Below are positions 1 to 64,000 of a stretch of 64,000 bases of DNA, one piece after another. A program made the translations under genes and the position numbers. Position 1 is the first letter of the stretch, and each line of letters starts with the position of its first letter. This stretch comes from Rhizobium sp. 9140 (GTDB lineage Bacteria > Pseudomonadota > Alphaproteobacteria > Rhizobiales > Rhizobiaceae): assembly GCF_900067135.1 (NCBI RefSeq), contig NZ_FJUR01000005.1, positions 1 to 64,000 on the forward strand, read 5' to 3'. The notes beneath the pieces were generated by a model. It was given only the letters and a program-made list of their open reading frames with translations. It was not told the origin of the DNA and ran no database searches.

Positions 1-43
1 CAGTCAAGCAGCAAAGCCGCTGTCGACCCAAACCGGTCATCAG

Positions 44-660
44 CTAGCGCTGTGCAGATGCCATGAACCCAGCGGCCAGCAGGATCATTCCGCCCGCCGT
101 TCCGTCAATCAACCTGCGCTTCTTGTCATTGAGGTGGCCACCGCCGAGACGGGACAAGGTAAGGCTCAGGATCGAGTAAACGACCGCACACCAGAACATG
201 AACGCGAGAGACAGGCTTATGGCTTGTAAGGTCACGTTGCCCGCCTGATGGTCCATGAACTGGGGAGGATGGCGACGTAGATCATCATACCCTTTGGGTT
301 CAGGAGCGCCGTCAGGAAGCCCTTGGAAAGCTGGTTCTCGACCTTCCGCCCGGATACGGCGATGTCCTGAGACTGCATGGCTGATCTGATGAGCTTGTAG
401 GCGAGGAAGAGCAGATAGGCGATACCGATCCATCTGATCGCCTCGAACAGGACGGGAGAGGCCGCGACGACGGCGGCAAGTCCAAGGGCGACCAAAAGGG
501 AATGAACGCCATAGCCCAGCACCACGCCGAGCGTTGAGCGAAGCCCTGCTCGCGATCCCCCGGACACAGCCTGGGACGCGATGAAGAGCATGTCGGGGCC
601 AGGCGTGCAGATCAGTGGCAGAACCGTGGCGGAAAAGAGTAGGAGCAGATGTGCGTTCAT
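44..660 (-). pseudogene. LysE/RhtB-family amino-acid exporter, frameshifted
   Basis: Inner-membrane exporter of the LysE/RhtB family, which expels amino acids or their analogues. From ATG at 660 the frame reads MNAHLLLLFSATVLPLICTP and then GPDMLFIASQAVSGGSRAG, the typical N-terminus, and continues to NPKGMMIYVAILP. After that it runs out of frame. The neighbouring frame carries the rest (QFMDHQAGNVTLQ and two further hydrophobic helices) to a stop at 44. Adding one C to the CCCC run near 260-265 restores a normal protein of about 205 aa, so one base was lost, or this is a sequencing error. It diverges from the Lrp/AsnC gene, the usual arrangement for this exporter. Family call sure; functional state uncertain. 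Confidence 0.8.
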
Positions 661-756
661 ATCGATGTTGTATCTGGATGCGAGCGCAATCGGGTTGCTA
701 ATGTTGCTTGCAGAGTGAATATATTGGCATTTGCTGCCAACGGAAGACAAATTTGT

Positions 757-1221
757 ATGTTTCAAAAGCTCGATGAGATCGACAGGCGCATCCTGAAGGC
801 TCTTCAACGTGACGGCAGGATGCAAAACATCGATCTGGCTAAGGAGGTCGGCTTGTCGCCTTCCCCTTGCCTTCGGCGGGTGAAGGTCTTGGAGGAGGCG
901 GGGGTCATCAAGCGATACGTCGCGGTTGTCGACCAGGCAAAGGTCGGCCTTCCCCTGTCGATGTTCTCGCGGGTCTGGCTGACGGCGCAGGATGCCGAGA
1001 CGATTGACCTCTTCATCGCTGCGATGCGACGCCTACCGGAGGTGGTTGAATGCTACATCATGCTGGGGGAGAGTGACGCGCTGCTGCGCGTTGTCGTCGC
1101 CGATCTCGATGACTACCGGCGCTTTCAGTCCACGCACCTGACGCGCAAGAACGGTATTCAGTCGGTGAAGACAGACGTGCCGAGCGAGGTCATCAAGCAG
1201 ACTTTTGCACTTCCGGTTTGA
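757..1221 (+). CDS. Lrp/AsnC-family transcriptional regulator
   Basis: DNA-binding regulator of the feast/famine family, 154 aa. The N-terminal winged helix-turn-helix (LDEIDRRILKALQRDGRMQ, then LAKEVGLSPSPCLRRVKVLE) is followed by the RAM effector-binding domain, which contains VVECYIMLGESDALLRVVV. ATG at 757 gives the usual family length and places MFQKLDEIDRRIL at the start; an in-frame start at 649 would overlap the divergent exporter and adds unrelated residues. It faces the LysE-type gene across about 100 bp, so it probably controls that exporter in response to an amino acid. The target is inferred from the arrangement only. Confidence 0.88.
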   Translation: MFQKLDEIDRRILKALQRDGRMQNIDLAKEVGLSPSPCLRRVKVLEEAGVIKRYVAVVDQAKVGLPLSMFSRVWLTAQDAETIDLFIAAMRRLPEVVECYIMLGESDALLRVVVADLDDYRRFQSTHLTRKNGIQSVKTDVPSEVIKQTFALPV

Positions 1222-1344
1222 ACGCGGAGCAAGCCCATGTCCGGTGTTGGCGCACTCCTGCCAAAACCGTGCTCGCACGAACGGGCCGAAGTGAGGTCAC
1301 TCGGCCCTATCAAGGTCAAACCCGACGAGGCGAAGCGATGTTGA

Positions 1345-2373
1345 TCACGCCGCCATTGTCTCTACTTGGGGCTGCTGAGCGTGCATCCAATCGGCAGCCT
1401 GCTGCGCCTTGCTCGCAGCGGTGAAGATGGCCTTGGGATCGTCCTTCAGGACCTTGAGCCATGTGGCAACATAGGCGGCGTGGTCGGGGCGCGGATGATG
1501 GGCGATCCCCAAGTCAGCCAGGACAAGCCCGCTGAGAATTTCCACGCAGCATTCTTCGGCGGCGTAGGCGGCCGAACCGAAGCGCCCGGAAAGATCACGG
1601 TCGAGTCTGTGTTTTGCACCACTGGCATGGCCGGTCTCATGCAGCCAGACGCCGTAGAATGACGCGGCATCGCGAAACGAGGTGAAGGGCGGCATGAACA
1701 CCGTGTCGGCCGAGGGCCGGTAATAGGCTTCCGACCCGCCGAATTCGGTCTCAACGCCCAAGTTTGCGATGAATGCTTCAGCGTGGGCGAGGCGTTCGGC
1801 CTCGGGCAGTACAGGAGTCGCTGGGCGCTCGTAGCCGTCGACCTGAGCGACGTTGAAGACGGAGAACGCACGGGCGAACATCCTCCGATGCCCGTCATCA
1901 TCGTCTTGGTTCTCGGCCTGCCTGGAAGACCGGATCTCGCTCCACAGGACGACCGTGGTGGAGCGTTCGCCTTCACGCACCTGCGCGCTAGCATCCTGCC
2001 ATTGCTTGTAGGTGCCCCAGAGACCATCGCCATATCCGGCGGCGAAACCTGCGGCCCAGAGCGCCAGCGTGTTTATGCCGCGATAGCGCTTGCCGGATGA
2101 GATGTTGGTCGGACGCGCGATGCTGGTGCCGTTGTGGAACCAGGGCGCACGCCATTCGCCGGCACCTTGCTCGATCGCGGCGATGATCTCGGCCGTGACG
2201 CGAGAATAGACGTCAGCGCGCTGGACGGATGCTGATGTGCTGGGCATTGGGGAATCTCCGCGGCCGGCGGCGCGAGCCTCTCTCGCCCCCTCAACCGACC
2301 GCCCGACTCCGGCCTTCCTCTTCCTCTCCTGCCGCCCGTTCGGGCGGCTGTTCTTCATGTTTTGTCTTGTCAT
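1345..2373 (-). CDS. ArdC-like antirestriction protein (ssDNA-binding domain plus zincin metalloprotease)
   Basis: Probable antirestriction protein of the ArdC type, which protects incoming plasmid DNA in a new host. The N-terminal ssDNA-binding-like domain (DVYSRVTAEIIAAIEQGAGEW, with TNISSGKRYRGINTLALW) precedes a metallopeptidase domain with HETGH near residues 245-249 and a downstream acidic helix (AAEECCVEILSGL). Two starts are possible: ATG at 2373 behind AAGGAG (342 aa) or ATG at 2247 behind GGAG (300 aa); the first adds a very basic K/R-rich leader. The first is used because its ribosome site is stronger. A second, truncated ArdC-like gene lies at 8098-8823. Confidence 0.82.
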   Translation of the reverse strand: MTRQNMKNSRPNGRQERKRKAGVGRSVEGAREARAAGRGDSPMPSTSASVQRADVYSRVTAEIIAAIEQGAGEWRAPWFHNGTSIARPTNISSGKRYRGINTLALWAAGFAAGYGDGLWGTYKQWQDASAQVREGERSTTVVLWSEIRSSRQAENQDDDDGHRRMFARAFSVFNVAQVDGYERPATPVLPEAERLAHAEAFIANLGVETEFGGSEAYYRPSADTVFMPPFTSFRDAASFYGVWLHETGHASGAKHRLDRDLSGRFGSAAYAAEECCVEILSGLVLADLGIAHHPRPDHAAYVATWLKVLKDDPKAIFTAASKAQQAADWMHAQQPQVETMAA

Positions 2374-2568
2374 GATTGTTGCTCCTTCTCCGCCCGGGGC
2401 CTGTCCCGGCGTCGGAGCAGCGGATTGCGATGTCTCAGGCGCGGCCGTGCACTCGCAGAGCCGAAGCGCAAGCGGAGGACGGCGTCAGCCGTTGCGCGGA
2501 TGCGTCGGGCATCGCGCGCTCCGAGCTCGCCGGGCGGGCCCCCGGCGCAGGAGCCCACCCGGCTCCGT

Positions 2569-4737
2569 TCAGGAGCCAGGTGCGGATCGGGCTTCGTCTA
2601 TGCCGGCCAGGACCGCGTTCGCCCGCTCAAGATCCTGCTGAAGGATGCTTCGCTGAAGCGTGGACAGCCGCTTCTCCTTCAGCAGGTCTGCGGCTTCCTG
2701 TGCGGACCGGACCCATGCTGGCCGGTGCCTTGAGGTAATACAGGCATTTGGACAGTGGGTTGGCTGGCAGAGTGCGGTCAGCGGCCCTTTGAAACCGGTG
2801 GCCTGCTTCAGACAGACGGCCGTGCCGGGATCGAAGAAGCAATCCGCCAGCACGCCGACATGAAGGGTCCGCGCGGAGGCTCGCGAACATGGTGCGCAGT
2901 CGGGCGCGATCAAGCGATCATGGCCGGAAGCGGCCCGAGATCATCCGAAACGCTGTCGAGCGTCTTTGCGATCCGTGCCGCCGCAGGCCCCGACAGCCTT
3001 GCTCCGGCCTGCCGCTCGTCGAAATAGATCAACAGGTCATCGAGCTGGCCAAGGCTACGCTGGTTCTCGACTTCGGCCCGAAAGCCGGATCGGCTCGAGC
3101 CGGCATAACCTTCGAACGCCGCGACGGAAGCATGCTTGTACTGGATCATACCGGCAATGGTGCCGAAAGGACGATTGGCGATGTGCCATGCGATCGTGCG
3201 CCTAAACTGGCGCGTCGTGATCCGCCAAGGCTGATCACCAGGCCCATTCGGGACCGCCGGCGTGTCCGGGGTGGCGAAAAGATCGTTTGAGGTGGTCGCG
3301 GAAGCGGTTGAGTTGGCGGACGATCTCGGCGGACAGGTGGTCCTTGCAAACAGGCCTTGCGATCAGAACGGGCCAGAGCGTCGTGAGGCCGCGGGCGGAG
3401 GCGGCCGGAAAAGACAGGCGTTCAAGAACCTCGACAGCTCTGGCGACAGGTTCGATGGTAACCCACTCGGCAGGCTCGCCCCGGGCAGACTTGCCCTTAT
3501 AGGCGACGGATCGAACGCAGTGGCGCATGATCATGCCATCTTTGCTTCGCGCCACGGAAAGACAGCCGCGCCGCATCGCCTGGACTTCGCAATCTCGCAT
3601 GCCGGTCAGATAGGCACAAAGGATATACGCTGCTGATTGCAGCATGCGCTCTTCCGTCGCCAAGGTCCTGGCGTCGAAACGAGACCGCCAGGGCTTGCCG
3701 GTCTCTGGAAGAATGGAGACGGGCGTATTCATGCCGCCAGTCTCGACACGAGCTCGAGCACCGCAGCTCTGATCTGGCGTGGAGCGCCGTTCGTGAGTTG
3801 AATGTGCATCTTCGGCTCGGCCAGCGTGTCGATACCGATGTGCAGGTGAAGCAGGTGGCGTTGACGGGTGGCGACAGCTCTCCTGTCTCGGGATGCCGGA
3901 GAAATATACCGTTATGGGCAGTGCCCCAGACCGGCACTCCGCGACCTTCACTGCGCAACCGACCGAAGTAGTCCTCAAGCCGCTTACGCTGCTGCGCCGC
4001 CGGTCTTTACGTTCGAGAACGCTGTCCTGCTCGATGAGTGAGGCGCAGTGGGCTTCGAGGTTGTCCAACTCCTCGCGGGCTGCGAAGATATCGGCGGCGA
4101 ACTTGGTGACATACCGGATCGACCAGGCGAGCAACGGTGAGATGATTGTCTCGGGAATGCGCGGCGTCCGGTTCTCCCGGACTTGACGATAGCCCGCGAC
4201 ACGCGCTGGTGATCTTCCGGTCCAAGGTTGAAACCTCAGTCCTCCGGAGGGCAGATGGTCGCGATAGAAGAAGAGATCGGCAGGTACTTCCAATAATTGC
4301 GCGACAATGACGGGCCGGCGGGCACGATCGGCACTGAGATGGCGGGCATAGCGGTCCAGAAGTGGCTGATCGACCCGGTGAAGATCGACAACACCGAGTT
4401 CATCACGCACGAAATCGAAGAAGCGCCGCGCTCGGTTGAACGCCTGCCGGACACTGCCGGGAGGAAGGATCCTGCGATGGCCAGGCAGATCGACGTTCAG
4501 CCGGGCATAGAGGAGTTCGCGCAACGCCTCGCGGACGCCCGTATCCTCAACCGAACCGAAATGCACGGTGACGTGACAGCGACGGGCGCTCTCGCGAAAC
4601 ACGGCCGGGCCGAGATCCCAGCTCGGATCACAGTAGCGCGACAGAGCGTCTCGATCAAAACCAGGCTTCAGCGGAGCGGTCGCGAGAACCGGGCGCTCGT
4701 AATGCCGGGAGGAAGCGGCTGGCGATAGTCCCGTCAT
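2569..4737 (-). pseudogene. Third tyrosine recombinase of trio A, multiple frameshifts
   Basis: Remnant of a DNA strand-exchange enzyme of about 700 aa. The reading frame is broken at least four times. Near 4005 it shifts from QDSVLERKDRR into AAQQRKRLEDYFG. At 3731 it stops after ELVSRLAA and a new ATG overlaps. Near 3285 NRFRDHLK shifts into DLFATPDTPAVPNG. Near 2912 a stop interrupts before the C-terminal part ending at 2569. Pieces of the catalytic set remain: YLTGMRDCEVQAM (first Arg), RQFRRTIAWHIA (second Arg) and IQYKHASVAAFEGYAG (His and Tyr). Its start overlaps the stop of the second recombinase, so it was the last gene of the operon. Confidence 0.78.
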
Positions 4738-6521
4738 TGGCGGGCCTCTGGCGGGAGATAGAGGGGATACACTTCCGCCTCGCGACGGGCTGCGGCAACC
4801 ACACTATCAGGGAATCCTGGCAGAACCTGCCCGGCAATGCGAGCATGGGCACGTCCAAACTTCATGGCCCAGTCCGCCGCGGAGAGACCCGCCCGCTGCT
4901 CCTCGATAAACCGTAGGAACGCAATGATCGCCGGCAGCTTGCGCGCGGTGATGACAGCGTTACGGCATTCGAGACAGCCCCAGAACGGTTGTGGGCAAGG
5001 CTCGCCTGGGGTTCCGAACGGGCTGCGGTCAAACCTGGAGCATGCCGCCAGCCAAACGTCCTGCTCGCCACTGAGGATGCCGTCTATGTTCTCGCTCGCT
5101 TCGGGCCTCGCATCGGATTGCCGCCAGGAAGCTTCCTCCGTAGGCGCCAGAACGACCGGACCTGAAGCGGCCGCGACCTCTGAGAATGCCTCGGTAATGG
5201 TGGCTTCGTGTAGCTGTCGCAGCGAGGGGATATCCGCGTAGTGGCGAGCGGCGATCTCCGGCGTGTGGCCGATGGCGAAGCGGGTCATATGACCCTCAGT
5301 CTTCAGATACCAGAGCGCCTTGTGGGTCTTGCGCAACCTGGAAAGAAGGAGACGAAGAGGTTCACCTTTGTCATCGACGATCCCATGGCCTGCGGACCAT
5401 CGGTCGACGAGCTCCTGTGGATGCTCGATACCCGCCCGGAGCTGCGTTGGCCCGGTATAGTAGTAAAGCCAAAGGCAATTGCTCGGGACAAACTGCCTGG
5501 TGAAGGCCGTGGCCTCGATCAACTTGCGGATCAAACCGCCCGGTGTTCCAGCCCCTCCATCGCGGACGCGAATGTGTTTGTGCTCGGCGCCGCGGGCCCG
5601 GCGCTTGACATAGGCAATCTCGACGGTGCCAGGTCCAGGGTTCTGGAGGCAATCGACCGTCAATGCCTTGCAGCACTCGATCTCGAGGCCAGTCTCCAAT
5701 GACAGGAAGGTCAGTAGAGGCGGAATATCCATTGCGCGCAGATGGAAACGGGCGTGCAGATCCTCGGAAAGTGCCGATACCGGAAGACTACGACGCAGCC
5801 TCATGAAATAGAGCTTTTTGAAGGAGGGGTCTGCGCTGCTGAGCCTGCCGGACGCGACGATCCGGGCATTGGCCTCGTCGGTCAGTCTGCGAAGCTTGGG
5901 ATAGTTGTCGTCTTCATCAAGCAGGTTGCCGATCCGCCGGAATATCTTGGCGATGTCGCCACGGGCAGCATCGCGAAGCTGCCGTGCAACGAGTGGGCTA
6001 TAGGCATCACGTGGTCTGGATCGTCCGGCCGAGTGTGCGCTGGTGTAGCTCAGCCGACGACGAACACCTTCATCCAGAAGACCTGGCTGGTCGGCGTCGA
6101 TCGAGCGCAAGGCAAGTATAGCTTTGGCAAGAACAACATGTCGGTGGATCGGAGACATCCCGCCAGCCTCGAGGAAATCTTCATACCCATTAATATCATG
6201 AATACGCAGACCGGCTGGCGTGGTTGCCGTGGAGTGCTCGCGCAGGTATTCGAAAAACCGAAGGTACGCCGAGAGATGCTGCTTAATCGTGCTGCGCGCG
6301 CCGAGCGGACCGCCGAGCTCGGACTGCCGGCGTAGAGCTCCTGCAAACGCGAGGGCGATGGGTCTCGGATGCTCGCCGACAAGATCAACTTCGACGGTCC
6401 CGCCATAGCGCGCCTCGATGTTGAAGCGCAGACCCAGCACCGGATTGCTGGCGTGTGGAGGAACAACGCCATCGGCTGGCTCAAAGCGAACCGCAGTTCC
6501 CTTGCGTGGGCGCCCCCTCAT
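4734..6521 (-). CDS. Tyrosine recombinase 2 of trio A
   Basis: Large site-specific recombinase-like protein, 595 aa, intact. The C-terminal half has LSRLRKTHKALW (Arg), FAIGHTPEIAARHYADI (His and the candidate nucleophile Tyr) and a Cys-bearing tail (CPQPFWGCLECRNAV) seen in plasmid integrases that work in groups. The first catalytic Arg position appears replaced: ETGLEIECC stands where families usually show TGLRxxE. It may therefore depend on its partners for activity. It overlaps the upstream recombinase by 4 bp at its start and the broken third one by 4 bp at its end, which implies translational coupling. Confidence 0.82.
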   Translation of the reverse strand: MRGRPRKGTAVRFEPADGVVPPHASNPVLGLRFNIEARYGGTVEVDLVGEHPRPIALAFAGALRRQSELGGPLGARSTIKQHLSAYLRFFEYLREHSTATTPAGLRIHDINGYEDFLEAGGMSPIHRHVVLAKAILALRSIDADQPGLLDEGVRRRLSYTSAHSAGRSRPRDAYSPLVARQLRDAARGDIAKIFRRIGNLLDEDDNYPKLRRLTDEANARIVASGRLSSADPSFKKLYFMRLRRSLPVSALSEDLHARFHLRAMDIPPLLTFLSLETGLEIECCKALTVDCLQNPGPGTVEIAYVKRRARGAEHKHIRVRDGGAGTPGGLIRKLIEATAFTRQFVPSNCLWLYYYTGPTQLRAGIEHPQELVDRWSAGHGIVDDKGEPLRLLLSRLRKTHKALWYLKTEGHMTRFAIGHTPEIAARHYADIPSLRQLHEATITEAFSEVAAASGPVVLAPTEEASWRQSDARPEASENIDGILSGEQDVWLAACSRFDRSPFGTPGEPCPQPFWGCLECRNAVITARKLPAIIAFLRFIEEQRAGLSAADWAMKFGRAHARIAGQVLPGFPDSVVAAARREAEVYPLYLPPEARQ

Positions 6522-7942
6522 AGCATGGCCTCCGAGGGGAGCAGTCCCAGGAGTTCTTCAACAGCCGCATCGACGGTATCGGCGCGCGTCGCGATGTGGT
6601 CCAAGTAAATATATGTTGTCGTCAGGCTGGCATGGCCCAGAAGCCGTTGCACCTGCTGGAGAGGATCGCCAAGAACTTGCCGATATCCCTCCATCGCCCC
6701 GGCAGGCAAGGCAGCATCGCGGAGGCGGTGCTGAATGAGCATCGCCAGCATGTGAACGGCGAAGGTGTGACGGAGCTGGTGCGGGCTGATGCTGATATCG
6801 AAACCGAAGGATCTGCACCGGCTGGAGGCACGCGCGAAAGCGACTTCCCATGAGTTCGGCTGCACCGGCAAGCCGATCTCCGAAAGCCATAATATCGCCG
6901 GTTCGCTCGGTGTGCCCTCGCTGTCGCAAATAATGATCCGACCGCGTTCCTCCGGGTTGAGCAGGTCGAGTACGATATCGCCGCCATCAAGCAACCGCAG
7001 CCGGGCAGCATCCCGATCCCGATGAACGAAGATCGGTCGGTCGACCGACCGCCATGCAGAGCGTTGCTGGAACTTCGTAACGGCACGAGCACGTTCGACA
7101 TCGACATAGGCGCGCACCTGCTCGAGCAGTCGAGCGGGAACAAGAATCTGGCGGCCGCGATCACCCTTGGTTTGGGCATCTGGCAAATCCAGCCAGACCT
7201 GACGGCCGGCACGGTGATCGGCGAAGACGAGATCGGAGGTGAAGAGAGACGACGCTTCTTCAAGGCGAAGCCCTGCAGTCACCAGGAGATCCGAGAACAG
7301 CGCATTGCGGATACCGTTGCGATCTCGGGCGCCAGGGCGTGCGTGGCCGTCAGGCAAAAGCGTTTTTAGGCCAACATCCCGAAACCGTCGGTAGTCATCG
7401 AGCGTGACGAAACTGACGTCCGCTCGACGCGCGGCAGGTTCATAGGCATCGTTCCGCGCTACCACCTGCGACCGGCGCCCACCGTACCCCTGCCTCCAGA
7501 CCGAGCGATGCGTGAAGGGTACGTCCGCAATCAGTCCTTCCTGCACCCCCCAGCGATATAGCCGATCGAGACAGGCAACGGCGCGATTCCAGGACGCAGC
7601 GGAAATGCGTTGACCCGCGTCGGCGCGGCGTCGGACGCGATGATAGGCAAGGACATCATACCGGTCAGCCTGCCATATCGTCTTGGCGCAGGCTTCCGAT
7701 AGAAAGCGAGCCCAGACGAGAACGTCATAGCCATAGGCACGGAGAGAATGGCGGGAGCGAACGCCGTTGAGAGGGAGGTCGCGCAAAAAGCGATCCAGAT
7801 CAGGATCGTATAGTGCCCCGTCGCGGAGGATCATCGGGACATGCGCGTCCAGACCCTCCGCTGATCTGAGCTCCAGAATAGTAATGCTTGAAGCTGTGAT
7901 TACACTGTCCACAAGTCGTTCAACCTTCCCCCAGACCCCCAT
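6518..7942 (-). CDS. Tyrosine recombinase 1 of trio A
   Basis: Site-specific recombinase, 474 aa, first gene of the trio operon. An N-terminal core-binding region (SLRAYGYDVLVWARFLSEA) leads into the catalytic domain with LLVTAGLRLEEASSL (Arg I), HQLRHTFAVHM (His-x-x-Arg) and LLGHASLTTTYIYLDH (His and Tyr nucleophile). All canonical residues are present, so it is probably active. A 155-bp gap separates it from the truncated ArdC-like gene upstream; the promoter should lie there. Confidence 0.88.
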   Translation of the reverse strand: MGVWGKVERLVDSVITASSITILELRSAEGLDAHVPMILRDGALYDPDLDRFLRDLPLNGVRSRHSLRAYGYDVLVWARFLSEACAKTIWQADRYDVLAYHRVRRRADAGQRISAASWNRAVACLDRLYRWGVQEGLIADVPFTHRSVWRQGYGGRRSQVVARNDAYEPAARRADVSFVTLDDYRRFRDVGLKTLLPDGHARPGARDRNGIRNALFSDLLVTAGLRLEEASSLFTSDLVFADHRAGRQVWLDLPDAQTKGDRGRQILVPARLLEQVRAYVDVERARAVTKFQQRSAWRSVDRPIFVHRDRDAARLRLLDGGDIVLDLLNPEERGRIIICDSEGTPSEPAILWLSEIGLPVQPNSWEVAFARASSRCRSFGFDISISPHQLRHTFAVHMLAMLIQHRLRDAALPAGAMEGYRQVLGDPLQQVQRLLGHASLTTTYIYLDHIATRADTVDAAVEELLGLLPSEAML

Positions 7943-8097
7943 CCGGGGAGCCCAGCATCAACGAAGGAGTTCAACTTGCCCGGCACTCTCCAGGCCGGCC
8001 TCCGCCAGCTATTTGGGAGCGCTGCGTCCGGCCTGGAAAGCGCCTCCGTCAGCGTGTGCATCAACCTCGGTAAGAAGCCGCCAGTCGGTGCAGACTG

Positions 8098-8823
8098 TCA
8101 AGATAAGGCAATGAGTTCTTCTCGGGCGCGATCCGTCCGGTACTTCGCATAGCGCGAAAGATCTCGTCCGACGCGATGTTCCGCCGCCGTCCAGTGGGTC
8201 ACCTCATGACTAAGGACAGCCGCATATCCGGCTGCATCGCAAAACGTCTCAAACGGCGGCATCTGGATGTAATCCATGATCGGCGAATAATAGGCCTGGT
8301 TGCCTCCGTGCCGGATCGCGGCGCCGGTGTTGCGGAAGAAGAGATCGGCGCGCTCTATTCGCTCGACAGGATCCCGCACCTTGGCCGGCGGAGCATGATA
8401 GGTGTCGGGCAAACCCTCGATCTGCTCTATATTGAACACAGAATATGCCTTGAGGAACGGTATCTCTCGATCGACATCATTGCCGTTTCCGTCGGCCACC
8501 GACTTTGTGAACCGGCTGGCGAAGACGACTGTCGAGCCGGTTTCGCCCTTTCGCACGGCCCCGCCCAGCTCGAGGGCCTGTTTGAAGGTCATCCACATCG
8601 AGGAGGAGAAGCCGCGCGATACCTGCTCCGACCACAGGAGCAGCACGTTCATGCCGGAATAGGGGAGGCCATTGTGGCGCACCGGCCGTGTAATGCGACT
8701 ATGCGTGTTGGCGGCGCTCCATGGTTTCATCCAGGGACGCACGCCTGATTCCAGTTCCTCGACGATCCGATCTGTGATCCGCGTGTAGATGTCGATACGC
8801 TCAGATCCCGCTTTCTTCGTCAT
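8098..8823 (-). pseudogene. ArdC-like antirestriction gene, 3'-truncated
   Basis: N-terminal 240 residues of a second ArdC-like protein, related to but clearly different from the one at 1345-2373. The ssDNA-binding-like domain is complete (IDIYTRITDRIVEELESGVRP, HNGLPYSGMNVLLLW) and the metalloprotease motif HEVTH lies at residues 206-210. The protein ends abruptly at AREELIALS, where ArdC proteins continue with roughly 60-80 more residues. The break coincides with the edge of the recombinase trio, so insertion of that element, with loss of the 3' part, is the likely cause. Good ribosome site (GAAAAGAAG). A residual role for the DNA-binding part cannot be excluded. Confidence 0.72.
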
Positions 8824-9028
8824 GACTTCTTTTCCTTTTCTCAGGACCGCGCCTATCGTGGTCCGTCACGGAGGTCCGAAGTCAGGAGCCGATGGTGCGG
8901 CCATGCACCGGAACGGCCGCAACAGCGTGGAGGACGGCAAAGCCGTTGCTTGGGTGCCCGGCTCCTGCAGGACCGCCGAGCGGGACGGGCCGCGATAGGC
9001 GCGTCTTCAGCCTTTCTTCTCAACATGG

Positions 9029-9057
9029 AAAAAGGCCGGCGCCCACGAGCGCCAGCC
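9029..9057 (-). terminator. Rho-independent terminator
   Basis: Read on the minus strand, GGCTGGCGC and GCGCCGGCC form a stem (one mismatch) around a 6-nt loop, followed directly by TTTTTCC. It lies 45 bp after the stop of the 9102-9689 gene and separates it from the truncated ardC. Confidence 0.75.
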
Positions 9058-9101
9058 AAGGAACAAGAAGGAAGGGGCGGGGTGCGACCCCGCCGTTCGT
9101 G

Positions 9102-9689
9102 TTATCCGAAAGCGGCCAACTGAGCTTCGGCTGCTTTGCGGTCGAGCGATGCGCCTGGATTTTCGACCGGCCGGTCGAAGGGCTTCCAGGTCTCGCCGAC
9201 GACCTGTTCATAGGCCACCACCGCGCCTTCGGCTGCCATGCGCAGCGCGTGCGATTGGACACCCATGTCGGCCGCGAACTCCCGCTTGCGCTGGGCGGCG
9301 CTGTCATAGCCGACCGGACCATCGAGATCCTCGTCGCGGGCATCGTTGGACGCCTTGGCCGTTGCGTCGCGCGCCTCGGTGACGGCGCGGGAGTAGAATT
9401 GCCCGGCGCCATGCGCGGATCCGACAAAGGCCCCGACGATGCGCTGGAGGTGGATCTGCATCGCCTTCTCGCCGAGGCCTTCGGACAGGCTTTCGGCGGT
9501 CTCGACGATCAGCCGCTCGTGAAGGCTGCGGATGCCATCGCTGTCGACGACTGCCGTGCCGAAGCTTGTCGCGATCTTGGACGCCTGGGTGGCGTCGGGG
9601 CAGGAGAGGCGGACCATTTCGAGGGTGGTGCTGCGGCGAGATTGCGAGACCCGTGCGTTGGAGCGATTGGGGGTAGCGGGCTTGGCCAT
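9102..9689 (-). CDS. Conserved plasmid-type hypothetical protein, 195 aa
   Basis: Not recognised. Starting at ATG 9689 (MAKPATPNRSNARVSQSRRS) behind GGAAGGAAC gives 195 aa. It is mostly helical, soluble and basic at the N-terminus, with SLHERLIVETAESLSEGLGE and long Ala-rich helices; no membrane segment or enzyme motif is visible. It stands alone with a terminator just downstream, beside the ParB-like and helicase-methylase genes, so a plasmid maintenance or establishment role is plausible but unproven. An in-frame upstream start at 9785 adds poorly coding sequence and lacks a ribosome site. Confidence 0.7.
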   Translation of the reverse strand: MAKPATPNRSNARVSQSRRSTTLEMVRLSCPDATQASKIATSFGTAVVDSDGIRSLHERLIVETAESLSEGLGEKAMQIHLQRIVGAFVGSAHGAGQFYSRAVTEARDATAKASNDARDEDLDGPVGYDSAAQRKREFAADMGVQSHALRMAAEGAVVAYEQVVGETWKPFDRPVENPGASLDRKAAEAQLAAFG

Positions 9690-10068
9690 GTCTGTTCCTT
9701 CCTTGGCTTCCGAAGCGGTTCCGGCCCGTGCCGGTCTGCCCTTCGATGCGGACGACCAGAACCGGCAAGGGACGGGTGGCTTCACAGGTCCGATCCGGCT
9801 GAGCCAGCAGGGCAGGGTTGCGGGCCAGCAGGTCTTGACCTGAGCAGACCGCGAGCCTGCCCTCGCGCAGAGAGGCTGGATCGGCCGCCCCGCGGCGCGA
9901 CAGCGGCCTTGAAACGACCGGCCGCCGGTTCAGACCGCAGCGAACAAGAAGGGCAGTCCGGCACGGTTCCGATATCAATCCCAAGGCAAGCGACAGACAT
10001 GGCCAAGCCCCTGACGATGACATCGAAGCCGGGTAGGATATCGCCAGGTCCTTTCGCCTCGGGTCCTC
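9690..10068. other. Intergenic stretch, no gene supported
   Basis: About 380 bp between the 195-aa gene and the 103-aa gene. Open frames here are shadows without ribosome sites or family features. The promoter of the 9102-9689 gene presumably lies in this stretch, but no clear -35/-10 pair was identified. Confidence 0.4.
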
Positions 10069-10380
10069 CTATATCGCCGGATGCAGCACAGGCTCGCGGT
10101 CGCGATGCCGGAACGCCCCGATGACCTGCTCCTGCATCGCCAGCCTGCAGGCGATCGTGTCGCGTTCGACCCAGCGCTCGAAGGCAAGGCGGTCAACGAG
10201 CTCCCGATGGTAGAGACGGGGACTGGAACGGCGCCGCGCGCGGCTCCGGACCTTCACTGTGGTCGCCTGTCTTCCGGCGCGCGCCGCAATCTGGCGAGTC
10301 AGACAATCGAGATGCCGCTGGGTCTCGCACTGGGCGCCGATTGCTTTCGCCAGCGGCCTCAAGAGGCGGATGTCGATCAT
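10069..10380 (-). CDS. Hypothetical protein, 103 aa
   Basis: Small basic protein of unknown function (MIDIRLLRPLAKAIGAQCET, Arg-rich middle RSRARRRSSPRLYH). Its ATG overlaps the stop of the 297-aa gene (10377-10380, ATGA), which strongly suggests coupled translation and supports it as a real gene. Third in the operon ParB-like - 297 aa - 103 aa. The high Arg content and lack of hydrophobic helices suggest nucleic-acid binding, but this is only a guess. Confidence 0.6.
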   Translation of the reverse strand: MIDIRLLRPLAKAIGAQCETQRHLDCLTRQIAARAGRQATTVKVRSRARRRSSPRLYHRELVDRLAFERWVERDTIACRLAMQEQVIGAFRHRDREPVLHPAI

Positions 10381-11270
10381 GACCCATCCCCCCGGCTTCG
10401 CCAGCCAATGAGGGAGGAGGGGCCATGATATTCAGCGTGACGAGCGAGATCGATGACGAAGCCGAACCGCCCCCGCACCGCATATTCGTCGCTTGCCACC
10501 AGAAAGCGGCGTTCTTCACCACCGCGGATATGGCCTCCGCCGATCTTCGCCACGACCTCCGTCATGCCGGGGTGCTGATCGGACAAGATTGCCGACATAA
10601 CGATGTAGTCCGCCGCATAGCGTTGATCGAACACACGGCGATCCTTGGCCCAGCTCTCACCCTCGGCGAGCGAGCGGCCATGGATTTTCTCCCAAGCTTC
10701 GGGCCAGGTATTGCGGAAGATCTTTTCTGCCATTGACCGCTCGTAAGCGGTGAAGAGGTCCGGGAAACTGATCGCGACGATCGCCCATTCGCAGTCCTCT
10801 TCATACCAAGGCGTGTCCTTGCGCAGCAATGGATGGACGTAGGCATTTCGGTCAGCCGAGAGATGGAAGCCGCCATGCCCTGATGTCAGGTGGGCGACGA
10901 CGCCCTCTGCGTAGACAACTGCCATCTGCGATCCGCCCCATGGTGTGCTGGCCGACATGCGGGTTTGCACGCGGTTCAGTTTGGCCAGATCGCGTTTGTG
11001 ACCAGCGGTCTCGGCGACGCGAGCCCGGAACTCGGCCTCATCGGCGACCCGGCCGTCATGCCCGATGAAATCTGCCCGCGTCAGATCTGCGAGTGGCCGA
11101 CGGATCGCACCGGCGCTTGCAACAAACGCAAACCCGCTGGGTGATGTGATCATGCCAAGGACCAGGTCACCGATGCGGGCCATTGGCAGGCCGTCCGCGC
11201 TGGTGGCAAACTCCACCCCCGAAAGATCGGGGGTGGATGCTGCCATGTTGGAATTGAGGGCGGCAGTCAT
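10377..11270 (-). CDS. Hypothetical protein, 297 aa (DUF7007-like)
   Basis: Soluble protein of no known function, resembling the DUF7007 family found on rhizobial plasmids (family name from memory). Visible stretches are TPWGGSQMAVVYAEGVVAHLT, then GHGGFHLSADRN and DTPWYEEDCEWAIVAISFP. The ATG overlaps the stop of the ParB-like gene (ATGA at 11267-11270), and its own stop overlaps the 103-aa gene, so three proteins are made together. The tight coupling to a ParB-like DNA-binding protein suggests a DNA-associated or plasmid-housekeeping role. Confidence 0.75.
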   Translation of the reverse strand: MTAALNSNMAASTPDLSGVEFATSADGLPMARIGDLVLGMITSPSGFAFVASAGAIRRPLADLTRADFIGHDGRVADEAEFRARVAETAGHKRDLAKLNRVQTRMSASTPWGGSQMAVVYAEGVVAHLTSGHGGFHLSADRNAYVHPLLRKDTPWYEEDCEWAIVAISFPDLFTAYERSMAEKIFRNTWPEAWEKIHGRSLAEGESWAKDRRVFDQRYAADYIVMSAILSDQHPGMTEVVAKIGGGHIRGGEERRFLVASDEYAVRGRFGFVIDLARHAEYHGPSSLIGWRSRGDGS

Positions 11271-13018
11271 GCTGCGGCCCTCTGATCGAAGTCCTCGTCA
11301 AGCTCAGCGTCATCGGGGCGGTCTGCCCCCTGCATGCCTTCCCGTTCCATATCGTTGTCGATCTCCCCATCCTGGTCCTCAGCGGGATCCTCAGCGCGGC
11401 CGTCGTCGCGCGACCCGGCGCCGACGACATCTGTGGCAGAGCCTGCCCGGATCCAGTCGAGCAGTTCGTCAGCCGGCGGTGCGAAGCGGCCCGACGGATG
11501 GACAAAGTGCTTAGTTGCGAAATGCTCGACGAGCGCTGTACGCGTCTCGCGGACCTTCGGGCGCGGCTGGATCGATGCCTCAGCGCAAGAGGCTTCCAGT
11601 GCCTGGCGCGACAAGCACAAGAGGAAATCTTCCGAGCCCATGTTTGGCAGGAACGCGTCGGCGCCGATCGCCTCGCCGGCGATGCGCGCGACCATGCCGC
11701 TGTTCGACATGCCCCGCCGGCACGAGAGGACGTCGATCAGCACCGAGCGGGCGGCGACCCGAAGCGTGTCCTGATCGAAGGCGAGCTTGCCATGCTCGTC
11801 AAACAGTCCGACGGCATGACGCGAGAAGCGCTTGCCGCCGTAGAAGGTGCCATCTGCGCCGGAGTCGATGCGGACATTCTGGCCGGCGAACGCCAGGACC
11901 ATCAGCGCCATCAGCATATCATCCTCGATCGGCGCGCGACCGAGCGCATCGTGCAGGGCATCAGTGCGGAAATCGCCGATCATGTCGTGGCCCTTCTGCG
12001 TGACGTCGGGCCGGGCTTTCGGCGTGGCGACTGCGTCGGTGTCATCGCCGCCAGTGACCGATCCGTCGCCAACAGCACCCTTCGGCTTCGCCGCCTCGGG
12101 CATGCGGTAATGCACCGTCTGGACCTTGCCGTCACGATCGAGGTAGAGCGCCGTATGGTCGGACTTGGACGGCTTGCCGTAAACTTGGGATCCCTTCTTC
12201 GGCAGTTCCGGCTGGCCCCAGCTGTTGACCTCGACGATCGCGCCGCGCTTCGGCAGGTTGCTGGTCATCCATTCGTGCTGGGCGCCAAGAAAACCTTCGA
12301 CATTGGTGGTGTAGCGGCCGTCCTCGTCGGCCGGTGCGAAGAGATCCTCCACCCATTCGATGCCGTAGGCCCGAGCCAGATCGTCACCGAAGCTCGCGTC
12401 CCTGGCATACATGCGCTTTTTCGTCAGCGCATTGGCGATCTGCCACCATGGCGCCGTATCACCCTTCTTTGGCTTGTGCGCCTTCCAGACTTCTTTCTGA
12501 TCGACTTGGCCGGCGGCCGCGATCACCCGTAGCTGCTGCTCGGACGGCATGTCGCCCAACGCCATCTGCTCCAGCATAGCTGGCAGGACATTGGCAAGCA
12601 GGCGCAGCTTGCGGATCTGGCGGACGGGAAGAGCGAGAGCGACGGCGATCGCTTCCTCTGTCCAGCCTAGTGCAACAAGGCGTTCAATACCTCGCCATTG
12701 GTCTACCGGATTGAGCGCTTCGCGAACGCTGTTCTCAACCATGGAACGCATCGCGCCATTGTCGTTGGCTGCATCAACGACGAGGATTTCGATTTCTTCG
12801 AGACCGGCCGCGATGGCGAGACGCACGCGACGATGCCCGGCGTCGATAATGTAGCCGTTTCCACCATCGGTTTCGGGTGCGACCACCGGCGGCTGGACGA
12901 TGCCGACGGCCTTGATCGTCGCCAGCATCAGCGCATCGGCCTGCGGCGACGACTTAGACTGGCGCATCCGGTTGGGGTTTTCTTTCAGAGCGCGCGGGTC
13001 AACCTTGATGATCTGCAT
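11267..13018 (-). CDS. ParB/RepB-like nuclease-fold domain protein, 583 aa
   Basis: Plasmid protein with an N-terminal ParB-like domain: IKVDPRALKENPNRMRQ, then VQPPVVAPETDG, the GHRR box in YIIDAGHRRVRLAIAAGLEE, and SMVENSVREALNPVDQWRGIERL leading into a helix-turn-helix-like region. It is much longer than partition ParB proteins (about 300-350 aa). The long central and C-terminal parts are unknown, and the tail is very acidic (EDPAEDQDGEIDNDMEREG). No ParA gene is adjacent, so a segregation role is not supported; nucleoid or accessory regulation is more likely. ATG at 13018 follows AAGGAC. First gene of an ATGA-coupled trio, transcribed from the gap after the 13351 terminator. Confidence 0.8.
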   Translation of the reverse strand: MQIIKVDPRALKENPNRMRQSKSSPQADALMLATIKAVGIVQPPVVAPETDGGNGYIIDAGHRRVRLAIAAGLEEIEILVVDAANDNGAMRSMVENSVREALNPVDQWRGIERLVALGWTEEAIAVALALPVRQIRKLRLLANVLPAMLEQMALGDMPSEQQLRVIAAAGQVDQKEVWKAHKPKKGDTAPWWQIANALTKKRMYARDASFGDDLARAYGIEWVEDLFAPADEDGRYTTNVEGFLGAQHEWMTSNLPKRGAIVEVNSWGQPELPKKGSQVYGKPSKSDHTALYLDRDGKVQTVHYRMPEAAKPKGAVGDGSVTGGDDTDAVATPKARPDVTQKGHDMIGDFRTDALHDALGRAPIEDDMLMALMVLAFAGQNVRIDSGADGTFYGGKRFSRHAVGLFDEHGKLAFDQDTLRVAARSVLIDVLSCRRGMSNSGMVARIAGEAIGADAFLPNMGSEDFLLCLSRQALEASCAEASIQPRPKVRETRTALVEHFATKHFVHPSGRFAPPADELLDWIRAGSATDVVGAGSRDDGRAEDPAEDQDGEIDNDMEREGMQGADRPDDAELDEDFDQRAAA

Positions 13019-13508
13019 GGGATTTGTCCTTGTCTAGAGGGTTCCGGACCGGCGCCATGCCAGCCCTTCCTGTCTTCATTTTTCTCGAAGACACCTCCAG
13101 GACCGCCGAACGGCCGGACTGACGCAACTGCGACCGAGCATCCCTGCTGCGAAGGACGAGCGGGGCTGACAGCCCTGCGAAGAACGAGTGGCCGGGATGG
13201 CGCAGGCGGCGGTTGAGCGCACGCGTCGGCGGGAGGACCGATCGGCGACTGGTTCTCTCTCTCCTTCTTTTACTCGCTTCTATCGGAGCACCCGATCGCG
13301 CACGGGCAAGCGCGACGGCACGCTGGAACTTGCCAGCAAACTAAAACGCAAAAAGGGCGCTCAACCCGCGAGGGGAGCGCCCTTTTCAGATCCCGGACGA
13401 CATCGAAAGCTCCGGCGAGCGCCGTGGGCACATGACCCAGTTATCCCTTGGTGAATGCCCAGGTGGGATAGAGCCCGAGGCAGGGAGACCGACCTGGGCT
13501 TCGGTTTC
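13019..13508. other. Intergenic stretch holding a terminator
   Basis: 490 bp between the helicase-methylase stop and the ParB-like start. It holds the strong hairpin at 13351-13386 and must hold the promoter of the ParB-like operon. No credible gene was seen. Confidence 0.5.
13351..13386. terminator. Bidirectional Rho-independent terminator
   Basis: Perfect 12-bp stem: AAAAGGGCGCTC at 13351-13362 pairs with GAGCGCCCTTTT at 13375-13386 around a 12-nt loop. The A-run and T-run at the edges make it work on both strands. It insulates the large helicase-methylase gene from the ParB-like operon downstream. Confidence 0.88.
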
Positions 13509-16500
13509 TCATGCAGCAATCTGGTCTGCATCGGCGACCGCGGAAGCGGCTAGTTCCACCTCGATGTCGCGAAGTTGCTTCCTCTTGGCGCCGAGTTCGT
13601 CGCCGAACTGGAAAGCGCTGCCGATGCGCGATTGATACGAACTCAACCGGCGCTCAGCCTCTTCGAGACGCCTGCGATATTGACGCCGCTCCTCCTCGAA
13701 GCCTTCAAGTCCATGCTCCAGCCGTGAGATGGCTCCGAGCGGCGTCACCGTGATCGCCAGATCGATCTCGTAATCGGCTCCGGTGCGTTGGAGCAGCGTC
13801 TCGAAGCGATAGCCGTCGCCCTTGCCGAAACGCTCACCTTTATAGACGAGATCGAAGCCGCCGATCGTGGCAAGATGCACCTCGCCCTCATGCTGAAGCT
13901 GCAGAAGCGTGAGGATTTCCTTCATCAGCGCCCGGCCGGCCTCCTTGCGCTCGGCATGTTCTTTACCGAGCACCGTGATGGTGAAGGCATCGCCGGTGGT
14001 CGACTGTAGCTGCGCGATGTCTTGGCCGATTTCGTCAATCCGCCGGGTCGAGACCTCGATTTCGCGCGCTGCATCTCGCATTTGCCGGCGTACGGCGTAT
14101 TGATCGTCCTCGTGGGCAGCGCGCAGCCGCTCAAGCCGGGCAATGTCGGCCTCAAGCCCAGCCTTCTGCATCAGGCGCTCGTCACCGGAGGCAATGGCCT
14201 TGGCCATGGCGAACTGGTTGGCCGCCCCCTCGCCAACGTCTTCGAGCCGCCTGATCGAGGTGTCGCCAGACAGCGCCGCGGCAATGAACCGAGCCTTACG
14301 CTCATTGTTCTGCCACATGCTGGCATCCAACGAGCCTTCCGTTGCATAGGCGAAGATATCGACCTCATCGTGCTGGTTGCCCTGGCGGACGATCCGGCCT
14401 TCCCGTTGCTCGATCTGCGACGGCAGCCATGGCACATCGAGGTGATGGAGCGCCTTCAGCCGAAGCTGGGCGTTGACGCCCGTGCCCATAGTTTCCGACG
14501 AGCCGATCAGGAAACGAACCTTGCCGGCCCTGACGTCGCTGAACAGTCGCTGCTTGGCTTCGGTCTTCTTGTATTCCTGCATGAAGGCGATTTGCGAGGC
14601 GGGCACGCCGAGCCGGATCAGCTCGTCGCGAATGAACCGATAGGCCGAGAAGCCTCGGCTCTTTTCGACATTGATCGTGCCGAGATCGGAAAAGATCATC
14701 TGGGCAGCGCCCGGTAGCTCAAAATCCTTGCCATCGGGGCGTCGATAGATCGCCTCGCCGGTATCCTTCCAGATCCGGTGGGCATTGCGGACGAGCAGAT
14801 TGAGCTTGTTGTTCTCCTCGTTGTCGGCCGCCGGCATGACGAAGCGCAAGTCGATCGCCGCATGGCGCCCATCAGTGATGACGGACAGCAGTATGTCGTC
14901 ACCGGGCTTGGCGGGCCCCTCGCGCTGCTCGATCGCCTTGATCCTGCTGCCGAGGGTCTGCTGATAGGTCTTGAACATTGCCGTCGGCTTGGCAGTCATG
15001 ATCTGCCGCCGGCCGGTCGAGATGTTAGGCACCTTAACATACTGCCGGAGATCCTCGGGCATCACCACATCGGCAAACGAGCGGAACATGGCGATCAGCT
15101 CCGGCACGTTGACAAAGGATGCGAAGCGGCTGACTGGCTTGTACTTGCCCGATGGCTGGATTTCGAGTTCGGTGGTCGTGTCGCCGAAGCACGATGCCCA
15201 GGCGTCAAACTCGTGCAAGCCGCGTTCGGCAAGGGCTGCATGACCAAGCAGGCGCTGGATCGAGAACATCTCGCCAAGCGTATTGGTGATCGGCGTTCCT
15301 GACGCCAGCACCAGAGCCCGGCCGGGGTTCTTCGTCTCGATATAGCGGGACTTCACATAGAGATCCCAGGCCCGCTGCGAGCCGTTCGGGTCGATGCCTT
15401 TCAGCGTCGACATATTGGTGGCGAAAGACAGTTTGCGGAATTCCTGCGCCTCGTCGACGACGATCTGGTCGACACCAATCTCCGAGATGGTCAGAAGATC
15501 ATCCTTGCGGGTCGCCAGACCTTCGAGCCGCTCCTGAAGACCTTCCTTCAACCGCTCGAGACGCTTGCGCGAGACGCGGTCCTCGCTATCGACCTTGGCC
15601 ATCAGGTCTTCGTAGAGCTGCAGCTCGTCCTGAATCATTTGGCTCTCGAAGGTGGAGGGCACCGCGATAAATCGGAAAGCCGAATGCGTGATGACGATCG
15701 CATCCCAGGTCGCGGTTGCCGCCCGAGAAAGTAAGCGGGCCCGCTTGTCCTTGGTGAAATTGGTTTCGTCGGCGACGAGGATGCGAGCATTCGGGTATAG
15801 CGCCAGGAATTCGCGAGCGGCCTGCGCCAGGCAATGGCCGGGCACAACCAGCATGGCCTTGGCGATCAGTCCAAGCCGGCGCTGCTCCATGATGGCCGCC
15901 GCCATTGTCATCGTCTTACCGGCGCCGACGGCATGGGCGAGATAGGTCGAGCCATCGGCAATGATCCGCCAGATACCGCGTTTCTGGTGCCCATAAAGAA
16001 CAAAGGCGCCAGAGGCGCCAGGAAGTTTCAGGTGGGAGCCGTCGAATTTCCGCGGCGCGATATTGTTCAAGCGATCATTGTAATCACGGGCCAGCCGGTC
16101 GGTGCGATCTGGATCGGTCCAGACCCAGTCCTGAAAAGCCTGCTTGATCCTCTGCAGCTTGTCACGCGCGGCTTCGGTGTCAACGACATTGAGGACCCGG
16201 CGCTCGCCGTCGGCATCCTTGAACACGTCGAAGATCTGAGGGACCCGGCTATTCAGCGCGTCAGACAGCAGGTCGCCGGCGTGGCGGCGGCTCGTTCCCC
16301 ATTCAGATGTGCCAGCGGCGCTGTAACCGAGCTGCCGTGCCTCCACCGTCCAGGACCCAAGCTCCGGCATGTGGTAGATGCGGATTTCTGCCATCATCTT
16401 CTCCCTGACGAAGGCGACGACATCGGCGGCCGGGATCCACGGTGCGCCGAGACGGGCTGTGATATCCGAGGGACGCAGATCGGCCGGCTGAACATCTAGA

Positions 16501-18605
16501 AGCGCGCGGACATTACGCTCATATGATGGGTCGAGCTCTGCGGCAGCCTGCGTAGCGGCGAGCTTTGTGCGGACGGCCCCTGAGAGATATCCGTCTGCCG
16601 TCTTCCACGATCCGTCGGCCGGATCACGGAAAATGGCCTCGCCCAGCTCATCGACCACATCAGCAGGATCGCTGTGCAGCAGCTCGGCGACATGGTCGAT
16701 ATCGACGTGGCCTCGTTCATTCAGCACGACGGCGAGCGCATCGGCAGGTGAGGTAATCGTCGGTGCGGCCGGCGGAGCAATCACCCGTTCGGAAAAAATC
16801 GGCCCCGGTTTCGCCGTGTCGGTCTCCAGATCATAGTCCTCGATCGAGGCGACCAGCCAGCAATCGGGATCGTCGCGGAACGGTGCGAGGTTCGGCTGGC
16901 GGTGGGTCTCCTTGACCTCACCCGTCTCGGCATCTTCCTGGATCGAGACTGTTGTGTGGTTGATCGGCCCGAAATCGCGCACGAAACTCGACCAGGCGAT
17001 GCGCAATCGCACCTGGAGATCGCGCCAAGGCCGGTCGGTTTCCTGCGCCTTCAGGACCTCGCGCACTGCATCGCGGATCGGGATCAGCTTTGAGACGATC
17101 CGGACGTGCTTTTCCGGGACCCCATTGCCTGAGCGGCCCTTGCGGATCGTGACCGGCACGGCCGATCCGTCGAGCATCTGCATCAGGCCCTTCGACCGGT
17201 CGAGGAAGAAGCTGCCCTCGCGAACAGTCCCGCCCTTCGGCTGCAGATCGACGATCTCGCCGAGTTCCTCCTCCAGATCAATATCGATCGGTGTCGGCTC
17301 GCCGTCATAGAGATCGGCCGGCAGAAGTTCGATGGCAGTGGCAAGGGCGGCTTCGAGATCCTCTCCTTCGCATGGGCGGCAGGTGTAGGTCTCGCCGAAC
17401 GGACCGGAGGTCAGGGCGTGTGTGCCAAGCACTAAGTCCGGATGCCGACCAAACCAGCGATTGACCCTGATGGCGCCTTCGTCGTCGGTGGCCGGCCTGA
17501 TCTCATCGACATCGAGCCACGGCTGATTTCTCTCCGGCTCTCCCGGCTTCCGCTTGCGGAAAAACAGGATGTCGACGACGACATCCGTGCCGGCTTCGCG
17601 ACGGAAGCTGCCCTCGGGCAGGCGGATAGCCGCAATCAGGTCGGCGGATTTCGCGATATGCTCGCGTGCCGTGGTATCGGCCTTGTCCATGGTGCCATGC
17701 GATGTGACGAAGGCGGCAAGCGCGCCGGGCTTCAGCAGGTCAATCGACCGGGCGATGAAATAGTCGTGCAAACGAAGGCCGAGCGATCGGTAGGCGCGGT
17801 CCGAGCGGACGGTGCGATCGGAGAAGGGCGGATTGCCGATGGCGAGGTCGTAGATCGGAGCCAAATCCGTGCGGGCAAAGTCGCCATTGATGATCCGCGC
17901 CTTTGGCTGAAGCAGGCGGGCGATACGAGCGGTGACCGGATCGAGCTCGATCCCGGTCACATAGGCGGCGTCGCGATATAGCTCTGGCATCAGGGCAGGG
18001 AACAGCCCCGTGCCGATGCCAGGTTCCAGCACCCGGCCGCCGCGCCAGCCCAATTTTTGGACCCCAGCCCAGATTGCTGCGATGATGAACTCTGGCGTGA
18101 AATGCGCATATTGGGTGCAGCGGGCAAGCGACGCGTAGTCGCTCTTGGAAACCGCGCTCTCGAGCGAAGAACCAATATCGTCCCAGCCCTGGCCGAAATC
18201 GACCTCGCCTGGCCGACGGAACATACCGTTGGCCAGTTCACTGGCGCCGAAGCCGGTGAAGCGGATCAACTGCGCCTGTTCCTTTGCCGTCGCCGGCCGC
18301 TCCTGCTTGGCAATGCCGTCGGCAATGAGGATCGCCGCGACATTGGCGCGGGCGCGATCCTTCCAGGCGGCGGCCAGCCCGCGGTCGCCGTCGAGATAGA
18401 AGTTTGCCCGAAGCCTCGCGCGCCTGGCAGGCGTTCCAGCGACGGGGAGGGCGGGCGCCGGTGCTGGCGGCAGGGGATCCGGATCGTCGTCATTGGCGGC
18501 ATCAGGCGAGAACTCGCCGAACGCTGTCACGCCAAGCCCGAGGCCGAAGCCGGACGAAAGCACGCTCGAGCCGAACATGTCTGATGTAAATGGATCGTTG
18601 CTCAT
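13509..18605 (-). CDS. Giant DNA methylase / SNF2-type helicase fusion (DarB-like)
   Basis: Protein of 1698 aa joining an N6-adenine-type methyltransferase to a superfamily 2 helicase. Order: an N-terminal region with FTGFGASELANG; a SAM-binding loop (GRVLEPGIGTGLFPALMPE) and the catalytic motif NPPF near residue 260; Walker A AHAVGAGKTMTM near 890; a DEAQ box (IVVDEAQEFRKL) near 1050; helicase motifs V-VI (MGTGVNAQLRLKALHHLD, IEQREGRIVRQGNQ) near 1400; and a C-terminal coiled coil. Such fusions occur on conjugative plasmids and phages (phage P1 DarB is an antirestriction example), so shielding of transferred DNA is likely. ATG 18605 follows GGAGC. No frameshift was seen. Confidence 0.85.
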   Translation of the reverse strand: MSNDPFTSDMFGSSVLSSGFGLGLGVTAFGEFSPDAANDDDPDPLPPAPAPALPVAGTPARRARLRANFYLDGDRGLAAAWKDRARANVAAILIADGIAKQERPATAKEQAQLIRFTGFGASELANGMFRRPGEVDFGQGWDDIGSSLESAVSKSDYASLARCTQYAHFTPEFIIAAIWAGVQKLGWRGGRVLEPGIGTGLFPALMPELYRDAAYVTGIELDPVTARIARLLQPKARIINGDFARTDLAPIYDLAIGNPPFSDRTVRSDRAYRSLGLRLHDYFIARSIDLLKPGALAAFVTSHGTMDKADTTAREHIAKSADLIAAIRLPEGSFRREAGTDVVVDILFFRKRKPGEPERNQPWLDVDEIRPATDDEGAIRVNRWFGRHPDLVLGTHALTSGPFGETYTCRPCEGEDLEAALATAIELLPADLYDGEPTPIDIDLEEELGEIVDLQPKGGTVREGSFFLDRSKGLMQMLDGSAVPVTIRKGRSGNGVPEKHVRIVSKLIPIRDAVREVLKAQETDRPWRDLQVRLRIAWSSFVRDFGPINHTTVSIQEDAETGEVKETHRQPNLAPFRDDPDCWLVASIEDYDLETDTAKPGPIFSERVIAPPAAPTITSPADALAVVLNERGHVDIDHVAELLHSDPADVVDELGEAIFRDPADGSWKTADGYLSGAVRTKLAATQAAAELDPSYERNVRALLDVQPADLRPSDITARLGAPWIPAADVVAFVREKMMAEIRIYHMPELGSWTVEARQLGYSAAGTSEWGTSRRHAGDLLSDALNSRVPQIFDVFKDADGERRVLNVVDTEAARDKLQRIKQAFQDWVWTDPDRTDRLARDYNDRLNNIAPRKFDGSHLKLPGASGAFVLYGHQKRGIWRIIADGSTYLAHAVGAGKTMTMAAAIMEQRRLGLIAKAMLVVPGHCLAQAAREFLALYPNARILVADETNFTKDKRARLLSRAATATWDAIVITHSAFRFIAVPSTFESQMIQDELQLYEDLMAKVDSEDRVSRKRLERLKEGLQERLEGLATRKDDLLTISEIGVDQIVVDEAQEFRKLSFATNMSTLKGIDPNGSQRAWDLYVKSRYIETKNPGRALVLASGTPITNTLGEMFSIQRLLGHAALAERGLHEFDAWASCFGDTTTELEIQPSGKYKPVSRFASFVNVPELIAMFRSFADVVMPEDLRQYVKVPNISTGRRQIMTAKPTAMFKTYQQTLGSRIKAIEQREGPAKPGDDILLSVITDGRHAAIDLRFVMPAADNEENNKLNLLVRNAHRIWKDTGEAIYRRPDGKDFELPGAAQMIFSDLGTINVEKSRGFSAYRFIRDELIRLGVPASQIAFMQEYKKTEAKQRLFSDVRAGKVRFLIGSSETMGTGVNAQLRLKALHHLDVPWLPSQIEQREGRIVRQGNQHDEVDIFAYATEGSLDASMWQNNERKARFIAAALSGDTSIRRLEDVGEGAANQFAMAKAIASGDERLMQKAGLEADIARLERLRAAHEDDQYAVRRQMRDAAREIEVSTRRIDEIGQDIAQLQSTTGDAFTITVLGKEHAERKEAGRALMKEILTLLQLQHEGEVHLATIGGFDLVYKGERFGKGDGYRFETLLQRTGADYEIDLAITVTPLGAISRLEHGLEGFEEERRQYRRRLEEAERRLSSYQSRIGSAFQFGDELGAKRKQLRDIEVELAASAVADADQIAA

Positions 18606-18695
18606 GGAAAAGCTCCTTTGGATTGAGGGCGTGCGCCTTCGCCCGGCCACCGAGAAGGCCGCTTTCGGCGCGAAATTTGCGAATGATGATCCGGC

Positions 18696-19301
18696 TCAGG
18701 CGGCCAGCGATGCGGGGAGGTGGCGCAAATGGACCGGCAGCTTTGCCGCGATCTCGTCGTCGGACAGGGTGTCGAGCAGTTTCAGAAACGTGCCTTCACT
18801 GCCACCGTAGAGCATCACCGTGCGGTGGCCTTGCATCGCCTTCGGCCAGTTGTCGCCGGCATAACCGCGATAGTCGTCGGTGGTTGTGCTCCAGATGTGC
18901 TCAAGCCGTTCTTCGCGGCTCATCGCCCGGACTGGTCGGGTTTCGCGATCAAGGATCGCAGAGCGCATCGCCTCCACAGAGTTCGGGTCCGAGAGGTCGC
19001 AGTAGGTGTGAAAGTAACGGACGGCTTCATCGATCCGGATCACATAAAACACCGAGGTCACCGAACCGGTCATGAACTCTCGCATCGCAAAGATCGGCCC
19101 GCGCATCCAGAGCGGCGGCAGAATGTCCAGCATATAGGAGTAGGAGGTTTCGTCGATCTCAAACCATTCGCCGGCGTAGACGGCAGACTGGTCACCATCA
19201 AAGCGGTCTGGGCGCATCGCGTGCCTGTCGAACATCCGAAACATGTCGGCGCGCCTGGCCACGCCGTGGAAGATTTTGCGGGGAAGGGCTATCGAGGTCA
19301 T
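18696..19301 (-). CDS. DUF1419-like hypothetical protein, 201 aa
   Basis: Member of a conserved rhizobial plasmid family (DUF1419-like, by recall) with no known function. Visible features are RKIFHGVARRADMFRMFDRH, WFEIDETSYSYMLDILPPLW and SVTSVFYVIRIDEAVRYFH. ATG at 19301 is chosen because AAAGGATC precedes it and the protein then starts MTSIALPRKIF; an in-frame start at 19361 has no such site. It lies 90 bp upstream of the helicase-methylase and downstream of the Toprim gene, all on the same strand, so the three are probably co-transcribed. Confidence 0.75.
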   Translation of the reverse strand: MTSIALPRKIFHGVARRADMFRMFDRHAMRPDRFDGDQSAVYAGEWFEIDETSYSYMLDILPPLWMRGPIFAMREFMTGSVTSVFYVIRIDEAVRYFHTYCDLSDPNSVEAMRSAILDRETRPVRAMSREERLEHIWSTTTDDYRGYAGDNWPKAMQGHRTVMLYGGSEGTFLKLLDTLSDDEIAAKLPVHLRHLPASLAA

Positions 19302-19366
19302 CAGCTTGATCCTTTCGGGGGTCTGGACCGAAGGCAGCACAAGTCGTTTCGACCTCGCCATTCTCT

Positions 19367-20404
19367 TCAGTCCTTCATGACCCCTTCCGCGCTGCCGGCC
19401 TCGTGTCCGGCCGGGTCAAGGGCCGGCGCATGCCGGGCGGAGCCTCCCTTGATGCGGCCGGCGCGCATGCGGCAGGCCTCGTTATCCCCTTCGGTCTTCC
19501 TTTCCCGTTTTTCCCGTTCCCTGTTTTGGAGAACCTCGTTCCAATCCTCCGCCGGCGGACGCAGCCGCTGCCAATCGCAGCCGGACGCCTCGGCGAGCGC
19601 CCGCAATCGTTCTGCATAGACATCCCCTTGGGAATTGGCATCCGTGGCCGCAACCAGTGTCAGTCCCGGCCGCACCGCAAGTTCGGCAAGCGCCGCATCT
19701 GTCGCCGGAGACCACCCACCGCCAGTGCTGAGATAGAGAGTTTGCTCGCGCGAGCCCTCGAGCGCTGCAAGGCTCATCGCGTCGATCGCGGCCTCGGTAA
19801 CGCAGAGACGAGAAGCATCGCATGGTCCAAAACGGAAGAGAACCTTCGACCCCCCGCTGGCAAAGCCACGCCAGTCGGGACCGCGCTCCTCCCAGCCGAC
19901 GACGCGACCCTCGCTATCGACATGGGCCGCCCACATACTGCCGAAGGGTCCTTCCCGCAGGACACCCTCCCGGATGGCCTGCCGGGCGATGGCAACCGGA
20001 ATCCAGCGCCCCCAGCACAGATAGCGCCAGGCACCGGATCCGGGCGAAGGCGTGGGCCGGCTGCGCCAACGGTCGCAAATGTCTTTTACTGGCACTGAAG
20101 ACCGCGAGGACCTCCATTCCGGCCGGGAGAGCTGATACCCGACAAGTAACGCGACCGCGTCCGTTGCGGACGGGAATGGAATTCCTTCCAGGAACATGGC
20201 AAGGCCGAAGACATCGCCTTTCTCGTCGCTGAGCGGATCGAACCAGCCGCGTCCGTCATGCGTGACAATGACGATGTTGCCGCCACGCCGATATTTGACG
20301 GCGCGTCGCGTGCTTTCCTTCAGATCGATTTCGTAACCGGCTCGTTCCAGCACGGCTTCGCAACTCACCTTGGCGCGCAGCGCCTCCAACTCTTCTCTCT
20401 TCAT
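19367..20404 (-). CDS. Toprim-domain protein with N-terminal DUF3991-like region
   Basis: Protein of 345 aa related to plasmid-encoded primase-like Toprim proteins. The N-terminal part (MKREELEALRAKVSCEAVLE, GYEIDLKESTRRAVKYRRGG, then HDGRGWFDPLSDEKGDVFGL) matches the DUF3991 type. The C-terminal Toprim fold shows the conserved Glu in LCVTEAAIDAMSLAALEG and the DxN/DxD-like strand LVAATDANSQGDVYAERL. No zinc finger or helicase is attached, so alone it is unlikely to be a full primase. Start ATG 20404. It begins the plasmid-block operon facing the palindrome and the RIT element. Confidence 0.8.
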   Translation of the reverse strand: MKREELEALRAKVSCEAVLERAGYEIDLKESTRRAVKYRRGGNIVIVTHDGRGWFDPLSDEKGDVFGLAMFLEGIPFPSATDAVALLVGYQLSRPEWRSSRSSVPVKDICDRWRSRPTPSPGSGAWRYLCWGRWIPVAIARQAIREGVLREGPFGSMWAAHVDSEGRVVGWEERGPDWRGFASGGSKVLFRFGPCDASRLCVTEAAIDAMSLAALEGSREQTLYLSTGGGWSPATDAALAELAVRPGLTLVAATDANSQGDVYAERLRALAEASGCDWQRLRPPAEDWNEVLQNREREKRERKTEGDNEACRMRAGRIKGGSARHAPALDPAGHEAGSAEGVMKD

Positions 20405-20605
20405 TGTTTTCCGATCACTTATCGATCGCCCTTCTTTTCCAATCCGCATACCTGCGGCCATCCTCGTTTCCGCCGCGAAGAATGGAGGGGGCAAGGGCGC
20501 GGCAATCAAGGTGCAGATTTGCACCGGCCGCGGCGAAGCTTCCCTTGCGGCCGACAGGTCGCCAGCGGCAGGGACATGCGGGTCTCAATGAGACCCGCGG
20601 GGGAA

Positions 20606-20645
20606 ATATTCATGCTTATGCGGAGCTGCGCATAAGCATGAATAT
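20606..20645. repeat. Perfect 17-bp inverted repeat
   Basis: ATATTCATGCTTATGCG at 20606-20622 is followed by 6 nt and its exact reverse complement at 20629-20645. There is no T-run, so it is unlike a terminator; a recombinase core site, resolution site or operator fits better. It stands at the junction between the plasmid block and the RIT element. Confidence 0.85.
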
Positions 20646-20676
20646 GAGCCGTTGTGACTTATGGTCACCTCAGGCT
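20636..20676 (+). repeat. 41-bp repeat, copy 1
   Basis: Matches the reverse complement of 33393-33433 at 39 of 41 positions. It contains the dyad GTGACTTATGGTCAC. In copy 2 the first part encodes the C-terminus of a small protein (HEYEPW, stop); here only a vestige (HEYEPL, stop) remains, so copy 1 may be the tail of a deleted homologous gene. Confidence 0.75.
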
Positions 20677-20810
20677 CGATCGCCCTGCTTTATAGGGCAT
20701 CCCCGCTTTCCAACTGTACATAATCAGCTCTTTGAGCCTTCAATCCCCAGCGTCGGGCATCCGAATGAAGGCAACCTGCAGTCGCAACTCAGCGAAAAAG
20801 GAGAACGCGA

Positions 20811-22049
20811 TTGCCGACCCCACTGCACCTCCGTCTTCGAACCGAAGACCCGGACAATATTCTTTCGCCGCTCGCTCGAATGGTCCATGACCAATGCGAG
20901 CGCCGAAATTTGGACGTTAGGCGCAAGCGCCAATATACCGCAGTCGTCCTTCACTTTGGCTATTGGCTATTCGAGCGTGGTGTCGCCACGGAAAGCTTCA
21001 CCACTGAACATATTGAAAGCTTCCTGACGGATCACGCGAATGGTTGCTCCTGCTCATGCTTTTGGAAAATGCGCACGGAGGTGGAGGCTATGCGTCGAGC
21101 TTTGAACCTCGCCGTCAGAATGAGGGCACTTCGCGAGATCCCGCCGATGAACCTCGCGGCGATAGATCGTGAAGTCCTGGCGTTCGATAAAATGCTCGAA
21201 GAAGTTTGGGGCTTGTCCGCGGGTTCACGCCGTAAGCATCGCAATGTTGTTCCGAGGCTTCTGGTCGGATGTGTGAAAGATGGCCGTGTCGATATAGCCA
21301 ACCTCAACCACTCGCACATTCGTCAGTTCGTGCTCGGCGAGCAGGGACGGAAACCAGCAACCATCCGCAGCTACTCTGTCTCGATCAGGTGCTATCTTCG
21401 ATATCGAGCACTCTTAGGCGACGATGTCCGTCGGCTAGTAAAGGCCATACCAGCACCCGCAGTGAAAACGCCGGCCAGACTGCAAACGGGCTTCAGCCCG
21501 GCGGAGCTGGAGCGATTGCTGGAAGTCTCTGCAGAAATCGGCCGAACCCGGAAGAGAGTTCATGCCATTATCAGGTGCCTAGCAGACCTCGGGATGCGGT
21601 CGATCGAGATAACCAGCCTGACACTCGACGATATCGATTGGGAAAAAGGTATGATCCGGGTGCGCTCGACCAAGTCGCGCCGGTCCGATCCTATGCCGCT
21701 TCCATATGCTACAGGCGAAGCTATCGCCGACTATATCGTGCATGAAAGGCAAGCCACGCAACACAGGGAAGTCTTCGTCCGGCATGTTGCGCCCCTTGGA
21801 GAGCCGATCACTCCGCGCTCGGTACAGCGAGCAGTCTATGCGGTCTACGACCGATTGGGCTGGGATTGCACCCGTATCCATATCTTCCGCCATACGATTG
21901 CCAGTCGACTGGTCAACGATGCCGTGCCCCTGAAGCAGGTTGCGGACATCATGCGGCATAGGAGCGTGGTGACGACTGCGGGCTACGCCCGCGTCGATCA
22001 AAACAGGCTGGCGGCCGTAGCCCTGCCTTGGCCGGGAGCGAGCGCATGA
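20811..22049 (+). CDS. ritA: RIT recombinase A
   Basis: Tyrosine recombinase, 412 aa, first of the RIT trio. An N-terminal SAM-like core-binding domain (RRKRQYTAVVLHFGYWLFER) leads into the catalytic domain: LADLGMRSIEITSL (Arg I), IHIFRHTIASRLV (His-x-x-Arg) and IMRHRSVVTTAGYARVD (His and Tyr). The start is TTG at 20811 behind AAAAAGGAG, giving MPTPLHLRLRTEDPD; no better ATG exists nearby. It overlaps ritB by 4 bp (ATGA at 22046-22049). Confidence 0.88.
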   Translation: MPTPLHLRLRTEDPDNILSPLARMVHDQCERRNLDVRRKRQYTAVVLHFGYWLFERGVATESFTTEHIESFLTDHANGCSCSCFWKMRTEVEAMRRALNLAVRMRALREIPPMNLAAIDREVLAFDKMLEEVWGLSAGSRRKHRNVVPRLLVGCVKDGRVDIANLNHSHIRQFVLGEQGRKPATIRSYSVSIRCYLRYRALLGDDVRRLVKAIPAPAVKTPARLQTGFSPAELERLLEVSAEIGRTRKRVHAIIRCLADLGMRSIEITSLTLDDIDWEKGMIRVRSTKSRRSDPMPLPYATGEAIADYIVHERQATQHREVFVRHVAPLGEPITPRSVQRAVYAVYDRLGWDCTRIHIFRHTIASRLVNDAVPLKQVADIMRHRSVVTTAGYARVDQNRLAAVALPWPGASA

Positions 22050-23008
22050 CCGGGTCAGCCACTATGCTATCTCGTGCCGAGGCCTACCTCGCACATCGCC
22101 GAAGCCTCGGCTTCAAGATGAAAACTCCGGCAAGGCAGATCACCTCCTTTGCACGATATGCCGACGACAGAGGACACGAAGGGGCGCTCTCGTCCGATAT
22201 CGCGCTCCGCTGGGCGAAGACCGGAGCGACAATTGCCGACCCTTTCACCTGGGCAAAACGACTGGAGGTGTTGAGGCCATTCGCGGCCTTTCTCGCGGCA
22301 GAGGATCGTGAAACCACCTTCCCGGCGACCAATCCTTTTGGGCGGACGAAGCGTCGGCTTGCTCCACATATCTTCGCGAACGAGGAAATCGTGGCCGTTA
22401 TCGCCGAAGCGCATCACATTCGCCGCGTTCAGGCTGCCGGGACGCTCATGATGCCTGCCCTGATCGGCCTGCTGGCCTCGACTGGGCTGCGTATATCCGA
22501 AGCGCTCGGCCTACAGATCCGAGATCTGGATCTCGAAGCTTCGCAGATCCTGGTGCGGGAAGCGAAATATGGCCGCCAGCGACTGGTCCCCCTCCATCCA
22601 ACCGCTGTTGCCGCGCTCGAGACCTTCCTTGATCGACGAAACGCGTTATTCCCATCGAGACCGGCCGATCCAGTCTTCATGAGCGAGCTGTCCAGCAAGA
22701 AGCTGAGCTACATGAACGCTTGGCACGCCTGGTTCCGGATCACCCAGAGATTGGGAATCCGGCCGCGCGGTGGCCATTCCTTCGTGCGTATCCATGACCT
22801 TCGGCACACCTTCATATGCCGCCGGCTTATCCTCTGGCAGCAAAGCGGAACGGAGATCGATGCGGCGATGATGATGCTGTCTACCTATGTCGGCCATGCC
22901 AATCTGCGCGATACCTACTGGTATATCGAGGGCGTGCCCGAGCTTATGGCAATTGCCGGCCATCGTTTCGAAGGTGCAGCTATCGTTGGAGGCAACTTCG
23001 ATGAGTGA
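22046..23008 (+). CDS. ritB: RIT recombinase B
   Basis: Tyrosine recombinase, 320 aa, second of the trio. It shows a core-binding region (LAHRRSLGFKMKTPARQITS), LLASTGLRISEALGLQI (Arg I), HDLRHTFICRRL (His-x-x-Arg) and YVGHANLRDTYWYIEG (His and Tyr). ATG 22046 in the ATGA overlap, behind GGGAG, is preferred to the in-frame ATG at 22028. It overlaps ritC by 8 bp. RIT proteins are thought to act as a set with one transposition function. Confidence 0.88.
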   Translation: MTGSATMLSRAEAYLAHRRSLGFKMKTPARQITSFARYADDRGHEGALSSDIALRWAKTGATIADPFTWAKRLEVLRPFAAFLAAEDRETTFPATNPFGRTKRRLAPHIFANEEIVAVIAEAHHIRRVQAAGTLMMPALIGLLASTGLRISEALGLQIRDLDLEASQILVREAKYGRQRLVPLHPTAVAALETFLDRRNALFPSRPADPVFMSELSSKKLSYMNAWHAWFRITQRLGIRPRGGHSFVRIHDLRHTFICRRLILWQQSGTEIDAAMMMLSTYVGHANLRDTYWYIEGVPELMAIAGHRFEGAAIVGGNFDE

Positions 23009-24005
23009 TACCACACCTTCCTTTCCGACCTTGCTGCAGCGCTTCTTCGTTGATCATCTGCGCCAGCAACGAGCGGTGAGCCCATGCACCGTCGCGGCAT
23101 ACCGCGACACGTTCAAACTCCTGCTGGCCTTCGCTGAGAAACGGATCGGGAAATCCCCGACGAACTTGACCTTGCCCGACCTCAATGCCGATCTGATCCT
23201 GGCCTTTCTGGATCACCTCGAGCGTGATCGGGCCAACAGCGTCAGGAGCCGAAATGCACGGCTGTCCGCAATCCGGGTCTTCCTCAAATATGCCGCGCAT
23301 GAGGATCTGACTGCGCTGGCGGTGATCGAGCGCAGCCTCGCCGTCCCGCAGAAGCGGCATGACAAGGCAGTTCTCGGCTACCTGGCCCGCCCCGAGGTCG
23401 AGGCGATCATCAACGCGCCCGATCCCAAAACATGGGCCGGCAGGCGCGACCGGGCACTGTTTACATTCCTCTATAATACTGGCGCGCGTGTGTCCGAGGC
23501 TATCGACCTTCGGATTGGCAGTGTCATTCTGGAGACTGCACCGGTCGTGCACCTGCATGGGAAGGGGCGCAAGCGCCGGAGCGTGCCACTCTGGAATGAG
23601 ACCGCACGAACGCTGAAGCGATGGATTCAGGATCTTCATGATTGTGGACCGGATGCCTACATCTTTCCCAACAGTTCGGGGACGCGCCTATCCCGTTCCA
23701 GTGTGAGGCAGCGCCTCGACCTCGCCGTCGGCGCTGCCGGCGGAGGTGTTCCATCGATCCTGGCAAAGGCGATATCGCCGCATACCTTCCGACACACCAC
23801 GGCGATGCATCTGCTGCAGTCCGGCGTCGACCTGACCGTGATCGCGCTTTGGCTCGGACACGAGGACATCAGCACGACGCATATCTACATGGAGGCTGAC
23901 CTTGCGATGAAGGAAGAAGCGCTCAGCCGGCTTCAGCCGGTCAGCCCGACAGGTGTTCGCTACCGGCCGCCCGACAAGTTGATGGCATTCCTCCAAGCGC
24001 TTTAA
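23001..24005 (+). CDS. ritC: RIT recombinase C
   Basis: Tyrosine recombinase, 334 aa, last of the trio. Motifs: LYNTGARVSEAIDLRIG (Arg I), HTFRHTTAMHLLQSGVDL (His-x-x-Arg) and LGHEDISTTHIYMEADL (His and Tyr), close to the XerC/D type. ATG 23001 follows GGAGGC at ideal spacing and overlaps the ritB stop. Confidence 0.9.
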   Translation: MSDTTPSFPTLLQRFFVDHLRQQRAVSPCTVAAYRDTFKLLLAFAEKRIGKSPTNLTLPDLNADLILAFLDHLERDRANSVRSRNARLSAIRVFLKYAAHEDLTALAVIERSLAVPQKRHDKAVLGYLARPEVEAIINAPDPKTWAGRRDRALFTFLYNTGARVSEAIDLRIGSVILETAPVVHLHGKGRKRRSVPLWNETARTLKRWIQDLHDCGPDAYIFPNSSGTRLSRSSVRQRLDLAVGAAGGGVPSILAKAISPHTFRHTTAMHLLQSGVDLTVIALWLGHEDISTTHIYMEADLAMKEEALSRLQPVSPTGVRYRPPDKLMAFLQAL

Positions 24006-24012
24006 GCTCGTT

Positions 24013-24036
24013 GCTCCCGGCGTGACGCCCGGGAGC
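24013..24036 (+). terminator. Hairpin after RIT element
   Basis: GCTCCCGG (24013-24020) pairs with CCGGGAGC (24029-24036) across 8 nt, 7 bp after ritC. There is no T-run, so termination would be weak; it could also belong to the element end. Confidence 0.5.
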
Positions 24037-24053
24037 GCACCCCAGCCGGGAGG

Positions 24054-24569
24054 CTAGGCGCAGCACTTCGACGTCGTGCTAGCTGGCCCGCAGCAGGACG
24101 ATTTGGCCTGCTCCTCCGCCAGCCAGCGATCCCGCGGCTTGCAGCTTGCTGGTCGAGCGACAAGAGACACCTCGAAGGTGCCGGCGACGAGCCGCGGTGC
24201 TGACGCGCAGTAGAGGGCCATCGGCCGCTCTCCGTCGCTGATCTCGAACGTGAGTTTTGCAGTCGGCTCAAGCTGCACATGGTCGGAGACTTTGCGGATG
24301 ATCGCCGCGAACTTGCCGGCCGGCATATGCGTCCGGTCATCTTCGTCGATATCCCAGAGCTGCACGAAGATCTCTGCCCAGGCTTCCGGGTTGGCGCCGC
24401 AATCGAGCGCCGAAAAAATCCCGGCCTTGACTTCGGTGACGTGGTAGCCCGCACGTACGGTATTGCCGTCATAGCTGAACACCAGCGGCGCATCTGGAGC
24501 CACGGCGAGGACATCGAGGAGATGGGCGAGACTGATGTCTGTCGAAATTGTCTTGTCGATCGCGTTCAT
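24054..24569 (-). CDS. DUF6428-like protein of arsenic clusters
   Basis: Soluble protein of 171 aa, resembling the DUF6428 family that is commonly found next to arsR genes; its function is unknown. Features: LAHLLDVLAVAPDAPLVFSY, VRAGYHVTEVKAGIFSALDC, and a Cys-rich C-terminal tail (SSCCGPASTTSKCCA) that could bind As(III) or metals. ATG 24569 lies 11 nt after GAGGGA and 42 bp from the divergent arsR gene, with a shared operator between. It ends 49 bp from ritC, so the RIT element sits right at its 3' side. Confidence 0.75.
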   Translation of the reverse strand: MNAIDKTISTDISLAHLLDVLAVAPDAPLVFSYDGNTVRAGYHVTEVKAGIFSALDCGANPEAWAEIFVQLWDIDEDDRTHMPAGKFAAIIRKVSDHVQLEPTAKLTFEISDGERPMALYCASAPRLVAGTFEVSLVARPASCKPRDRWLAEEQAKSSCCGPASTTSKCCA

Positions 24570-24589
24570 GTGCGTTATCCCTCTATCCA

Positions 24590-24613
24590 ATAGTTCAAGG
24601 ATTGTTGAAATAT
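24590..24613. promoter_or_regulatory. ArsR-type operator between divergent genes
   Basis: Dyad ATA-N-TTCAA-N6-TTGAA-N-TAT at 24590-24613, overlapping the arsR start codon. The symmetry, size and position fit an ArsR binding site controlling both the DUF6428-like gene and arsR-MFS. Confidence 0.65.
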
Positions 24614-24971
24614 GGATGAACGTCAAGCTCTTTCGTCATTCGCGGCGCTGTCCCAGGAGACCCGCCTTGCGATCGTCCGTGCTCTGGTCATTGCGGGCCC
24701 GGAGGGATTGGCCGCAGGTGTGATCGCCGAACGCATGGGCGTCTCCGCGACGAACGTCTCCTTCCATTTGAAGGAACTGGAGCGGTCAGGATTGATCTCC
24801 CAGCGAAGGGAGTCCCGCTCAATCATCTACAACGCGAGTTACGACGCGCTTGCCGATCTCGTCAAATTCCTGATGGAGGACTGTTGCGCTGGTCATCAGG
24901 TGATCAGAGAGAGTGTCGAGCGTGGCGGCGACTGCTGTAGCCCAGCCGGCAAGGATGACGTCGTTGCGTAG
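24612..24971 (+). CDS. arsR: ArsR-family metalloregulator
   Basis: Repressor of 119 aa that should release DNA on binding As(III) or Sb(III). Winged helix-turn-helix: ALSQETRLAIVRALVIAGPE, IAERMGVSATNVSFHLKELE, GLISQRRESRSIIYNASYDA. Candidate thiol ligands are vicinal Cys pairs in the C-terminal part (MEDCCAGH and GGDCCSPAG), as in C-terminal-sensing ArsR proteins of this group. Its stop overlaps the start of the MFS gene, so they form one operon. Confidence 0.88.
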   Translation: MDERQALSSFAALSQETRLAIVRALVIAGPEGLAAGVIAERMGVSATNVSFHLKELERSGLISQRRESRSIIYNASYDALADLVKFLMEDCCAGHQVIRESVERGGDCCSPAGKDDVVA

Positions 24972-26166
24972 TTCCACAATCCCTGCAGGCATTGTCTCGG
25001 CTCTCGGCCTGACGCAGATCATCGGTTACGGCACGCTCTACTACAGCTTCAGCATCCTCGCCCCCGGCATGGCGGAGGATCTCGGCTTATCGCTGGCAGA
25101 GGTATTCGGTGTGTTCTCCGTGTCCCTGTTTATCGGCGGTCTGTCGGCCACCTATATCGGCAAGCAGATGGACCGGATCGGTGCCGCGACGATCATGACG
25201 GCAGGGTCAGCGCTCGCGGCATTGACACTTGCCCTTTGCGCCTGGTCGCCCTCAGTCGCAATCTTCGCCATCGCCATCATCCTGCTCGAGGTGTCATCGG
25301 GAATGGTGCAGTATCAGGCTGCATTCGCAGCTCTGGTTGAAAGCGATCCCCGCAGCGCTTCCCGCAGCATTACCTATCTTACGCTGATTGGTGGATTTGC
25401 CTCGACAATCTTCTGGCCGATCTCGTCAGCACTTACGGGATATCTCTCGTGGCGGGAAATCTATCTCGTCTTTGCGGCGCTGAACCTCTTCCTTTGCATG
25501 CCGCTGCACTTCTGGATCCGGAGTCTCGGACAGAATGCTGGCGAAACGACCATCCGCACACGCGAAACGGTGATCGGCGCGATCGCACCTCATGCAAGGC
25601 GCCGCGCCATGGTCATCGTCTCGTTGGCCTTCGCGCTCCTCGGCTTTACGCTCGCAGCCATCCTTGCCCATATGGTGCCGATGCTCGGCTCGATCGGGTT
25701 GGGGGCAGCCGCCGTCGTTATCGGTTCACTGTTCGGTCCTGCGCAGGTTCTGAGCCGCCTGATCAACATGGTCTTCGGGAAGAACCTGTCGCCGCCGGGA
25801 CTTGCCGTACTTGCCGCCGTGCTGATCGTCTTCGGCGTCCTGATCCTGCTGGTGACGGGGAACTGGCTGCCGGGTGCGGTCGCCTTCGCCATCTGCCTGG
25901 GGCTTGGCTCCGGAATCAACAGCATCGCGCAGGGGAGTTTGCCGCTCTATCTATTCGGATCGGACGGATATGGAGCGATCACAGGCAAGATGGCGGCGGC
26001 TCGACTGGCGCTCGGAGCCGGAGCACCTTTCGCGTTCGCGGCGGCCATGGAGAACCTGGGCCTGAGCTTGTCGCTCATTGGAAACGCGTGTCTCGGCGCG
26101 GTCAGCATAGCGGCATTCGTTGCGGTGGCAGTATCCTGTCGGCGACCAGCCACCGCAACTGTCTAG
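24955..26166 (+). CDS. MFS transporter, probable arsenite/antimonite efflux (ArsK-like)
   Basis: Major facilitator with about 12 membrane helices, 403 aa from ATG 24955 (an alternative GTG at 24913 adds 14 residues). Helix 1 starts at AGIVSALGLTQIIGYGTLYY; the loop 2-3 signature YIGKQMDRIGAATIM is visible. Co-transcription with an ArsR gene inside an arsenic region suggests an ArsK-type trivalent arsenical exporter, a role known in Agrobacterium. The substrate is an inference from context; generic MFS proteins look alike. Confidence 0.8.
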   Translation: MTSLRSSTIPAGIVSALGLTQIIGYGTLYYSFSILAPGMAEDLGLSLAEVFGVFSVSLFIGGLSATYIGKQMDRIGAATIMTAGSALAALTLALCAWSPSVAIFAIAIILLEVSSGMVQYQAAFAALVESDPRSASRSITYLTLIGGFASTIFWPISSALTGYLSWREIYLVFAALNLFLCMPLHFWIRSLGQNAGETTIRTRETVIGAIAPHARRRAMVIVSLAFALLGFTLAAILAHMVPMLGSIGLGAAAVVIGSLFGPAQVLSRLINMVFGKNLSPPGLAVLAAVLIVFGVLILLVTGNWLPGAVAFAICLGLGSGINSIAQGSLPLYLFGSDGYGAITGKMAAARLALGAGAPFAFAAAMENLGLSLSLIGNACLGAVSIAAFVAVAVSCRRPATATV

Positions 26167-26171
26167 AATTA

Positions 26172-26882
26172 CTAGATCGACTTCAGCGAAACCCGCTTCT
26201 CCAGCTCGGCTGCGTCTTCCTTCCGCTCGCTGTAGCGATCGGTGAGATAGGACGAAACATCGCGGGTGAGGATAGTGAACTTCACCAGCTCTTCGCAGAC
26301 GTCCACGACGCGGTCGTAATAGGACGACGGCTTCATTCGTCCTTCGGCATCGAATTCCTGAAACGCCTTGGCGACGGACGACTGGTTGGGGATGGTGATC
26401 ATTCGCATCCAGCGGCCAAGAATGCGCAATTGATTGACGGCGTTGAAGGACTGACTGCCACCGGATACTTCCATCACCGCCAGCGTCTTGCCTTGCGTCG
26501 GCCGGACGGAACCGACCGAGAGCGGGATCCAGTCGATTTGGGACTTCATTATCCCGGTCATGGCACCGTGGCGTTCCGGGCTGATCCAGATGTGGCCTTC
26601 AGACCACTGGGTCAGTTCGCGGAGCTCCTGCACCTTGGGGTGGCTCACCGGAGATTCGTCCGGAAGCGGCAACCCGGCGGGATCGAACACGCGAACCTCG
26701 CATCCCAGCCGTTCGAGAAGCCGACGAACTTCGAAGGCAAGCAGACGGCTATAGGAAACCTCCCGCAGGGAACCGTAGAGAATCAAGATCCTGGGCTTAT
26801 GTGTCGAGAACATCGGCCGGAGCGATTCCGGCTCGATGGGCTGAAGAAGCTGGTCGTGCAGTGCGGGGAAGGTATCAGACAA
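26172..26882 (-). CDS. arsH: ArsH NADPH-dependent FMN organoarsenical oxidase
   Basis: Flavoprotein of 236 aa that oxidises trivalent methyl- and aromatic arsenicals. The FMN-binding loop is [20 protein letters not shown], followed by [19 protein letters not shown], which is typical of ArsH. The start is taken as TTG 26882 ([14 protein letters not shown]) behind AAGGAAAG, overlapping the arsC stop by 8 bp; the longer in-frame extension lies inside arsC. Last gene of the ars operon. Confidence 0.9.
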
Positions 26883-27300
26883 TACGCTTTCCTTCCTGAT
26901 CCAGAACCTGTTCGCCGTCTTCCTTGGTGAACGAACCTTTGAAGGCATCGGTCGGCAGGATGTCGAGTACTACCTCTGACGGGCGGGCAAGCTTGGTGCC
27001 GAGCGCCGTGACGACAAATGGTCGATTGATCAGGATCGGGGTCGCGAGCATCGCGTCCAGCAACTGGTCTTCGGTCAGGTCCGGATTGTCGAGACCGAGT
27101 TCGGCATAAGGAGTGCCCTTCTCGCGGATCGCGTCACGAACAGTCAGACCGGCGTCCCTAATCATCTTCGAGAGCTGCTCACGCGATGGCGGGTTCTGAA
27201 GGTATTCGATGACAGTAGGCTCGATCCCGGCTGCGCGGATCAGTGCCAACGTGTTGCGAGACGTCCCGCAGGCCGGATTGTGATAGATGGTGGCGTCCAT
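26875..27300 (-). CDS. arsC: Arsenate reductase, glutaredoxin-dependent type
   Basis: Reduces As(V) to As(III) using glutathione/glutaredoxin; 141 aa, the normal length. Catalytic Cys in [15 protein letters not shown] (residue 11), with the C-terminal Arg motif LINRPFVVT (the oxyanion-binding Arg). It lies 3 bp after acr3 and overlaps arsH, so expression is coupled with arsenite export. Confidence 0.93.
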
Positions 27301-27302
27301 AG

Positions 27303-28361
27303 TCAGGTCCTTTCGGTGATGGTGTTGCGGGAAACGGCGGGCGATGCCTCGTACCAGCCCTTTGAGCGGTTCACGATCCAGACGACTGAAAGCATGACCG
27401 GCACCTCGATCAGTACACCGACCACTGTGGCAAGTGCCGCGCCCGACTGAAACCCGAACAGGCTGATGGCGGCGGCGACCGCGAGCTCGAAGAAGTTAGA
27501 GGCCCCGATAAGTGCCGAGGGGCCAGCCACACAATGCTGCTCGCCTGAAATCCGATTGAGGATGTAAGCGAGGCCGGAGTTGAAATAGACCTGGATCAGG
27601 ATCGGCACTGCCAGAAGTGCGATGATCGTAGGCTGCGCAATGATCTGCTCGCCCTGGAAGCCAAACAGCAACACCAGCGTCGCCAGCAATGCGACAAGCG
27701 ACAGCGGCTGAAGCTTGGACAACAGCCGGTCCAACCCGGCGGTGCTCCCGCCGGCCAGCAGGGCACGCCTTAGAACCTGAGAGATCGCGACCGGAATCAG
27801 GATGTAGAGGGCCACTGAGATCATGAGGGTGTCCCACGGCACTGTGATCGCAGACAGACCCAGAAGCAGACCCACGATCGGTGCGAAGGCGACAATCATG
27901 ATAGCGTCGTTGAGTGCGACCTGGGACAGGGTGAAATGAGGTTCGCCCTTCGTCAGGTTGCTCCAGACGAACACCATAGCCGTGCAGGGCGCGGCCGCGA
28001 GGATGATCAGGCCCGCGATGTAGGAGTCGATCTGGTCGGCAGGCAGGTATGGCCGGAACAGCCAGCCCACGAACAGCCAGCCCAACAGCGCCATCGAGAA
28101 CGGCTTGACGGCCCAGTTGATGAACAGCGTCACGCCGATGCCGCGCCAATAGCTACCGACCTTCGACAGTGAGCCGAAGTCGATCTTGAGAAGCATCGGG
28201 ATGACCATCAGCCAGATCAGCACGGCGACGGGAATGTTCACCTTGGCGATCTCGGCTGCGCCGATCGTTTGGAAAACGCTCGGCATCAGATGACCGAGCG
28301 CGATGCCGACGAGAATGCAGAGGAAGACCCAGACAGTGAGATAGCGTTCGAACGCGGACAT
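27303..28361 (-). CDS. acr3: ACR3-family arsenite efflux transporter
   Basis: Inner-membrane As(III) exporter with ten predicted helices, 352 aa. Signatures: IALGHLMPSVFQTIGAAEI, WLMVIPMLLKIDFGSL, and the conserved Cys in LAAAPCTAMVFVWS, needed for transport in ACR3 proteins. Its start overlaps the stop of the upstream arsC by one base, and the downstream arsC follows after 2 bp. Confidence 0.94.
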   Translation of the reverse strand: MSAFERYLTVWVFLCILVGIALGHLMPSVFQTIGAAEIAKVNIPVAVLIWLMVIPMLLKIDFGSLSKVGSYWRGIGVTLFINWAVKPFSMALLGWLFVGWLFRPYLPADQIDSYIAGLIILAAAPCTAMVFVWSNLTKGEPHFTLSQVALNDAIMIVAFAPIVGLLLGLSAITVPWDTLMISVALYILIPVAISQVLRRALLAGGSTAGLDRLLSKLQPLSLVALLATLVLLFGFQGEQIIAQPTIIALLAVPILIQVYFNSGLAYILNRISGEQHCVAGPSALIGASNFFELAVAAAISLFGFQSGAALATVVGVLIEVPVMLSVVWIVNRSKGWYEASPAVSRNTITERT

Positions 28362-28888
28362 CAGGCGCTCTTTTCCTGGCTGCTGGTCGACCCTTCCATC
28401 TGGCCGATCTGCTTTAGCTTCTGCTCAAGCGCAAGCTTGTCGATCGAAGACAGTGGAAGGCTTAGGAAGGCGCCGATGCGGTTCTTCAGAAAACGGGCGG
28501 CCTGTGCGAAAGCTCTCTGGACTTCGATATCCGTTCCCACGACTGCGGCCGGATCCTCGACACCCCAGTGCGCCGTCATTGGATGCCCCAGCCAGACAGG
28601 GCATGCTTCACCAGCCGCGCTGTCGCAGACAGTGAAGATGAAATCCATCTGCGGCGCGCCCGGCTCCGCGAACACATCCCAGTTCTTCGAGGAGAAACCG
28701 GTAGACGGATAGCCGAGCGCTTCCAGCTCCTTGATCGCATGGGGGTTCACCTCGCCCTTCGGATGGCTCCCCGCGGAGTAGGCTCGAAAGCGACCTTTCC
28801 CCTCATGATTCAGGATGGATTCGCCGAGAATAGAACGTGCGGAATTGCCCGTGCACAGGAAGAGCACGTTGTAGATCTTGTCGGTCAT
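28361..28888 (-). CDS. arsC: Arsenate reductase, low-molecular-weight phosphatase (thioredoxin) type
   Basis: Second, unrelated arsenate reductase of 175 aa. P-loop FLCTGNSARSILGE (Cys nucleophile at about residue 12), then FSSKNWDVFAEPGAPQMDFI and the second Cys pair region FTVCDSAAGEACPVW, used in thioredoxin-coupled recycling. Having both ArsC classes in one operon is common in Rhizobiales. It follows the frameshifted arsN2 by about 15 bp. Confidence 0.93.
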   Translation of the reverse strand: MTDKIYNVLFLCTGNSARSILGESILNHEGKGRFRAYSAGSHPKGEVNPHAIKELEALGYPSTGFSSKNWDVFAEPGAPQMDFIFTVCDSAAGEACPVWLGHPMTAHWGVEDPAAVVGTDIEVQRAFAQAARFLKNRIGAFLSLPLSSIDKLALEQKLKQIGQMEGSTSSQEKSA

Positions 28889-28903
28889 GGTCTTGTTCCG
28901 TTG

Positions 28904-29348
28904 TTAGGTCGGGGACCTGTTGAGCTTCATGATGGTCGCAGTCGATGGGCAGATGAAAGAAAGTTGGCGGGTCATGAGCACAGCCGCAGGTACAATGGCC
29001 CGCGACACCTCAGAGAAACCGATGGTCGAAAAAAAATGGCGCGGCACTCGTCGTCGCGAGATAGATGCCGCCGTTTACATCGAGACCTCGCAACGTTGCC
29101 TCAACGATCGCTCGGCCAAACCCACGACCGCGATGCGCCGGCAGCACTACAACGGACCGCAGCAGGTAATCGCCGCTGCACTGTTCGAGGCCGGCATAGC
29201 CGACAATCTCGTCGCCACCCGAAACGGCTTCAAAGAAGGTGCGGCCTCCATCTTCGATGTCATCGGTCGGAAGATCTGCGGCGTGCAGCGCTTCGCGGAG
29301 ACGGGCATTGCTGCCGCGCACTTCGAGTAATGTGATCGCGCTTAACAT
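28904..29348 (-). pseudogene. ArsN2-like GNAT acetyltransferase, frameshifted in a T8 run
   Basis: GNAT-fold acetyltransferase of the arsenic-associated ArsN2 type. The frame begins at ATG 29348 behind GGAGGCG: MLSAITLLEVRGSNARLREA, the acetyl-CoA loop VVLPAHRGRGFGRAIVEATL, then stops at PFFFDHRFL (29010). Removing one T from the T8 run at about 29034-29041 restores PFFSTIGFSEVSRAIVPAAV and runs to TAA at 28904, giving a normal protein of about 147 aa. Its start overlaps the arsR stop. A real mutation, slippage-prone expression and a sequencing error are all possible. Confidence 0.78.
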
Positions 29349-29695
29349 CGCTTCGCCTCCGGAGCGCAGCAGAGCGTCAACTCCGCGATGAGGGGTGTGC
29401 AAAGCTCTGTCGATCCGCCGCAGCAGTCCTTCAGCAGAAAAAGTGTCAGGTCGCGCAGACCGTCGAGGTCGGCCCGATAGATGATTGATCGGCTCTGGCG
29501 CTCGCTCTTAACCAAACCGGCACGGGAAAGTGTAGCGAGGTGCGCCGACATGGTGTTCTGCGGGACCTCGAGCAGCCGGGCGAGTTCGCCTGCCGGAATA
29601 CCGTCGGGTTCGTGCCGCACGAGTAGACGAAACGTCTCGAGGCGCGTGTTCTGAGCTAAGGCCGAAAGGGCCGTTATTGCAGTGATGATTTCCAT
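29342..29695 (-). CDS. arsR: ArsR-family metalloregulator of the acr3 operon
   Basis: Second ArsR-type repressor, 117 aa. Winged helix: ALSALAQNTRLETFRLLVRH, LLEVPQNTMSAHLATLSRAG, SERQSRSIIYRADLDGLRDL. Cys candidates lie at the C-terminus (LKDCCGGSTELC, LTLCCAPEAKRC), similar to the other ArsR here, which points to shared sensing chemistry. It overlaps arsN2 and heads the operon arsR-arsN2-arsC-acr3-arsC-arsH, presumably autoregulated. Confidence 0.88.
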   Translation of the reverse strand: MEIITAITALSALAQNTRLETFRLLVRHEPDGIPAGELARLLEVPQNTMSAHLATLSRAGLVKSERQSRSIIYRADLDGLRDLTLFLLKDCCGGSTELCTPLIAELTLCCAPEAKRC

Positions 29696-29715
29696 ATATC
29701 CAGAATAATAGATAT
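29696..29715. promoter_or_regulatory. Possible ArsR operator upstream of acr3 operon
   Basis: Dyad ATATC-N10-GATAT immediately upstream of the arsR start codon. The AT-rich, symmetric stretch is in the right place for autoregulation, but the match is short. Confidence 0.4.
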
Positions 29716-30050
29716 TTTTAGGAAGTCAAGCGGACTTGCGGTTATTTAAATGCGTCCGGAGGCAGATCGAAATGTGCTAAGATCAGGCTAAAGAAAGCTT
29801 TCTCAAACTTTTTATGCGTCATGGATTGCCAAACAAGCTGCTGTGCAGCCTCTTTCTGGCCGGAAGCAAGAAGCGAGAACGCTCCAAGCAGAATGCGATT
29901 TGCATACGTCGTCGGCACCTTGTTCTGAGAAAAACGTGCAGGCTTGTCAAAGATGAGCTGAAGACCGGACACTGCGAACTGAAGTGACATACCGACCGAG
30001 TTGGGTACCTCCGAATGCTTGAGGTAGCCGTCGATACCATGATGGTCATT

Positions 30051-30058
30051 GGCAAGTA
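30051..30058. repeat. Target-site duplication, left copy
   Basis: GGCAAGTA immediately before the IS21 left end; the same 8 bp follow the right end at 32565-32572. Confidence 0.88.
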
Positions 30059-30180
30059 TGAGAGCGGCGGTGCAAAATTAGACCACGGTAGCGGCGGGAT
30101 TGTCCCGCTTCGGGCGGCGTAAAAGTCGGCCACCTATTTCTCTTCTGCAATGAGCGCAGGAGGGCCTGGGGATCTATACC

Positions 30181-31677
30181 GTGGAATTATATCTGAAGGT
30201 TCGACTGGCTTGCTCGGAAGGCATGAGCCGGCGTCAGGCTGCAAAGCATTTCAACATATCGCGCGACAGCGTTTCCAAGATGCTGTCCTATTCGACGCCA
30301 CCTGGCTATCAGCGACAATCACCGATCCGGCGGCCCAAGCTGGATGCGTTTGTCTCGACGATCGATCACTGGCTGGACGAAGACAGACAAGTGCCGCGCA
30401 AGCAGCGCCATACGGCCAAGCGGGTGTTTGACCGGCTTCGAGACGAATGCGGGTTCACTGGCGGCTATACGATCATCAAGGATTACATGCGCGAGCGGGA
30501 TCAGCGCCGCCAGGAAGTGTTCGTGCCGCTGTCGCATCCGCCCGGCCATGCGCAGGCCGATTTCGGTGAGGCGATGGTGGTCATCGGCGGTGTCGAGCAG
30601 AAGGCGCATTTCTTCGTGCTCGACCTTCCGCACAGCGACGGCTGCTACGTGCGGGCCTATCCGGCGGCAGTGGCCGAGGCCTGGGTCGATGGCCATGTCC
30701 ATGCGTTCGCTTTCTTCGGCGCCGTGCCGCAATCGATCGTCTACGACAACGACCGTTGCCTGGTGGCGAAGATTTTGCCTGACGGCACCCGCAAGCGCGC
30801 GACGTTGTTCAGCGGCTTCCTGTCCCACTACCTTATCCGGGATCGCTATGGCCGTCCCGGCAAGGGCAACGACAAGGGGAACGTCGAGGGTCTCGTCGGC
30901 TATGCCCGGCGCAACTTCATGGTACCGATCCCGCAGTTTGCGACATGGGAGGCGTTCAACACCTTTCTGGAGGAGCAGTGCCGGAAGCGCCAGCGCGACA
31001 GGCTGCGCGGCGAGAGCGAGACGATCGGCGAGCGCTTGCGGCGCGATCTGGCTGCCATGCGCGCCTTGCCAGCCTCGCCATTTGATGCCTGCGACCAGGC
31101 AAGTGCCAAGGTGACGGCGCAGTCGCTGGTGCGCTACAAGACCAACGACTATTCCGTCCCGGTCGCCTATGGCCATCAGGATGTGTGGGTGCGCGGCTAT
31201 GTCAACGAAGTGGTCATTGGTGGCCGTGGCGAGATCATCGCCCGCCATCCTCGGTGCTGGGAACGGGAAGACGTCGTCTTCGATCCTGTCCATTACCTGC
31301 CGCTGATCGAGCAGAAGATCAATTCGCTGGATCAGGCAGCGCCCCTCCAGGGCTGGGACTTGCCGCAAGAGTTCGCTACGCTGCGCCGGTTGATGGAAGG
31401 CCGCATGGCCAAACACGGCCGGCGTGAGTACGTGCAGGTCCTCCGCCTGCTGGAGAGCTTCGAACTCGCCGATCTGCATGCGGCGGTGAAGCAGGCGATC
31501 CAGCTTGGCGCCATTGGCTTTGACGCCGTCAAGCATCTGATCCTGTGCCGGGTGGAACGCCGGCCGCCCAGACTGGACCTGTCCATCTACCCGTATTTGC
31601 CGAGGGCGACGGTCGAGACGACATCGGCGAAGGCGTATATGCGTCTCCTGTCGTCGGATGCGGGAGAAGTCGCATGA
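30181..31677 (+). CDS. istA: IS21-family transposase
   Basis: DDE transposase of 498 aa, starting at GTG 30181. N-terminal helix-turn-helix (CSEGMSRRQAAKHFNISRDS), then the catalytic core with HAQADFGEAMVVIGG (first Asp), PQSIVYDNDRCLV (second Asp) and the Glu in KGNDKGNVEGLVGYARRN. It overlaps istB by 4 bp (ATGA). Confidence 0.95.
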   Translation: MELYLKVRLACSEGMSRRQAAKHFNISRDSVSKMLSYSTPPGYQRQSPIRRPKLDAFVSTIDHWLDEDRQVPRKQRHTAKRVFDRLRDECGFTGGYTIIKDYMRERDQRRQEVFVPLSHPPGHAQADFGEAMVVIGGVEQKAHFFVLDLPHSDGCYVRAYPAAVAEAWVDGHVHAFAFFGAVPQSIVYDNDRCLVAKILPDGTRKRATLFSGFLSHYLIRDRYGRPGKGNDKGNVEGLVGYARRNFMVPIPQFATWEAFNTFLEEQCRKRQRDRLRGESETIGERLRRDLAAMRALPASPFDACDQASAKVTAQSLVRYKTNDYSVPVAYGHQDVWVRGYVNEVVIGGRGEIIARHPRCWEREDVVFDPVHYLPLIEQKINSLDQAAPLQGWDLPQEFATLRRLMEGRMAKHGRREYVQVLRLLESFELADLHAAVKQAIQLGAIGFDAVKHLILCRVERRPPRLDLSIYPYLPRATVETTSAKAYMRLLSSDAGEVA

Positions 31678-32432
31678 ACACCCAAGCACCCGAGATCCTT
31701 CTCACCCATTATCTCAAAACCCTGAAGCTGCCGAGTTTCCAGCGCGAGTACCAGAAGCTGGCCCGGCTGTGCGCCACCGAAGGCGTCGATCATGTCGGAT
31801 ACCTCACCCGGCTTGCCGAGCGGGAGATGATCGAACGGGACCGTCGCAAGGTCGAGCGTCGCATCAAGGCGGCCAGGTTCCCGGTCGTCAAAAGCCTCGA
31901 CAGTTTCGACTTCGCCGCCATCCCAAAGCTGAACAGGATGCAGGTGCTGGAACTGGCGCGCTGCGAATGGATCGAGCGCAGGGAGAACGTTATCGCTCTC
32001 GGCCCCAGCGGCACGGGCAAGACCCATGTGGCGCTCGGCCTCGGCCTGGCCGCCTGCCAGAAGGGCCTGTCCGTTGGGTTCACGACAGCGGCCGCACTGG
32101 TCAGCGAGATGATGGAGGCGCGCGACGAGCGGCGTCTCATCCGGTTCCAGAAGCAGATGGCCGCCTACCAGCTGTTGATCATCGATGAACTGGGCTTCGT
32201 GCCGCTGTCAAAGACCGGCGCGGAATTGCTGTTCGAGCTGATCTCGCAACGATACGAGCGAGGCGCGACCCTGATCACCAGCAACCTTCCTTTTGACGAA
32301 TGGACGGAAACCTTGGGGTCCGAGCGCCTGACCGGCGCTTTGCTCGACCGCATCACCCATCACGTCAGCATCCTCGAGATGAACGGCGACAGCTATCGTC
32401 TCGCCCAAAGCCGCGCCCGAAAGGCCGGCTGA
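31674..32432 (+). CDS. istB: IS21-family helper ATPase
   Basis: AAA+ ATPase of 252 aa that assembles with IstA on target DNA. Walker A GPSGTGKTHVALGLG and Walker B LLIIDELGFVPLS are intact, and LITSNLPFDEWTETLGSERL follows. The ATG lies in the 4-bp overlap with istA. Confidence 0.95.
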   Translation: MNTQAPEILLTHYLKTLKLPSFQREYQKLARLCATEGVDHVGYLTRLAEREMIERDRRKVERRIKAARFPVVKSLDSFDFAAIPKLNRMQVLELARCEWIERRENVIALGPSGTGKTHVALGLGLAACQKGLSVGFTTAAALVSEMMEARDERRLIRFQKQMAAYQLLIIDELGFVPLSKTGAELLFELISQRYERGATLITSNLPFDEWTETLGSERLTGALLDRITHHVSILEMNGDSYRLAQSRARKAG

Positions 32433-32452
32433 CGCCCTTCGAAAATCGCAAC

Positions 32453-32506
32453 GCGCGCATGAGACCCCCGCTCGGGCCTAAGCCCTCCCGGCGGTCTCAT
32501 GCGCGC
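32453..32506. repeat. Inverted repeat downstream of istB
   Basis: GCGCGCATGAGACC (32453-32466) and its exact complement (32493-32506) form a 14-bp stem between istB and the right end. The same structure is in copy 2. It may stop transcription leaving or entering the element. Confidence 0.7.
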
Positions 32507-32564
32507 GCCACAAGTGGCCGACTTTTGCGCCGCCGCGTGGCAGGATTTTACTCCGCCGTTGACA

Positions 32565-32572
32565 GGCAAGTA
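32565..32572. repeat. Target-site duplication, right copy
   Basis: GGCAAGTA directly after the IS21 right end, matching 30051-30058. Confidence 0.88.
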
Positions 32573-33392
32573 CGTGCGCGAGAATAATTGCACCGGTCTT
32601 GCTTTGATGCTGCGCGCGCTCGCCGCATGCGCTTCCTTCGTATCGGCATAGAGTATCGTGGTGTTTGAAGAAAGAAAATCCCGATAGACGTTCAAGGCTA
32701 AGATCGTCAGCGTACATGAACTCCGACGTGTAAGTCCCATTCCAGTACCAGGTACCGTTCCAAAAGCGCAGCGGGCCTTTGTCCCTGTGCGGATCGTAAG
32801 GAGTGGATGCTGCGGGCGGAGGCGTCAACGCCGGGTCACAAATCAATATACGGAAGGCGGTCGGGTTGTAGGCTTCGATTGCTTCGATCCAGTAGAAGTT
32901 CTTTCCAGCGATGAGTTCTTCCCATTTGAAATGAAAGCCTACCGTCCCATACATCGATCCGCGATGCCAATGATTGGCCGACGACCACACGACGGGGAGC
33001 CTTGCAGTATTCAGTCGGCTCTCGTCATATACAAGCCGGGCGGAAATCTTCTTATCATCGATCGTACGGACTGCTTCACGGACATGCATGATCGTGAAGA
33101 CCTCTTTTAGCTCCCAGGTCTTCCCATACGCAGGAGGCGGTAGCGTTGCCTCATAGTCATCCCACTCTGGCACGCGAAAACCCTTCCTGATGTCGTGGTG
33201 TTGTCGTCCACCATCTACAAATATTGCTGTTTCCAGACAATACCTTGGTCCATCGAATAGGAGCAACGCGATTGCCAATCCAATTTGCTTTCAATGCACG
33301 CGAGATCTCGCCGCCAGCGTCGCCCCGCGCTCCTCATTACCAAGATTATGTTCATGCCGCTCGGCCAAAGCTCCTCGCGCTGATGGCCCCCC

Positions 33393-33433
33393 AGCCTGAG
33401 GTGAACATAAGTCACCACGGCTCATATTCATGC
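33393..33433 (-). repeat. 41-bp repeat, copy 2
   Basis: 39 of 41 positions match 20636-20676 in reverse complement. It spans the last codons and stop of the 55-aa gene and the dyad TGACTTATGTTCA just after it. Confidence 0.75.
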
Positions 33434-33579
33434 ACGATCTCAAGATCGTCTTCGTCATCGAGTTCGTCGGACGGAAGGACGCCGAATTCGTCCCCGGATT
33501 TGAACAGGGTGACGGGAACCATGAGGATGCGGGAAAGCGAAAATGCGTGGCTTTGGGCGAGTGCAAGATCCTGTGCCAT
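33412..33579 (-). CDS. Small acidic hypothetical protein, 55 aa
   Basis: Starts at ATG 33579 (MAQDLALAQSHAFSLSRILM) and ends in a strongly acidic tail (SDELDDEDDLEIVHEYEPW). Not recognised. Support for a real gene comes from the biased composition and from the second vestigial copy of its C-terminus at 20636-20676. Upstream in-frame starts (33744) would add an Arg-rich leader and are less likely. Confidence 0.5.
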   Translation of the reverse strand: MAQDLALAQSHAFSLSRILMVPVTLFKSGDEFGVLPSDELDDEDDLEIVHEYEPW

Positions 33580-33856
33580 GTGAGAAACCTCCGTCCGGAG
33601 CGGGCCGATCCCGCTCGATGGCTCCTCAAAGGACCGGGGACGGTCGCGATCACCGCGAAGACGAAGGCGGAGCGGCGGCAGCTTGCTAGCCGACCCCGAT
33701 AGTGGGTTGATCGACGGAGATCCGGGCCTGGTCCAGGACGCCATCCATAAAGAGCGGGATTGGTTTGCTTCGGCGGGAATTGAGGTGTCCGGCAGAGATC
33801 GATCACGGAAGCCAGCTCAGCATTTGTTGCCGAGCATCTGTTGACCAGCCCAGAAG
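33580..33856. other. Intergenic stretch, nothing identified
   Basis: Roughly 280 bp between two small minus-strand genes. Only overlapping shadow frames were seen. Confidence 0.35.
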
Positions 33857-34129
33857 TCAGCGACGGCCCGCTTTCGCGTGATCGGACAAGGCTTTGAGAA
33901 CAGCGAAGTCCATCTCCGCGCGTGGCTCTATCCGGACTATCTCACTGGCGACTTTCGACCAGTGCCAGAACTCGTCGGGATCACCACTGGACCGGCTATC
34001 GAACGCACGGCGTTGTGCTTCGTAGTGAGATCCGGCTGGATCCGAAATTGCGAGAAGCCTGGCATCAGCCTGCCATCGCCGCCGTATTGCCCGGCGATGT
34101 GCGAGCCATCGTGTGAGGAAGCGGATCAT
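33857..34129 (-). CDS. Small hypothetical protein, 90 aa
   Basis: Starts at ATG 34129 (MIRFLTRWLAHRRAIRRRWQ) behind GAGAG; the N-terminus is a basic amphipathic helix, followed by DARLLAISDPAGSHYEAQRR and a C-terminal helical part. No known family. The Arg/Trp-rich start suggests nucleic-acid or membrane-surface contact, without proof. Confidence 0.5.
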   Translation of the reverse strand: MIRFLTRWLAHRRAIRRRWQADARLLAISDPAGSHYEAQRRAFDSRSSGDPDEFWHWSKVASEIVRIEPRAEMDFAVLKALSDHAKAGRR

Positions 34130-34359
34130 CAATCTCTCGAGACCGGTGGCGACAGGGGTAAGTTGCCACAAAATCCGAATGATAGGGAGATGGTAGTATC
34201 TTTTCTATTTCAATATCTTAGAGAAAATCGCATAAGCATATTTATGGAACTAATTGTATAGCCATCCAGTGTACGGTTCTGATTTTCCAATCGAACCATC
34301 ATCGAGATAATTATTATCCAGTTTCCAGAAGAATGCAAAGTGCTGAAACAATATAGCGC

Positions 34360-34387
34360 TTGACCATATCCCCTCCAGGGGGATAGC
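34360..34387 (+). promoter_or_regulatory. Promoter and operator of the CsoR/RcnR-family gene
   Basis: TTGACC (-35-like) at 34360-34365 is followed by ATCCCC-TCCA-GGGGGAT at 34368-34384, a G/C-tract dyad typical of CsoR/RcnR-family operators, and GATAGC as a weak -10. It ends 9 bp before the repressor start, so autorepression is likely. Confidence 0.65.
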
Positions 34388-34395
34388 ACCGCCGC

Positions 34396-34677
34396 ATGAC
34401 AGATCAAGCGCACATGCACGAAACCCATCCGGATATCATCAAGCGGCTGAAACGCGCTGAGGGCCACCTGCGCAGCGTGATCGCGATGATTGAGGCGCAC
34501 CGTCCCTGCGTCGATATCGCCCAGCAGCTTCATGCGGTGGAAAAGGCCGTCTGCCAGGCAAAGAAGGCATTGATACAGGATCACTTGGATCATTGCCTCG
34601 AGGATGCAGTCGGGAGCCTCGGCAGCGAGCAGCGCCGCACGATCGACGAGTTCAAGACGATCACGAAATACTTGTAA
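34396..34677 (+). CDS. CsoR/RcnR/FrmR-family metal-sensing repressor (DmeR-like)
   Basis: All-helical repressor of 93 aa that binds DNA when metal-free. Family core: DIIKRLKRAEGHLRSVIAMI and CVDIAQQLHAVEKAV. Putative ligands are C38, H63 and C67 (spacing 25 and 4) plus His residues near the N-terminus (H6, H8, H11). The C-H-C set is that of copper-sensing CsoR, whereas RcnR nickel/cobalt sensors have C-H-H, so the metal is open. It is followed after 12 bp by a His-rich exporter that it most likely controls. Confidence 0.85.
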   Translation: MTDQAHMHETHPDIIKRLKRAEGHLRSVIAMIEAHRPCVDIAQQLHAVEKAVCQAKKALIQDHLDHCLEDAVGSLGSEQRRTIDEFKTITKYL

Positions 34678-34689
34678 CAGGGCCACCTC

Positions 34690-35784
34690 ATGAACCAGAC
34701 ATTTCTGCTCTCCATCATGGCAACCGGCTTTGTCGTTGCATTCGCACACGCAGCCATTCCGACCCATTGGCTGCCCTTCGTGCTGGCCGCCCGCGGGCAA
34801 CGCTGGTCCAGATCGAAGGCACTCGCGGTCGTGGCTCTTTGCGGCCTCGGCCATGTGCTGTTCACGACGGCTCTCGGGGTCCTGCTTGTCTGGCTGGGAA
34901 TCGAGACCAGCAAATGGACAGGAGATATTTTTCCATGGATCGCCGGTGGGGCCTTGGTTCTGTTCGGCCTCTATTACCTCGTTCGTCAAGCGCAAGGCCA
35001 AGGACACGGGCATCACCATTTCGGCAAGGGGCACAGCCATGAAGGGGAAGATAACCACGGCCATGATCATTCACACGATACAGGACACAGCCACGTAAAC
35101 GGCGGTCATGCCGGTCATGGTCACGACGAAGCAAAACGGATCGATACGGGCCATGGCGTCCTGATCCTGGACATCTTCGAGGAAGGCGTTCCGCCCCGGT
35201 TCCGGGTGAAGCCTGAAGGCAAAAGCATGTTGCTTCCCAAACAGGGCACGCTTTCGGTGGAAACCGTCCGTCCGGATGGGACGCACCAGACATTTCAATT
35301 CCTCGACAAGGGTGATTTTCTGGAATCAATCGATGAAATTCCCGAACCGCACGAATTCCGGGCAATAATAGTCTCGCTCTCGCACGGAAGCCACGCGCAT
35401 GAACACGCGATCGATTTCGAAGAGCACGCCCAAGGCCCACACAAGGCCGCTGCGGCTGTTGTCAGCAAGCCAGGCGCTGCAAAATCGGCGCCGGCAAAAT
35501 CGGATCGCACCGTTATCCTCGGACTTTTTACGCTGTTGACGTTTTCGCCCTGTGAAGGATTCCTACCCGTCTACGTCTCCGGCATTGCCTTCGGTTGGGC
35601 CGGGTTCATCCTCCTCAGCGCGGTTCTGGCGTTTGCGACCATCGCTGGCATGGTGGTTTTCACATGGCTGACCCTGACCGGCACGGAGCGTCTGAAGCTC
35701 GGTTTTCTCGAACGTTACGAGAGCGGCATTCTGGGAACGATGATCTTGCTTCTGGGCATCGGCATCATCTTCTTCGGTTTCTAG
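34690..35784 (+). CDS. His-rich membrane metal exporter (RcnA/NicO-like) with inserted soluble domain
   Basis: Membrane protein of 364 aa. Three N-terminal helices start at LLSIMATGFVVAFAHAAIPT, with the HxxxxxH-type stretch AHAAIPTHWLPF; then a long loop very rich in His (GHGHHHFGKGHSHEGEDNHG onward) and a soluble module with DIFEEGVPPRFRVKPEGKSM; then further helices after LGLFTLLTFSPCEGFLPVY. The layout resembles NicO/RcnA nickel-cobalt exporters and TauE-like proteins. Co-expression with the repressor just upstream supports metal efflux. The inserted domain is unusual for RcnA. Confidence 0.75.
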   Translation: MNQTFLLSIMATGFVVAFAHAAIPTHWLPFVLAARGQRWSRSKALAVVALCGLGHVLFTTALGVLLVWLGIETSKWTGDIFPWIAGGALVLFGLYYLVRQAQGQGHGHHHFGKGHSHEGEDNHGHDHSHDTGHSHVNGGHAGHGHDEAKRIDTGHGVLILDIFEEGVPPRFRVKPEGKSMLLPKQGTLSVETVRPDGTHQTFQFLDKGDFLESIDEIPEPHEFRAIIVSLSHGSHAHEHAIDFEEHAQGPHKAAAAVVSKPGAAKSAPAKSDRTVILGLFTLLTFSPCEGFLPVYVSGIAFGWAGFILLSAVLAFATIAGMVVFTWLTLTGTERLKLGFLERYESGILGTMILLLGIGIIFFGF

Positions 35785-35806
35785 GCGCGCGAAAACCTCG
35801 TTCCGG

Positions 35807-36019
35807 TTGCTCTGCGGCCCCAGAAATCATGCCGTTTCATCACGGCTCGGAGCGAAAGTCGGCTTGCCGTTTACCTTCGCATCGCTCGCGATCATGGCCG
35901 CAGTCGCGCCTGTCGCGGCGACGCGCCTGTGGCCTGCCAATGACCCGGATGAAATCGAACACGTCCACAATGCGCTTGATCCCGACCATCCCGAGGCCGT
36001 AGCGTTGGTTTCCCGCTAA
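35807..36019 (+). pseudogene. C-terminal remnant, possibly of an MFS transporter
   Basis: Short frame ending AAVAPVAATRLWPANDPDEIEH and then VHNALDPDHPEAVALVSR. A last hydrophobic helix followed by a D/E/H-rich tail with DPDHP resembles the C-terminus of rhizobial MFS metal or drug transporters. Nothing of the remaining helices is present upstream, so it is a fragment at best. Confidence 0.35.
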
Positions 36020-36097
36020 ACAACGCTACCAGACATTTAAGCACGACCGCGTAGGATCGATGGTCTTGCGAATTTTTTGGATTCGGCAACGCGGCAA

Positions 36098-36580
36098 CTA
36101 CTCCCAGAGGGATATTCCCTCTTGGGTTAAGGCTCGTTGCACAGCAGCCCGCTCCTCCAGCCGACGTGCATGAGAGGTCCAAGCGGGATAGGTATTTCGC
36201 ATGTCAACGGCCATACGATTTCCCCACCTGTAGAAGACGAGCAAATACGGATCAACGATTGAATAGGACTCTCCTACGGCCCAATCTCGGTCGTCAACTT
36301 GGATTCTATAAGCGCAAACGCGGAAGCCAAGTGCTCCTCTCCTTTATGAACCAAGGGCTCGTACATCGATTGATCCGGTAAGAAAAAGTCGGCGCGCCAG
36401 ATCATTCGGACGGCGACCGCGTGAACCGCACTCGATAGGCAGTTAAACCATTCGATGGAACGGATGATGTTTTCTGCATCCGCTCCCAGGAGCCGCGCGT
36501 CTGGATTCGTCAGGCCTAGGTGAAATAAGATTGCCGGCGCTTCAGTGAGAGAGTTCAGTTGGACGATGACAATGTACAGA
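36098..36580 (-). pseudogene. Glutathione S-transferase remnant, 5'-truncated and frameshifted
   Basis: C-terminal part of a GST. The frame reads LTEAPAILFHLGLTNPDARL, then SMYEPLVHKGEEHLASAFAL, then slips near 36291; the next frame continues DDRDWAVGESYSIVDPYLLV and NTYPAWTSHARRLEERAAVQ to TAG at 36098. The thioredoxin-like N-terminal half is missing, replaced at about 36580 by the pyruvate carboxylase fragment. Non-functional. Confidence 0.75.
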
Positions 36581-36584
36581 CAGG

Positions 36585-37379
36585 CCTCGAGCTTTGGTGT
36601 CCGCCGCGATGGAGGCACCGCTTATTCCGGCGGCGTTACCCGATACTACGATCCATTGCTCGAAAGGTCACAGTCTGGTCACCTAGCCCTGAAGAAACCA
36701 TCGCCCGCATGGACCGTGCTTTGCGCGAATTCCGTATCCGCGGCGTCGCCACGAACCTGACCTTCCTTGAAGCGATCATTTCGCACCCGAAGTTCAAGGA
36801 TAATACCTATACGACCCGGTTCATCGACACCACGCCGGAACTGTTCCAGCAGGTGAAGCGCCAGGACCGGGCCAGCAAGTGCTCACCTATCTCGCCGATG
36901 TCACCGTCAATGGACATCCCGAAGCCAAGGGTCGCCCAAAGCAGGAACGCCGATGCTGCCAAGTCGGTCATCCCGCGCATCAAGGGCGAGATCGTCGACG
37001 GCACCAAGCAGAACCTCGATGCGCTCGGCCCGAAGAAATTCGCCGAATGGGCGCGCGCCAAAAAGCGCGTGCTGCTTACCGATACGACCATGCGAGACGG
37101 TCATCAGTCGCTGCTCGCCACGCGCGTGCGCACTTATGATATCGCCCACATCGCCGGCACCTTATGCCCGCGCCTTGCCGAACCGGTTTTCACTCGAATG
37201 CTGGGGCGGCGCGACCTTTGACGTCTCGATGCGTTTCCTCACGGAAGATCCGTGGCAGCGTCTTGCCAAGGTGCGCGAAAAATGCACAGAATCTGCTTCT
37301 GCAGATGCTGCTGCGCGGCGAAAACGGCGTCGGCTACAAGAACCATCCGGACAAGCGGCCGTTTCCGTATCGCGTTTGA
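36585..37379 (+). pseudogene. Pyruvate carboxylase internal fragment
   Basis: Scattered frames rebuild an internal piece of pyruvate carboxylase: SSFGVRRDGGTAYSGG and TRYYDPLL, a frameshift near 36660, then EETIARMDRALREFRIRGVA and ISHPKFKDNTYTTRFIDTTP, another shift near 36880, then [20 protein letters not shown], and finally [20 protein letters not shown] before the stop at 37379. This spans the end of the biotin-carboxylase part and the start of the carboxyltransferase domain ([10 protein letters not shown]). Both ends are missing. A chromosomal housekeeping gene fragment on an accessory region records an old recombination event. Confidence 0.82.
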
Positions 37380-37387
37380 GTCCAATG

Positions 37388-38140
37388 TCAGGATCGGAGC
37401 CATTGCAGCAATTCGGATCCAAGAAGCTGCGCGTTCAATTGCTCGTCGGAGAGTTCGACGAAGCCGTCGAGGTCGCGCACGATGACGACGCCGGTGTTCT
37501 TGAAACGCTTGGCGATCGTTTCGAGGAACTTGAATTCCACGGTATGCTCGCAGGCGCCCATGAACAGGAAATACACCTGGTCGCCGCGCTTCTCCGATTC
37601 CTCGAGAACCCACATGGTCCGTTCTTCATCCGAAGGATCGTTCTCACCATCGGTAACGAAAATGACGACCGACCGTTTCTTTGCCGAAACCGGCGCTTCC
37701 TTGGTGCTCCCGCCGAAGAACCGGCTGAAGAAGCCTTCGCGTTCCTTTTCGCGTGGCAACCACCCGAAATGCTGCAGATTGCGCTCCAGCACATAGCTGT
37801 AGGTGGTCCCGCCCTTCCAGCCTGGCACTTTGTCGATCACGTTGCGGACGATGTAGTTCTCGCAATCGTCCGGAGTGACCGTTCCGACATGGTGAACGTG
37901 GCCCTTGCCGTTGCTGAAGCTGAAGACGTCCACCTTTCCGTCGGGGTCGAGCACCATGCCGTAGGGCACCAGCCGTGCGACGAGCTTGCTTGTGGTGCCT
38001 TCCTCATGCTCGTGCTCGAAAGAGCCCGAAACGTCCATGTCGAAGATCAGTTCGGCCTTGATGTCAGCCGCGACACCCGCCTTGTCGAGAGAAAGACGCA
38101 GCGTTTCCGCCGACTTCTTGAGGTTGAGTTGCAGTGCCAT
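37388..38140 (-). CDS. VWA-domain protein of the ter cluster (TerF-like)
   Basis: Soluble protein of 250 aa with a von Willebrand factor A fold. The metal-ion-dependent adhesion site is [20 protein letters not shown] (DVSGS in place of DxSxS), with later strands in [20 protein letters not shown] and [20 protein letters not shown]. TerF/TerY-type VWA proteins act with TerD-family proteins in tellurite, phage or stress response. It ends the operon telA - terD - unknown - VWA and lies 13 bp after its neighbour. Confidence 0.8.
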
Positions 38141-38153
38141 GGCCGATCGGTCC

Positions 38154-39236
38154 TCACTCTTTGAGTTGCTGAAGGATGTTCCGAAGCTGATAGGAAAGTT
38201 CGCCGGCTTCGGTCGGGGTCAGCTTGCGGTTGTTCTCCAGCATCGTCGTCAGCGACGCGATGCTTCCCAAAAAGCCTGGAACCATGACGAGCGCCACATT
38301 CTGGATCGCCCCGATGAGCCGGATCGGCTGTTCGATCTGCACGTCGCGCATCGAGGCGCCGCTGCGGATCTGCGCCACGGTTTGCGTCAGGCTCATGGCC
38401 CGCTCCAGGAAACGTTGCGAGAGCGGCGGCCGGCTCACGCGCAGATGGTCCGACAGAAAGGACGCCGCGAGTGCCGAGGCCTCGGCTTCGTCCCCCATGC
38501 CCTCGATCCGGCGGGCGTGCTGTTCCAGCGTCTCCTTGAATGACAAGAGTAGCTCAAGCACCTCGCCCATCAGCCGGACCAGTTGGTCGAGCTCGATGCG
38601 CGCCGCTTGGAGCTCGCCAGCTGTGTCAATCCTGCTATTCGCCTTCTTGAAATACTCGCCGAAAATTCCAGCCGCTGCAGGGGCACCGCAGACGGCCTTG
38701 ATGTCGATCGCGCCAAGGATGTCGGTCATTCGGCCGATATATCCCGTCGCCTTCTTCAGCACATCGGCCTGCGAGAGTTCGAGCGTGCGCGACACCAGGT
38801 CGCTGTAATCCTGCTGGAGGCGATGGCCCCAAAGGACCGCCTGCCTGTCCCGCGCGCTTTCGACCACGAACGACTGTATCAGCCGGAGCGCCTGCTCCAG
38901 CACCTCAGGTCTCGCCAACGGCGACAGTTTCCGAATGTCGGAAAGCTCGACTGCGATCCGCTTGCGTTCCACGCCGGGGATCGCAGTCGGCTTTGCCACC
39001 AGCGGCATCTGCGCGGACCGTCCAGTTTTCGCCGTCGCAGTCGCACTGTCGTTCCGGGTACTGGCGGGCGCCACAATTGTTGGCTTGGCGGGCGCATCAG
39101 TCCCAGCCGCTTCGCCTGGCTCGGCCCTTGGCGTCCGTGACCGCTCAGCCGGCGGAACGATCACCGTGGGGCGAAGCCTGCCCTGGCGATCATCCGGCAT
39201 GGTACCACGCGAGGGAGGGGCTTTGTTCTGGGGCAT
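38154..39236 (-). CDS. Ter-cluster hypothetical protein, 360 aa
   Basis: Unknown family. A Pro/Ala/Thr-rich disordered N-terminal third (to about residue 85) is followed by an all-helical region ([60 protein letters not shown]). The helical part resembles the TelA style of long helices, so it may be a scaffold partner of TelA. The spacing of 7 bp after the TerD gene and 13 bp before the VWA gene shows one operon. Confidence 0.65.
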
Positions 39237-39243
39237 CGCTCTC

Positions 39244-39903
39244 TCAGGAAAAGTGCGCGAGAACGTCGTTGAACGTGCCGGTGAAGCCTCGGCCGACGGC
39301 CGCGTATTCCCAGCCCTCGGGGCCGAGCAATATGCTGCCTAGTTGGACGACATTGAACTCTTTGAATTCGTCCGACAGCTTGTAGGCGCCGAGTTGCTTC
39401 CCACTGCCGTCCGACAGTGTGATGGTGCAGACGTCGATGTCGCCGAACGCCGCTTCCTCCTCCTGTTCGGCGCCCTGCTCGGTCTCGTGGCTGCCCCCAT
39501 GTTCGGCTTCATGGACGGTGACGAAGATCGGTATCTCGTTGACCCCCGCCGGCAGCTTGGAGCCGTCAATGACTATGGTCTCGGTGTTGTTCTGCACTCT
39601 CTTGTCACCACTGTGGAACAGCCCACCGCTGGGCGTCTGGAAAGATCCTTCGGGGTTTGACGGCAAGGTGCCGCCATTCGGGTTCATCCGCGTGGTATTG
39701 TAGGTCGACAGCACGCTGGTAAGTTCCCTCACCTTCGCGCCGTTCCCGTCACTCCGCGCCTCAAGCGCGTGAACGTCGACATCATCGGCGTGGTCGGCAT
39801 CGCACATCCACTCAACCTTCACGGTGAACTGCGCTCCCTTGTTGAGGGAAAGCTTGAGCTTTGGCGTCGCGGTGCCGGGCTTTTCAAGGGAAAGGGTCAG
39901 CAT
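39244..39903 (-). CDS. TerD-family Ca2+-binding stress protein
   Basis: Soluble protein of 219 aa with a TerD domain: LSLEKPGTATPKLKLSLNKG at the start, DDVDVHALEARSDGNGAKVR, and the C-terminal GAYKLSDEFKEFNVVQLGSI. TerD-type proteins bind calcium and form envelope-linked complexes with TerF/TerY-type VWA proteins. An insert of about 20 acidic residues (TEQGAEQEEEAAFGDID) lies in the middle. Second gene of the operon. Confidence 0.85.
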   Translation of the reverse strand: MLTLSLEKPGTATPKLKLSLNKGAQFTVKVEWMCDADHADDVDVHALEARSDGNGAKVRELTSVLSTYNTTRMNPNGGTLPSNPEGSFQTPSGGLFHSGDKRVQNNTETIVIDGSKLPAGVNEIPIFVTVHEAEHGGSHETEQGAEQEEEAAFGDIDVCTITLSDGSGKQLGAYKLSDEFKEFNVVQLGSILLGPEGWEYAAVGRGFTGTFNDVLAHFS

Positions 39904-39966
39904 GCTTGTGAAACTCCTGTGATCTGACTGCGCCCATGTTTGGGCGCGGGGAAGCCGGCGAGCGCG

Positions 39967-41142
39967 TTACCGCGACGACAGGGCGGCAAGCTCCTGACGG
40001 GCGGCGGCGAATTTCTGCCGCGCCTGCTCGAATTTTTCCTCGGTCGACTTCTTCGCCGCCGCGACGAGGCCGTGGATCTCGCTGGTGGTGGCGATGATCT
40101 GCTCGATCTGCTGTGCCTGCGCAAGGCGGTTGTCGCCCGGCGCCTGCGCGGCGGTGACCGCGATGTCTTTCAGGGCGCGGCCGCGCATCTCGGTCAGCTG
40201 CTTGTCGAGCTTGGCCTGGCGGCCGGCCAGCTGCTGCACGCTCTTCACCGCGAACGCGCCATGGATCGACAGCAGCGTCATTTTGATCGACGCGAACCGC
40301 GACGCCACCGTGGTGGCGGTCTCCTGCAGGGTCGCAATGCCGGCCTGTTCGATCTGCTGAATCACCAGCTGGTCGGCCGGCAGCCGCGTGTAGGTGCCTT
40401 CCAGCGCCAGCGCGCGGCTCTCGATCAGCCGCAGCCTGTCCTTGAACTCCATCATTCTGGTCTGCGCCACCGGATCGGCCGGATTGAGCTGCGCCTCCTC
40501 GTCGGCGACATAGGCGCGCGCCTTGTCGAGGAAAGCGCGGGCGACTGCCGCAGCCACGGTGAAATCGCTGAAATGCGCGCCATAGCTCTGCTTCAGGGCA
40601 TCGAGCGCCTGCAACTCGCCGAACAGCTTCTGCATTTCGCCGGAAAGTTCGCCTTCGAGCTTCATCATCCGGTCAGCGAGCGTCCTGGTTCGTCCGGTGA
40701 TAAGGTCGCCGATTTCCGCCAGAAATTCCGCCGCGACCTCCTCCGGCCGCTTGCCGCGAAACCTTCCCAGCAACGAACTCAGGAAACCCGGTTTTTCGCC
40801 GTTCTGGAGCTTGTCGAGGATTTCCGGGAGATCGGCATCCTCGACGCCCTGTTCGAGACGGCCGAACAGCGCGAAGACGGCGGCCGCGCTGTTCTTGTCG
40901 AGCCGTGCCAAGAAGCCGTCCAGCGTCCGCTGCAATGCCTGCTCGGCCTCCAGACCGATCCTGATGACGTCGCCCGACTGCATGGCGGGAAAGTCGAGAG
41001 CGGCAAGCGCCTTCTCGGCTTCCAGCACTTGCGCCTCGCTGAGCACAATGGCCCCCGTGTTCATCGGTATCGCCGGAACGGTACTTTTCGGTGGCTCGCC
41101 AGTAAGGAGGCTGGGGGAAGAGTCGATGATTGTCGGTTTCAT
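39967..41142 (-). CDS. telA: TelA-family toxic anion resistance protein
   Basis: Protein of 391 aa, mostly long helices, of the TelA/KlaA family linked to tellurite resistance. Motifs: FFSSLLGRFRGKRPEEVAAE-like region (GFLSSLLGRFRGKR), LIESRALALEGTYTRLPADQ, and ASRFASIKMTLLSIHGAFAV. ATG 41142 follows GAGGAGG at ideal distance; the in-frame ATGs at 41166 and 41220 are weaker. It starts the ter/tel operon. The biochemical role is unknown in the family. Confidence 0.88.
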   Translation of the reverse strand: MKPTIIDSSPSLLTGEPPKSTVPAIPMNTGAIVLSEAQVLEAEKALAALDFPAMQSGDVIRIGLEAEQALQRTLDGFLARLDKNSAAAVFALFGRLEQGVEDADLPEILDKLQNGEKPGFLSSLLGRFRGKRPEEVAAEFLAEIGDLITGRTRTLADRMMKLEGELSGEMQKLFGELQALDALKQSYGAHFSDFTVAAAVARAFLDKARAYVADEEAQLNPADPVAQTRMMEFKDRLRLIESRALALEGTYTRLPADQLVIQQIEQAGIATLQETATTVASRFASIKMTLLSIHGAFAVKSVQQLAGRQAKLDKQLTEMRGRALKDIAVTAAQAPGDNRLAQAQQIEQIIATTSEIHGLVAAAKKSTEEKFEQARQKFAAARQELAALSSR

Positions 41143-41445
41143 GACTTGATCCTCCTCAACATACATTTCTTGCTTGACGTGAGAGGAGTATCTCTTATCG
41201 CTGAAGCATCCAAATCGCAAGTCGATACGATTCTGCGGGTCAAGCGGCGAGCGCTGCCTTATCCGCCGCCAGCGCTACGTCCGTGGCCGTCAAGGTGAGG
41301 CCGGCCCGCACAGCGAGATCGTCGGTGATGCTTTTCAAACATACGTGATGTGGTCGGCCTCTCCGCCACCGCCGACCCATGCCATCGTGTTGTCTGTCGA
41401 TGAGAAGAGCAAGAGTCAGGAGCTTGATCGCACACAGGGGCGACA
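41143..41445. other. Intergenic stretch, no gene supported
   Basis: About 300 bp upstream of telA. It should contain the telA promoter. A minus-strand frame at 41240-41503 overlaps the merR remnant and has no family features. Confidence 0.35.
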
Positions 41446-41861
41446 TCGGAAATGGTCGGTCTCGCAGAGTTTGTGATTGGCCAGCGCCCGGATCACATAG
41501 CAATCCTCGACTTGCGTTCCGTGGCAGTGGCTGGTGATCCGCTCCAGCTCTGTCTCTAGTTTTCTAAGTCTGACGATCTACTCGCGCACCTCCGCAAGCT
41601 GAGTCGCCGCGATCCGCTCGGCATCGGCGCACGGCCGCTCCGGATGCTGGCTAAGGTCGATCAGTTCCCGGATCGCTTCAATCGTGAGCCCAAGTTCTCT
41701 GGCATGGCGGATGAAGGAGAGACGCTCCTGCTCACGCCCACTGTAGCGCCGCTGATTGCCCTCTGAGCGCTCGGCGGGTTCAGCACGCCCATCTGTTCAT
41801 AGTAGCGGATAGTCGGTATTTTGACGCCAGTCGAGGGTGATAGATTTCCAATGGTCAGCAT
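41446..41861 (-). pseudogene. MerR-family regulator remnant
   Basis: A decayed paralogue of the intact regulator at 52154-52570. From ATG 41861 it reads MLTIGNLSPSTGVKIPTIRY and then YEQMGVLNP, shifts frame near 41770, and further down has an in-frame TAG where the intact gene has an AAG codon. The end matches the intact gene again (SHCHGTQV, CYVIRALANH). The upstream leader CTCTAGTCAC is also shared. It sits just before the 42.1-43.9 kb metal operon, where the active regulator would have been. Confidence 0.85.
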
Positions 41862-42026
41862 GAATGGTCTCCGATGGGAACTGAAGTGACTAGAGATCTG
41901 GCGATGAAAGCAGGCGTCGTCAATATGTAGGTGCATAACGCATGCAGGGGCGCTTCACTTGCAGAAAGCGGAACTGCTCTACTGCCGGCTGTTGGACGAT
42001 CGGTAACGAATCGTGAAGCGTGTCCC

Positions 42027-42057
42027 TTGAACCTCTAGGTACTCGAGATCCCATACT
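42027..42057 (+). promoter_or_regulatory. MerR-type promoter/operator 1
   Basis: TTGAAC and CATACT are separated by exactly 19 bp containing the CTCTAGGTACTCGAG dyad. The overlong spacer with a central dyad is the MerR signature. It drives the operon starting at 42116. Confidence 0.8.
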
Positions 42058-42115
42058 CTCTTTTGCGCTCGCCAATCCCTTTGGCGGATAACGCCGAAAA
42101 CATCAGGAGACGACG

Positions 42116-42457
42116 ATGAACGATCTTGCGACCCCGGACGTGCAGGACAAAGCACAGGGGCTTCTTTGCCCGGCTTGCAGGGTCAATCTTGTCATGAGCG
42201 AGCGTCAGTCGATCGAAATCGACTATTGCCCGAACTGTAGGGGCGTCTGGCTGGACAGAGGAGAACTCGACAAGATTATCGATCGCAGCCTTACCGCTGA
42301 ACCCCCGGTTGCTCAGCGTTCGGGGATCGCAAAGTCGCAGCCGTTCGCGCCGCACTATCCCGCTGAGGATCATCGTGACGGCGGCCATGGTTCCGGCCAT
42401 GGTGCCCACGGGCAGAACCGCCGTCACGGATCGTTCCTGGGGCGGCTCTTCGACTAG
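42116..42457 (+). CDS. Zf-TFIIB-domain protein
   Basis: Protein of 113 aa with a zinc-ribbon of the zf-TFIIB type: GLLCPACRVNLVM and EIDYCPNCRGVWLDRGELDK give the CxxC-x19-CxxC ligands and the GVWLDRGEL signature. The C-terminal tail is rich in His and Gly (AEDHRDGGHGSGHGAHGQNR), probably another metal-binding site. First gene of the MerR-controlled operon with the CDF exporter. It may buffer or deliver zinc. Confidence 0.85.
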   Translation: MNDLATPDVQDKAQGLLCPACRVNLVMSERQSIEIDYCPNCRGVWLDRGELDKIIDRSLTAEPPVAQRSGIAKSQPFAPHYPAEDHRDGGHGSGHGAHGQNRRHGSFLGRLFD

Positions 42458-42522
42458 ATGGAATAGGCTTCACCAAAAGAGTTTGTCTCAATCGCTTATT
42501 CAAAAAGACAAGGAGCTAACAT

Positions 42523-43440
42523 ATGGGCGCTGGCCATTCTCACACGGCGGCACGTCCCACAGGCACATCCGCTGGGCGGCACAAAAGCAGGCTGGCGACG
42601 GCCCTGGGACTGACGGTAGCGTTCATGCTGGTCGAGGTCGTCGGCGGTCTCTGGACGGGCAGCCTGGCGCTTTTGGCGGATGCGGCCCATATGCTGACGG
42701 ATGCCGGTGGGCTGGCTCTGGCGCTGATCGCGATCCGGTTTTCAGAACGACCCGCGACGCCGCAAAAGACCTATGGCTATGTCCGCATGGAGGTTCTCTC
42801 CGCGCTGGCAAACGCAGTGATTCTCATGTTGCTGACCATTTACATTTTCTATGAGGCGTATGAGCGGTTTGTCGATCCACCCCAAATTCTCGGCGGTCCT
42901 ATGCTGATCGTCGCCGTCATCGGCCTGACAGTCAACCTGATCAGCATGAAGCTGCTTTCCGCCGGATCGTCCGAAAGCCTGAATGTCAAGGGAGCATATT
43001 TCGAGGTGCTCGGCGATATGCTGGGATCACTCGGCGTCATCGTTGCCGCCGGTGTGGTGATGCTGACCGGTTGGTCGCTTGCAGATCCAATCATTGGTGC
43101 CGCCATCGGGCTGTTCATCCTTCCCCGGACATGGGTTCTCCTCAAGCAAGCCGTTCATATCCTCATGGAGGGTACGCCACCGGAAATTGACATGTCTCTG
43201 CTGGAAGTGAAGCTAATGGGCATTCCCGGCGTCGAAGCCGTCCACGATCTGCATGTATGGACAATCACATCTGGACTGGATGCCATGAGCTGTCACCTCG
43301 TCGTTACCGATATGGCGGAGGTCCGTTCGATCCTCTCCAGCGCCCGCAGCACGATGGAAGAAAGCTTCGGCTTGTCGCACGTTACGATCCAAGTGGAGGA
43401 TAAGGTTATGCGTGAGGCGGAAGGCGAGATGAAAATCTAG
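42523..43440 (+). CDS. CDF-family divalent metal exporter (CzcD-like)
   Basis: Cation diffusion facilitator of 305 aa with six helices, exporting Zn/Cd/Co-type ions to the periplasm against protons. The helix 2 site is LLADAAHMLTDAGGLALALI (H and D). The helix 5 site reads GAYFEVLGDMLGSLGVI, with Glu where many CzcD proteins have His. The cytoplasmic C-terminal domain contains VHDLHVWTITSGLDAMSCHL. Good ribosome site (AAGGAG). Its product works in parallel with the P-type ATPase. Confidence 0.9.
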   Translation: MGAGHSHTAARPTGTSAGRHKSRLATALGLTVAFMLVEVVGGLWTGSLALLADAAHMLTDAGGLALALIAIRFSERPATPQKTYGYVRMEVLSALANAVILMLLTIYIFYEAYERFVDPPQILGGPMLIVAVIGLTVNLISMKLLSAGSSESLNVKGAYFEVLGDMLGSLGVIVAAGVVMLTGWSLADPIIGAAIGLFILPRTWVLLKQAVHILMEGTPPEIDMSLLEVKLMGIPGVEAVHDLHVWTITSGLDAMSCHLVVTDMAEVRSILSSARSTMEESFGLSHVTIQVEDKVMREAEGEMKI

Positions 43441-43498
43441 CGGTGCCGATCTGTTCGGCCAACCGCACAACTCCATCAACCGAGCTAAGGACGTCGAC

Positions 43499-43930
43499 AT
43501 GTATGAACGCGACAGAAGCGCAAGACAATACGGCCATCCGCCCTGGCAGCCAACGACAGGCGGACGCCCGACGAAAGCCGGCGGGCCGGTGGTCTGGTTC
43601 GTCATTGTTATCGGGCTCGCCCTCTGGTCGTTTCTGGCGTGGATCGGCTACGTCTCTGCCGAAGGGATTCTGAACTGGATCGCCGGCAACGCCTATACCG
43701 TTGTTGAAAACGGCAAGACCATCGCCGGGGCAGCGGGCGTCGGTAAGGACGCCATCACTGTCATTGAAGGCCTCAATCTCGGCGATTTGGCAGGAAGCGC
43801 GATTGCCTTGCTAAAGATCGTTCTGAAGCCCGCCATTATCGTCGTCTGGGCGATCGGTGCATTGGTGCTGGTCGCTGTTCCCCTGATCCTGGCGAAGGCA
43901 CGGCGGTTCTTGGTCGGCTTACGCCGCTGA
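43499..43930 (+). CDS. Small membrane protein of the metal operon, 143 aa
   Basis: Unknown family. A soluble, Gly/Pro/Arg-rich N-terminus (about 30 residues) is followed by two clear membrane helices (VVWFVIVIGLALWSFLAWIG and PAIIVVWAIGALVLVAVPLI) with a soluble loop between. It follows the CDF gene by 58 bp on the same strand and precedes the ATPase promoter, so it is probably part of the CDF operon and an accessory of efflux or envelope. Confidence 0.65.
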   Translation: MYERDRSARQYGHPPWQPTTGGRPTKAGGPVVWFVIVIGLALWSFLAWIGYVSAEGILNWIAGNAYTVVENGKTIAGAAGVGKDAITVIEGLNLGDLAGSAIALLKIVLKPAIIVVWAIGALVLVAVPLILAKARRFLVGLRR

Positions 43931-43989
43931 TCCGGCGGATGGTCTTCGTGCTGTCCGCCAATTTAGTTAAGCAGGAACAGATTTTCCAC

Positions 43990-44020
43990 TTGTAGCTCTA
44001 GTCGCTTGAGGTCCTATGGT
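43990..44020 (+). promoter_or_regulatory. MerR-type promoter/operator 2
   Basis: TTGTAG - 19 bp with CTCTAGTCGCTTGAGG - TATGGT, 26 bp before the P-type ATPase start. Classic arrangement for zntA/cadA/pbrA control. Confidence 0.85.
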
Positions 44021-44046
44021 GGCGGCATTGAATTCAAGGATATCCC

Positions 44047-46701
44047 ATGACCGAGCCAGTAAAGACACGATTCAGAGTGAGTGGTATGGATTGCGCATCC
44101 TGCGCGACGAAGATCGATACGGCCGTCAGGCGAATGCCCGGCGTCGAGGATGTCTCGGTTTCGGTGACCACCGGCACGATGACGGTGACGCATGGCGAAA
44201 GCAGTGACCTGACGGCGATCGGCAAGAAAGTCTCCGGGCTCGGATACAATGTAGTTCCTATCGCCGATAAAGCCACTGCTGCCCCGGTCGCAAAGGCTGC
44301 GCATGTGCATGGCCCGGGCTGTAGCCATGACCACGGCGCCGGTTCGCACGACCACGCGGGTCATGACCATGACCGGCATGATCATGACGACCACGATGGC
44401 CACGATCACGGTGGTCACGGTCATGACGACCACGATCACGCAGGTCATGATCGCAATCAAGCAGGCAAAAACGAGAGCCCCGTTACCCCGCTTGTCGAGG
44501 CGCCGCAGATACGATTCAGGGTCGGGGGCATGGATTGCGCGTCCTGCGCAACAAAGATCGACACGGCCGTCAGGCGGATGCCCGGTGTCGAGGATGTCTC
44601 GGTTTCGGTCACAGCCGGTACGATGACGGTGAAGCATGATGGGACAAGCGATCTCGACGCGATCGGCAAGAAGGTCGCAGGGCTGGGCTATTCGGTTGTG
44701 TCATTGGCTGCCGATGAAAACAAATCGAAGGCCGCGTCCGTGGATGCGGGCGACAATCGTGATCATTCCGGCCATGCTCATGGCAAGGCTGGCGGCGAAC
44801 CGGAAAGCCTGCACGGGCATGACCATGGACCGATGAGCGGCCCGTGGTGGAAAAGTAAAAAGGGGCGCTTGACGATCGTTGCCGGTGGTGCGCTGGTTTT
44901 AGCCTATGGGATAGGCCATCTTTTTCCGGCCATTGCCTTCTTTGCCTTTACGGCTGCGATGCTCGTCGGCCTTATACCCATCGCACGACGCGCCGTGATG
45001 GCGGCGTTGGCCGGAACGCCGTTTTCCATTGAAATGCTGATGACAATCGCGGCTGTCGGCGCGCTGTTTATCAATGCGACCGAAGAGGCGGCTGCGGTCG
45101 TGTTCCTGTTCCTGGTCGGCGAACTGCTGGAGGGCGTTGCCGCAAGCAAGGCACGCGCGAGCATCCAGTCCCTGACGGAACTGGTTCCGAAGAACGCTCT
45201 GCTGGAGGAGAACGGGCAGACGCGCGAAGTGCCGGCGGAAAGCCTCGCCGTTGGCGCGGTCATTCTCGTGCGTCCGGGTGACCGGATCTCGGCCGACGGC
45301 GTGATCGTCTCCGGCGAAAGCTCGATCGACGAAGCGCCGGTGACGGGCGAAAGCACACCGGTCGCCAAGGGTTTGGATGACAAGGTTTTTGCAGGCACGG
45401 TCAATGGGGATGCAGCACTTCGAGTCCGCGTCACTGCCGCCGCCGCCGACAACACCATTGCTCGTGTGGTCAAGCTCGTCGAGGAAGCGCAGGAATCGAA
45501 GGCGCCGACAGAACGGTTCATCGACAGCTTCTCCCGCTACTATACGCCGGCTGTGGTCGTGGTTGCCGCACTCGTCGCGACCATTCCGCCGCTGTTCATG
45601 GGCGGCGTCTGGTCGGAATGGGTTTACAAGGGCCTTGCCATTCTGCTGATCGGCTGCCCTTGCGCTTTGGTCATATCGACACCAGCAGCCATTGCCGCCT
45701 CGCTTTCCGCCGGGGCGAGGCGCGGGCTTCTTCTCAAGGGTGGCGCGGTTCTCGAAACCCTCGGAAAGCTGACGGCCATTGCGCTCGACAAGACGGGCAC
45801 TCTGACCGAAGGCAAGCCAAAGGTCACCGACGTGATCGCCTTCGACCGCAATGAAGCCGATGTGCTGCGCTTGGCCGCAGCGCTCGAAACCGGGTCCAGC
45901 CATCCGCTGGCCATGGCCATTCTCGGCAAGGCCGCGGAGGAAAAGGTTCAGGTTCCGGCGGCCGAAAATGCAAAAGCTCTCGGTGGCAAAGGTGTGACCG
46001 CGACCGTTGAGGGTATCGAGATTTTCCTCGGATCGCCGAAGTCGGCAGCCGATCGGATGCCGTTGTCGAACGATCAATTGACGCTGATCGCCAGGCTGAA
46101 TGACGAGGGCAAAACTGTGTCGGTGCTGATTGTCGGCGATATGCTTGCCGGTGCCATCGCCATGCGGGACGAGCCACGGGCGGATGCGAAGGCCGGGTTG
46201 AAGGCACTGGCCGATGTGGGCATCAAGACCGTCATGCTGACGGGCGACAACGCGCGCACGGCGAAGGCGATCGGCGCTCAGCTTGGCATTGAAGTTCGCG
46301 CCGAGCTGATGCCGGAAGACAAGCAACGCATCGTCGGCGAACTTCAAAAGGAAGGCTACGTGGTCGGCAAGATCGGCGACGGCATCAACGATGCGCCGGC
46401 GCTTGCGGCCGCCGATGTCGGCATTGCCATGGGGGGCGGCACGGATGTGGCGCTCGAAACAGCCGATGCAGCTATCCTGCATGGCCGCGTCGGCGACATT
46501 GCCGAGATGATCGATCTTTCGAAAAGAACGATGCGCAACATCTTCCAGAACATCACGCTTTCGCTGGGATTGAAGGCGGTGTTTCTCGTGACCACGATCA
46601 TGGGCATAACCGGCTTGTGGCCGGCGATTTTGGCGGATACCGGCGCAACCGTTCTGGTGACGATCAACGCGCTGCGTCTCCTTCGCCCCATTAAATCCTA
46701 A
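44047..46701 (+). CDS. P1B-type heavy-metal ATPase (Zn/Cd/Pb class) with two HMA domains
   Basis: ATP-driven exporter of 884 aa. Two near-identical metal-binding domains (GMDCASCATKIDTAVRRMPG, at residues about 13-32 and about 163-182) flank and precede long His/Asp linkers (HDHAGHDHDRHDHDDHDGHD). The core follows with TGES, IGCPCALVIS (CPC near 536), DKTGTLTEG (phosphorylated Asp near 581), SHPLAMAIL and GDGINDAPAL. CPC and DKTGT are intact; class by context is Zn/Cd/Pb. The duplicated HMA plus His repeats indicate a high-capacity metal sensor or chaperone region. Co-transcribed with the downstream L,D-transpeptidase. Confidence 0.93.
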   Translation: MTEPVKTRFRVSGMDCASCATKIDTAVRRMPGVEDVSVSVTTGTMTVTHGESSDLTAIGKKVSGLGYNVVPIADKATAAPVAKAAHVHGPGCSHDHGAGSHDHAGHDHDRHDHDDHDGHDHGGHGHDDHDHAGHDRNQAGKNESPVTPLVEAPQIRFRVGGMDCASCATKIDTAVRRMPGVEDVSVSVTAGTMTVKHDGTSDLDAIGKKVAGLGYSVVSLAADENKSKAASVDAGDNRDHSGHAHGKAGGEPESLHGHDHGPMSGPWWKSKKGRLTIVAGGALVLAYGIGHLFPAIAFFAFTAAMLVGLIPIARRAVMAALAGTPFSIEMLMTIAAVGALFINATEEAAAVVFLFLVGELLEGVAASKARASIQSLTELVPKNALLEENGQTREVPAESLAVGAVILVRPGDRISADGVIVSGESSIDEAPVTGESTPVAKGLDDKVFAGTVNGDAALRVRVTAAAADNTIARVVKLVEEAQESKAPTERFIDSFSRYYTPAVVVVAALVATIPPLFMGGVWSEWVYKGLAILLIGCPCALVISTPAAIAASLSAGARRGLLLKGGAVLETLGKLTAIALDKTGTLTEGKPKVTDVIAFDRNEADVLRLAAALETGSSHPLAMAILGKAAEEKVQVPAAENAKALGGKGVTATVEGIEIFLGSPKSAADRMPLSNDQLTLIARLNDEGKTVSVLIVGDMLAGAIAMRDEPRADAKAGLKALADVGIKTVMLTGDNARTAKAIGAQLGIEVRAELMPEDKQRIVGELQKEGYVVGKIGDGINDAPALAAADVGIAMGGGTDVALETADAAILHGRVGDIAEMIDLSKRTMRNIFQNITLSLGLKAVFLVTTIMGITGLWPAILADTGATVLVTINALRLLRPIKS

Positions 46702-46728
46702 GCATTTCAAAGCGGATTCACTCACTCC

Positions 46729-47433
46729 ATGACGCTCGAAACCAATCTGTCACGGCGCGGCTTTCTTATTGTTGCCGCGTCGTCTGTTGCAACGCTGGCG
46801 GGTTGCGCAACCTCATCACCCGAAGGCCGCATTGCCCCCTTACCGGTAGTGGTCAAGCGGCCCGTCGGCCCGCCAACCTCAGCTGAACTTGAAGCTATGT
46901 ACGGGCCACTTCAGGACGGTGGGTTTCTCATTCCGGCAACGCCATATCAGCAGATCGACCCGACATTCTATCGCCAGCGGGTCATCGACCCGACGGGAGA
47001 GGCGCCCGGAACCGTCATCGTCGATACGCCTTCACGTTTTCTCTATGTCGTTGAACCGGGCGGCACGGCGATGCGCTATGGCGTGGGCATCGGCCGCGAC
47101 GGATTTGCCTGGCAGGGCGATGGCGTCATTCACTGGCGCCAAGCCTGGCCGCGCTGGAAACCACCGAACGAGATGGTCGCGCGCCAGCCCGAACTCAAAC
47201 AATATTCCATCGAAAATGGCGGCATGGCCGGCGGTCTCGACAATCCGCTCGGTGCGCGTGCGCTCTACATTTTTCAGAACGGACAGGACACGCTCTATCG
47301 ACTCCACGGCAACAAGGACTGGCGCTCGATCGGCAAGGCTGTGTCTTCGGGCTGCGTGCGCCTGATCAACCAGGACATTATCGATCTCTATGCCCGGGTC
47401 CCATACAAGGCGAAAATTGTAGTCAGGCAGTAA
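46729..47433 (+). CDS. L,D-transpeptidase 1, Tat-like lipoprotein
   Basis: YkuD-fold enzyme of 234 aa that makes 3-3 peptidoglycan crosslinks or links proteins to it. The N-terminus LSRRGFLIVAASSVATLAGC joins a twin-arginine motif to a lipobox, so the protein should be a lipoprotein. The catalytic motif is YRLHGNKDWRSIGKAVSSGC with the active Cys, followed by VRL. It lies 27 bp after the ATPase, hence in the metal operon. Close relative of 56241-56954. Confidence 0.88.
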   Translation: MTLETNLSRRGFLIVAASSVATLAGCATSSPEGRIAPLPVVVKRPVGPPTSAELEAMYGPLQDGGFLIPATPYQQIDPTFYRQRVIDPTGEAPGTVIVDTPSRFLYVVEPGGTAMRYGVGIGRDGFAWQGDGVIHWRQAWPRWKPPNEMVARQPELKQYSIENGGMAGGLDNPLGARALYIFQNGQDTLYRLHGNKDWRSIGKAVSSGCVRLINQDIIDLYARVPYKAKIVVRQ

Positions 47434-47847
47434 TGTTCGGATGACTAGCGCAATTCGACCCTTTGACGATGGAACTTTCTGCGCAAAACGTGGTGAAGGG
47501 GAAGTATCGCCGACCGCTTTTTTAACGCGCAGTCACCGATTATCTGGATTTCTGTATCGGTGTATCACACTGGCCGTCTTTCAATCTCGCCAACGTCCTA
47601 GTCGATTTATCATGAACGTATGGGACGCAAACTCCGGCTATCCAGAAGCTTCGATGCTACAGGCAAACGGCCTGTTCGTGGCCAGATCAATTTGCACGGT
47701 TCTCCACCGCTCAAGATTTTTTATTTGCAGCTCTAGCGGCTAGAGAGTGTGGCCGGTTCTGAACACTGCGAGATGGGATGTGTGAAATGTGAAACAAGCG
47801 CCTCAGCCCTCGTCGGTCGTTAGACTCGGAACAGGATGGGTTAGAAC
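47434..47847. other. Intergenic region with MerR-type site, no gene
   Basis: 410 bp between the transpeptidase and the phosphoethanolamine transferase. It holds the site at 47725-47755. Frames here lack ribosome sites and family features. Confidence 0.45.
47725..47755 (+). promoter_or_regulatory. MerR-type promoter/operator 3
   Basis: TTGCAG - 19 bp with the near-perfect dyad CTCTAGCGGCTAGAG - TGGCCG. The -35 and dyad are good; the -10 is poor, so basal expression should be low. It lies 92 bp before the transferase gene. Confidence 0.7.
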
Positions 47848-49500
47848 ATGAAGTTTAAGAAAACAGGCTTTAAAAAATTGCCTCTTTACAGGCCGCACCT
47901 GGGCAGTGTCATGTTGAGCGTATGTGTGGCGCTCTTTCTGCTGTTCACGAGCAACAGGACGTTCTGGTCGAAGATCAATGCGTATCTGGCACAGGAGCCT
48001 GTGGCGATTGCCATGCTCTACATAGCCATGAGCGCTTTGTTCATCGCTGCGTTAACGATTTTCTCGGCCAAGTACGTCATTAAGCCGTTCTTCATTTTTC
48101 TCGTGATGACATCCGCTACGGCTTCATGGTTTGTGGATCAGTTCGGTGTGGTTATCGATAGCGATATGATGCGCAACGCGTATCAGACAACACCAGCCGA
48201 AGCACAGCATCTCATTACGTGGGGCTTTGTGGGGCATCTTGCCCTATTCGCATTTTTACCAACGGGTCTTATTCTTTGGGTTCGCGTTGTTCATCGGCCA
48301 ATATTGGGGAAGATCGCTCGCAATTGCGCTGTCGTTATTGGGTGCATGCTTGTCTTCGCCGGCGCAGCATTCTCCTATTCCGCGACCTACACTGCTGCCG
48401 TCCGCGAGCACCGAGATATCGCCAGGGCTTTGAACCCGGTGACACCTCTCGTGAGTGCGGTAAAACTTTTCACCCAGGTACGGGCCGAAGCTAAAATAGT
48501 TGCCCAACCGCTCGGACATGACGCGAAGGTCGTTCCACCGATTAATGGCTCCCGCAAACCGCGCGTAACCGTCATCGTTGCGGGCGAAACAGCCCGCGCC
48601 CAGAATTTCTCGCTGGGTGGCTATCAACGTGACACGAACCCGCTTCTGGCGAAACAGGATATCATTTATTTCCCTGAAACTTATAGCTGCGGCACCGCGA
48701 CGGCGACGTCCTTACCTTGCATGTTCTCCAAGTTCAAGCGTGTCGACTACACACACAAAAAGGGTCTCGAAAACGAAACACTGGTTGATGTCATCGAGAA
48801 TTCGGGCATTAAGGTCGAATGGTGGGACAACAGCACGGGCAGCAAGGGAATTGCCGATAGAATACCCTTCGTCAATCTATCGGCATCCAAGGACACACGC
48901 TACTGCAAGACGGGCGAGTGTCAGGACGGCGTTTTTCTGGACAAACTCGAAACCTGGCTTCGTGATGTCAAACAAGACAGCGTCCTGGTCCTTCATCAGA
49001 TGGGCAGTCATGGCCCCGCCTATTTCTTGCGCTATCCCGACGCTTTCAGGCGTTTCACTCCGGATTGCCGCACCGCCGAGCTTGGAGACTGCAAGCCTGA
49101 GGAAATCGTAAACACATACGACAATACGATCCTATATACTGATTTCATTCTCTCGAGCATTATAGAACGGTTGAAAGCGAGTTCAGACCGCGTCGAAGGT
49201 GGCATGATATATATGTCGGATCATGGTGAGTCTTTAGGCGAGCAAGGATTATACCTCCATGGTGCACCATATATGCTTGCACCAGATGTCCAAACAAAGA
49301 TACCTTTCGTTTTGTGGATGGATCGACCGTTTCAGGCGTCGATGGGCGTGGACAAAGCGTGCTTGATGAACAATAGGACGTCACCGCGCTCGCATGACAA
49401 TCTCTTTAACAGCGTCCTAAGCATGCTCAACATCAATACCAGCGTCTACGATCGGTCTCTCGATGTCTTTGCTGACTGCAAGCTTCTCAAATCGTCTTAG
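47848..49500 (+). CDS. eptA: Lipid A phosphoethanolamine transferase (EptA/MCR family)
   Basis: Inner-membrane enzyme of 550 aa that adds phosphoethanolamine to lipid A; relatives confer resistance to polymyxins. Five N-terminal helices (to about residue 185) are followed by a periplasmic sulfatase-fold domain. Zinc and catalytic residues are present: E247 in VIVAGETARAQNFS, T285 in SCGTATATSLPCMFS, H388 in QMGSHGPAYF, and D458/H459 in YMSDHGESLGEQGLYLHG. Disulfide-forming Cys residues are also seen. A MerR-type promoter precedes it, so metal-induced lipid A change is proposed. Followed by an IS21 copy. Confidence 0.9.
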   Translation: MKFKKTGFKKLPLYRPHLGSVMLSVCVALFLLFTSNRTFWSKINAYLAQEPVAIAMLYIAMSALFIAALTIFSAKYVIKPFFIFLVMTSATASWFVDQFGVVIDSDMMRNAYQTTPAEAQHLITWGFVGHLALFAFLPTGLILWVRVVHRPILGKIARNCAVVIGCMLVFAGAAFSYSATYTAAVREHRDIARALNPVTPLVSAVKLFTQVRAEAKIVAQPLGHDAKVVPPINGSRKPRVTVIVAGETARAQNFSLGGYQRDTNPLLAKQDIIYFPETYSCGTATATSLPCMFSKFKRVDYTHKKGLENETLVDVIENSGIKVEWWDNSTGSKGIADRIPFVNLSASKDTRYCKTGECQDGVFLDKLETWLRDVKQDSVLVLHQMGSHGPAYFLRYPDAFRRFTPDCRTAELGDCKPEEIVNTYDNTILYTDFILSSIIERLKASSDRVEGGMIYMSDHGESLGEQGLYLHGAPYMLAPDVQTKIPFVLWMDRPFQASMGVDKACLMNNRTSPRSHDNLFNSVLSMLNINTSVYDRSLDVFADCKLLKSS

Positions 49501-49744
49501 AAACATCGTATCCACCGGCTTGCCACCGCCTGCCGGGCGCGCGCGATGATACAGGACTCGTGCATAATGACGTCGTCAACATCGTGTATTAAAATAGCTG
49601 AGGCACCGCGATTGTCAACGGCGGAGTAAAATCCTGCCACGCGGCGGCGCAAAAGTCGGCCACTTGTGGCGCGCGCATGAGACCGCCGGGAGGGCTTAGG
49701 CCCGAGCGGGGGTCTCATGCGCGCGTTGCGATTTTCGAAGGGCG

Positions 49745-50503
49745 TCAGCCGGCCTTTCGGGCGCGGCTTTGGGCGAGACGATAGCTGTCGCCGTTCATCT
49801 CGAGGATGCTGACGTGATGGGTGATGCGGTCGAGCAAAGCGCCGGTCAGGCGCTCGGACCCCAAGGTTTCCGTCCATTCGTCAAAAGGAAGGTTGCTGGT
49901 GATCAGGGTCGCGCCTCGCTCGTATCGTTGCGAGATCAGCTCGAACAGCAATTCCGCGCCGGTCTTTGACAGCGGCACGAAGCCCAGTTCATCGATGATC
50001 AACAGCTGGTAGGCGGCCATCTGCTTCTGGAACCGGATGAGACGCCGCTCGTCGCGCGCCTCCATCATCTCGCTGACCAGTGCGGCCGCTGTCGTGAACC
50101 CAACGGACAGGCCCTTCTGGCAGGCGGCCAGGCCGAGGCCGAGCGCCACATGGGTCTTGCCCGTGCCGCTGGGGCCGAGAGCGATAACGTTCTCCCTGCG
50201 CTCGATCCATTCGCAGCGCGCCAGTTCCAGCACCTGCATCCTGTTCAGCTTTGGGATGGCGGCGAAGTCGAAACTGTCGAGGCTTTTGACGACCGGGAAC
50301 CTGGCCGCCTTGATGCGACGCTCGACCTTGCGACGGTCCCGTTCGATCATCTCCCGCTCGGCAAGCCGGGTGAGGTATCCGACATGATCGACGCCTTCGG
50401 TGGCGCACAGCCGGGCCAGCTTCTGGTACTCGCGCTGGAAACTCGGCAGCTTCAGGGTTTTGAGATAATGGGTGAGAAGGATCTCGGGTGCTTGGGTGTT
50501 CAT
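49745..50503 (-). CDS. istB: IS21-family helper ATPase, copy 2
   Basis: 252 aa, apparently identical to the copy at 31674-32432, with Walker A GPSGTGKTHVALGLG. Intact. Confidence 0.95.
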   Translation of the reverse strand: MNTQAPEILLTHYLKTLKLPSFQREYQKLARLCATEGVDHVGYLTRLAEREMIERDRRKVERRIKAARFPVVKSLDSFDFAAIPKLNRMQVLELARCEWIERRENVIALGPSGTGKTHVALGLGLAACQKGLSVGFTTAAALVSEMMEARDERRLIRFQKQMAAYQLLIIDELGFVPLSKTGAELLFELISQRYERGATLITSNLPFDEWTETLGSERLTGALLDRITHHVSILEMNGDSYRLAQSRARKAG

Positions 50504-51996
50504 GCGACTTCTCCCGCATCCGACGACAGGAGACGCATATACGCCTTCGCCGATGTCGTCTCGACCGTCGCCCTCGGCAAATACGGGTAGATGGACAGGT
50601 CCAGTCTGGGCGGCCGGCGTTCCACCCGGCACAGGATCAGATGCTTGACGGCGTCAAAGCCAATGGCGCCAAGCTGGATCGCCTGCTTCACCGCCGCATG
50701 CAGATCGGCGAGTTCGAAGCTCTCCAGCAGGCGGAGGACCTGCACGTACTCACGCCGGCCGTGTTTGGCCATGCGGCCTTCCATCAACCGGCGCAGCGTA
50801 GCGAACTCTTGCGGCAAGTCCCAGCCCTGGAGGGGCGCTGCCTGATCCAGCGAATTGATCTTCTGCTCGATCAGCGGCAGGTAATGGACAGGATCGAAGA
50901 CGACGTCTTCCCGTTCCCAGCACCGAGGATGGCGGGCGATGATCTCGCCACGGCCACCAATGACCACTTCGTTGACATAGCCGCGCACCCACACATCCTG
51001 ATGGCCATAGGCGACCGGGACGGAATAGTCGTTGGTCTTGTAGCGCACCAGCGACTGCGCCGTCACCTTGGCACTTGCCTGGTCGCAGGCATCAAATGGC
51101 GAGGCTGGCAAGGCGCGCATGGCAGCCAGATCGCGCCGCAAGCGCTCGCCGATCGTCTCGCTCTCGCCGCGCAGCCTGTCGCGCTGGCGCTTCCGGCACT
51201 GCTCCTCCAGAAAGGTGTTGAACGCCTCCCATGTCGCAAACTGCGGGATCGGTACCATGAAGTTGCGCCGGGCATAGCCGACGAGACCCTCGACGTTCCC
51301 CTTGTCGTTGCCCTTGCCGGGACGGCCATAGCGATCCCGGATAAGGTAGTGGGACAGGAAGCCGCTGAACAACGTCGCGCGCTTGCGGGTGCCGTCAGGC
51401 AAAATCTTCGCCACCAGGCAACGGTCGTTGTCGTAGACGATCGATTGCGGCACGGCGCCGAAGAAAGCGAACGCATGGACATGGCCATCGACCCAGGCCT
51501 CGGCCACTGCCGCCGGATAGGCCCGCACGTAGCAGCCGTCGCTGTGCGGAAGGTCGAGCACGAAGAAATGCGCCTTCTGCTCGACACCGCCGATGACCAC
51601 CATCGCCTCACCGAAATCGGCCTGCGCATGGCCGGGCGGATGCGACAGCGGCACGAACACTTCCTGGCGGCGCTGATCCCGCTCGCGCATGTAATCCTTG
51701 ATGATCGTATAGCCGCCAGTGAACCCGCATTCGTCTCGAAGCCGGTCAAACACCCGCTTGGCCGTATGGCGCTGCTTGCGCGGCACTTGTCTGTCTTCGT
51801 CCAGCCAGTGATCGATCGTCGAGACAAACGCATCCAGCTTGGGCCGCCGGATCGGTGATTGTCGCTGATAGCCAGGTGGCGTCGAATAGGACAGCATCTT
51901 GGAAACGCTGTCGCGCGATATGTTGAAATGCTTTGCAGCCTGACGCCGGCTCATGCCTTCCGAGCAAGCCAGTCGAACCTTCAGATATAATTCCAC
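50500..51996 (-). CDS. istA: IS21-family transposase, copy 2
   Basis: 498 aa, apparently identical to the copy at 30181-31677; GTG start, and 4-bp overlap with istB. Intact DDE core. Confidence 0.95.
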   Translation of the reverse strand: MELYLKVRLACSEGMSRRQAAKHFNISRDSVSKMLSYSTPPGYQRQSPIRRPKLDAFVSTIDHWLDEDRQVPRKQRHTAKRVFDRLRDECGFTGGYTIIKDYMRERDQRRQEVFVPLSHPPGHAQADFGEAMVVIGGVEQKAHFFVLDLPHSDGCYVRAYPAAVAEAWVDGHVHAFAFFGAVPQSIVYDNDRCLVAKILPDGTRKRATLFSGFLSHYLIRDRYGRPGKGNDKGNVEGLVGYARRNFMVPIPQFATWEAFNTFLEEQCRKRQRDRLRGESETIGERLRRDLAAMRALPASPFDACDQASAKVTAQSLVRYKTNDYSVPVAYGHQDVWVRGYVNEVVIGGRGEIIARHPRCWEREDVVFDPVHYLPLIEQKINSLDQAAPLQGWDLPQEFATLRRLMEGRMAKHGRREYVQVLRLLESFELADLHAAVKQAIQLGAIGFDAVKHLILCRVERRPPRLDLSIYPYLPRATVETTSAKAYMRLLSSDAGEVA

Positions 51997-52119
51997 GGTA
52001 TAGATCCCCAGGCCCTCCTGCGCTCATTGCAGAAGAGAAATAGGTGGCCGACTTTTACGCCGCCCGAAGCGGGACAATCCCGCCGCTACCGTGGTCTAAT
52101 TTTGCACCGCCGCTCTCAT

Positions 52120-52138
52120 CTCTAGTCACCTTAGCTTT
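52120..52138 (+). promoter_or_regulatory. Operator-like leader of the merR gene, IS-truncated
   Basis: CTCTAGTCACCTTAG resembles the operator family of this region and the leader of the dead merR copy (CTCTAGTCACTTCAG). The IS21 element ends two bases before it, so the original upstream -35 region is gone. Confidence 0.45.
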
Positions 52139-52153
52139 TTTGGGAGGCCGTTC

Positions 52154-52570
52154 ATGTTCACCATTGGTGATCTGTCACGCTCGACAGGCGTCAAGATACC
52201 AACGATTCGCTACTACGAGCAGATGGGGCTGCTTTCGCATTCGGAGCGTTCGGAGGGAAACCAGCGGCGATATTCCAGGCCCGAGCAGGAGCGCCTGTCC
52301 TTCATCCGCCATGCCAGGGAACTCGGGCTGACGATCGAAGCGATCCGGGAACTGATCGATCTCAGCCAGCATCCCGAGCGGCCGTGCGCCGATGCGGACC
52401 GGATCGCAGCGACGCAGCTTGTGGCGGTGCGCGACAAGATCGCAAAACTGAGGAAGCTGGAAACAGAACTGGAGCGGATCACGAGCCACTGCCACGGAAC
52501 GCAAGTCAAGGATTGCTATGTGATCAGGGCGCTGGCTAATCACGAACTCTGCGAGACAGACCATTCTTGA
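52154..52570 (+). CDS. MerR-family metal regulator (Zn/Cd/Pb-type: ZntR/CadR/PbrR)
   Basis: Activator of 138 aa that twists overlong promoters on metal binding. The helix-turn-helix FTIGDLSRSTGVKIPTIRYY is followed by a dimerisation coiled coil and metal site. Candidate ligands are C78 (ERPCADADR), C113 (SHCHGTQ) and C121 (KDCYVI); the C-35-C-8-C spacing is close to CadR (35, 7) and PbrR (35, 9). C133 is extra. ATG 52154 follows GGGAGG. The only intact MerR gene in the window, so the best candidate controller of the five 19-bp-spacer promoters. Confidence 0.9.
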   Translation: MFTIGDLSRSTGVKIPTIRYYEQMGLLSHSERSEGNQRRYSRPEQERLSFIRHARELGLTIEAIRELIDLSQHPERPCADADRIAATQLVAVRDKIAKLRKLETELERITSHCHGTQVKDCYVIRALANHELCETDHS

Positions 52571-52626
52571 TCGTTATTGGCCTAAGAATTTGGCGGAGGA
52601 GCGTTCGTTCCCCCGCCACGATGCGG

Positions 52627-52815
52627 TCACGGTTTCGGCGGCGCGCTCTTGTCGCGGTGGCCGTGCTCGTCCAGATCGCCGGGCTGGTGGCCAGGATGAT
52701 CATGATGAGGACCCGGCTTTTCCGTGACAGATTTGTCGCGGTGGCCATGCTCGTCCAGATCGCCCGGAGTATGCCCCGGATGATCGTGATGAGGTCCTGG
52801 TTTTTCCTGTGTCAT
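52627..52815 (-). CDS. His-rich tandem-repeat metal-binding peptide, 62 aa
   Basis: Small protein made of two near-identical units of about 25 residues, each EKPGPHHDHPGHxPGDLDEH followed by GHRDKS, with seven or so His and several Asp/Glu per unit. ATG 52815 follows AAAGGAAC at good spacing. No signal peptide, so a cytosolic metal buffer is likely. It lies between the MerR gene and the CDF gene on the opposite strand. Confidence 0.7.
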   Translation of the reverse strand: MTQEKPGPHHDHPGHTPGDLDEHGHRDKSVTEKPGPHHDHPGHQPGDLDEHGHRDKSAPPKP

Positions 52816-52945
52816 GGCGTGTTCCTTTCTGCTCATCGACTACCAAGAAACGCGGTCTCCCCTGCTTTGTTCCCGTTCTTCCCGATGGTAGAAGTGTCGA
52901 TGCGCGCTGCTGCGTTTGGCGACAGGGAACCTGCCCATCCAACAC

Positions 52946-52976
52946 TTGCTCCTCTAGTTGCAAGAGGATGTATCGT
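52946..52976 (+). promoter_or_regulatory. MerR-type promoter/operator 4
   Basis: TTGCTC - 19 bp with CTCTAGTTGCAAGAGG - TATCGT, 66 bp before the second CDF gene. Confidence 0.82.
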
Positions 52977-53042
52977 GAGCGAGATGTAGGAAGAGGATGT
53001 TGATCTGGACAGAATGCGGAGCGATCGAAAGGGACGAGGTCG

Positions 53043-53963
53043 ATGACCCACCAGCATGATGACAACGGCGGCCCCGGTCACGCGCACGCCCCGGCGAGTT
53101 TCGGCAAGGCTTTCGCGGTGGGCATCATTCTGAACACCATATTTGTCGTGGTTGAAGCCGGGTACGGCCTGTATGCGAACTCCATGGCGCTGCTCGCGGA
53201 TGCGGGCCACAACCTCTCCGACGTCCTTGGCCTCGTAGTGGCGTGGATAGCGGTGATGCTCGCAAAGCGCCTTCCGACGCCAAAGTACACCTATGGACTG
53301 GGAGCTTCCTCCATCCTGGCCGCACTCGCCAACGCGATGCTGCTTCTGGTGGCCGTCGGAGCGATCGCCTGGGAGGCCATCGGCCGCTTCTCTGATCCCG
53401 CACCCGTCGCTGGCCTTACCGTCATGATCGTGGCTGGTATCGGCATCCTGATCAACGGCATGACGGCATACCTCTTCTCCTCCGGCAGCAAGGGCGATCT
53501 GAACATCCGCGGCGCATATCTGCATATGGCAGCCGACGCCGCAGTGTCGGCTGGCGTGGTTGTCGCGGGGCTTCTCATCCTCAAGACGGGGTGGGCGTGG
53601 ATCGATCCCGCAGTGAGCCTGGTCATCGTCGTGGTGATCCTGTGGAGCACCTGGGGCCTGTTGAAAGGCAGCGTAGCGATGTCGTTGAACGCTGTTCCGG
53701 AGGGCATAGATGCCGCAGGCGTTCGGGATTGTCTGGCGGGCCTGCCTGGCGTCTCGGACGTGCATGACCTTCATATCTGGCCCATGAGCACGTCGGAGAC
53801 GGCGCTCACGGCCCACCTGGTAGTGCCGGATGGAACATCTGGTGACCAGTTTCTCGTCGACGCCCGCACCGAATTGCTCGAGCGCTACCGAATCCACCAC
53901 GCGACACTGCAGGTCGAGTCCGGAGGGATGGATTGCTCGCTCGCGCCGACGAATGTCGTTTGA
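53043..53963 (+). CDS. CDF-family divalent metal exporter (DmeF/CzcD-like)
   Basis: Cation diffusion facilitator of 306 aa. A His-rich N-terminus (MTHQHDDNGGPGHAHAPASF) is followed by helix 2 site LLADAGHNLSDVLGLVVAWI and helix 5 site GAYLHMAADAAVSAGVVVAG (canonical H and D at both), then the C-terminal domain with VHDLHIWPMSTSETALTAHL. Compared with the 42523 gene it has the usual His/Asp ligands. It follows operator 4 and starts the unit CDF - dsbB - dsbA, although a hairpin lies in between. Confidence 0.9.
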   Translation: MTHQHDDNGGPGHAHAPASFGKAFAVGIILNTIFVVVEAGYGLYANSMALLADAGHNLSDVLGLVVAWIAVMLAKRLPTPKYTYGLGASSILAALANAMLLLVAVGAIAWEAIGRFSDPAPVAGLTVMIVAGIGILINGMTAYLFSSGSKGDLNIRGAYLHMAADAAVSAGVVVAGLLILKTGWAWIDPAVSLVIVVVILWSTWGLLKGSVAMSLNAVPEGIDAAGVRDCLAGLPGVSDVHDLHIWPMSTSETALTAHLVVPDGTSGDQFLVDARTELLERYRIHHATLQVESGGMDCSLAPTNVV

Positions 53964-53964
53964 G

Positions 53965-54009
53965 CTGCCTCACCATCACCGATCGCGCAGCGCTGCGATG
54001 GTGAGGCAG
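53965..54009. terminator. Hairpin between CDF and dsbB
   Basis: CTGCCTCACCATC (53965-53977) pairs with its complement at 53997-54009 (13 bp) around a 19-nt loop, just after the CDF stop. No T-run, so an attenuator or weak terminator. Confidence 0.6.
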
Positions 54010-54077
54010 GCTCTTGACCTTGCATCTGGTAGAGGGTTCATCATCTCAGTGACTCGACACCGCTTGAAAGACGCCGA

Positions 54078-54521
54078 ATGGAGCAAAAACTGACAACTCC
54101 CTCACCGGACACCGCATGGGCGCCTCTTTTCGGCGCGTGGATCGTCGCCTTGGTCGCGACCCTCGGCGCGCTTTTCATCGGCGAAGTCATGGGGCAGCTT
54201 CCTTGCGATCTCTGTTGGCACCAACGCGCGTTCATGTTTCCGCTGGTCGTGATCCTTGCGGTGGCGGGCTTCCGTTCGGATGGTTACGTGTGGCGATATG
54301 CCATTCCTGTCGCCCTCGTCGGCTGGCTGATCGCGGTGTTCCACAACCTCGTCTATTTCAAGCTTGTGCCGACTGCGATCAAGCCCTGCGGCCAAGGGCC
54401 GTCCTGCTCGGGCGACGCCATGACGCTGCTTGGAACAGTTCCGCTTCCACTTCTTTCCCTTGCGGCTTTCACCGCCATCATCGCCCTCTTGCTCATCGTC
54501 CGTCGGAGAATCCAGTCTTGA
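54078..54521 (+). CDS. DsbB-family disulfide reoxidase
   Basis: Inner-membrane quinone-coupled oxidase of 147 aa with four helices. Cys pair 1 is in MGQLPCDLCWHQRAFMFPL (CxxC) and pair 2 in AIKPCGQGPSCSGDAM, as in DsbB/BdbC. The stop overlaps the TTG start of the DsbA-like gene, so the pair is translated together and recharges the periplasmic oxidase. Confidence 0.9.
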   Translation: MEQKLTTPSPDTAWAPLFGAWIVALVATLGALFIGEVMGQLPCDLCWHQRAFMFPLVVILAVAGFRSDGYVWRYAIPVALVGWLIAVFHNLVYFKLVPTAIKPCGQGPSCSGDAMTLLGTVPLPLLSLAAFTAIIALLLIVRRRIQS

Positions 54522-55177
54522 CCAAACGTGCCCTTGTCATGCTCACGGCATTCGTTGCCATCGTCGTATTCGGAGGGGCTGCGATGCTCTACAGCAGCAG
54601 GGAAGGCGCTGCACCACAGGCCGTTGCAGTCTCATCTGGCGACAGCTTGGTCAGGCCGCATTCTCCGGTCATGGGGCCGGAGGCCGCACCCGTCACGATC
54701 GTCGAGTTCTTCGATCCTTCATGCGAGGCGTGCAGCGCTTTCTATCCGATCGTGAAGCAGATCATGGAAGCAACGGGCGAGGACGTGCGGCTCGTGTTGC
54801 GCTACACTCCCCTTCACGAGGGCTCCGACCAGGTCGTCAGGATTCTGGAAGCTGCCAGGAAGCAACAAAAATTCCAGCCGGTCCTCGAGGCCCTGTTTGC
54901 CAACCAGGCCGAATGGGCCGTCCATGGTGCGCCCGATATCGAAAAGGCTTGGCAGATCGCAGCCGGAGCGGGGCTGGACCTTGAACCCGCCCGCAAGGAC
55001 GCAACCACCCCCGAAGTGGATGCCGTGCTGGCCCAGGACGTTGCCGACGTGAAGGCCAACCGCGTCGAGCAGACACCGACCTTCTTCGTGAACGGCAAGC
55101 CGCTCACCGAGTTCAGCCCGCAGGGACTCTACGACTTGGTCAAAACCGAAATACAGGCCGCGAAGTCCGGCTCCTGA
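54518..55177 (+). CDS. DsbA-family thiol oxidase
   Basis: Periplasmic, membrane-anchored thioredoxin-fold protein of 219 aa. The signal anchor is ALVMLTAFVAIVVFGGAAML; the active site FFDPSCEACSAFY is CxxC with Glu-Ala between; the cis-Pro motif is VEQTPTFFVNG. TTG start at 54518 behind GGAG overlaps the dsbB stop. Placement with metal efflux genes suggests repair of thiols hit by Cd/Pb/Hg-type ions; this is inferred. Confidence 0.88.
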   Translation: MTKRALVMLTAFVAIVVFGGAAMLYSSREGAAPQAVAVSSGDSLVRPHSPVMGPEAAPVTIVEFFDPSCEACSAFYPIVKQIMEATGEDVRLVLRYTPLHEGSDQVVRILEAARKQQKFQPVLEALFANQAEWAVHGAPDIEKAWQIAAGAGLDLEPARKDATTPEVDAVLAQDVADVKANRVEQTPTFFVNGKPLTEFSPQGLYDLVKTEIQAAKSGS

Positions 55178-55423
55178 GCCGCTCGATGTCGATGCTGCGG
55201 CACGATAGCCAACACACTCCAATATGCCCGGCTTACAGTCTTGGCCTGGAGCAAGGAGCACCGTCCGCCGAAGGCGGTCAATCCCATCCGATTACCGGGT
55301 CATGAAAGGCAACAACCGATGGCCTTAAAGGCACCGAGGAAACCACCAAGTAGAGGCCGAGATTTACTACTCAAAGCGCCAATCAGCGACAGATCCAAAT
55401 CAATGGGAGAGCTTCGTCCAAGG
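55178..55423. other. Intergenic stretch, nothing identified
   Basis: About 250 bp between convergent units. Plus-strand frames here have no ribosome site or family features. Confidence 0.35.
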
Positions 55424-55627
55424 CTAACTGCCTTGGTGCTCTGGTTGCCTAGGTGCATCTACGGGTACACTACGGCCTGTCTCCTTCGCAAGGTGGACAA
55501 AGCTGAATGAGAAAACAGCTACAACGAACGTCAACAGCACAAGCAAAAAGATGCGATTTTGCCGATTTCTGGAGCGACTTAATGGCTCGGGACCCAGAAT
55601 ATTCTTTTGGTGAGGCGTATTAAACAT
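55424..55627 (-). CDS. Small one-helix membrane protein, 67 aa
   Basis: Starts at ATG 55627 (MFNTPHQKNILGPEPLSRSR) behind AAAGGCCGAG; one membrane helix RIFLLVLLTFVVAVFSFSFV is followed by a polar tail. It lies 32 bp after lspA on the same strand. Not recognised. Low complexity of evidence; real gene plausible. Confidence 0.45.
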   Translation of the reverse strand: MFNTPHQKNILGPEPLSRSRNRQNRIFLLVLLTFVVAVFSFSFVHLAKETGRSVPVDAPRQPEHQGS

Positions 55628-55659
55628 CTCGGCCTTTAACATCCTTCACGTTGAAGTCT

Positions 55660-56148
55660 CTATCGAGAGGGCGTTGCAGTTTTCGACGACCGCGTTGACA
55701 AAACAAGCAAGACCGCGCCGCAGAAAATCGCAACGTCAGCAAAGTTAAATGCCGGCCAGTGCCAACTTCCGGCATACATATCTATGAAATCGGTCACCGC
55801 CCCGTCGCGCAACCGATCTACGATGTTGCCCGCCGCGCCGCCAGCAATCAATCCAAGTGAGACCGCCTCAGCGGCGGTCTTGCTCAAAAACGCCCATATA
55901 AGCAAACCCAGCACAATGAGAATCTTGACGCCACCAAGGATACCAGGGATGTCTGCCAACTGATCTGCAAACATTCCGAAGCTTACACCCCGGTTGAAGG
56001 CCAAAATGAGGTTGAGAAACGGAAGGACCGGGATCTCCCTCGGGGGCTGCATTACGAATTCGACGACGACAAGCTTTACCACTTGGTCGGTGGCCAAGAC
56101 GCAAAGTCCAGCCAGAAAAGCCACTGTCAACTGTTTGAATCTTGTCAT
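55660..56148 (-). CDS. lspA: Lipoprotein signal peptidase
   Basis: Aspartic protease of 162 aa that removes lipoprotein signal peptides. Helices start at LTVAFLAGLCVLATDQVVKL; catalytic Asp residues are in GGAAGNIVDRLRDGAVTDFI and PAFNFADVAIFCG. ATG 56148 gives the usual length; upstream in-frame sequence is unrelated. A second, accessory LspA is known in lead-resistance clusters (PbrC). Here it lies next to a lipobox L,D-transpeptidase, so it may process that enzyme. Confidence 0.9.
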   Translation of the reverse strand: MTRFKQLTVAFLAGLCVLATDQVVKLVVVEFVMQPPREIPVLPFLNLILAFNRGVSFGMFADQLADIPGILGGVKILIVLGLLIWAFLSKTAAEAVSLGLIAGGAAGNIVDRLRDGAVTDFIDMYAGSWHWPAFNFADVAIFCGAVLLVLSTRSSKTATPSR

Positions 56149-56240
56149 AAAACCACTATGGTTAACTGGGGTGGTGATCGGGAGAAACTGCAGTTTAGCC
56201 GAGTGCCATATTTTGGAAATACGGCACGTCGTCTCATCCG

Positions 56241-56954
56241 TCACGCAGAATGCATGAGGGGTTCGGGCAGGCTGGTTACCACAATCGGCGTTTTGTTTTG
56301 AACCCGATTGAAAAGGTCGACGACGTCCTGATTGATCATTCGCACACAGCCTGACGATACGGATTTTCCAATGCTCGACCATTCCGGTGACCCGTGAATG
56401 CGATAAAGCGTGTCTTGCCCGTCCTGGAAAATATAAAGAGCGCGCGCGCCGAGAGGATTGTCCAAGCCCGGTGGCTTGCCACCATTCGAGGCGCTATAAG
56501 GTTCAAGTTCCGGCTGTCGTGCGATCATCTCATCCGGTGGCGTCCACCTTGGCCATGCACGCTTGTATTGAATGACCCCTCTGCCTGACCATTCGAACCC
56601 CGCACGTCCGAGACCAACGCCATAGCGCATCGCTTTGCCGTTTTCATAGGTGAGATAAAGGAAATGGTTGGCCGTATCGACGACCAAAGTACCCGGGCGT
56701 TCACCGGTCGGATCGTCAACGAACTGACGATAAAATCGGGGCTTGATCTTGCGATATGGGATAGCAGGCAGCGGAAATTGCTCATCCGGCTTTGCCGCAT
56801 ACATGTCGGAAAATATGGTGTTCTGAGGCAAGGGCGGGGCCTCTGCCGAGATCTCTACAGAATTGTTTGAGGTGGTACAACCGGCGACCGAGACAAGGCC
56901 AATGCCGGCGGCGCCAAAAACAAATGCGCGTCGACCCATATTAAGTTCTGTCAA
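56241..56954 (-). CDS. L,D-transpeptidase 2, lipoprotein
   Basis: YkuD-family enzyme of 237 aa. The start is set at TTG 56954 (MTELNMGRRAFVFGAAGIGL), which mirrors transpeptidase 1 (MTLETNLSRRGF) and follows GAGGATG; ATG 56939 is the alternative. Twin Arg plus lipobox SVAGC. Catalytic motif YRIHGSPEWSSIGKSVSSGC followed by VRM. Closely related to 46729-47433 along its whole length, so these are duplicates or paralogues. Confidence 0.88.
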   Translation of the reverse strand: MTELNMGRRAFVFGAAGIGLVSVAGCTTSNNSVEISAEAPPLPQNTIFSDMYAAKPDEQFPLPAIPYRKIKPRFYRQFVDDPTGERPGTLVVDTANHFLYLTYENGKAMRYGVGLGRAGFEWSGRGVIQYKRAWPRWTPPDEMIARQPELEPYSASNGGKPPGLDNPLGARALYIFQDGQDTLYRIHGSPEWSSIGKSVSSGCVRMINQDVVDLFNRVQNKTPIVVTSLPEPLMHSA

Positions 56955-57123
56955 TACTTCATCCTCATACTGTTCGTTCCCTGGCAACGCGATCAAGCGC
57001 GCAATCACGAGAATTTTCCAACAACCTAAACGACCGCAGCCTTCTGAAGGCTAACGGCAAGGTCGTGTTTTATGTCTGCAGGGAGCCGTGATTTCCAGAT
57101 TTGGCAGGGAATGGCACCATTGT

Positions 57124-57690
57124 TCAGACCACGACGACTAACGCGCCTATTGGGACGCGTTCATAGAGGTCTTCTACGTGCTCGTTGACCATGCGAACAC
57201 AGCCGTTCGATACGGCCTTTCCGATGGTCCAAGGCTCCGTTGTGCCGTGAATGCGATAGAGGGTATCCTGGTCATCCCGATACAAATACAGGGCGCGTGA
57301 GCCAAGCGGGTTGAGAGGGCCACCTGGAAGACCGTCCGCATATTTTGCGTATTTTTCAGGCGCCCGCTTGATCATGTTTTGCGTTGGACGCCAACTCGGC
57401 CATTTTGCCTTGCGCCCCACCACTGCCGTCCCTGTAAAAGCAAGGCCCGCCTTGCCGACCCCAATGCCATACCGTCTGGCCTTGGAAAGGCTTTCAATCA
57501 AGTAAAGAAAGCGGTTAGCTGGATCAACAAGGAGGGTTCCGGCAGGGTATTCGGTAGATATACCCACGACCTGCGGCAAATAGACAGGATCGAGTGCAAA
57601 CACTCCGTTCTTCTTGCTCGATGCCGCTGCATCTTTCCCAAGAGCGAGAGAGGCTACGATACCGAGAAACGCGTCACGTCGTTTTATCAT
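57124..57690 (-). CDS. L,D-transpeptidase 3
   Basis: Shorter YkuD-family enzyme, 188 aa, with a Sec/Tat-like signal (IKRRDAFLGIVASLALGKDA) and no lipobox Cys. Catalytic motif YRIHGTTEPWTIGKAVSNGC followed by VRM. More distant from the other two. Its start overlaps the stop region of the 57674-58072 gene by 17 bp, so both are translated from one message. Confidence 0.88.
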   Translation of the reverse strand: MIKRRDAFLGIVASLALGKDAAASSKKNGVFALDPVYLPQVVGISTEYPAGTLLVDPANRFLYLIESLSKARRYGIGVGKAGLAFTGTAVVGRKAKWPSWRPTQNMIKRAPEKYAKYADGLPGGPLNPLGSRALYLYRDDQDTLYRIHGTTEPWTIGKAVSNGCVRMVNEHVEDLYERVPIGALVVVV

Positions 57691-58072
57691 CTAAAAGTTT
57701 CCCAAAATGGTCGAAGTCGGAATAGGTCGCGACCAATATTTTGGGAGGGCGTGGAATAACATTGCCGAGAAACTCTCTCGCATATCGCTCTTGCCGTGCG
57801 ACGACATTCGATAAGCCAATTTCGACCGGACAACTTTCACTCTGCTCAATTTCAAGAACCTGCTGATGGCAGTGCTCCGATGTCAGAAAGGATCGTTGAT
57901 CGGCGGTGTCAGCTGGTTGCAAGGAAATTGCCAGCTTGGTTTCAACACTTGTGAGGAAATCTGATCTCTGATAGCCCGCCGACGCGATATCGCTATGCAG
58001 CACTCCCTGGATGACCAGGGTGAAGAGTAATACGCAGCGAAATATTGCGGTCCACCGGTTTGAAATTGTCAC
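57674..58072 (-). CDS. Exported hypothetical protein, 132 aa
   Basis: GTG start at 58072; signal peptide IFRCVLLFTLVIQGVLHSDI ending near ASAG. The mature part has two Cys (EHCHQQVLEIEQSESCPVEI) that could form a disulfide. Not recognised. Overlaps transpeptidase 3, with which it is probably functionally paired in the periplasm. Confidence 0.6.
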   Translation of the reverse strand: MTISNRWTAIFRCVLLFTLVIQGVLHSDIASAGYQRSDFLTSVETKLAISLQPADTADQRSFLTSEHCHQQVLEIEQSESCPVEIGLSNVVARQERYAREFLGNVIPRPPKILVATYSDFDHFGKLLDDKTT

Positions 58073-58658
58073 TGCTCAACCCCAAGCGCGAGACCGTGCT
58101 GATTCCATTCACACACGGTAAGATCTGGCATCAGCTTTTCGCCACAAGGTTTTGTTTTCGCACGGGCCGAGATCTTTGACACTTCTTTTCAAGTAAGGCA
58201 CGAATTCGCACGCCAGCCGGCTGAACGGCAGTTGAATGCCAATCGGAGCGATGGTTCGACTTCACGACCGTGTACGTATTGATGGTTTTTACAGTTTTCA
58301 GGCTCACGCCACAGGGTCCGTTGATATTCTTACTTCTGCTTCGTGTCACAATAGTCGGTGGCTCCCCGTTTCCGAAGCTCCCGTCCGAATTTCTTCAACA
58401 ACCATGACCCACGACTGCTCGTCCTGCCCGTAGTTGTTTTTCATCATCGCCAAGATGCTGTCACCGTAGGAGCGACCCCTGTTCATGGGGATCTCCGAAT
58501 CGCGCCATGGTAAAGCCTCTAGCAACTTTAGATGCAAGTGCCGTATTGGGTGAAATGTCGGAATTTTCGCCGCTGCTCTGGACACATCAAGTTGATCGTG
58601 GCTGCGGTTGGTTTGTATCTGCTTGAGCCTTACCTTGGCGAAAGGAAGGTGGGCGAAG
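58073..58658. other. Intergenic region, no gene supported
   Basis: About 590 bp between divergent units. Several overlapping frames exist on both strands, none with a ribosome site or recognisable motif. A minus-strand frame (58346-58804) overlaps the small membrane gene and is not adopted. Confidence 0.4.
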
Positions 58659-58910
58659 ATGAACAGGATCATTCGATTAGCCGCGTTATTTCTTGGCTTC
58701 TCAGTCCTCGGTTTCACATTGTTGTCAGTCTCGTTTCGAGGCGTATGCTGGATCGGCGGCCACTCACAAATGGAAGCGATCTGGGGCGTGACGACATCCG
58801 TCATATTGGGTCTTGCGGTTGGCGCAGAGGCTCTGTTGACTTGGAAGTCGCGGGAAAGTCAGCTAGATCGCCCTCATGCCCGGCATCACTCAGGCACCCC
58901 ATGGTCGTGA
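58659..58910 (+). CDS. Small membrane protein, 83 aa
   Basis: ATG 58659 follows GGAAGGTGGGCG. Two membrane helices (LAALFLGFSVLGFTLLSVSF and WGVTTSVILGLAVGAEALLT) and a short His-containing tail (RPHARHHSGTPWS). Unknown function. The 3' end overlaps the convergent gene at 58886 by 25 bp. Confidence 0.5.
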   Translation: MNRIIRLAALFLGFSVLGFTLLSVSFRGVCWIGGHSQMEAIWGVTTSVILGLAVGAEALLTWKSRESQLDRPHARHHSGTPWS

Positions 58911-59350
58911 TGGACAAGGTCTGACGACGAGGGTTTCTCGGTTGCGGTCGCGGATATTGTATCCCCAGTCTGAAATTCGATCATTATGTCGACAGGTAGG
59001 AGATATTTTTCTCTTGGAACCATAGAGAGGAATACAGTGCTGGGGGTCATTACAATTTCCGAACGGCTCGGGATCGTAAGCACCGCTGCGGCTACGCTTT
59101 GATATGAGGTCTCCTCTGACTTGATTCGAGCAAATCGGATATCAGTGTATCCAGAGGCCGAAATTTTTGAGATAACTCTCGGAGTACCGCTTCCATTCCA
59201 GATTGCGAGATAAACCAGGTCGAAACCAGGTTCGCGGACAATTTCCGCGTGCTCGATAATGACCGCCTCCCCCCTGCCGACTTCAATGTCCTGAGCATTT
59301 GCGTTCGAAGTTGCGGCAAAGAGTAGAAATAGCGGAAGGCAAAGGCGCAT
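58886..59350 (-). CDS. PCu(A)C-like periplasmic protein lacking the copper motif
   Basis: Exported protein of 154 aa: signal MRLCLPLFLLFAATSNANAQ, then a cupredoxin-like DUF461/PCu(A)C fold with VYLAIWNGSGTPRVISKISA, RSEIVMTPSTVFLSMVPREK and DIMIEFQTGDTISATATEKP. The usual H-M-M-H-M copper ligands are absent from these positions; the only ligand-rich part is HHDHG near the C-terminus. Start ATG 59350 (GGAAACTGAG) rather than 59362. A chaperone for another metal, or a structural relic, is possible. Confidence 0.65.
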   Translation of the reverse strand: MRLCLPLFLLFAATSNANAQDIEVGRGEAVIIEHAEIVREPGFDLVYLAIWNGSGTPRVISKISASGYTDIRFARIKSEETSYQSVAAAVLTIPSRSEIVMTPSTVFLSMVPREKYLLPVDIMIEFQTGDTISATATEKPSSSDLVHHDHGVPE

Positions 59351-59616
59351 CTCAGTTTCCATGCGTTGAAAATTGTCACCTACGTTGGAATTGTGGCTCA
59401 GCCGCGGCTTTTACGCAGGTAATTTCGGCACGCCTTTACCACGAACAAATTTCAAGTTGATGGTCGCCGACGCTCTTGCGAGACGGATTCGGTCTCAACG
59501 ACAGCTGCTCAAATAACCGGACGCCAAGATTTCCACGATTAGCATTGCGAGCCAACGTGGCAGCCTTTCAAACCAGCACCGATTCACGCATATATTCATG
59601 GTAAATCCGTCGGCCC

Positions 59617-60714
59617 TCACCCCAGTTCCTTGTGTCGGCGTACAATCGCTTGCACAATTTCTTTTGCATCGGGACCAGCACCTGAAATTAGAGCCGATGC
59701 TCGGTTTCGTTGCCAGGGGCGTCCCACGTAGTAGATACCAGGGATCGGCGAGATACCCTGATCGTGCAGGAATTCGCCACCGGCGGACGTGGTGCCTGGC
59801 ACTTGAAGCCAAGTGATATCGTCTCGATAACCGATGGCCCATATTATAGAATCGATATCAATCGCCTGCCCGCCTTCAAAGCCTGCTTTACGCCCAGTGA
59901 TGGAGACAAGGCGAGGCATGATTTCGACACCCCGCGTCTGCAGGGACGGGAGGCTTCTGTCGCGGTCCGGAAACGGGTCAGCCGTTCTCATTCGCTTTCC
60001 AAGCCAAGAGTCTGTTCTCGCGGAAAGAACACCAAGTATTGAAAGCCACCACCATACGTTCTTGCGGAGGAAGAACTCTGGGATGAGTTTTCTTGGCTTT
60101 CCAGTTGCGAGCAATACTTTGTGGGTTGCGGAAAGCTCCGTAGCGATGTCACGGCCGGAAGCTCCATCGCCGACGACGAGCGTTCGACCGGGGACAATCT
60201 GCGAGGGATCGCGGTAGGTGGTCGCCGTCAGCTGTTGGATATCCGGATCAATCGAAGAAAAATGAGGCACGAACACGGTTTGAAAGCCCCCCGTCGTGCC
60301 GACGACGCTTACTGGGTAAAGCCGTTCGCCGGTGCCAAGATCTGCTTCAAATTGTCCGGCGGCGTTCAGCGTCAATCGTATGAGTTTCGTTGAAGTCTTG
60401 ATAGACAGCCCATGCGTGGATGCATACCGTTCAAGATAGTCCGCGAATTCATTCCGTGTCGGATAGCTTTCGCGATTGCCAGCAGGCATGAGCCCAGGCA
60501 ACATGCTAAGAGACCGGGGCGTAAACAGTGTCAGAGAGGTATATCGACTTCGCCAGGTATCGCCAACTCGAGCGTTTTTTTCCAGTATCAGATAGGGAAT
60601 GCCAGCCTGCTTCAAATAGTAGCCAGCAGCTAGTCCTGACTGACCGCCGCCTATGACAAGCACAAACCGCTTTTTTTTATCATTTTCGCTGCCTCGCGCT
60701 CTAGTTATCAGCAT
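59617..60714 (-). CDS. Flavin-dependent monooxygenase-like oxidoreductase (CzcO family)
   Basis: FAD/NADPH protein of 365 aa. FAD-binding GxGxxG: FVLVIGGGQSGLAAGYYLKQ; NADPH-binding: TLVVGDGASGRDIATEL; also SIIWAIGYRDDITWLQVPG. This matches the CzcO / putative flavoprotein group (COG2072), often found with metal efflux genes. Its substrate is unknown; arsenical or trimethylamine-like oxidation has been suggested for related proteins. A MerR-type promoter precedes it, so it belongs to the metal regulon. Confidence 0.82.
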   Translation of the reverse strand: MLITRARGSENDKKKRFVLVIGGGQSGLAAGYYLKQAGIPYLILEKNARVGDTWRSRYTSLTLFTPRSLSMLPGLMPAGNRESYPTRNEFADYLERYASTHGLSIKTSTKLIRLTLNAAGQFEADLGTGERLYPVSVVGTTGGFQTVFVPHFSSIDPDIQQLTATTYRDPSQIVPGRTLVVGDGASGRDIATELSATHKVLLATGKPRKLIPEFFLRKNVWWWLSILGVLSARTDSWLGKRMRTADPFPDRDRSLPSLQTRGVEIMPRLVSITGRKAGFEGGQAIDIDSIIWAIGYRDDITWLQVPGTTSAGGEFLHDQGISPIPGIYYVGRPWQRNRASALISGAGPDAKEIVQAIVRRHKELG

Positions 60715-60737
60715 CCACCTAGTTTCCCCTCAGATAG

Positions 60738-60768
60738 AGTTTAGCTGTTCTAGCAGCTAGAGGGTCGA
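60738..60768 (-). promoter_or_regulatory. MerR-type promoter/operator 5
   Basis: On the minus strand TCGACC - 19 bp with CTCTAGCTGCTAGAAC - TAAACT, 24 bp before the flavoprotein gene. Confidence 0.78.
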
Positions 60769-60811
60769 GAGAATATCTGCCCGGCTGGCGGCTATGTGAC
60801 GGTAGACTTGT

Positions 60812-61546
60812 TCAATCTTCCGCTGGTGTGGAGGTGGATTGCTTTTCTGCAATCTCTTCCACCGCGCTTTTTTCAGGTGATGCTTCCTCGCCATCAATCG
60901 AAGCCTTCGCCGTTTCTGTTTCCTCGACGGAAGTTGCGGACACGGACATTTCCGGGTCGACGCACGGGAACGGCTCCGAAATCGACATCATGACCGTCTT
61001 GATTTGCTCCATCGAGAGTGAGCGGAGCTGTCCATTGTAGACGCCGACCGTGTTGGCGGCGCCTTCCCTATAGGTAACTTGGAATGATGTGCCAAAGCCA
61101 TCAAATTTCATTGGATCAGGTGCAAATAATACGTCAACCCCTTTCACGCCGCCTCTGACGGCCGCCCGTTCTCCTGGCGCGGCGGCGTCCATCACTACGA
61201 TCTGGTACAGATCGGCCTTCTCCTTCTTCGACAGAAGCCCAACGATCCTCAGTCCGGTTGCTATTCGGCTCGCCTCATCCGTCGTAGCCACCTTTATATG
61301 CTGTCGGATCCACCTCTGACCGTTTCTCCTCGCTTTTATCGTGCGCACGACGGTGCAGGCAACACCCGAAACCGAAACAGCCTCAGCGTTGCGAAAAACA
61401 AGCTCGGGTTTGAGGTAGACGGCAAGCGAAGCGGACGTGCCCGAAAAGAGGACGGCGCCTGCAAGAACAAGGGTAAGCTTACGAAACCTCCAGGTTTTCT
61501 TCGCAAGTGTTTTCGTCGTATCCGCATTTGGCTTGGCCGCGGGCAT
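60812..61546 (-). CDS. Membrane-anchored hypothetical protein, 244 aa
   Basis: One N-terminal helix (LTLVLAGAVLFSGTSASLAV) anchors a periplasmic domain (VACTVVRTIKARRNGQRWIR, YQIVVMDAAAPGERAAVRGG, FQVTYREGAANTVGVYNGQL) and an acidic, Ser/Glu-rich C-terminal tail. Unknown family. Stands alone on the minus strand just upstream of operator 5. Confidence 0.6.
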   Translation of the reverse strand: MPAAKPNADTTKTLAKKTWRFRKLTLVLAGAVLFSGTSASLAVYLKPELVFRNAEAVSVSGVACTVVRTIKARRNGQRWIRQHIKVATTDEASRIATGLRIVGLLSKKEKADLYQIVVMDAAAPGERAAVRGGVKGVDVLFAPDPMKFDGFGTSFQVTYREGAANTVGVYNGQLRSLSMEQIKTVMMSISEPFPCVDPEMSVSATSVEETETAKASIDGEEASPEKSAVEEIAEKQSTSTPAED

Positions 61547-61726
61547 ACACTAACTCTCCTTGTGACCGAACAATACCGGACAGCGCAGGAGGTTAGTTTG
61601 ACGGGCTTTCAAAATATTTAAACACAACGACGAGGCATTAACCTAATCCGCGGCATGCGGTCGCACTCGTACCTCGCCCGCTCGTTAAACACGGAGCAGA
61701 TTTTCAGTGCTCCTTGCACCACTTAA

Positions 61727-62191
61727 CTAATGGGATCCCGGCGAAGGAGTAAATTTCCTCAGGGCATCCAGCGTTTCCGGACTCACGTGATGCTCGATGC
61801 CCTCAGCGTCGATCCGCGCCGTCTCGACGCAGACGCCGATCGAGCAGAGGAACGACTCGACGATCTGGTGCCGCTCGCGGCTGACGCGCGCCAGTATCTT
61901 CCCTGTGTCCGTGAGAAAGACACCCCTGTACGGGCGCTGCTGGATATATCCTTCCGCAATCAGGCGTTTGAGCATCTTGGCGACGGTCGGCTGCGCGACG
62001 CCGAGGCGCTGGGCAATGTCCACCTGCCGGGCCTCGCCCCCGTCAGCCAAGAGGTCGGCGATGAGTTCGACGTAGTCCTCCACGAGTTCGCTGCGGCGGT
62101 TGTGCCGTGCCTGCCTGAAACTCTCCGTCTGGGTATCGGCGGCGACAAGAGAACTCTCGATTTTGAGCGACTGACCCTTCTTTTCGTTCAA
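61727..62191 (-). CDS. mntR: MntR manganese-responsive regulator (DtxR family)
   Basis: Repressor of 154 aa. Winged helix ([39 protein letters not shown]) is followed by the DtxR dimerisation and metal helices ([40 protein letters not shown]) with the usual H/E ligands. TTG start at 62191 after GGCGGA. It diverges from the multicopper oxidase gene with two Mn-box-like sites between. Probably autoregulated and controls manganese genes nearby. Confidence 0.88.
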
Positions 62192-62231
62192 TTCAATTCC
62201 GCCTAGTTAAATTTCAACCTCCGCACACGAT

Positions 62232-62251
62232 AACATAGCAACGGCTATATT
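62232..62251. promoter_or_regulatory. MntR-box-like dyad 1
   Basis: AACATAGC-AACG-GCTATATT (ATAGC-N4-GCTAT). It lies 40 bp upstream of mntR and fits the AT-rich dyad of alphaproteobacterial MntR sites. Confidence 0.65.
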
Positions 62252-62307
62252 TCCAATCATCATTTGCGTCGGATGCGCAGTTCTTGCCGTTTCCGTTCGC
62301 GGGCAGG

Positions 62308-62327
62308 AATATAGCTCTTGCTATAAT
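62308..62327. promoter_or_regulatory. MntR-box-like dyad 2
   Basis: AATATAGC-TCTT-GCTATAAT, same ATAGC-N4-GCTAT core as the first site, 52 bp upstream of the multicopper oxidase start. Two boxes in one divergent promoter region suggest control of both directions. Confidence 0.65.
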
Positions 62328-62379
62328 CATGTTATGATGCTCTATTTCATTTAAATTGCTAATTGGAGTTTCCGCTAAA

Positions 62380-63525
62380 ATGCTGAAGTGGGCACAGACC
62401 GCCTTGAGTAGACGAAGGCTGTTGGGTGGTGGGGTTGCGGCGCTAGGGGCGTCAGCCATCTACGCCAGCAATACCGCGGCCCAAGATGCCGGTGCCGGCA
62501 GCCATGCAGGCATGGACATGGGCAAGGGAACTGCGACCACGAGTGACCCAGCGGCCATTCCGCCCCACAGGGCTGCCCACGGATCAATGATCACCGTCGG
62601 AACGGTCGACAACGCCCGCAATGGCTTCGATCCGACGAGCATGCTCACCGATTGGTATACGGGCGAATTGAGCGACTTGCCGGACGGGGGCAAGCTGCGC
62701 AGCTTCGAAATTACCGTCGAGGAAAAGGAAATCGAGATCGCGCCCGGTGTCATGTTTCCGGCCTGGACCTATAACGGCCGTGTCCCCGGCCCCGCCCTTC
62801 GCGCGACCGAAGGCGAGCGCTTGAGAATTAGGCTCATCAACAATGGTTCGCACCCACATTCACTGCACTTCCACGGTATTCATGCAGCGAGAATGGACGG
62901 TGTGCCCGGCGCAGGCGTCATCGGCCCCGGCCAGGAGTTCGTCTACGAGTTCACCGCCAAGCCCTTCGGCTGCCATCTCTATCATTGCCATGCGCTGCCG
63001 CTTGCCCGTCACATCCACAAGGGCATGTACGGCCTGTTCGTGATCGATCCCGATCCGGCCCGTCACCCCGATCACCTCGAAGTCGCCAAGTCACGGCTTC
63101 TCGGCTCTCCGGAAAATGCGCGATGGCAGGAAATGGCGATGGTCATGAACGCCTTCGACACCAATTTCGATGGCGAGAACGAGTTCTATGCCTGCAACAC
63201 GATCGCGCATTGCTACGCCAAGGAGCCGATCAAGGTCGTCAAGGGCCGGCCGGTCCGCATCTACCTCGTCAACATCGTCGAATTCGATCCGATCAATTCG
63301 TTTCATCTCCATGCCAACTTCTTCGATTATTACGACCAGGGAACGACGCTGACACCGACACTGAAGACGGTCGATCTGATCGTGCAGTGCCAGGCCCAGC
63401 GGGGCATTCTCGAATTCACCTTCGAGGAACACGAGCCGGGGCTTTACATGTTCCACGCGCATCAATCGGAATTCACCGAACTTGGCTGGATGGGCATGTT
63501 CGACGTTCAGGAGACGCTGTCATGA
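62380..63525 (+). CDS. Multicopper oxidase, Tat-exported
   Basis: Periplasmic oxidase of 381 aa. Twin-arginine signal (SRRRLLGGGVAALGASAIYA) ending near NTAAQD. Copper motifs: HSLHFHGIHAA, CHLYHCHALPLARHIHKGMY, INSFHLHANFFDYYDQ and YMFHAHQSEFTELGWMGM. This short two-domain form differs from CueO (about 500 aa). The start ATG 62380 follows GGAG; an in-frame ATG at 62356 is inferior. Control by MntR and coupling to a ZIP-like transporter make Mn(II) or other metal oxidation a reasonable hypothesis. Confidence 0.85.
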   Translation: MLKWAQTALSRRRLLGGGVAALGASAIYASNTAAQDAGAGSHAGMDMGKGTATTSDPAAIPPHRAAHGSMITVGTVDNARNGFDPTSMLTDWYTGELSDLPDGGKLRSFEITVEEKEIEIAPGVMFPAWTYNGRVPGPALRATEGERLRIRLINNGSHPHSLHFHGIHAARMDGVPGAGVIGPGQEFVYEFTAKPFGCHLYHCHALPLARHIHKGMYGLFVIDPDPARHPDHLEVAKSRLLGSPENARWQEMAMVMNAFDTNFDGENEFYACNTIAHCYAKEPIKVVKGRPVRIYLVNIVEFDPINSFHLHANFFDYYDQGTTLTPTLKTVDLIVQCQAQRGILEFTFEEHEPGLYMFHAHQSEFTELGWMGMFDVQETLS

Positions 63526-64000
63526 TTCACGAGAAGATCAACGCTGCGGCTCCAGCCTCCGGTTTGTCTCGTTATCTCTGGCTGCTGATGCCAGTCGCGG
63601 TTCTCGCGGTTGCCATCGTCTGGTTGCTCCAGACAAACCCGCTGCAAGGCTTCAACAACGGCGCTCCCCCTGTCGAGAATCTGACGATCGAGCGCACGAT
63701 CCTCGATCACGACGGAGTGCGACTGCTTGTCCGCGCCGGAGGATCGGACCCGATGACGGTCGCGCAGGTCCAGGTCGATGCCGCCTACTGGGAATTCAGC
63801 CAGGAGCCGCAAGGTCCGATTGCCCGCGGCGACACGGCCTGGATCAGCCTCCCCTACCCTTGGGTGCTTGGCGAAACGCATAATATGACTTTTGTGACCA
63901 ACACTGGGACCACTTTCGACCATCAGATCGCCGTCGCCGTGCCGACACCCGTGGCCACCTTCGGCAGCCTCTGGTCACAGGCTATTCTCGGAGCCTTTGT
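63522..64000 (+). CDS. ZIP-family-like metal transporter, partial (window end)
   Basis: N-terminal 159 residues: an anchor helix (YLWLLMPVAVLAVAIVWLLQ), a periplasmic beta-rich domain (ENLTIERTILDHDGVRLLVR, GDTAWISLPYPWVLGETHNM) and then the start of a membrane helix (SLWSQAILGAFV) where the window stops. Some ZIP transporters carry such a domain; the ZIP part itself is not visible. The ATGA overlap with the oxidase gene shows co-translation, so the pair should act on the same metal. Confidence 0.6.
   Translation, partial: MIHEKINAAAPASGLSRYLWLLMPVAVLAVAIVWLLQTNPLQGFNNGAPPVENLTIERTILDHDGVRLLVRAGGSDPMTVAQVQVDAAYWEFSQEPQGPIARGDTAWISLPYPWVLGETHNMTFVTNTGTTFDHQIAVAVPTPVATFGSLWSQAILGAF

Follow-up and report, generated by a model that had tools for sequence, protein, structure and literature searches.

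MerR-family metal sensors are usually viewed as switches for an adjacent pump. Promoters of the CadR/PbrR type mostly have a 19-bp spacer and those of ZntR a 20-bp spacer, and the ZntR/CadR/PbrR regulons usually consist of a regulator and a transporter, most often arranged as a divergon (Permina et al. 2006, PMC1526738). The same source describes the six-gene pbr operon of Cupriavidus metallidurans, in which PbrC is a predicted signal peptidase. In Pseudomonas aeruginosa, zinc acts through ColRS to induce eptA and the addition of phosphoethanolamine (PEtN) to lipid A (PMC9952513). RNA-seq of Mesorhizobium metallidurans / STM 4661 found Zn responses, in most cases shared with Cd, for a zinc-finger/CDF pair, CadA and CcdA, and showed that disulfide proteins are induced by Zn and/or Cd, and that LspA is induced by Zn; the words “transpeptidase” and “phosphoethanolamine” have zero occurrences in the text of that study (PMC3668242). 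A metal-resistance plasmid, pSinB, has been described in Sinorhizobium sp. M14 (PMC6115938). Among the open-licence papers that our searches brought up, none, judged by title, deals with a PEtN transferase or a transpeptidase under MerR control.

Here we analyze a stretch of 64,000 nucleotides from Rhizobium sp. 9140 (hereafter the window), in which an island of 19 kb carries candidate MerR-type promoters before metal exporters and before genes for envelope and redox proteins (Table 1).

Results

MerR-type promoter boxes in the island

A preliminary description of this DNA listed five MerR-type promoters (boxes 1 to 4 and 6). All five are present with an exact 19-bp spacer and a CTCTAG-type dyad, which is perfect at 47731 (box 3) and has one mismatch in each of the other four. 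The search pattern, derived from the island's own sites, consisted of TTG, a 19-bp spacer opening with CTCTAG-N3-CTAGAG, and TA, with up to two mismatches allowed in 17 positions. It returned six matches in the window, including box 5, which was absent from the earlier list; in all six the palindrome lies within a spacer of exactly 19 bp. Sixty permuted half-site patterns gave no match in the window at up to two mismatches, and a mean of 0.05 matches (largest 1) at up to three.

Genome-wide (5.43 Mb), the pattern has eight matches at ≤2/17 mismatches: six in the island, one before a chromosomal gene for a ZntA-like pump, and one of another MerR type. Six of the eight fall within 0.35% of the genome, where random spread predicts 0.03 (binomial 5e-14); this figure is descriptive, since the same sites had supplied the pattern. 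The raw number of genome matches is unremarkable because a backward-read control pattern gave 10. The adjoining 136 kb of the contig (64001–200000) contain no match. At the stringency applied, the box is restricted to the island and the chromosomal pump gene.

Two simpler searches were set aside. Bare CTCTAG matched expectation in the window (12 found vs. 12.66 expected) and was dropped as evidence, and a generic TTGAC-N17-21-TA search was uninformative (2 matches vs. 2.2 expected). That chance dyads explain the boxes is scarcely credible: the unenriched CTCTAG and a backward control as frequent genome-wide as the pattern itself would fit such an account, but the empty permutations, the clustering in the island and the recurrence of the box before the same gene kinds on ten plasmids (see below) speak against it, with the circular pattern and the backward control kept as cautions.

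Table 1 Features of the island (window positions).
Feature	Coordinates	Strand	Remarks
Second merR copy, broken	41452..41861	-	Frame lost after ~codon 28, in-frame stop
Box 1, MerR-type promoter	42027..42057	+	TTGAAC, CTCTAG-GTA-CTCGAG in 19 bp, CATACT
TFIIB-type zinc-ribbon protein	42116..42457	+	PF13453, E 4.9e-20
CDF cation efflux protein, ZitB-like	42523..43440	+	PF01545, PF16916; TIGR01297 over cut-off
Box 2, MerR-type promoter	43990..44020	+	TTGTAG / TATGGT
P1B-type ATPase, ZntA/CadA-like	44047..46701	+	Two HMA domains (Pfam); TIGR01512 Cd subfamily over cut-off
L,D-transpeptidase 1 (YkuD)	46729..47433	+	PF03734; SSGC stretch in translation
Box 3, MerR-type promoter	47725..47755	+	TTGCAG / TGGCCG; perfect dyad, poor -10
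EptA-type phosphoethanolamine-lipid A transferase	47848..49500	+	PF00884, PF08019; NF028537 574.6 bits, cut-off 500
IS21-family insertion between eptA and merR	49613..52118	-	PF01695, PF22483; istB 49745-50632, istA 50500-51996
Intact MerR regulator	52154..52570	+	MerR HTH and MerR-DNA-bind domains (PF13411, PF09278); Cys78, Cys113, Cys121, Cys133
Box 4, MerR-type promoter	52946..52976	+	TTGCTC / TATCGT
Second CDF cation efflux protein	53043..53963	+	Pfam
DsbB	54078..54521	+	PF02600
DsbA-like thioredoxin ORF	54116..55177	+	PF13462 on residues 182-334
Accessory LspA (signal peptidase II)	55660..56382	-	PF01252 115 bits; TIGR00077 100 bits over 73.95
L,D-transpeptidase 2	56241..57008	-	PF03734
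L,D-transpeptidase 3	57124..57690	-	PF03734
Box 5, MerR-type promoter	58507..58537	-	TTGCAT, CTAAAG-TTG-CTAGAG, TACCAT
CzcO/ArsO-like flavoprotein	59617..60714	-	PF13738; NF040505 below cut-off
Box 6, MerR-type promoter	60738..60768	-	TCGACC / TAAACT

Exporter and envelope genes behind the boxes

Pfam searches bore out the gene identities given in the preliminary description. The best curated match of the ATPase is PRK11033, below its equivalog cut-off. EptA carries a sulfatase-type domain and an N-terminal EptA domain, and scores below every MCR/EptA equivalog or exception cut-off shown, which makes it an EptA relative and not a certified MCR. Three YkuD proteins exceed the Pfam cut-off and have SSGC/SNGC active-site cysteine stretches in their translations; L,D-transpeptidase 1 belongs to the box 2 unit, as it starts 27 bp after the ATPase. 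Because the LspA domain begins at residue 93, its true start lies inside the open reading frame, and the position of the DsbA domain likewise places the true start probably near the end of dsbB. The IS21 copy shares 98.9% identity with an element of the same family from Shinella sp. HZN7.

Boxes 1 and 2 are conserved in two Agrobacterium plasmids (L021, L023). At box 3 the operator is kept, but the -10 is poor relative to orthologues (TGGCCG vs. TAAACC), which weakens the earlier placement of eptA in the regulon. Box 6, before the flavoprotein gene, has a weak -35 (TCG instead of TTG). The lspA/L,D-transpeptidase unit (55660–57690) starts, with L,D-transpeptidase 3, ~820 bp below box 5, so that its control is uncertain here; on two other plasmids, however, a box lies directly before a unit of this type. 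Comparison of the leader below box 5 (57600–58600) with the collected loci found nothing.

The island regulator

As originally reported, the island has one intact merR; pieces of the broken copy are 82% and 86% identical to it. The closest solved relatives of the intact protein are 5gpe (MerR family) and CadR, with whose cysteines Cys78, 113 and 121 align. We take these three to be metal ligands at the CadR/PbrR positions, and Cys78 to be the mark of divalent-metal sensors. Scores against curated models (score/cut-off) were 109/143 for Zn-responsive PRK09514, 105/151.45 for CadR-PbrR, 100.6/147.4 for CueR, 98.5/167.95 for ZntR and 92.7/150.85 for MerR; as no equivalog cut-off was passed, the protein is related to all of these and a certified member of none. 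A chromosomal MerR paralogue is 69% identical to it, and the MerR proteins of seven box-bearing plasmids are 72–81% identical; the Ensifer protein has its middle cysteine displaced by one position.

The IS21 element ends ~35 bp before the start of merR, which makes merR expression uncertain. Autoregulation through CTCTAG motifs at 41881 and 52120 was rejected, since the dyads there deviate at 2 and 3 positions and lack a TTG/TA in place. Eight further merR upstream stretches (130 bp each) have no such motif near the start. On other plasmids, merR itself lies inside a boxed unit (zinc-ribbon/merR in Ensifer p-3; L192), or the box of a divergent L,D-transpeptidase gene is ~130 bp from merR (L197).

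The box in other genomes and plasmids

The box occurs at ≤1 mismatch in 206 of 297 family genomes, a search in which the backward control also gave matches, and exactly in 64 of 249 order genomes (vs. 4 backward-control matches). Automatically chosen boxed loci contained an exporter in 25 of 30 cases for the family (17 P1B ATPases, 8 CDFs) and in 26 of 29 for the order (7 ATPases, 19 CDFs), the CDF assignments resting on 22–31% identity only. As far as gene content tells, the box outside the island is mainly an exporter box.

Fourteen other Rhizobiaceae plasmids, picked non-randomly by similarity to the island EptA or ATPase or to a Shinella EptA, were read in part. On ten of them, which differ in gene order, the box precedes units with eptA, L,D-transpeptidase, dsb, SCO or lspA genes; four (L025, L026, L029, L030) have none in the stretch read. 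Among the ten, a box precedes eptA or an eptA-containing run on seven (L021, L023, L027, L028, L192, L194, L195), L,D-transpeptidase units on eight (L021, L023, L027, L194-L198) and dsb-gene units on five (L023, L027, L194, L195, L198). By comparison, this recurrence and the exporter box of other genomes give good support to the central proposal of the preliminary description, in which exporters and envelope genes have one MerR-type box in common.

For eptA itself the picture is narrower. There are 105 eptA places in the 297 family genomes, 91 of which were read, and an own box was found in 2 of the 91, the island's and that at G120:C12, which encodes the same EptA protein as plasmid L194; in one further case (G171:C5) eptA belongs to a gene run that follows a dsbA with the box. 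Control of eptA by the box would therefore be a trait of these islands and not of eptA in general, and eptA was rejected as a general target. The host's chromosomal eptA (C1:2249062; L170) has no box, and a search of the genome contigs for EptA-related loci found one distant locus, without a box. In the EptA tree two separate clades bear the box, and L024, sister of the island clade, lacks it.

Discussion

We consider it likely that a single MerR activator of the ZntR/CadR/PbrR kind governs the island as a dispersed regulon, joining efflux and envelope functions in one Zn/Cd/Pb response. From the boxes, gene identities and their conservation we infer binding, inducing metal, activation and purpose as follows. 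A dimer of the island MerR, or of the chromosomal paralogue, would sit on CTCTAG-N3-CTAGAG between -35 and -10 at the six island promoters and at the chromosomal zntA-like gene. Once its conserved cysteines bind Zn, Cd or Pb, all divalent soft metals, the protein would change the DNA, in effect shortening the over-long spacer and switching the promoters on. The predicted output comprises exporters (the P1B ATPase and two CDFs) and envelope or redox proteins (the L,D-transpeptidase of the ATPase unit, EptA, DsbB/DsbA with the second CDF, and the flavoprotein), perhaps with the L,D-transpeptidase/LspA unit. The most likely role of the envelope proteins would be to provide spare copies of metal-poisoned, periplasm-facing enzymes, and to add positive charge to the outer membrane such that exported metal binds less.

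Another MerR may instead bind the boxes, for example the chromosomal paralogue (perhaps a ZntR), with the island merR superfluous or serving other targets. This is somewhat unlikely: two boxed plasmid stretches, that of Shinella (L028, 22 annotated genes) and L027, have no MerR match (tblastn, 1e-5), and the 10 kb surrounding the chromosomal zntA-like gene likewise lack one, but related merR genes lie inside the islands of seven plasmids. We also regard as unlikely that the exporters alone are truly MerR-controlled and that the envelope-gene boxes in the window are relics of rearrangement, several no longer active. The poor eptA -10, the TCG at the flavoprotein -35, the distance of box 5 from its genes, and the decay visible in the broken merR copy and the IS21 insertion are what relics would look like; against this, all six island boxes retain the 19-bp geometry, two EptA clades bear boxes, and intact boxes precede eptA, L,D-transpeptidase, SCO, lspA and dsb genes on differently ordered plasmids.

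A copper response of the CueR/HmrR type is very unlikely. It would suit the PCu(A)C, SCO and multicopper oxidase genes found on related plasmids, but the ATPase is of the Zn/Cd type and Cys78, presumably a divalent-sensor mark, is present. Copper is reported to inhibit the L,D-transpeptidase YcbB (PMC6478713); the box, however, differs from the ACCTTCC type given for CueR and HmrR (PMC1526738), which disfavors copper control.

Returning to the proposed Zn/Cd/Pb regulon, the recurrence of its box on several plasmids may have a wider meaning. We tentatively propose, at a little under even confidence, that Rhizobiaceae metal plasmids carry a mobile “metal-envelope regulon”, in which envelope genes have repeatedly gained the Zn/Cd exporter box, so that one cytosolic sensor would replace metal-sensitive periplasmic enzymes and alter surface charge during efflux. 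The envelope genes counted here are those for the PEtN transferase, L,D-transpeptidases, LspA, DsbA/DsbB, SCO and an HGSNAT-family membrane acetyltransferase.

The same Zn/Cd-sensor box before pumps and envelope genes suggests that metal is answered by surface remodeling as well as pumping, with one switch that seems to govern lipid A, L,D-crosslinks of the wall, lipoprotein maturation and disulfide formation. Cytosolic zinc or cadmium would then be predicted to change lipid A and muropeptides, and metal pollution could co-select an EptA-family gene for lipid A modification, a route that we offer as a suggestion. The regulon also yields a list of periplasmic enzymes possibly poisoned by metals, and its box is specific enough that further members can be found by search alone.

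Like the ZntR/CadR/PbrR branch, the island combines a strong palindrome in a long spacer with P1B ATPase/CDF genes as putative main targets and has a MerR whose cysteines align with CadR; unlike the regulons and usual divergons described for that branch, it has six promoters within 19 kb, the majority of them ahead of units that include envelope or redox genes, and its merR is divergent from none of the six (PMC1526738). With the pbr operon it shares the pairing of a P1B ATPase and a predicted signal peptidase under putative MerR-family control, but pbr is a single locus, for which this source names no eptA, L,D-transpeptidase or Dsb, and the island has separate promoters (PMC1526738). The gene kinds of the Mesorhizobium Zn/Cd response (zinc-finger/CDF pair, CadA, disulfide proteins, LspA) recur here, although the available account of that study names no shared promoter box or regulator (PMC3668242). 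The preliminary description had suggested that MerR control of lipid A modification, L,D-crosslinking and an accessory LspA as one metal response would be new. Of these, lspA already has precedents in its zinc induction in Mesorhizobium (PMC3668242) and in pbrC (PMC1526738), and zinc-induced PEtN addition was known from P. aeruginosa, where it runs through ColRS (PMC9952513). Like the island, pSinB has the box before ATPase and L,D-transpeptidase genes, in a boxed ATPase-PCu(A)C unit and before a murein L,D-transpeptidase gene. The metal-linked eptA proposed here resembles that of the ColRS system, but in place of a two-component sensor of extracellular zinc (PMC9952513) the island offers a promoter box for a putative cytosolic MerR sensor.

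Promoter boxes of the metal-resistance island

The preliminary description had placed five promoters with 19-bp spacers and a CTCTAG-type dyad across 19 kb of the island, ahead of exporter and envelope genes and with a single intact MerR gene in their midst, and we could confirm each promoter at its position. Because the window has no excess of bare CTCTAG (12 occurrences, 12.66 expected), the half-site by itself is little proof, and the whole promoter was therefore used as a composite pattern of 17 bases, TTG-N3-CTCTAG-N3-CTAGAG-N4-TA. At up to two mismatches the 64-kb window holds six matches (boxes 1–6, see table), of which box 5 is additional to the five already listed, while 60 patterns with permuted half-sites gave none in the window at the same tolerance. 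The genome of 5,428,940 bases holds eight: the window's six, one at C1:1056916 directly upstream of a ZntA-like ATPase of 760 residues, and one at C6:150277; a control pattern read backward gave 10 matches in the same genome. Six of the eight lie within 0.35% of the sequence (binomial probability 5e-14), a figure that is only descriptive because the pattern was derived from five of the sites counted. Over the following 136 kb of the contig (64001–200000 of 202,169; loci L009–L015) the pattern is absent even at up to three mismatches. Tests free of this dependence were made on other genomes and on plasmids.

The boxes precede genes for metal export (the cation efflux family, CDF, and a P1B ATPase), for EptA, a lipid A phosphoethanolamine transferase, and for other envelope functions. 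Box 3 has a perfect dyad with TGGCCG as a poor -10 element, the counterpart of which is TAAACC in the orthologous promoter of two Agrobacterium plasmids, and box 6 has TCG in place of TTG; these are the weak points of the window's copy. The stretch between box 5 and the L,D-transpeptidase genes beyond it has no match in Pfam or among the loci compared. A multicopper oxidase gene (62356–63522) adjoins the island and has no MerR box of the island type.

Positions of the promoter boxes, related features of the island and acetyltransferase genes behind the box in other family loci
Feature	Position	Strand	Genes or description	Pattern end to start codon, or other distance
Box 1	42027	plus	TFIIB-type zinc ribbon, CDF protein	62 bases
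Box 2	43990	plus	P1B ATPase with two HMA domains; L,D-transpeptidase 27 bp after	30 bases
Box 3	47725	plus	EptA	96 bases
Box 4	52946	plus	second CDF, DsbB, DsbA	70 bases
Box 5	58537	minus	two L,D-transpeptidase genes, lspA	genes ~820 bp downstream of box
Box 6	60768	minus	CzcO/ArsO-like flavoprotein	27 bases
Broken second merR copy	41452–41861	minus	pieces 82% and 86% identical to intact merR	
IS21 element	49613–52118		98.9% identity with an IS21 of Shinella sp. HZN7	ends ~35 bp before merR
HGSNAT_cat gene, L064	15022–15765	minus		
HGSNAT_cat gene, L066	9907–10635	minus		
HGSNAT_cat gene, L069	3236–4018			
HGSNAT_cat gene, L070	5437–6369			
HGSNAT_cat gene, L096	3075–3863	minus		

The regulator and decay of the island

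The window's MerR (52154–52570) has 138 residues, with cysteines at 78, 113, 121 and 133, and does not reach the cut-off of any of the MerR equivalog models compared. Among proteins of known structure it is closest to CadR and to 5gpe, the latter of which we take to be a PbrR-like protein, and their cysteines align with 78, 113 and 121. A chromosomal paralogue is 69% identical to it, and aligned MerRs from seven related plasmids are 72–81% identical with a nearly unchanged helix-turn-helix region; those of plasmid loci L023 and L194 are the same protein, and in the Ensifer MerR the middle cysteine is displaced by one place. The island shows decay in the form of a broken second merR copy, which faces away from the zinc-ribbon/CDF unit, and of an IS21 element, which may have replaced the promoter of the intact merR since its edge lies so close upstream.

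The match on contig C6 was rejected as an instance of the same box: its half-site, CTGTAG, differs, and it adjoins a different MerR. There, a second MerR unit (150277–150303, minus strand; L236) has the box CTGTAG-N3-CTACAG and a MerR 46% identical to the window's, with an HMA protein and LspA on the opposite strand. Boxes like this type are found upstream of a CDF-lspA unit in L198 and of a mer operon in L197.

The box in other genomes

Judged by its relatives, the host probably belongs to the Rhizobiaceae. At up to one mismatch the pattern occurs in 206 of 297 genomes of the family, where the backward control also has matches. In the order it occurs exactly in 64 of 249 genomes, and there the backward control gave 4 matches. 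The next gene encodes a P1B ATPase in 17, a CDF protein in 8 and an unmatched product in 5 of the 30 automatically laid-out family loci; the corresponding counts are 7, 19 and 3 in 29 order loci (a further one having been removed by a filter), with CDF assignments that rest on 22–31% identity. Given this predominance of ATPase and CDF genes, the box is one that commonly serves exporters in these bacteria, zinc and cadmium being the presumed metals.

Among loci hand-picked from family matches at up to one mismatch, the next gene encodes an HGSNAT-family membrane acetyltransferase in five (see table) and, in single loci, PCu(A)C, a phospholipid methyltransferase, a transglutaminase-like protein, cytochrome b, a redoxin, a response regulator or a metallo-beta-lactamase-fold protein. 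The L066 boxes upstream of the acetyltransferase and cytochrome b are weak, with three dyad mismatches. L066 (G249:C1:198000–217900) also has a pair of sites 9,395 bp apart that recurs with identical letters in three other genomes (G148, G060 and G172) and is therefore probably one mobile element; genes adjoining such pairs have no or weak Pfam matches.

Envelope genes behind the box on related plasmids

We compared stretches of 14 annotated plasmids, a non-random set chosen because each resembled the EptA or ATPase of the window or a Shinella EptA, and 10 of these stretches carry the box at up to two mismatches. It stands directly upstream of eptA on pQ15_94_5 (L021), pAtA74a_a (L023), pAtA47a_b (L194), a Shinella sumterensis plasmid (L028) and Ensifer adhaerens p-3 (L192), and it heads a dsbA-ppiC-L,D-transpeptidase-eptA-L,D-transpeptidase run on pAtCFBP6626c (L027) and pAtCFBP6624 (L195). 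Genes annotated as murein L,D-transpeptidases, two of whose products match YkuD weakly, follow it in L023, L194, L196 (pSinB), L197 and L198; both SCO/L,D-transpeptidase and dsbB-dsbA-CDF units do so in L023, L194 and L198, L,D-transpeptidase-lspA in L195 and lspA in L198. The islands differ in gene order. The stretches of L025, L026, L029 and L030 showed no box, and neither did L024, a second region of pAtCFBP6624 that carries an eptA-dgkA pair. Penicillin-binding protein 2 genes in related islands (L194 12240–13994; L023 17748–19430, minus strand) and the adjoining Nramp-family transporter genes are unboxed at up to three mismatches.

In the 297 family genomes, eptA occurs at 105 places in 89 genomes. 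Upstream DNA was read for 91 of these (30 automatic loci, 60 retrieved singly and G120:C12, L061), and an own box was found at two, the window's and G120:C12, whose EptA is identical to that of L194 and hence not an independent case. For a third eptA (G171:C5, L073) the box stands upstream of a preceding dsbA, the two genes forming one run by likeness to L027. With so few boxed eptA genes among the places read, the link therefore belongs to metal islands. When 43 EptA sequences were placed in a tree, the window's grouped with those of L021 and L023 (100/100), and the sister of this group is the unboxed L024 (100/99); the remaining boxed EptAs, including the run type, form a separate clade of six (100/100), with weaker branches (87/88 and 87/78) separating the two boxed groups. 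Two gains of the box at eptA would be the simplest account; a single gain would have to be followed by several losses and is less simple.

The sequence claim of the preliminary description is correct, and stronger than its author could tell from the sequence alone. The predicted MerR regulon joining exporters and envelope genes is well supported by comparison with other genomes and plasmids; control of eptA and lspA is less sure in the window than on the related plasmids.

Proposed mechanism and relation to known systems

Following the spacer-shortening mode of MerR action given in PMC1526738, a MerR dimer would hold the over-long spacer until metal binds, whereupon MerR would change the DNA and bring the promoter boxes nearer in effect. 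The cysteines of the regulator, together with the types of box and ATPase, make Zn, Cd and Pb the likely inducing metals. For the envelope genes we favour a role in replacing metal-sensitive enzymes and lowering surface charge. Copper reportedly inhibits the L,D-transpeptidase YcbB (a statement in PMC6478713), which makes replacement plausible for thiol enzymes, and we infer that Zn and Cd would likewise poison envelope enzymes.

In the open-licence literature we found no published account of MerR control of a phosphoethanolamine transferase or L,D-transpeptidase; in Pseudomonas aeruginosa, eptA is induced by zinc via ColRS (PMC9952513). A parallel comes from RNA-seq of Mesorhizobium (PMC3668242). 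In M. metallidurans STM 2683 a zinc-finger/CDF pair, CadA and CcdA are up with either metal, Zn or Cd. Strain STM 4661 raises CadA, CcdA and a number of disulfide proteins with both metals and the zinc-finger/CDF pair with Zn, while signal peptidase II rises about threefold with Zn in both strains, the Cd effect not being significant; the words transpeptidase, ErfK and phosphoethanolamine are absent from the paper. The metal-induced genes of Mesorhizobium are of the same kind as those that follow box 1, box 2 and, at a distance, box 5 in the window.
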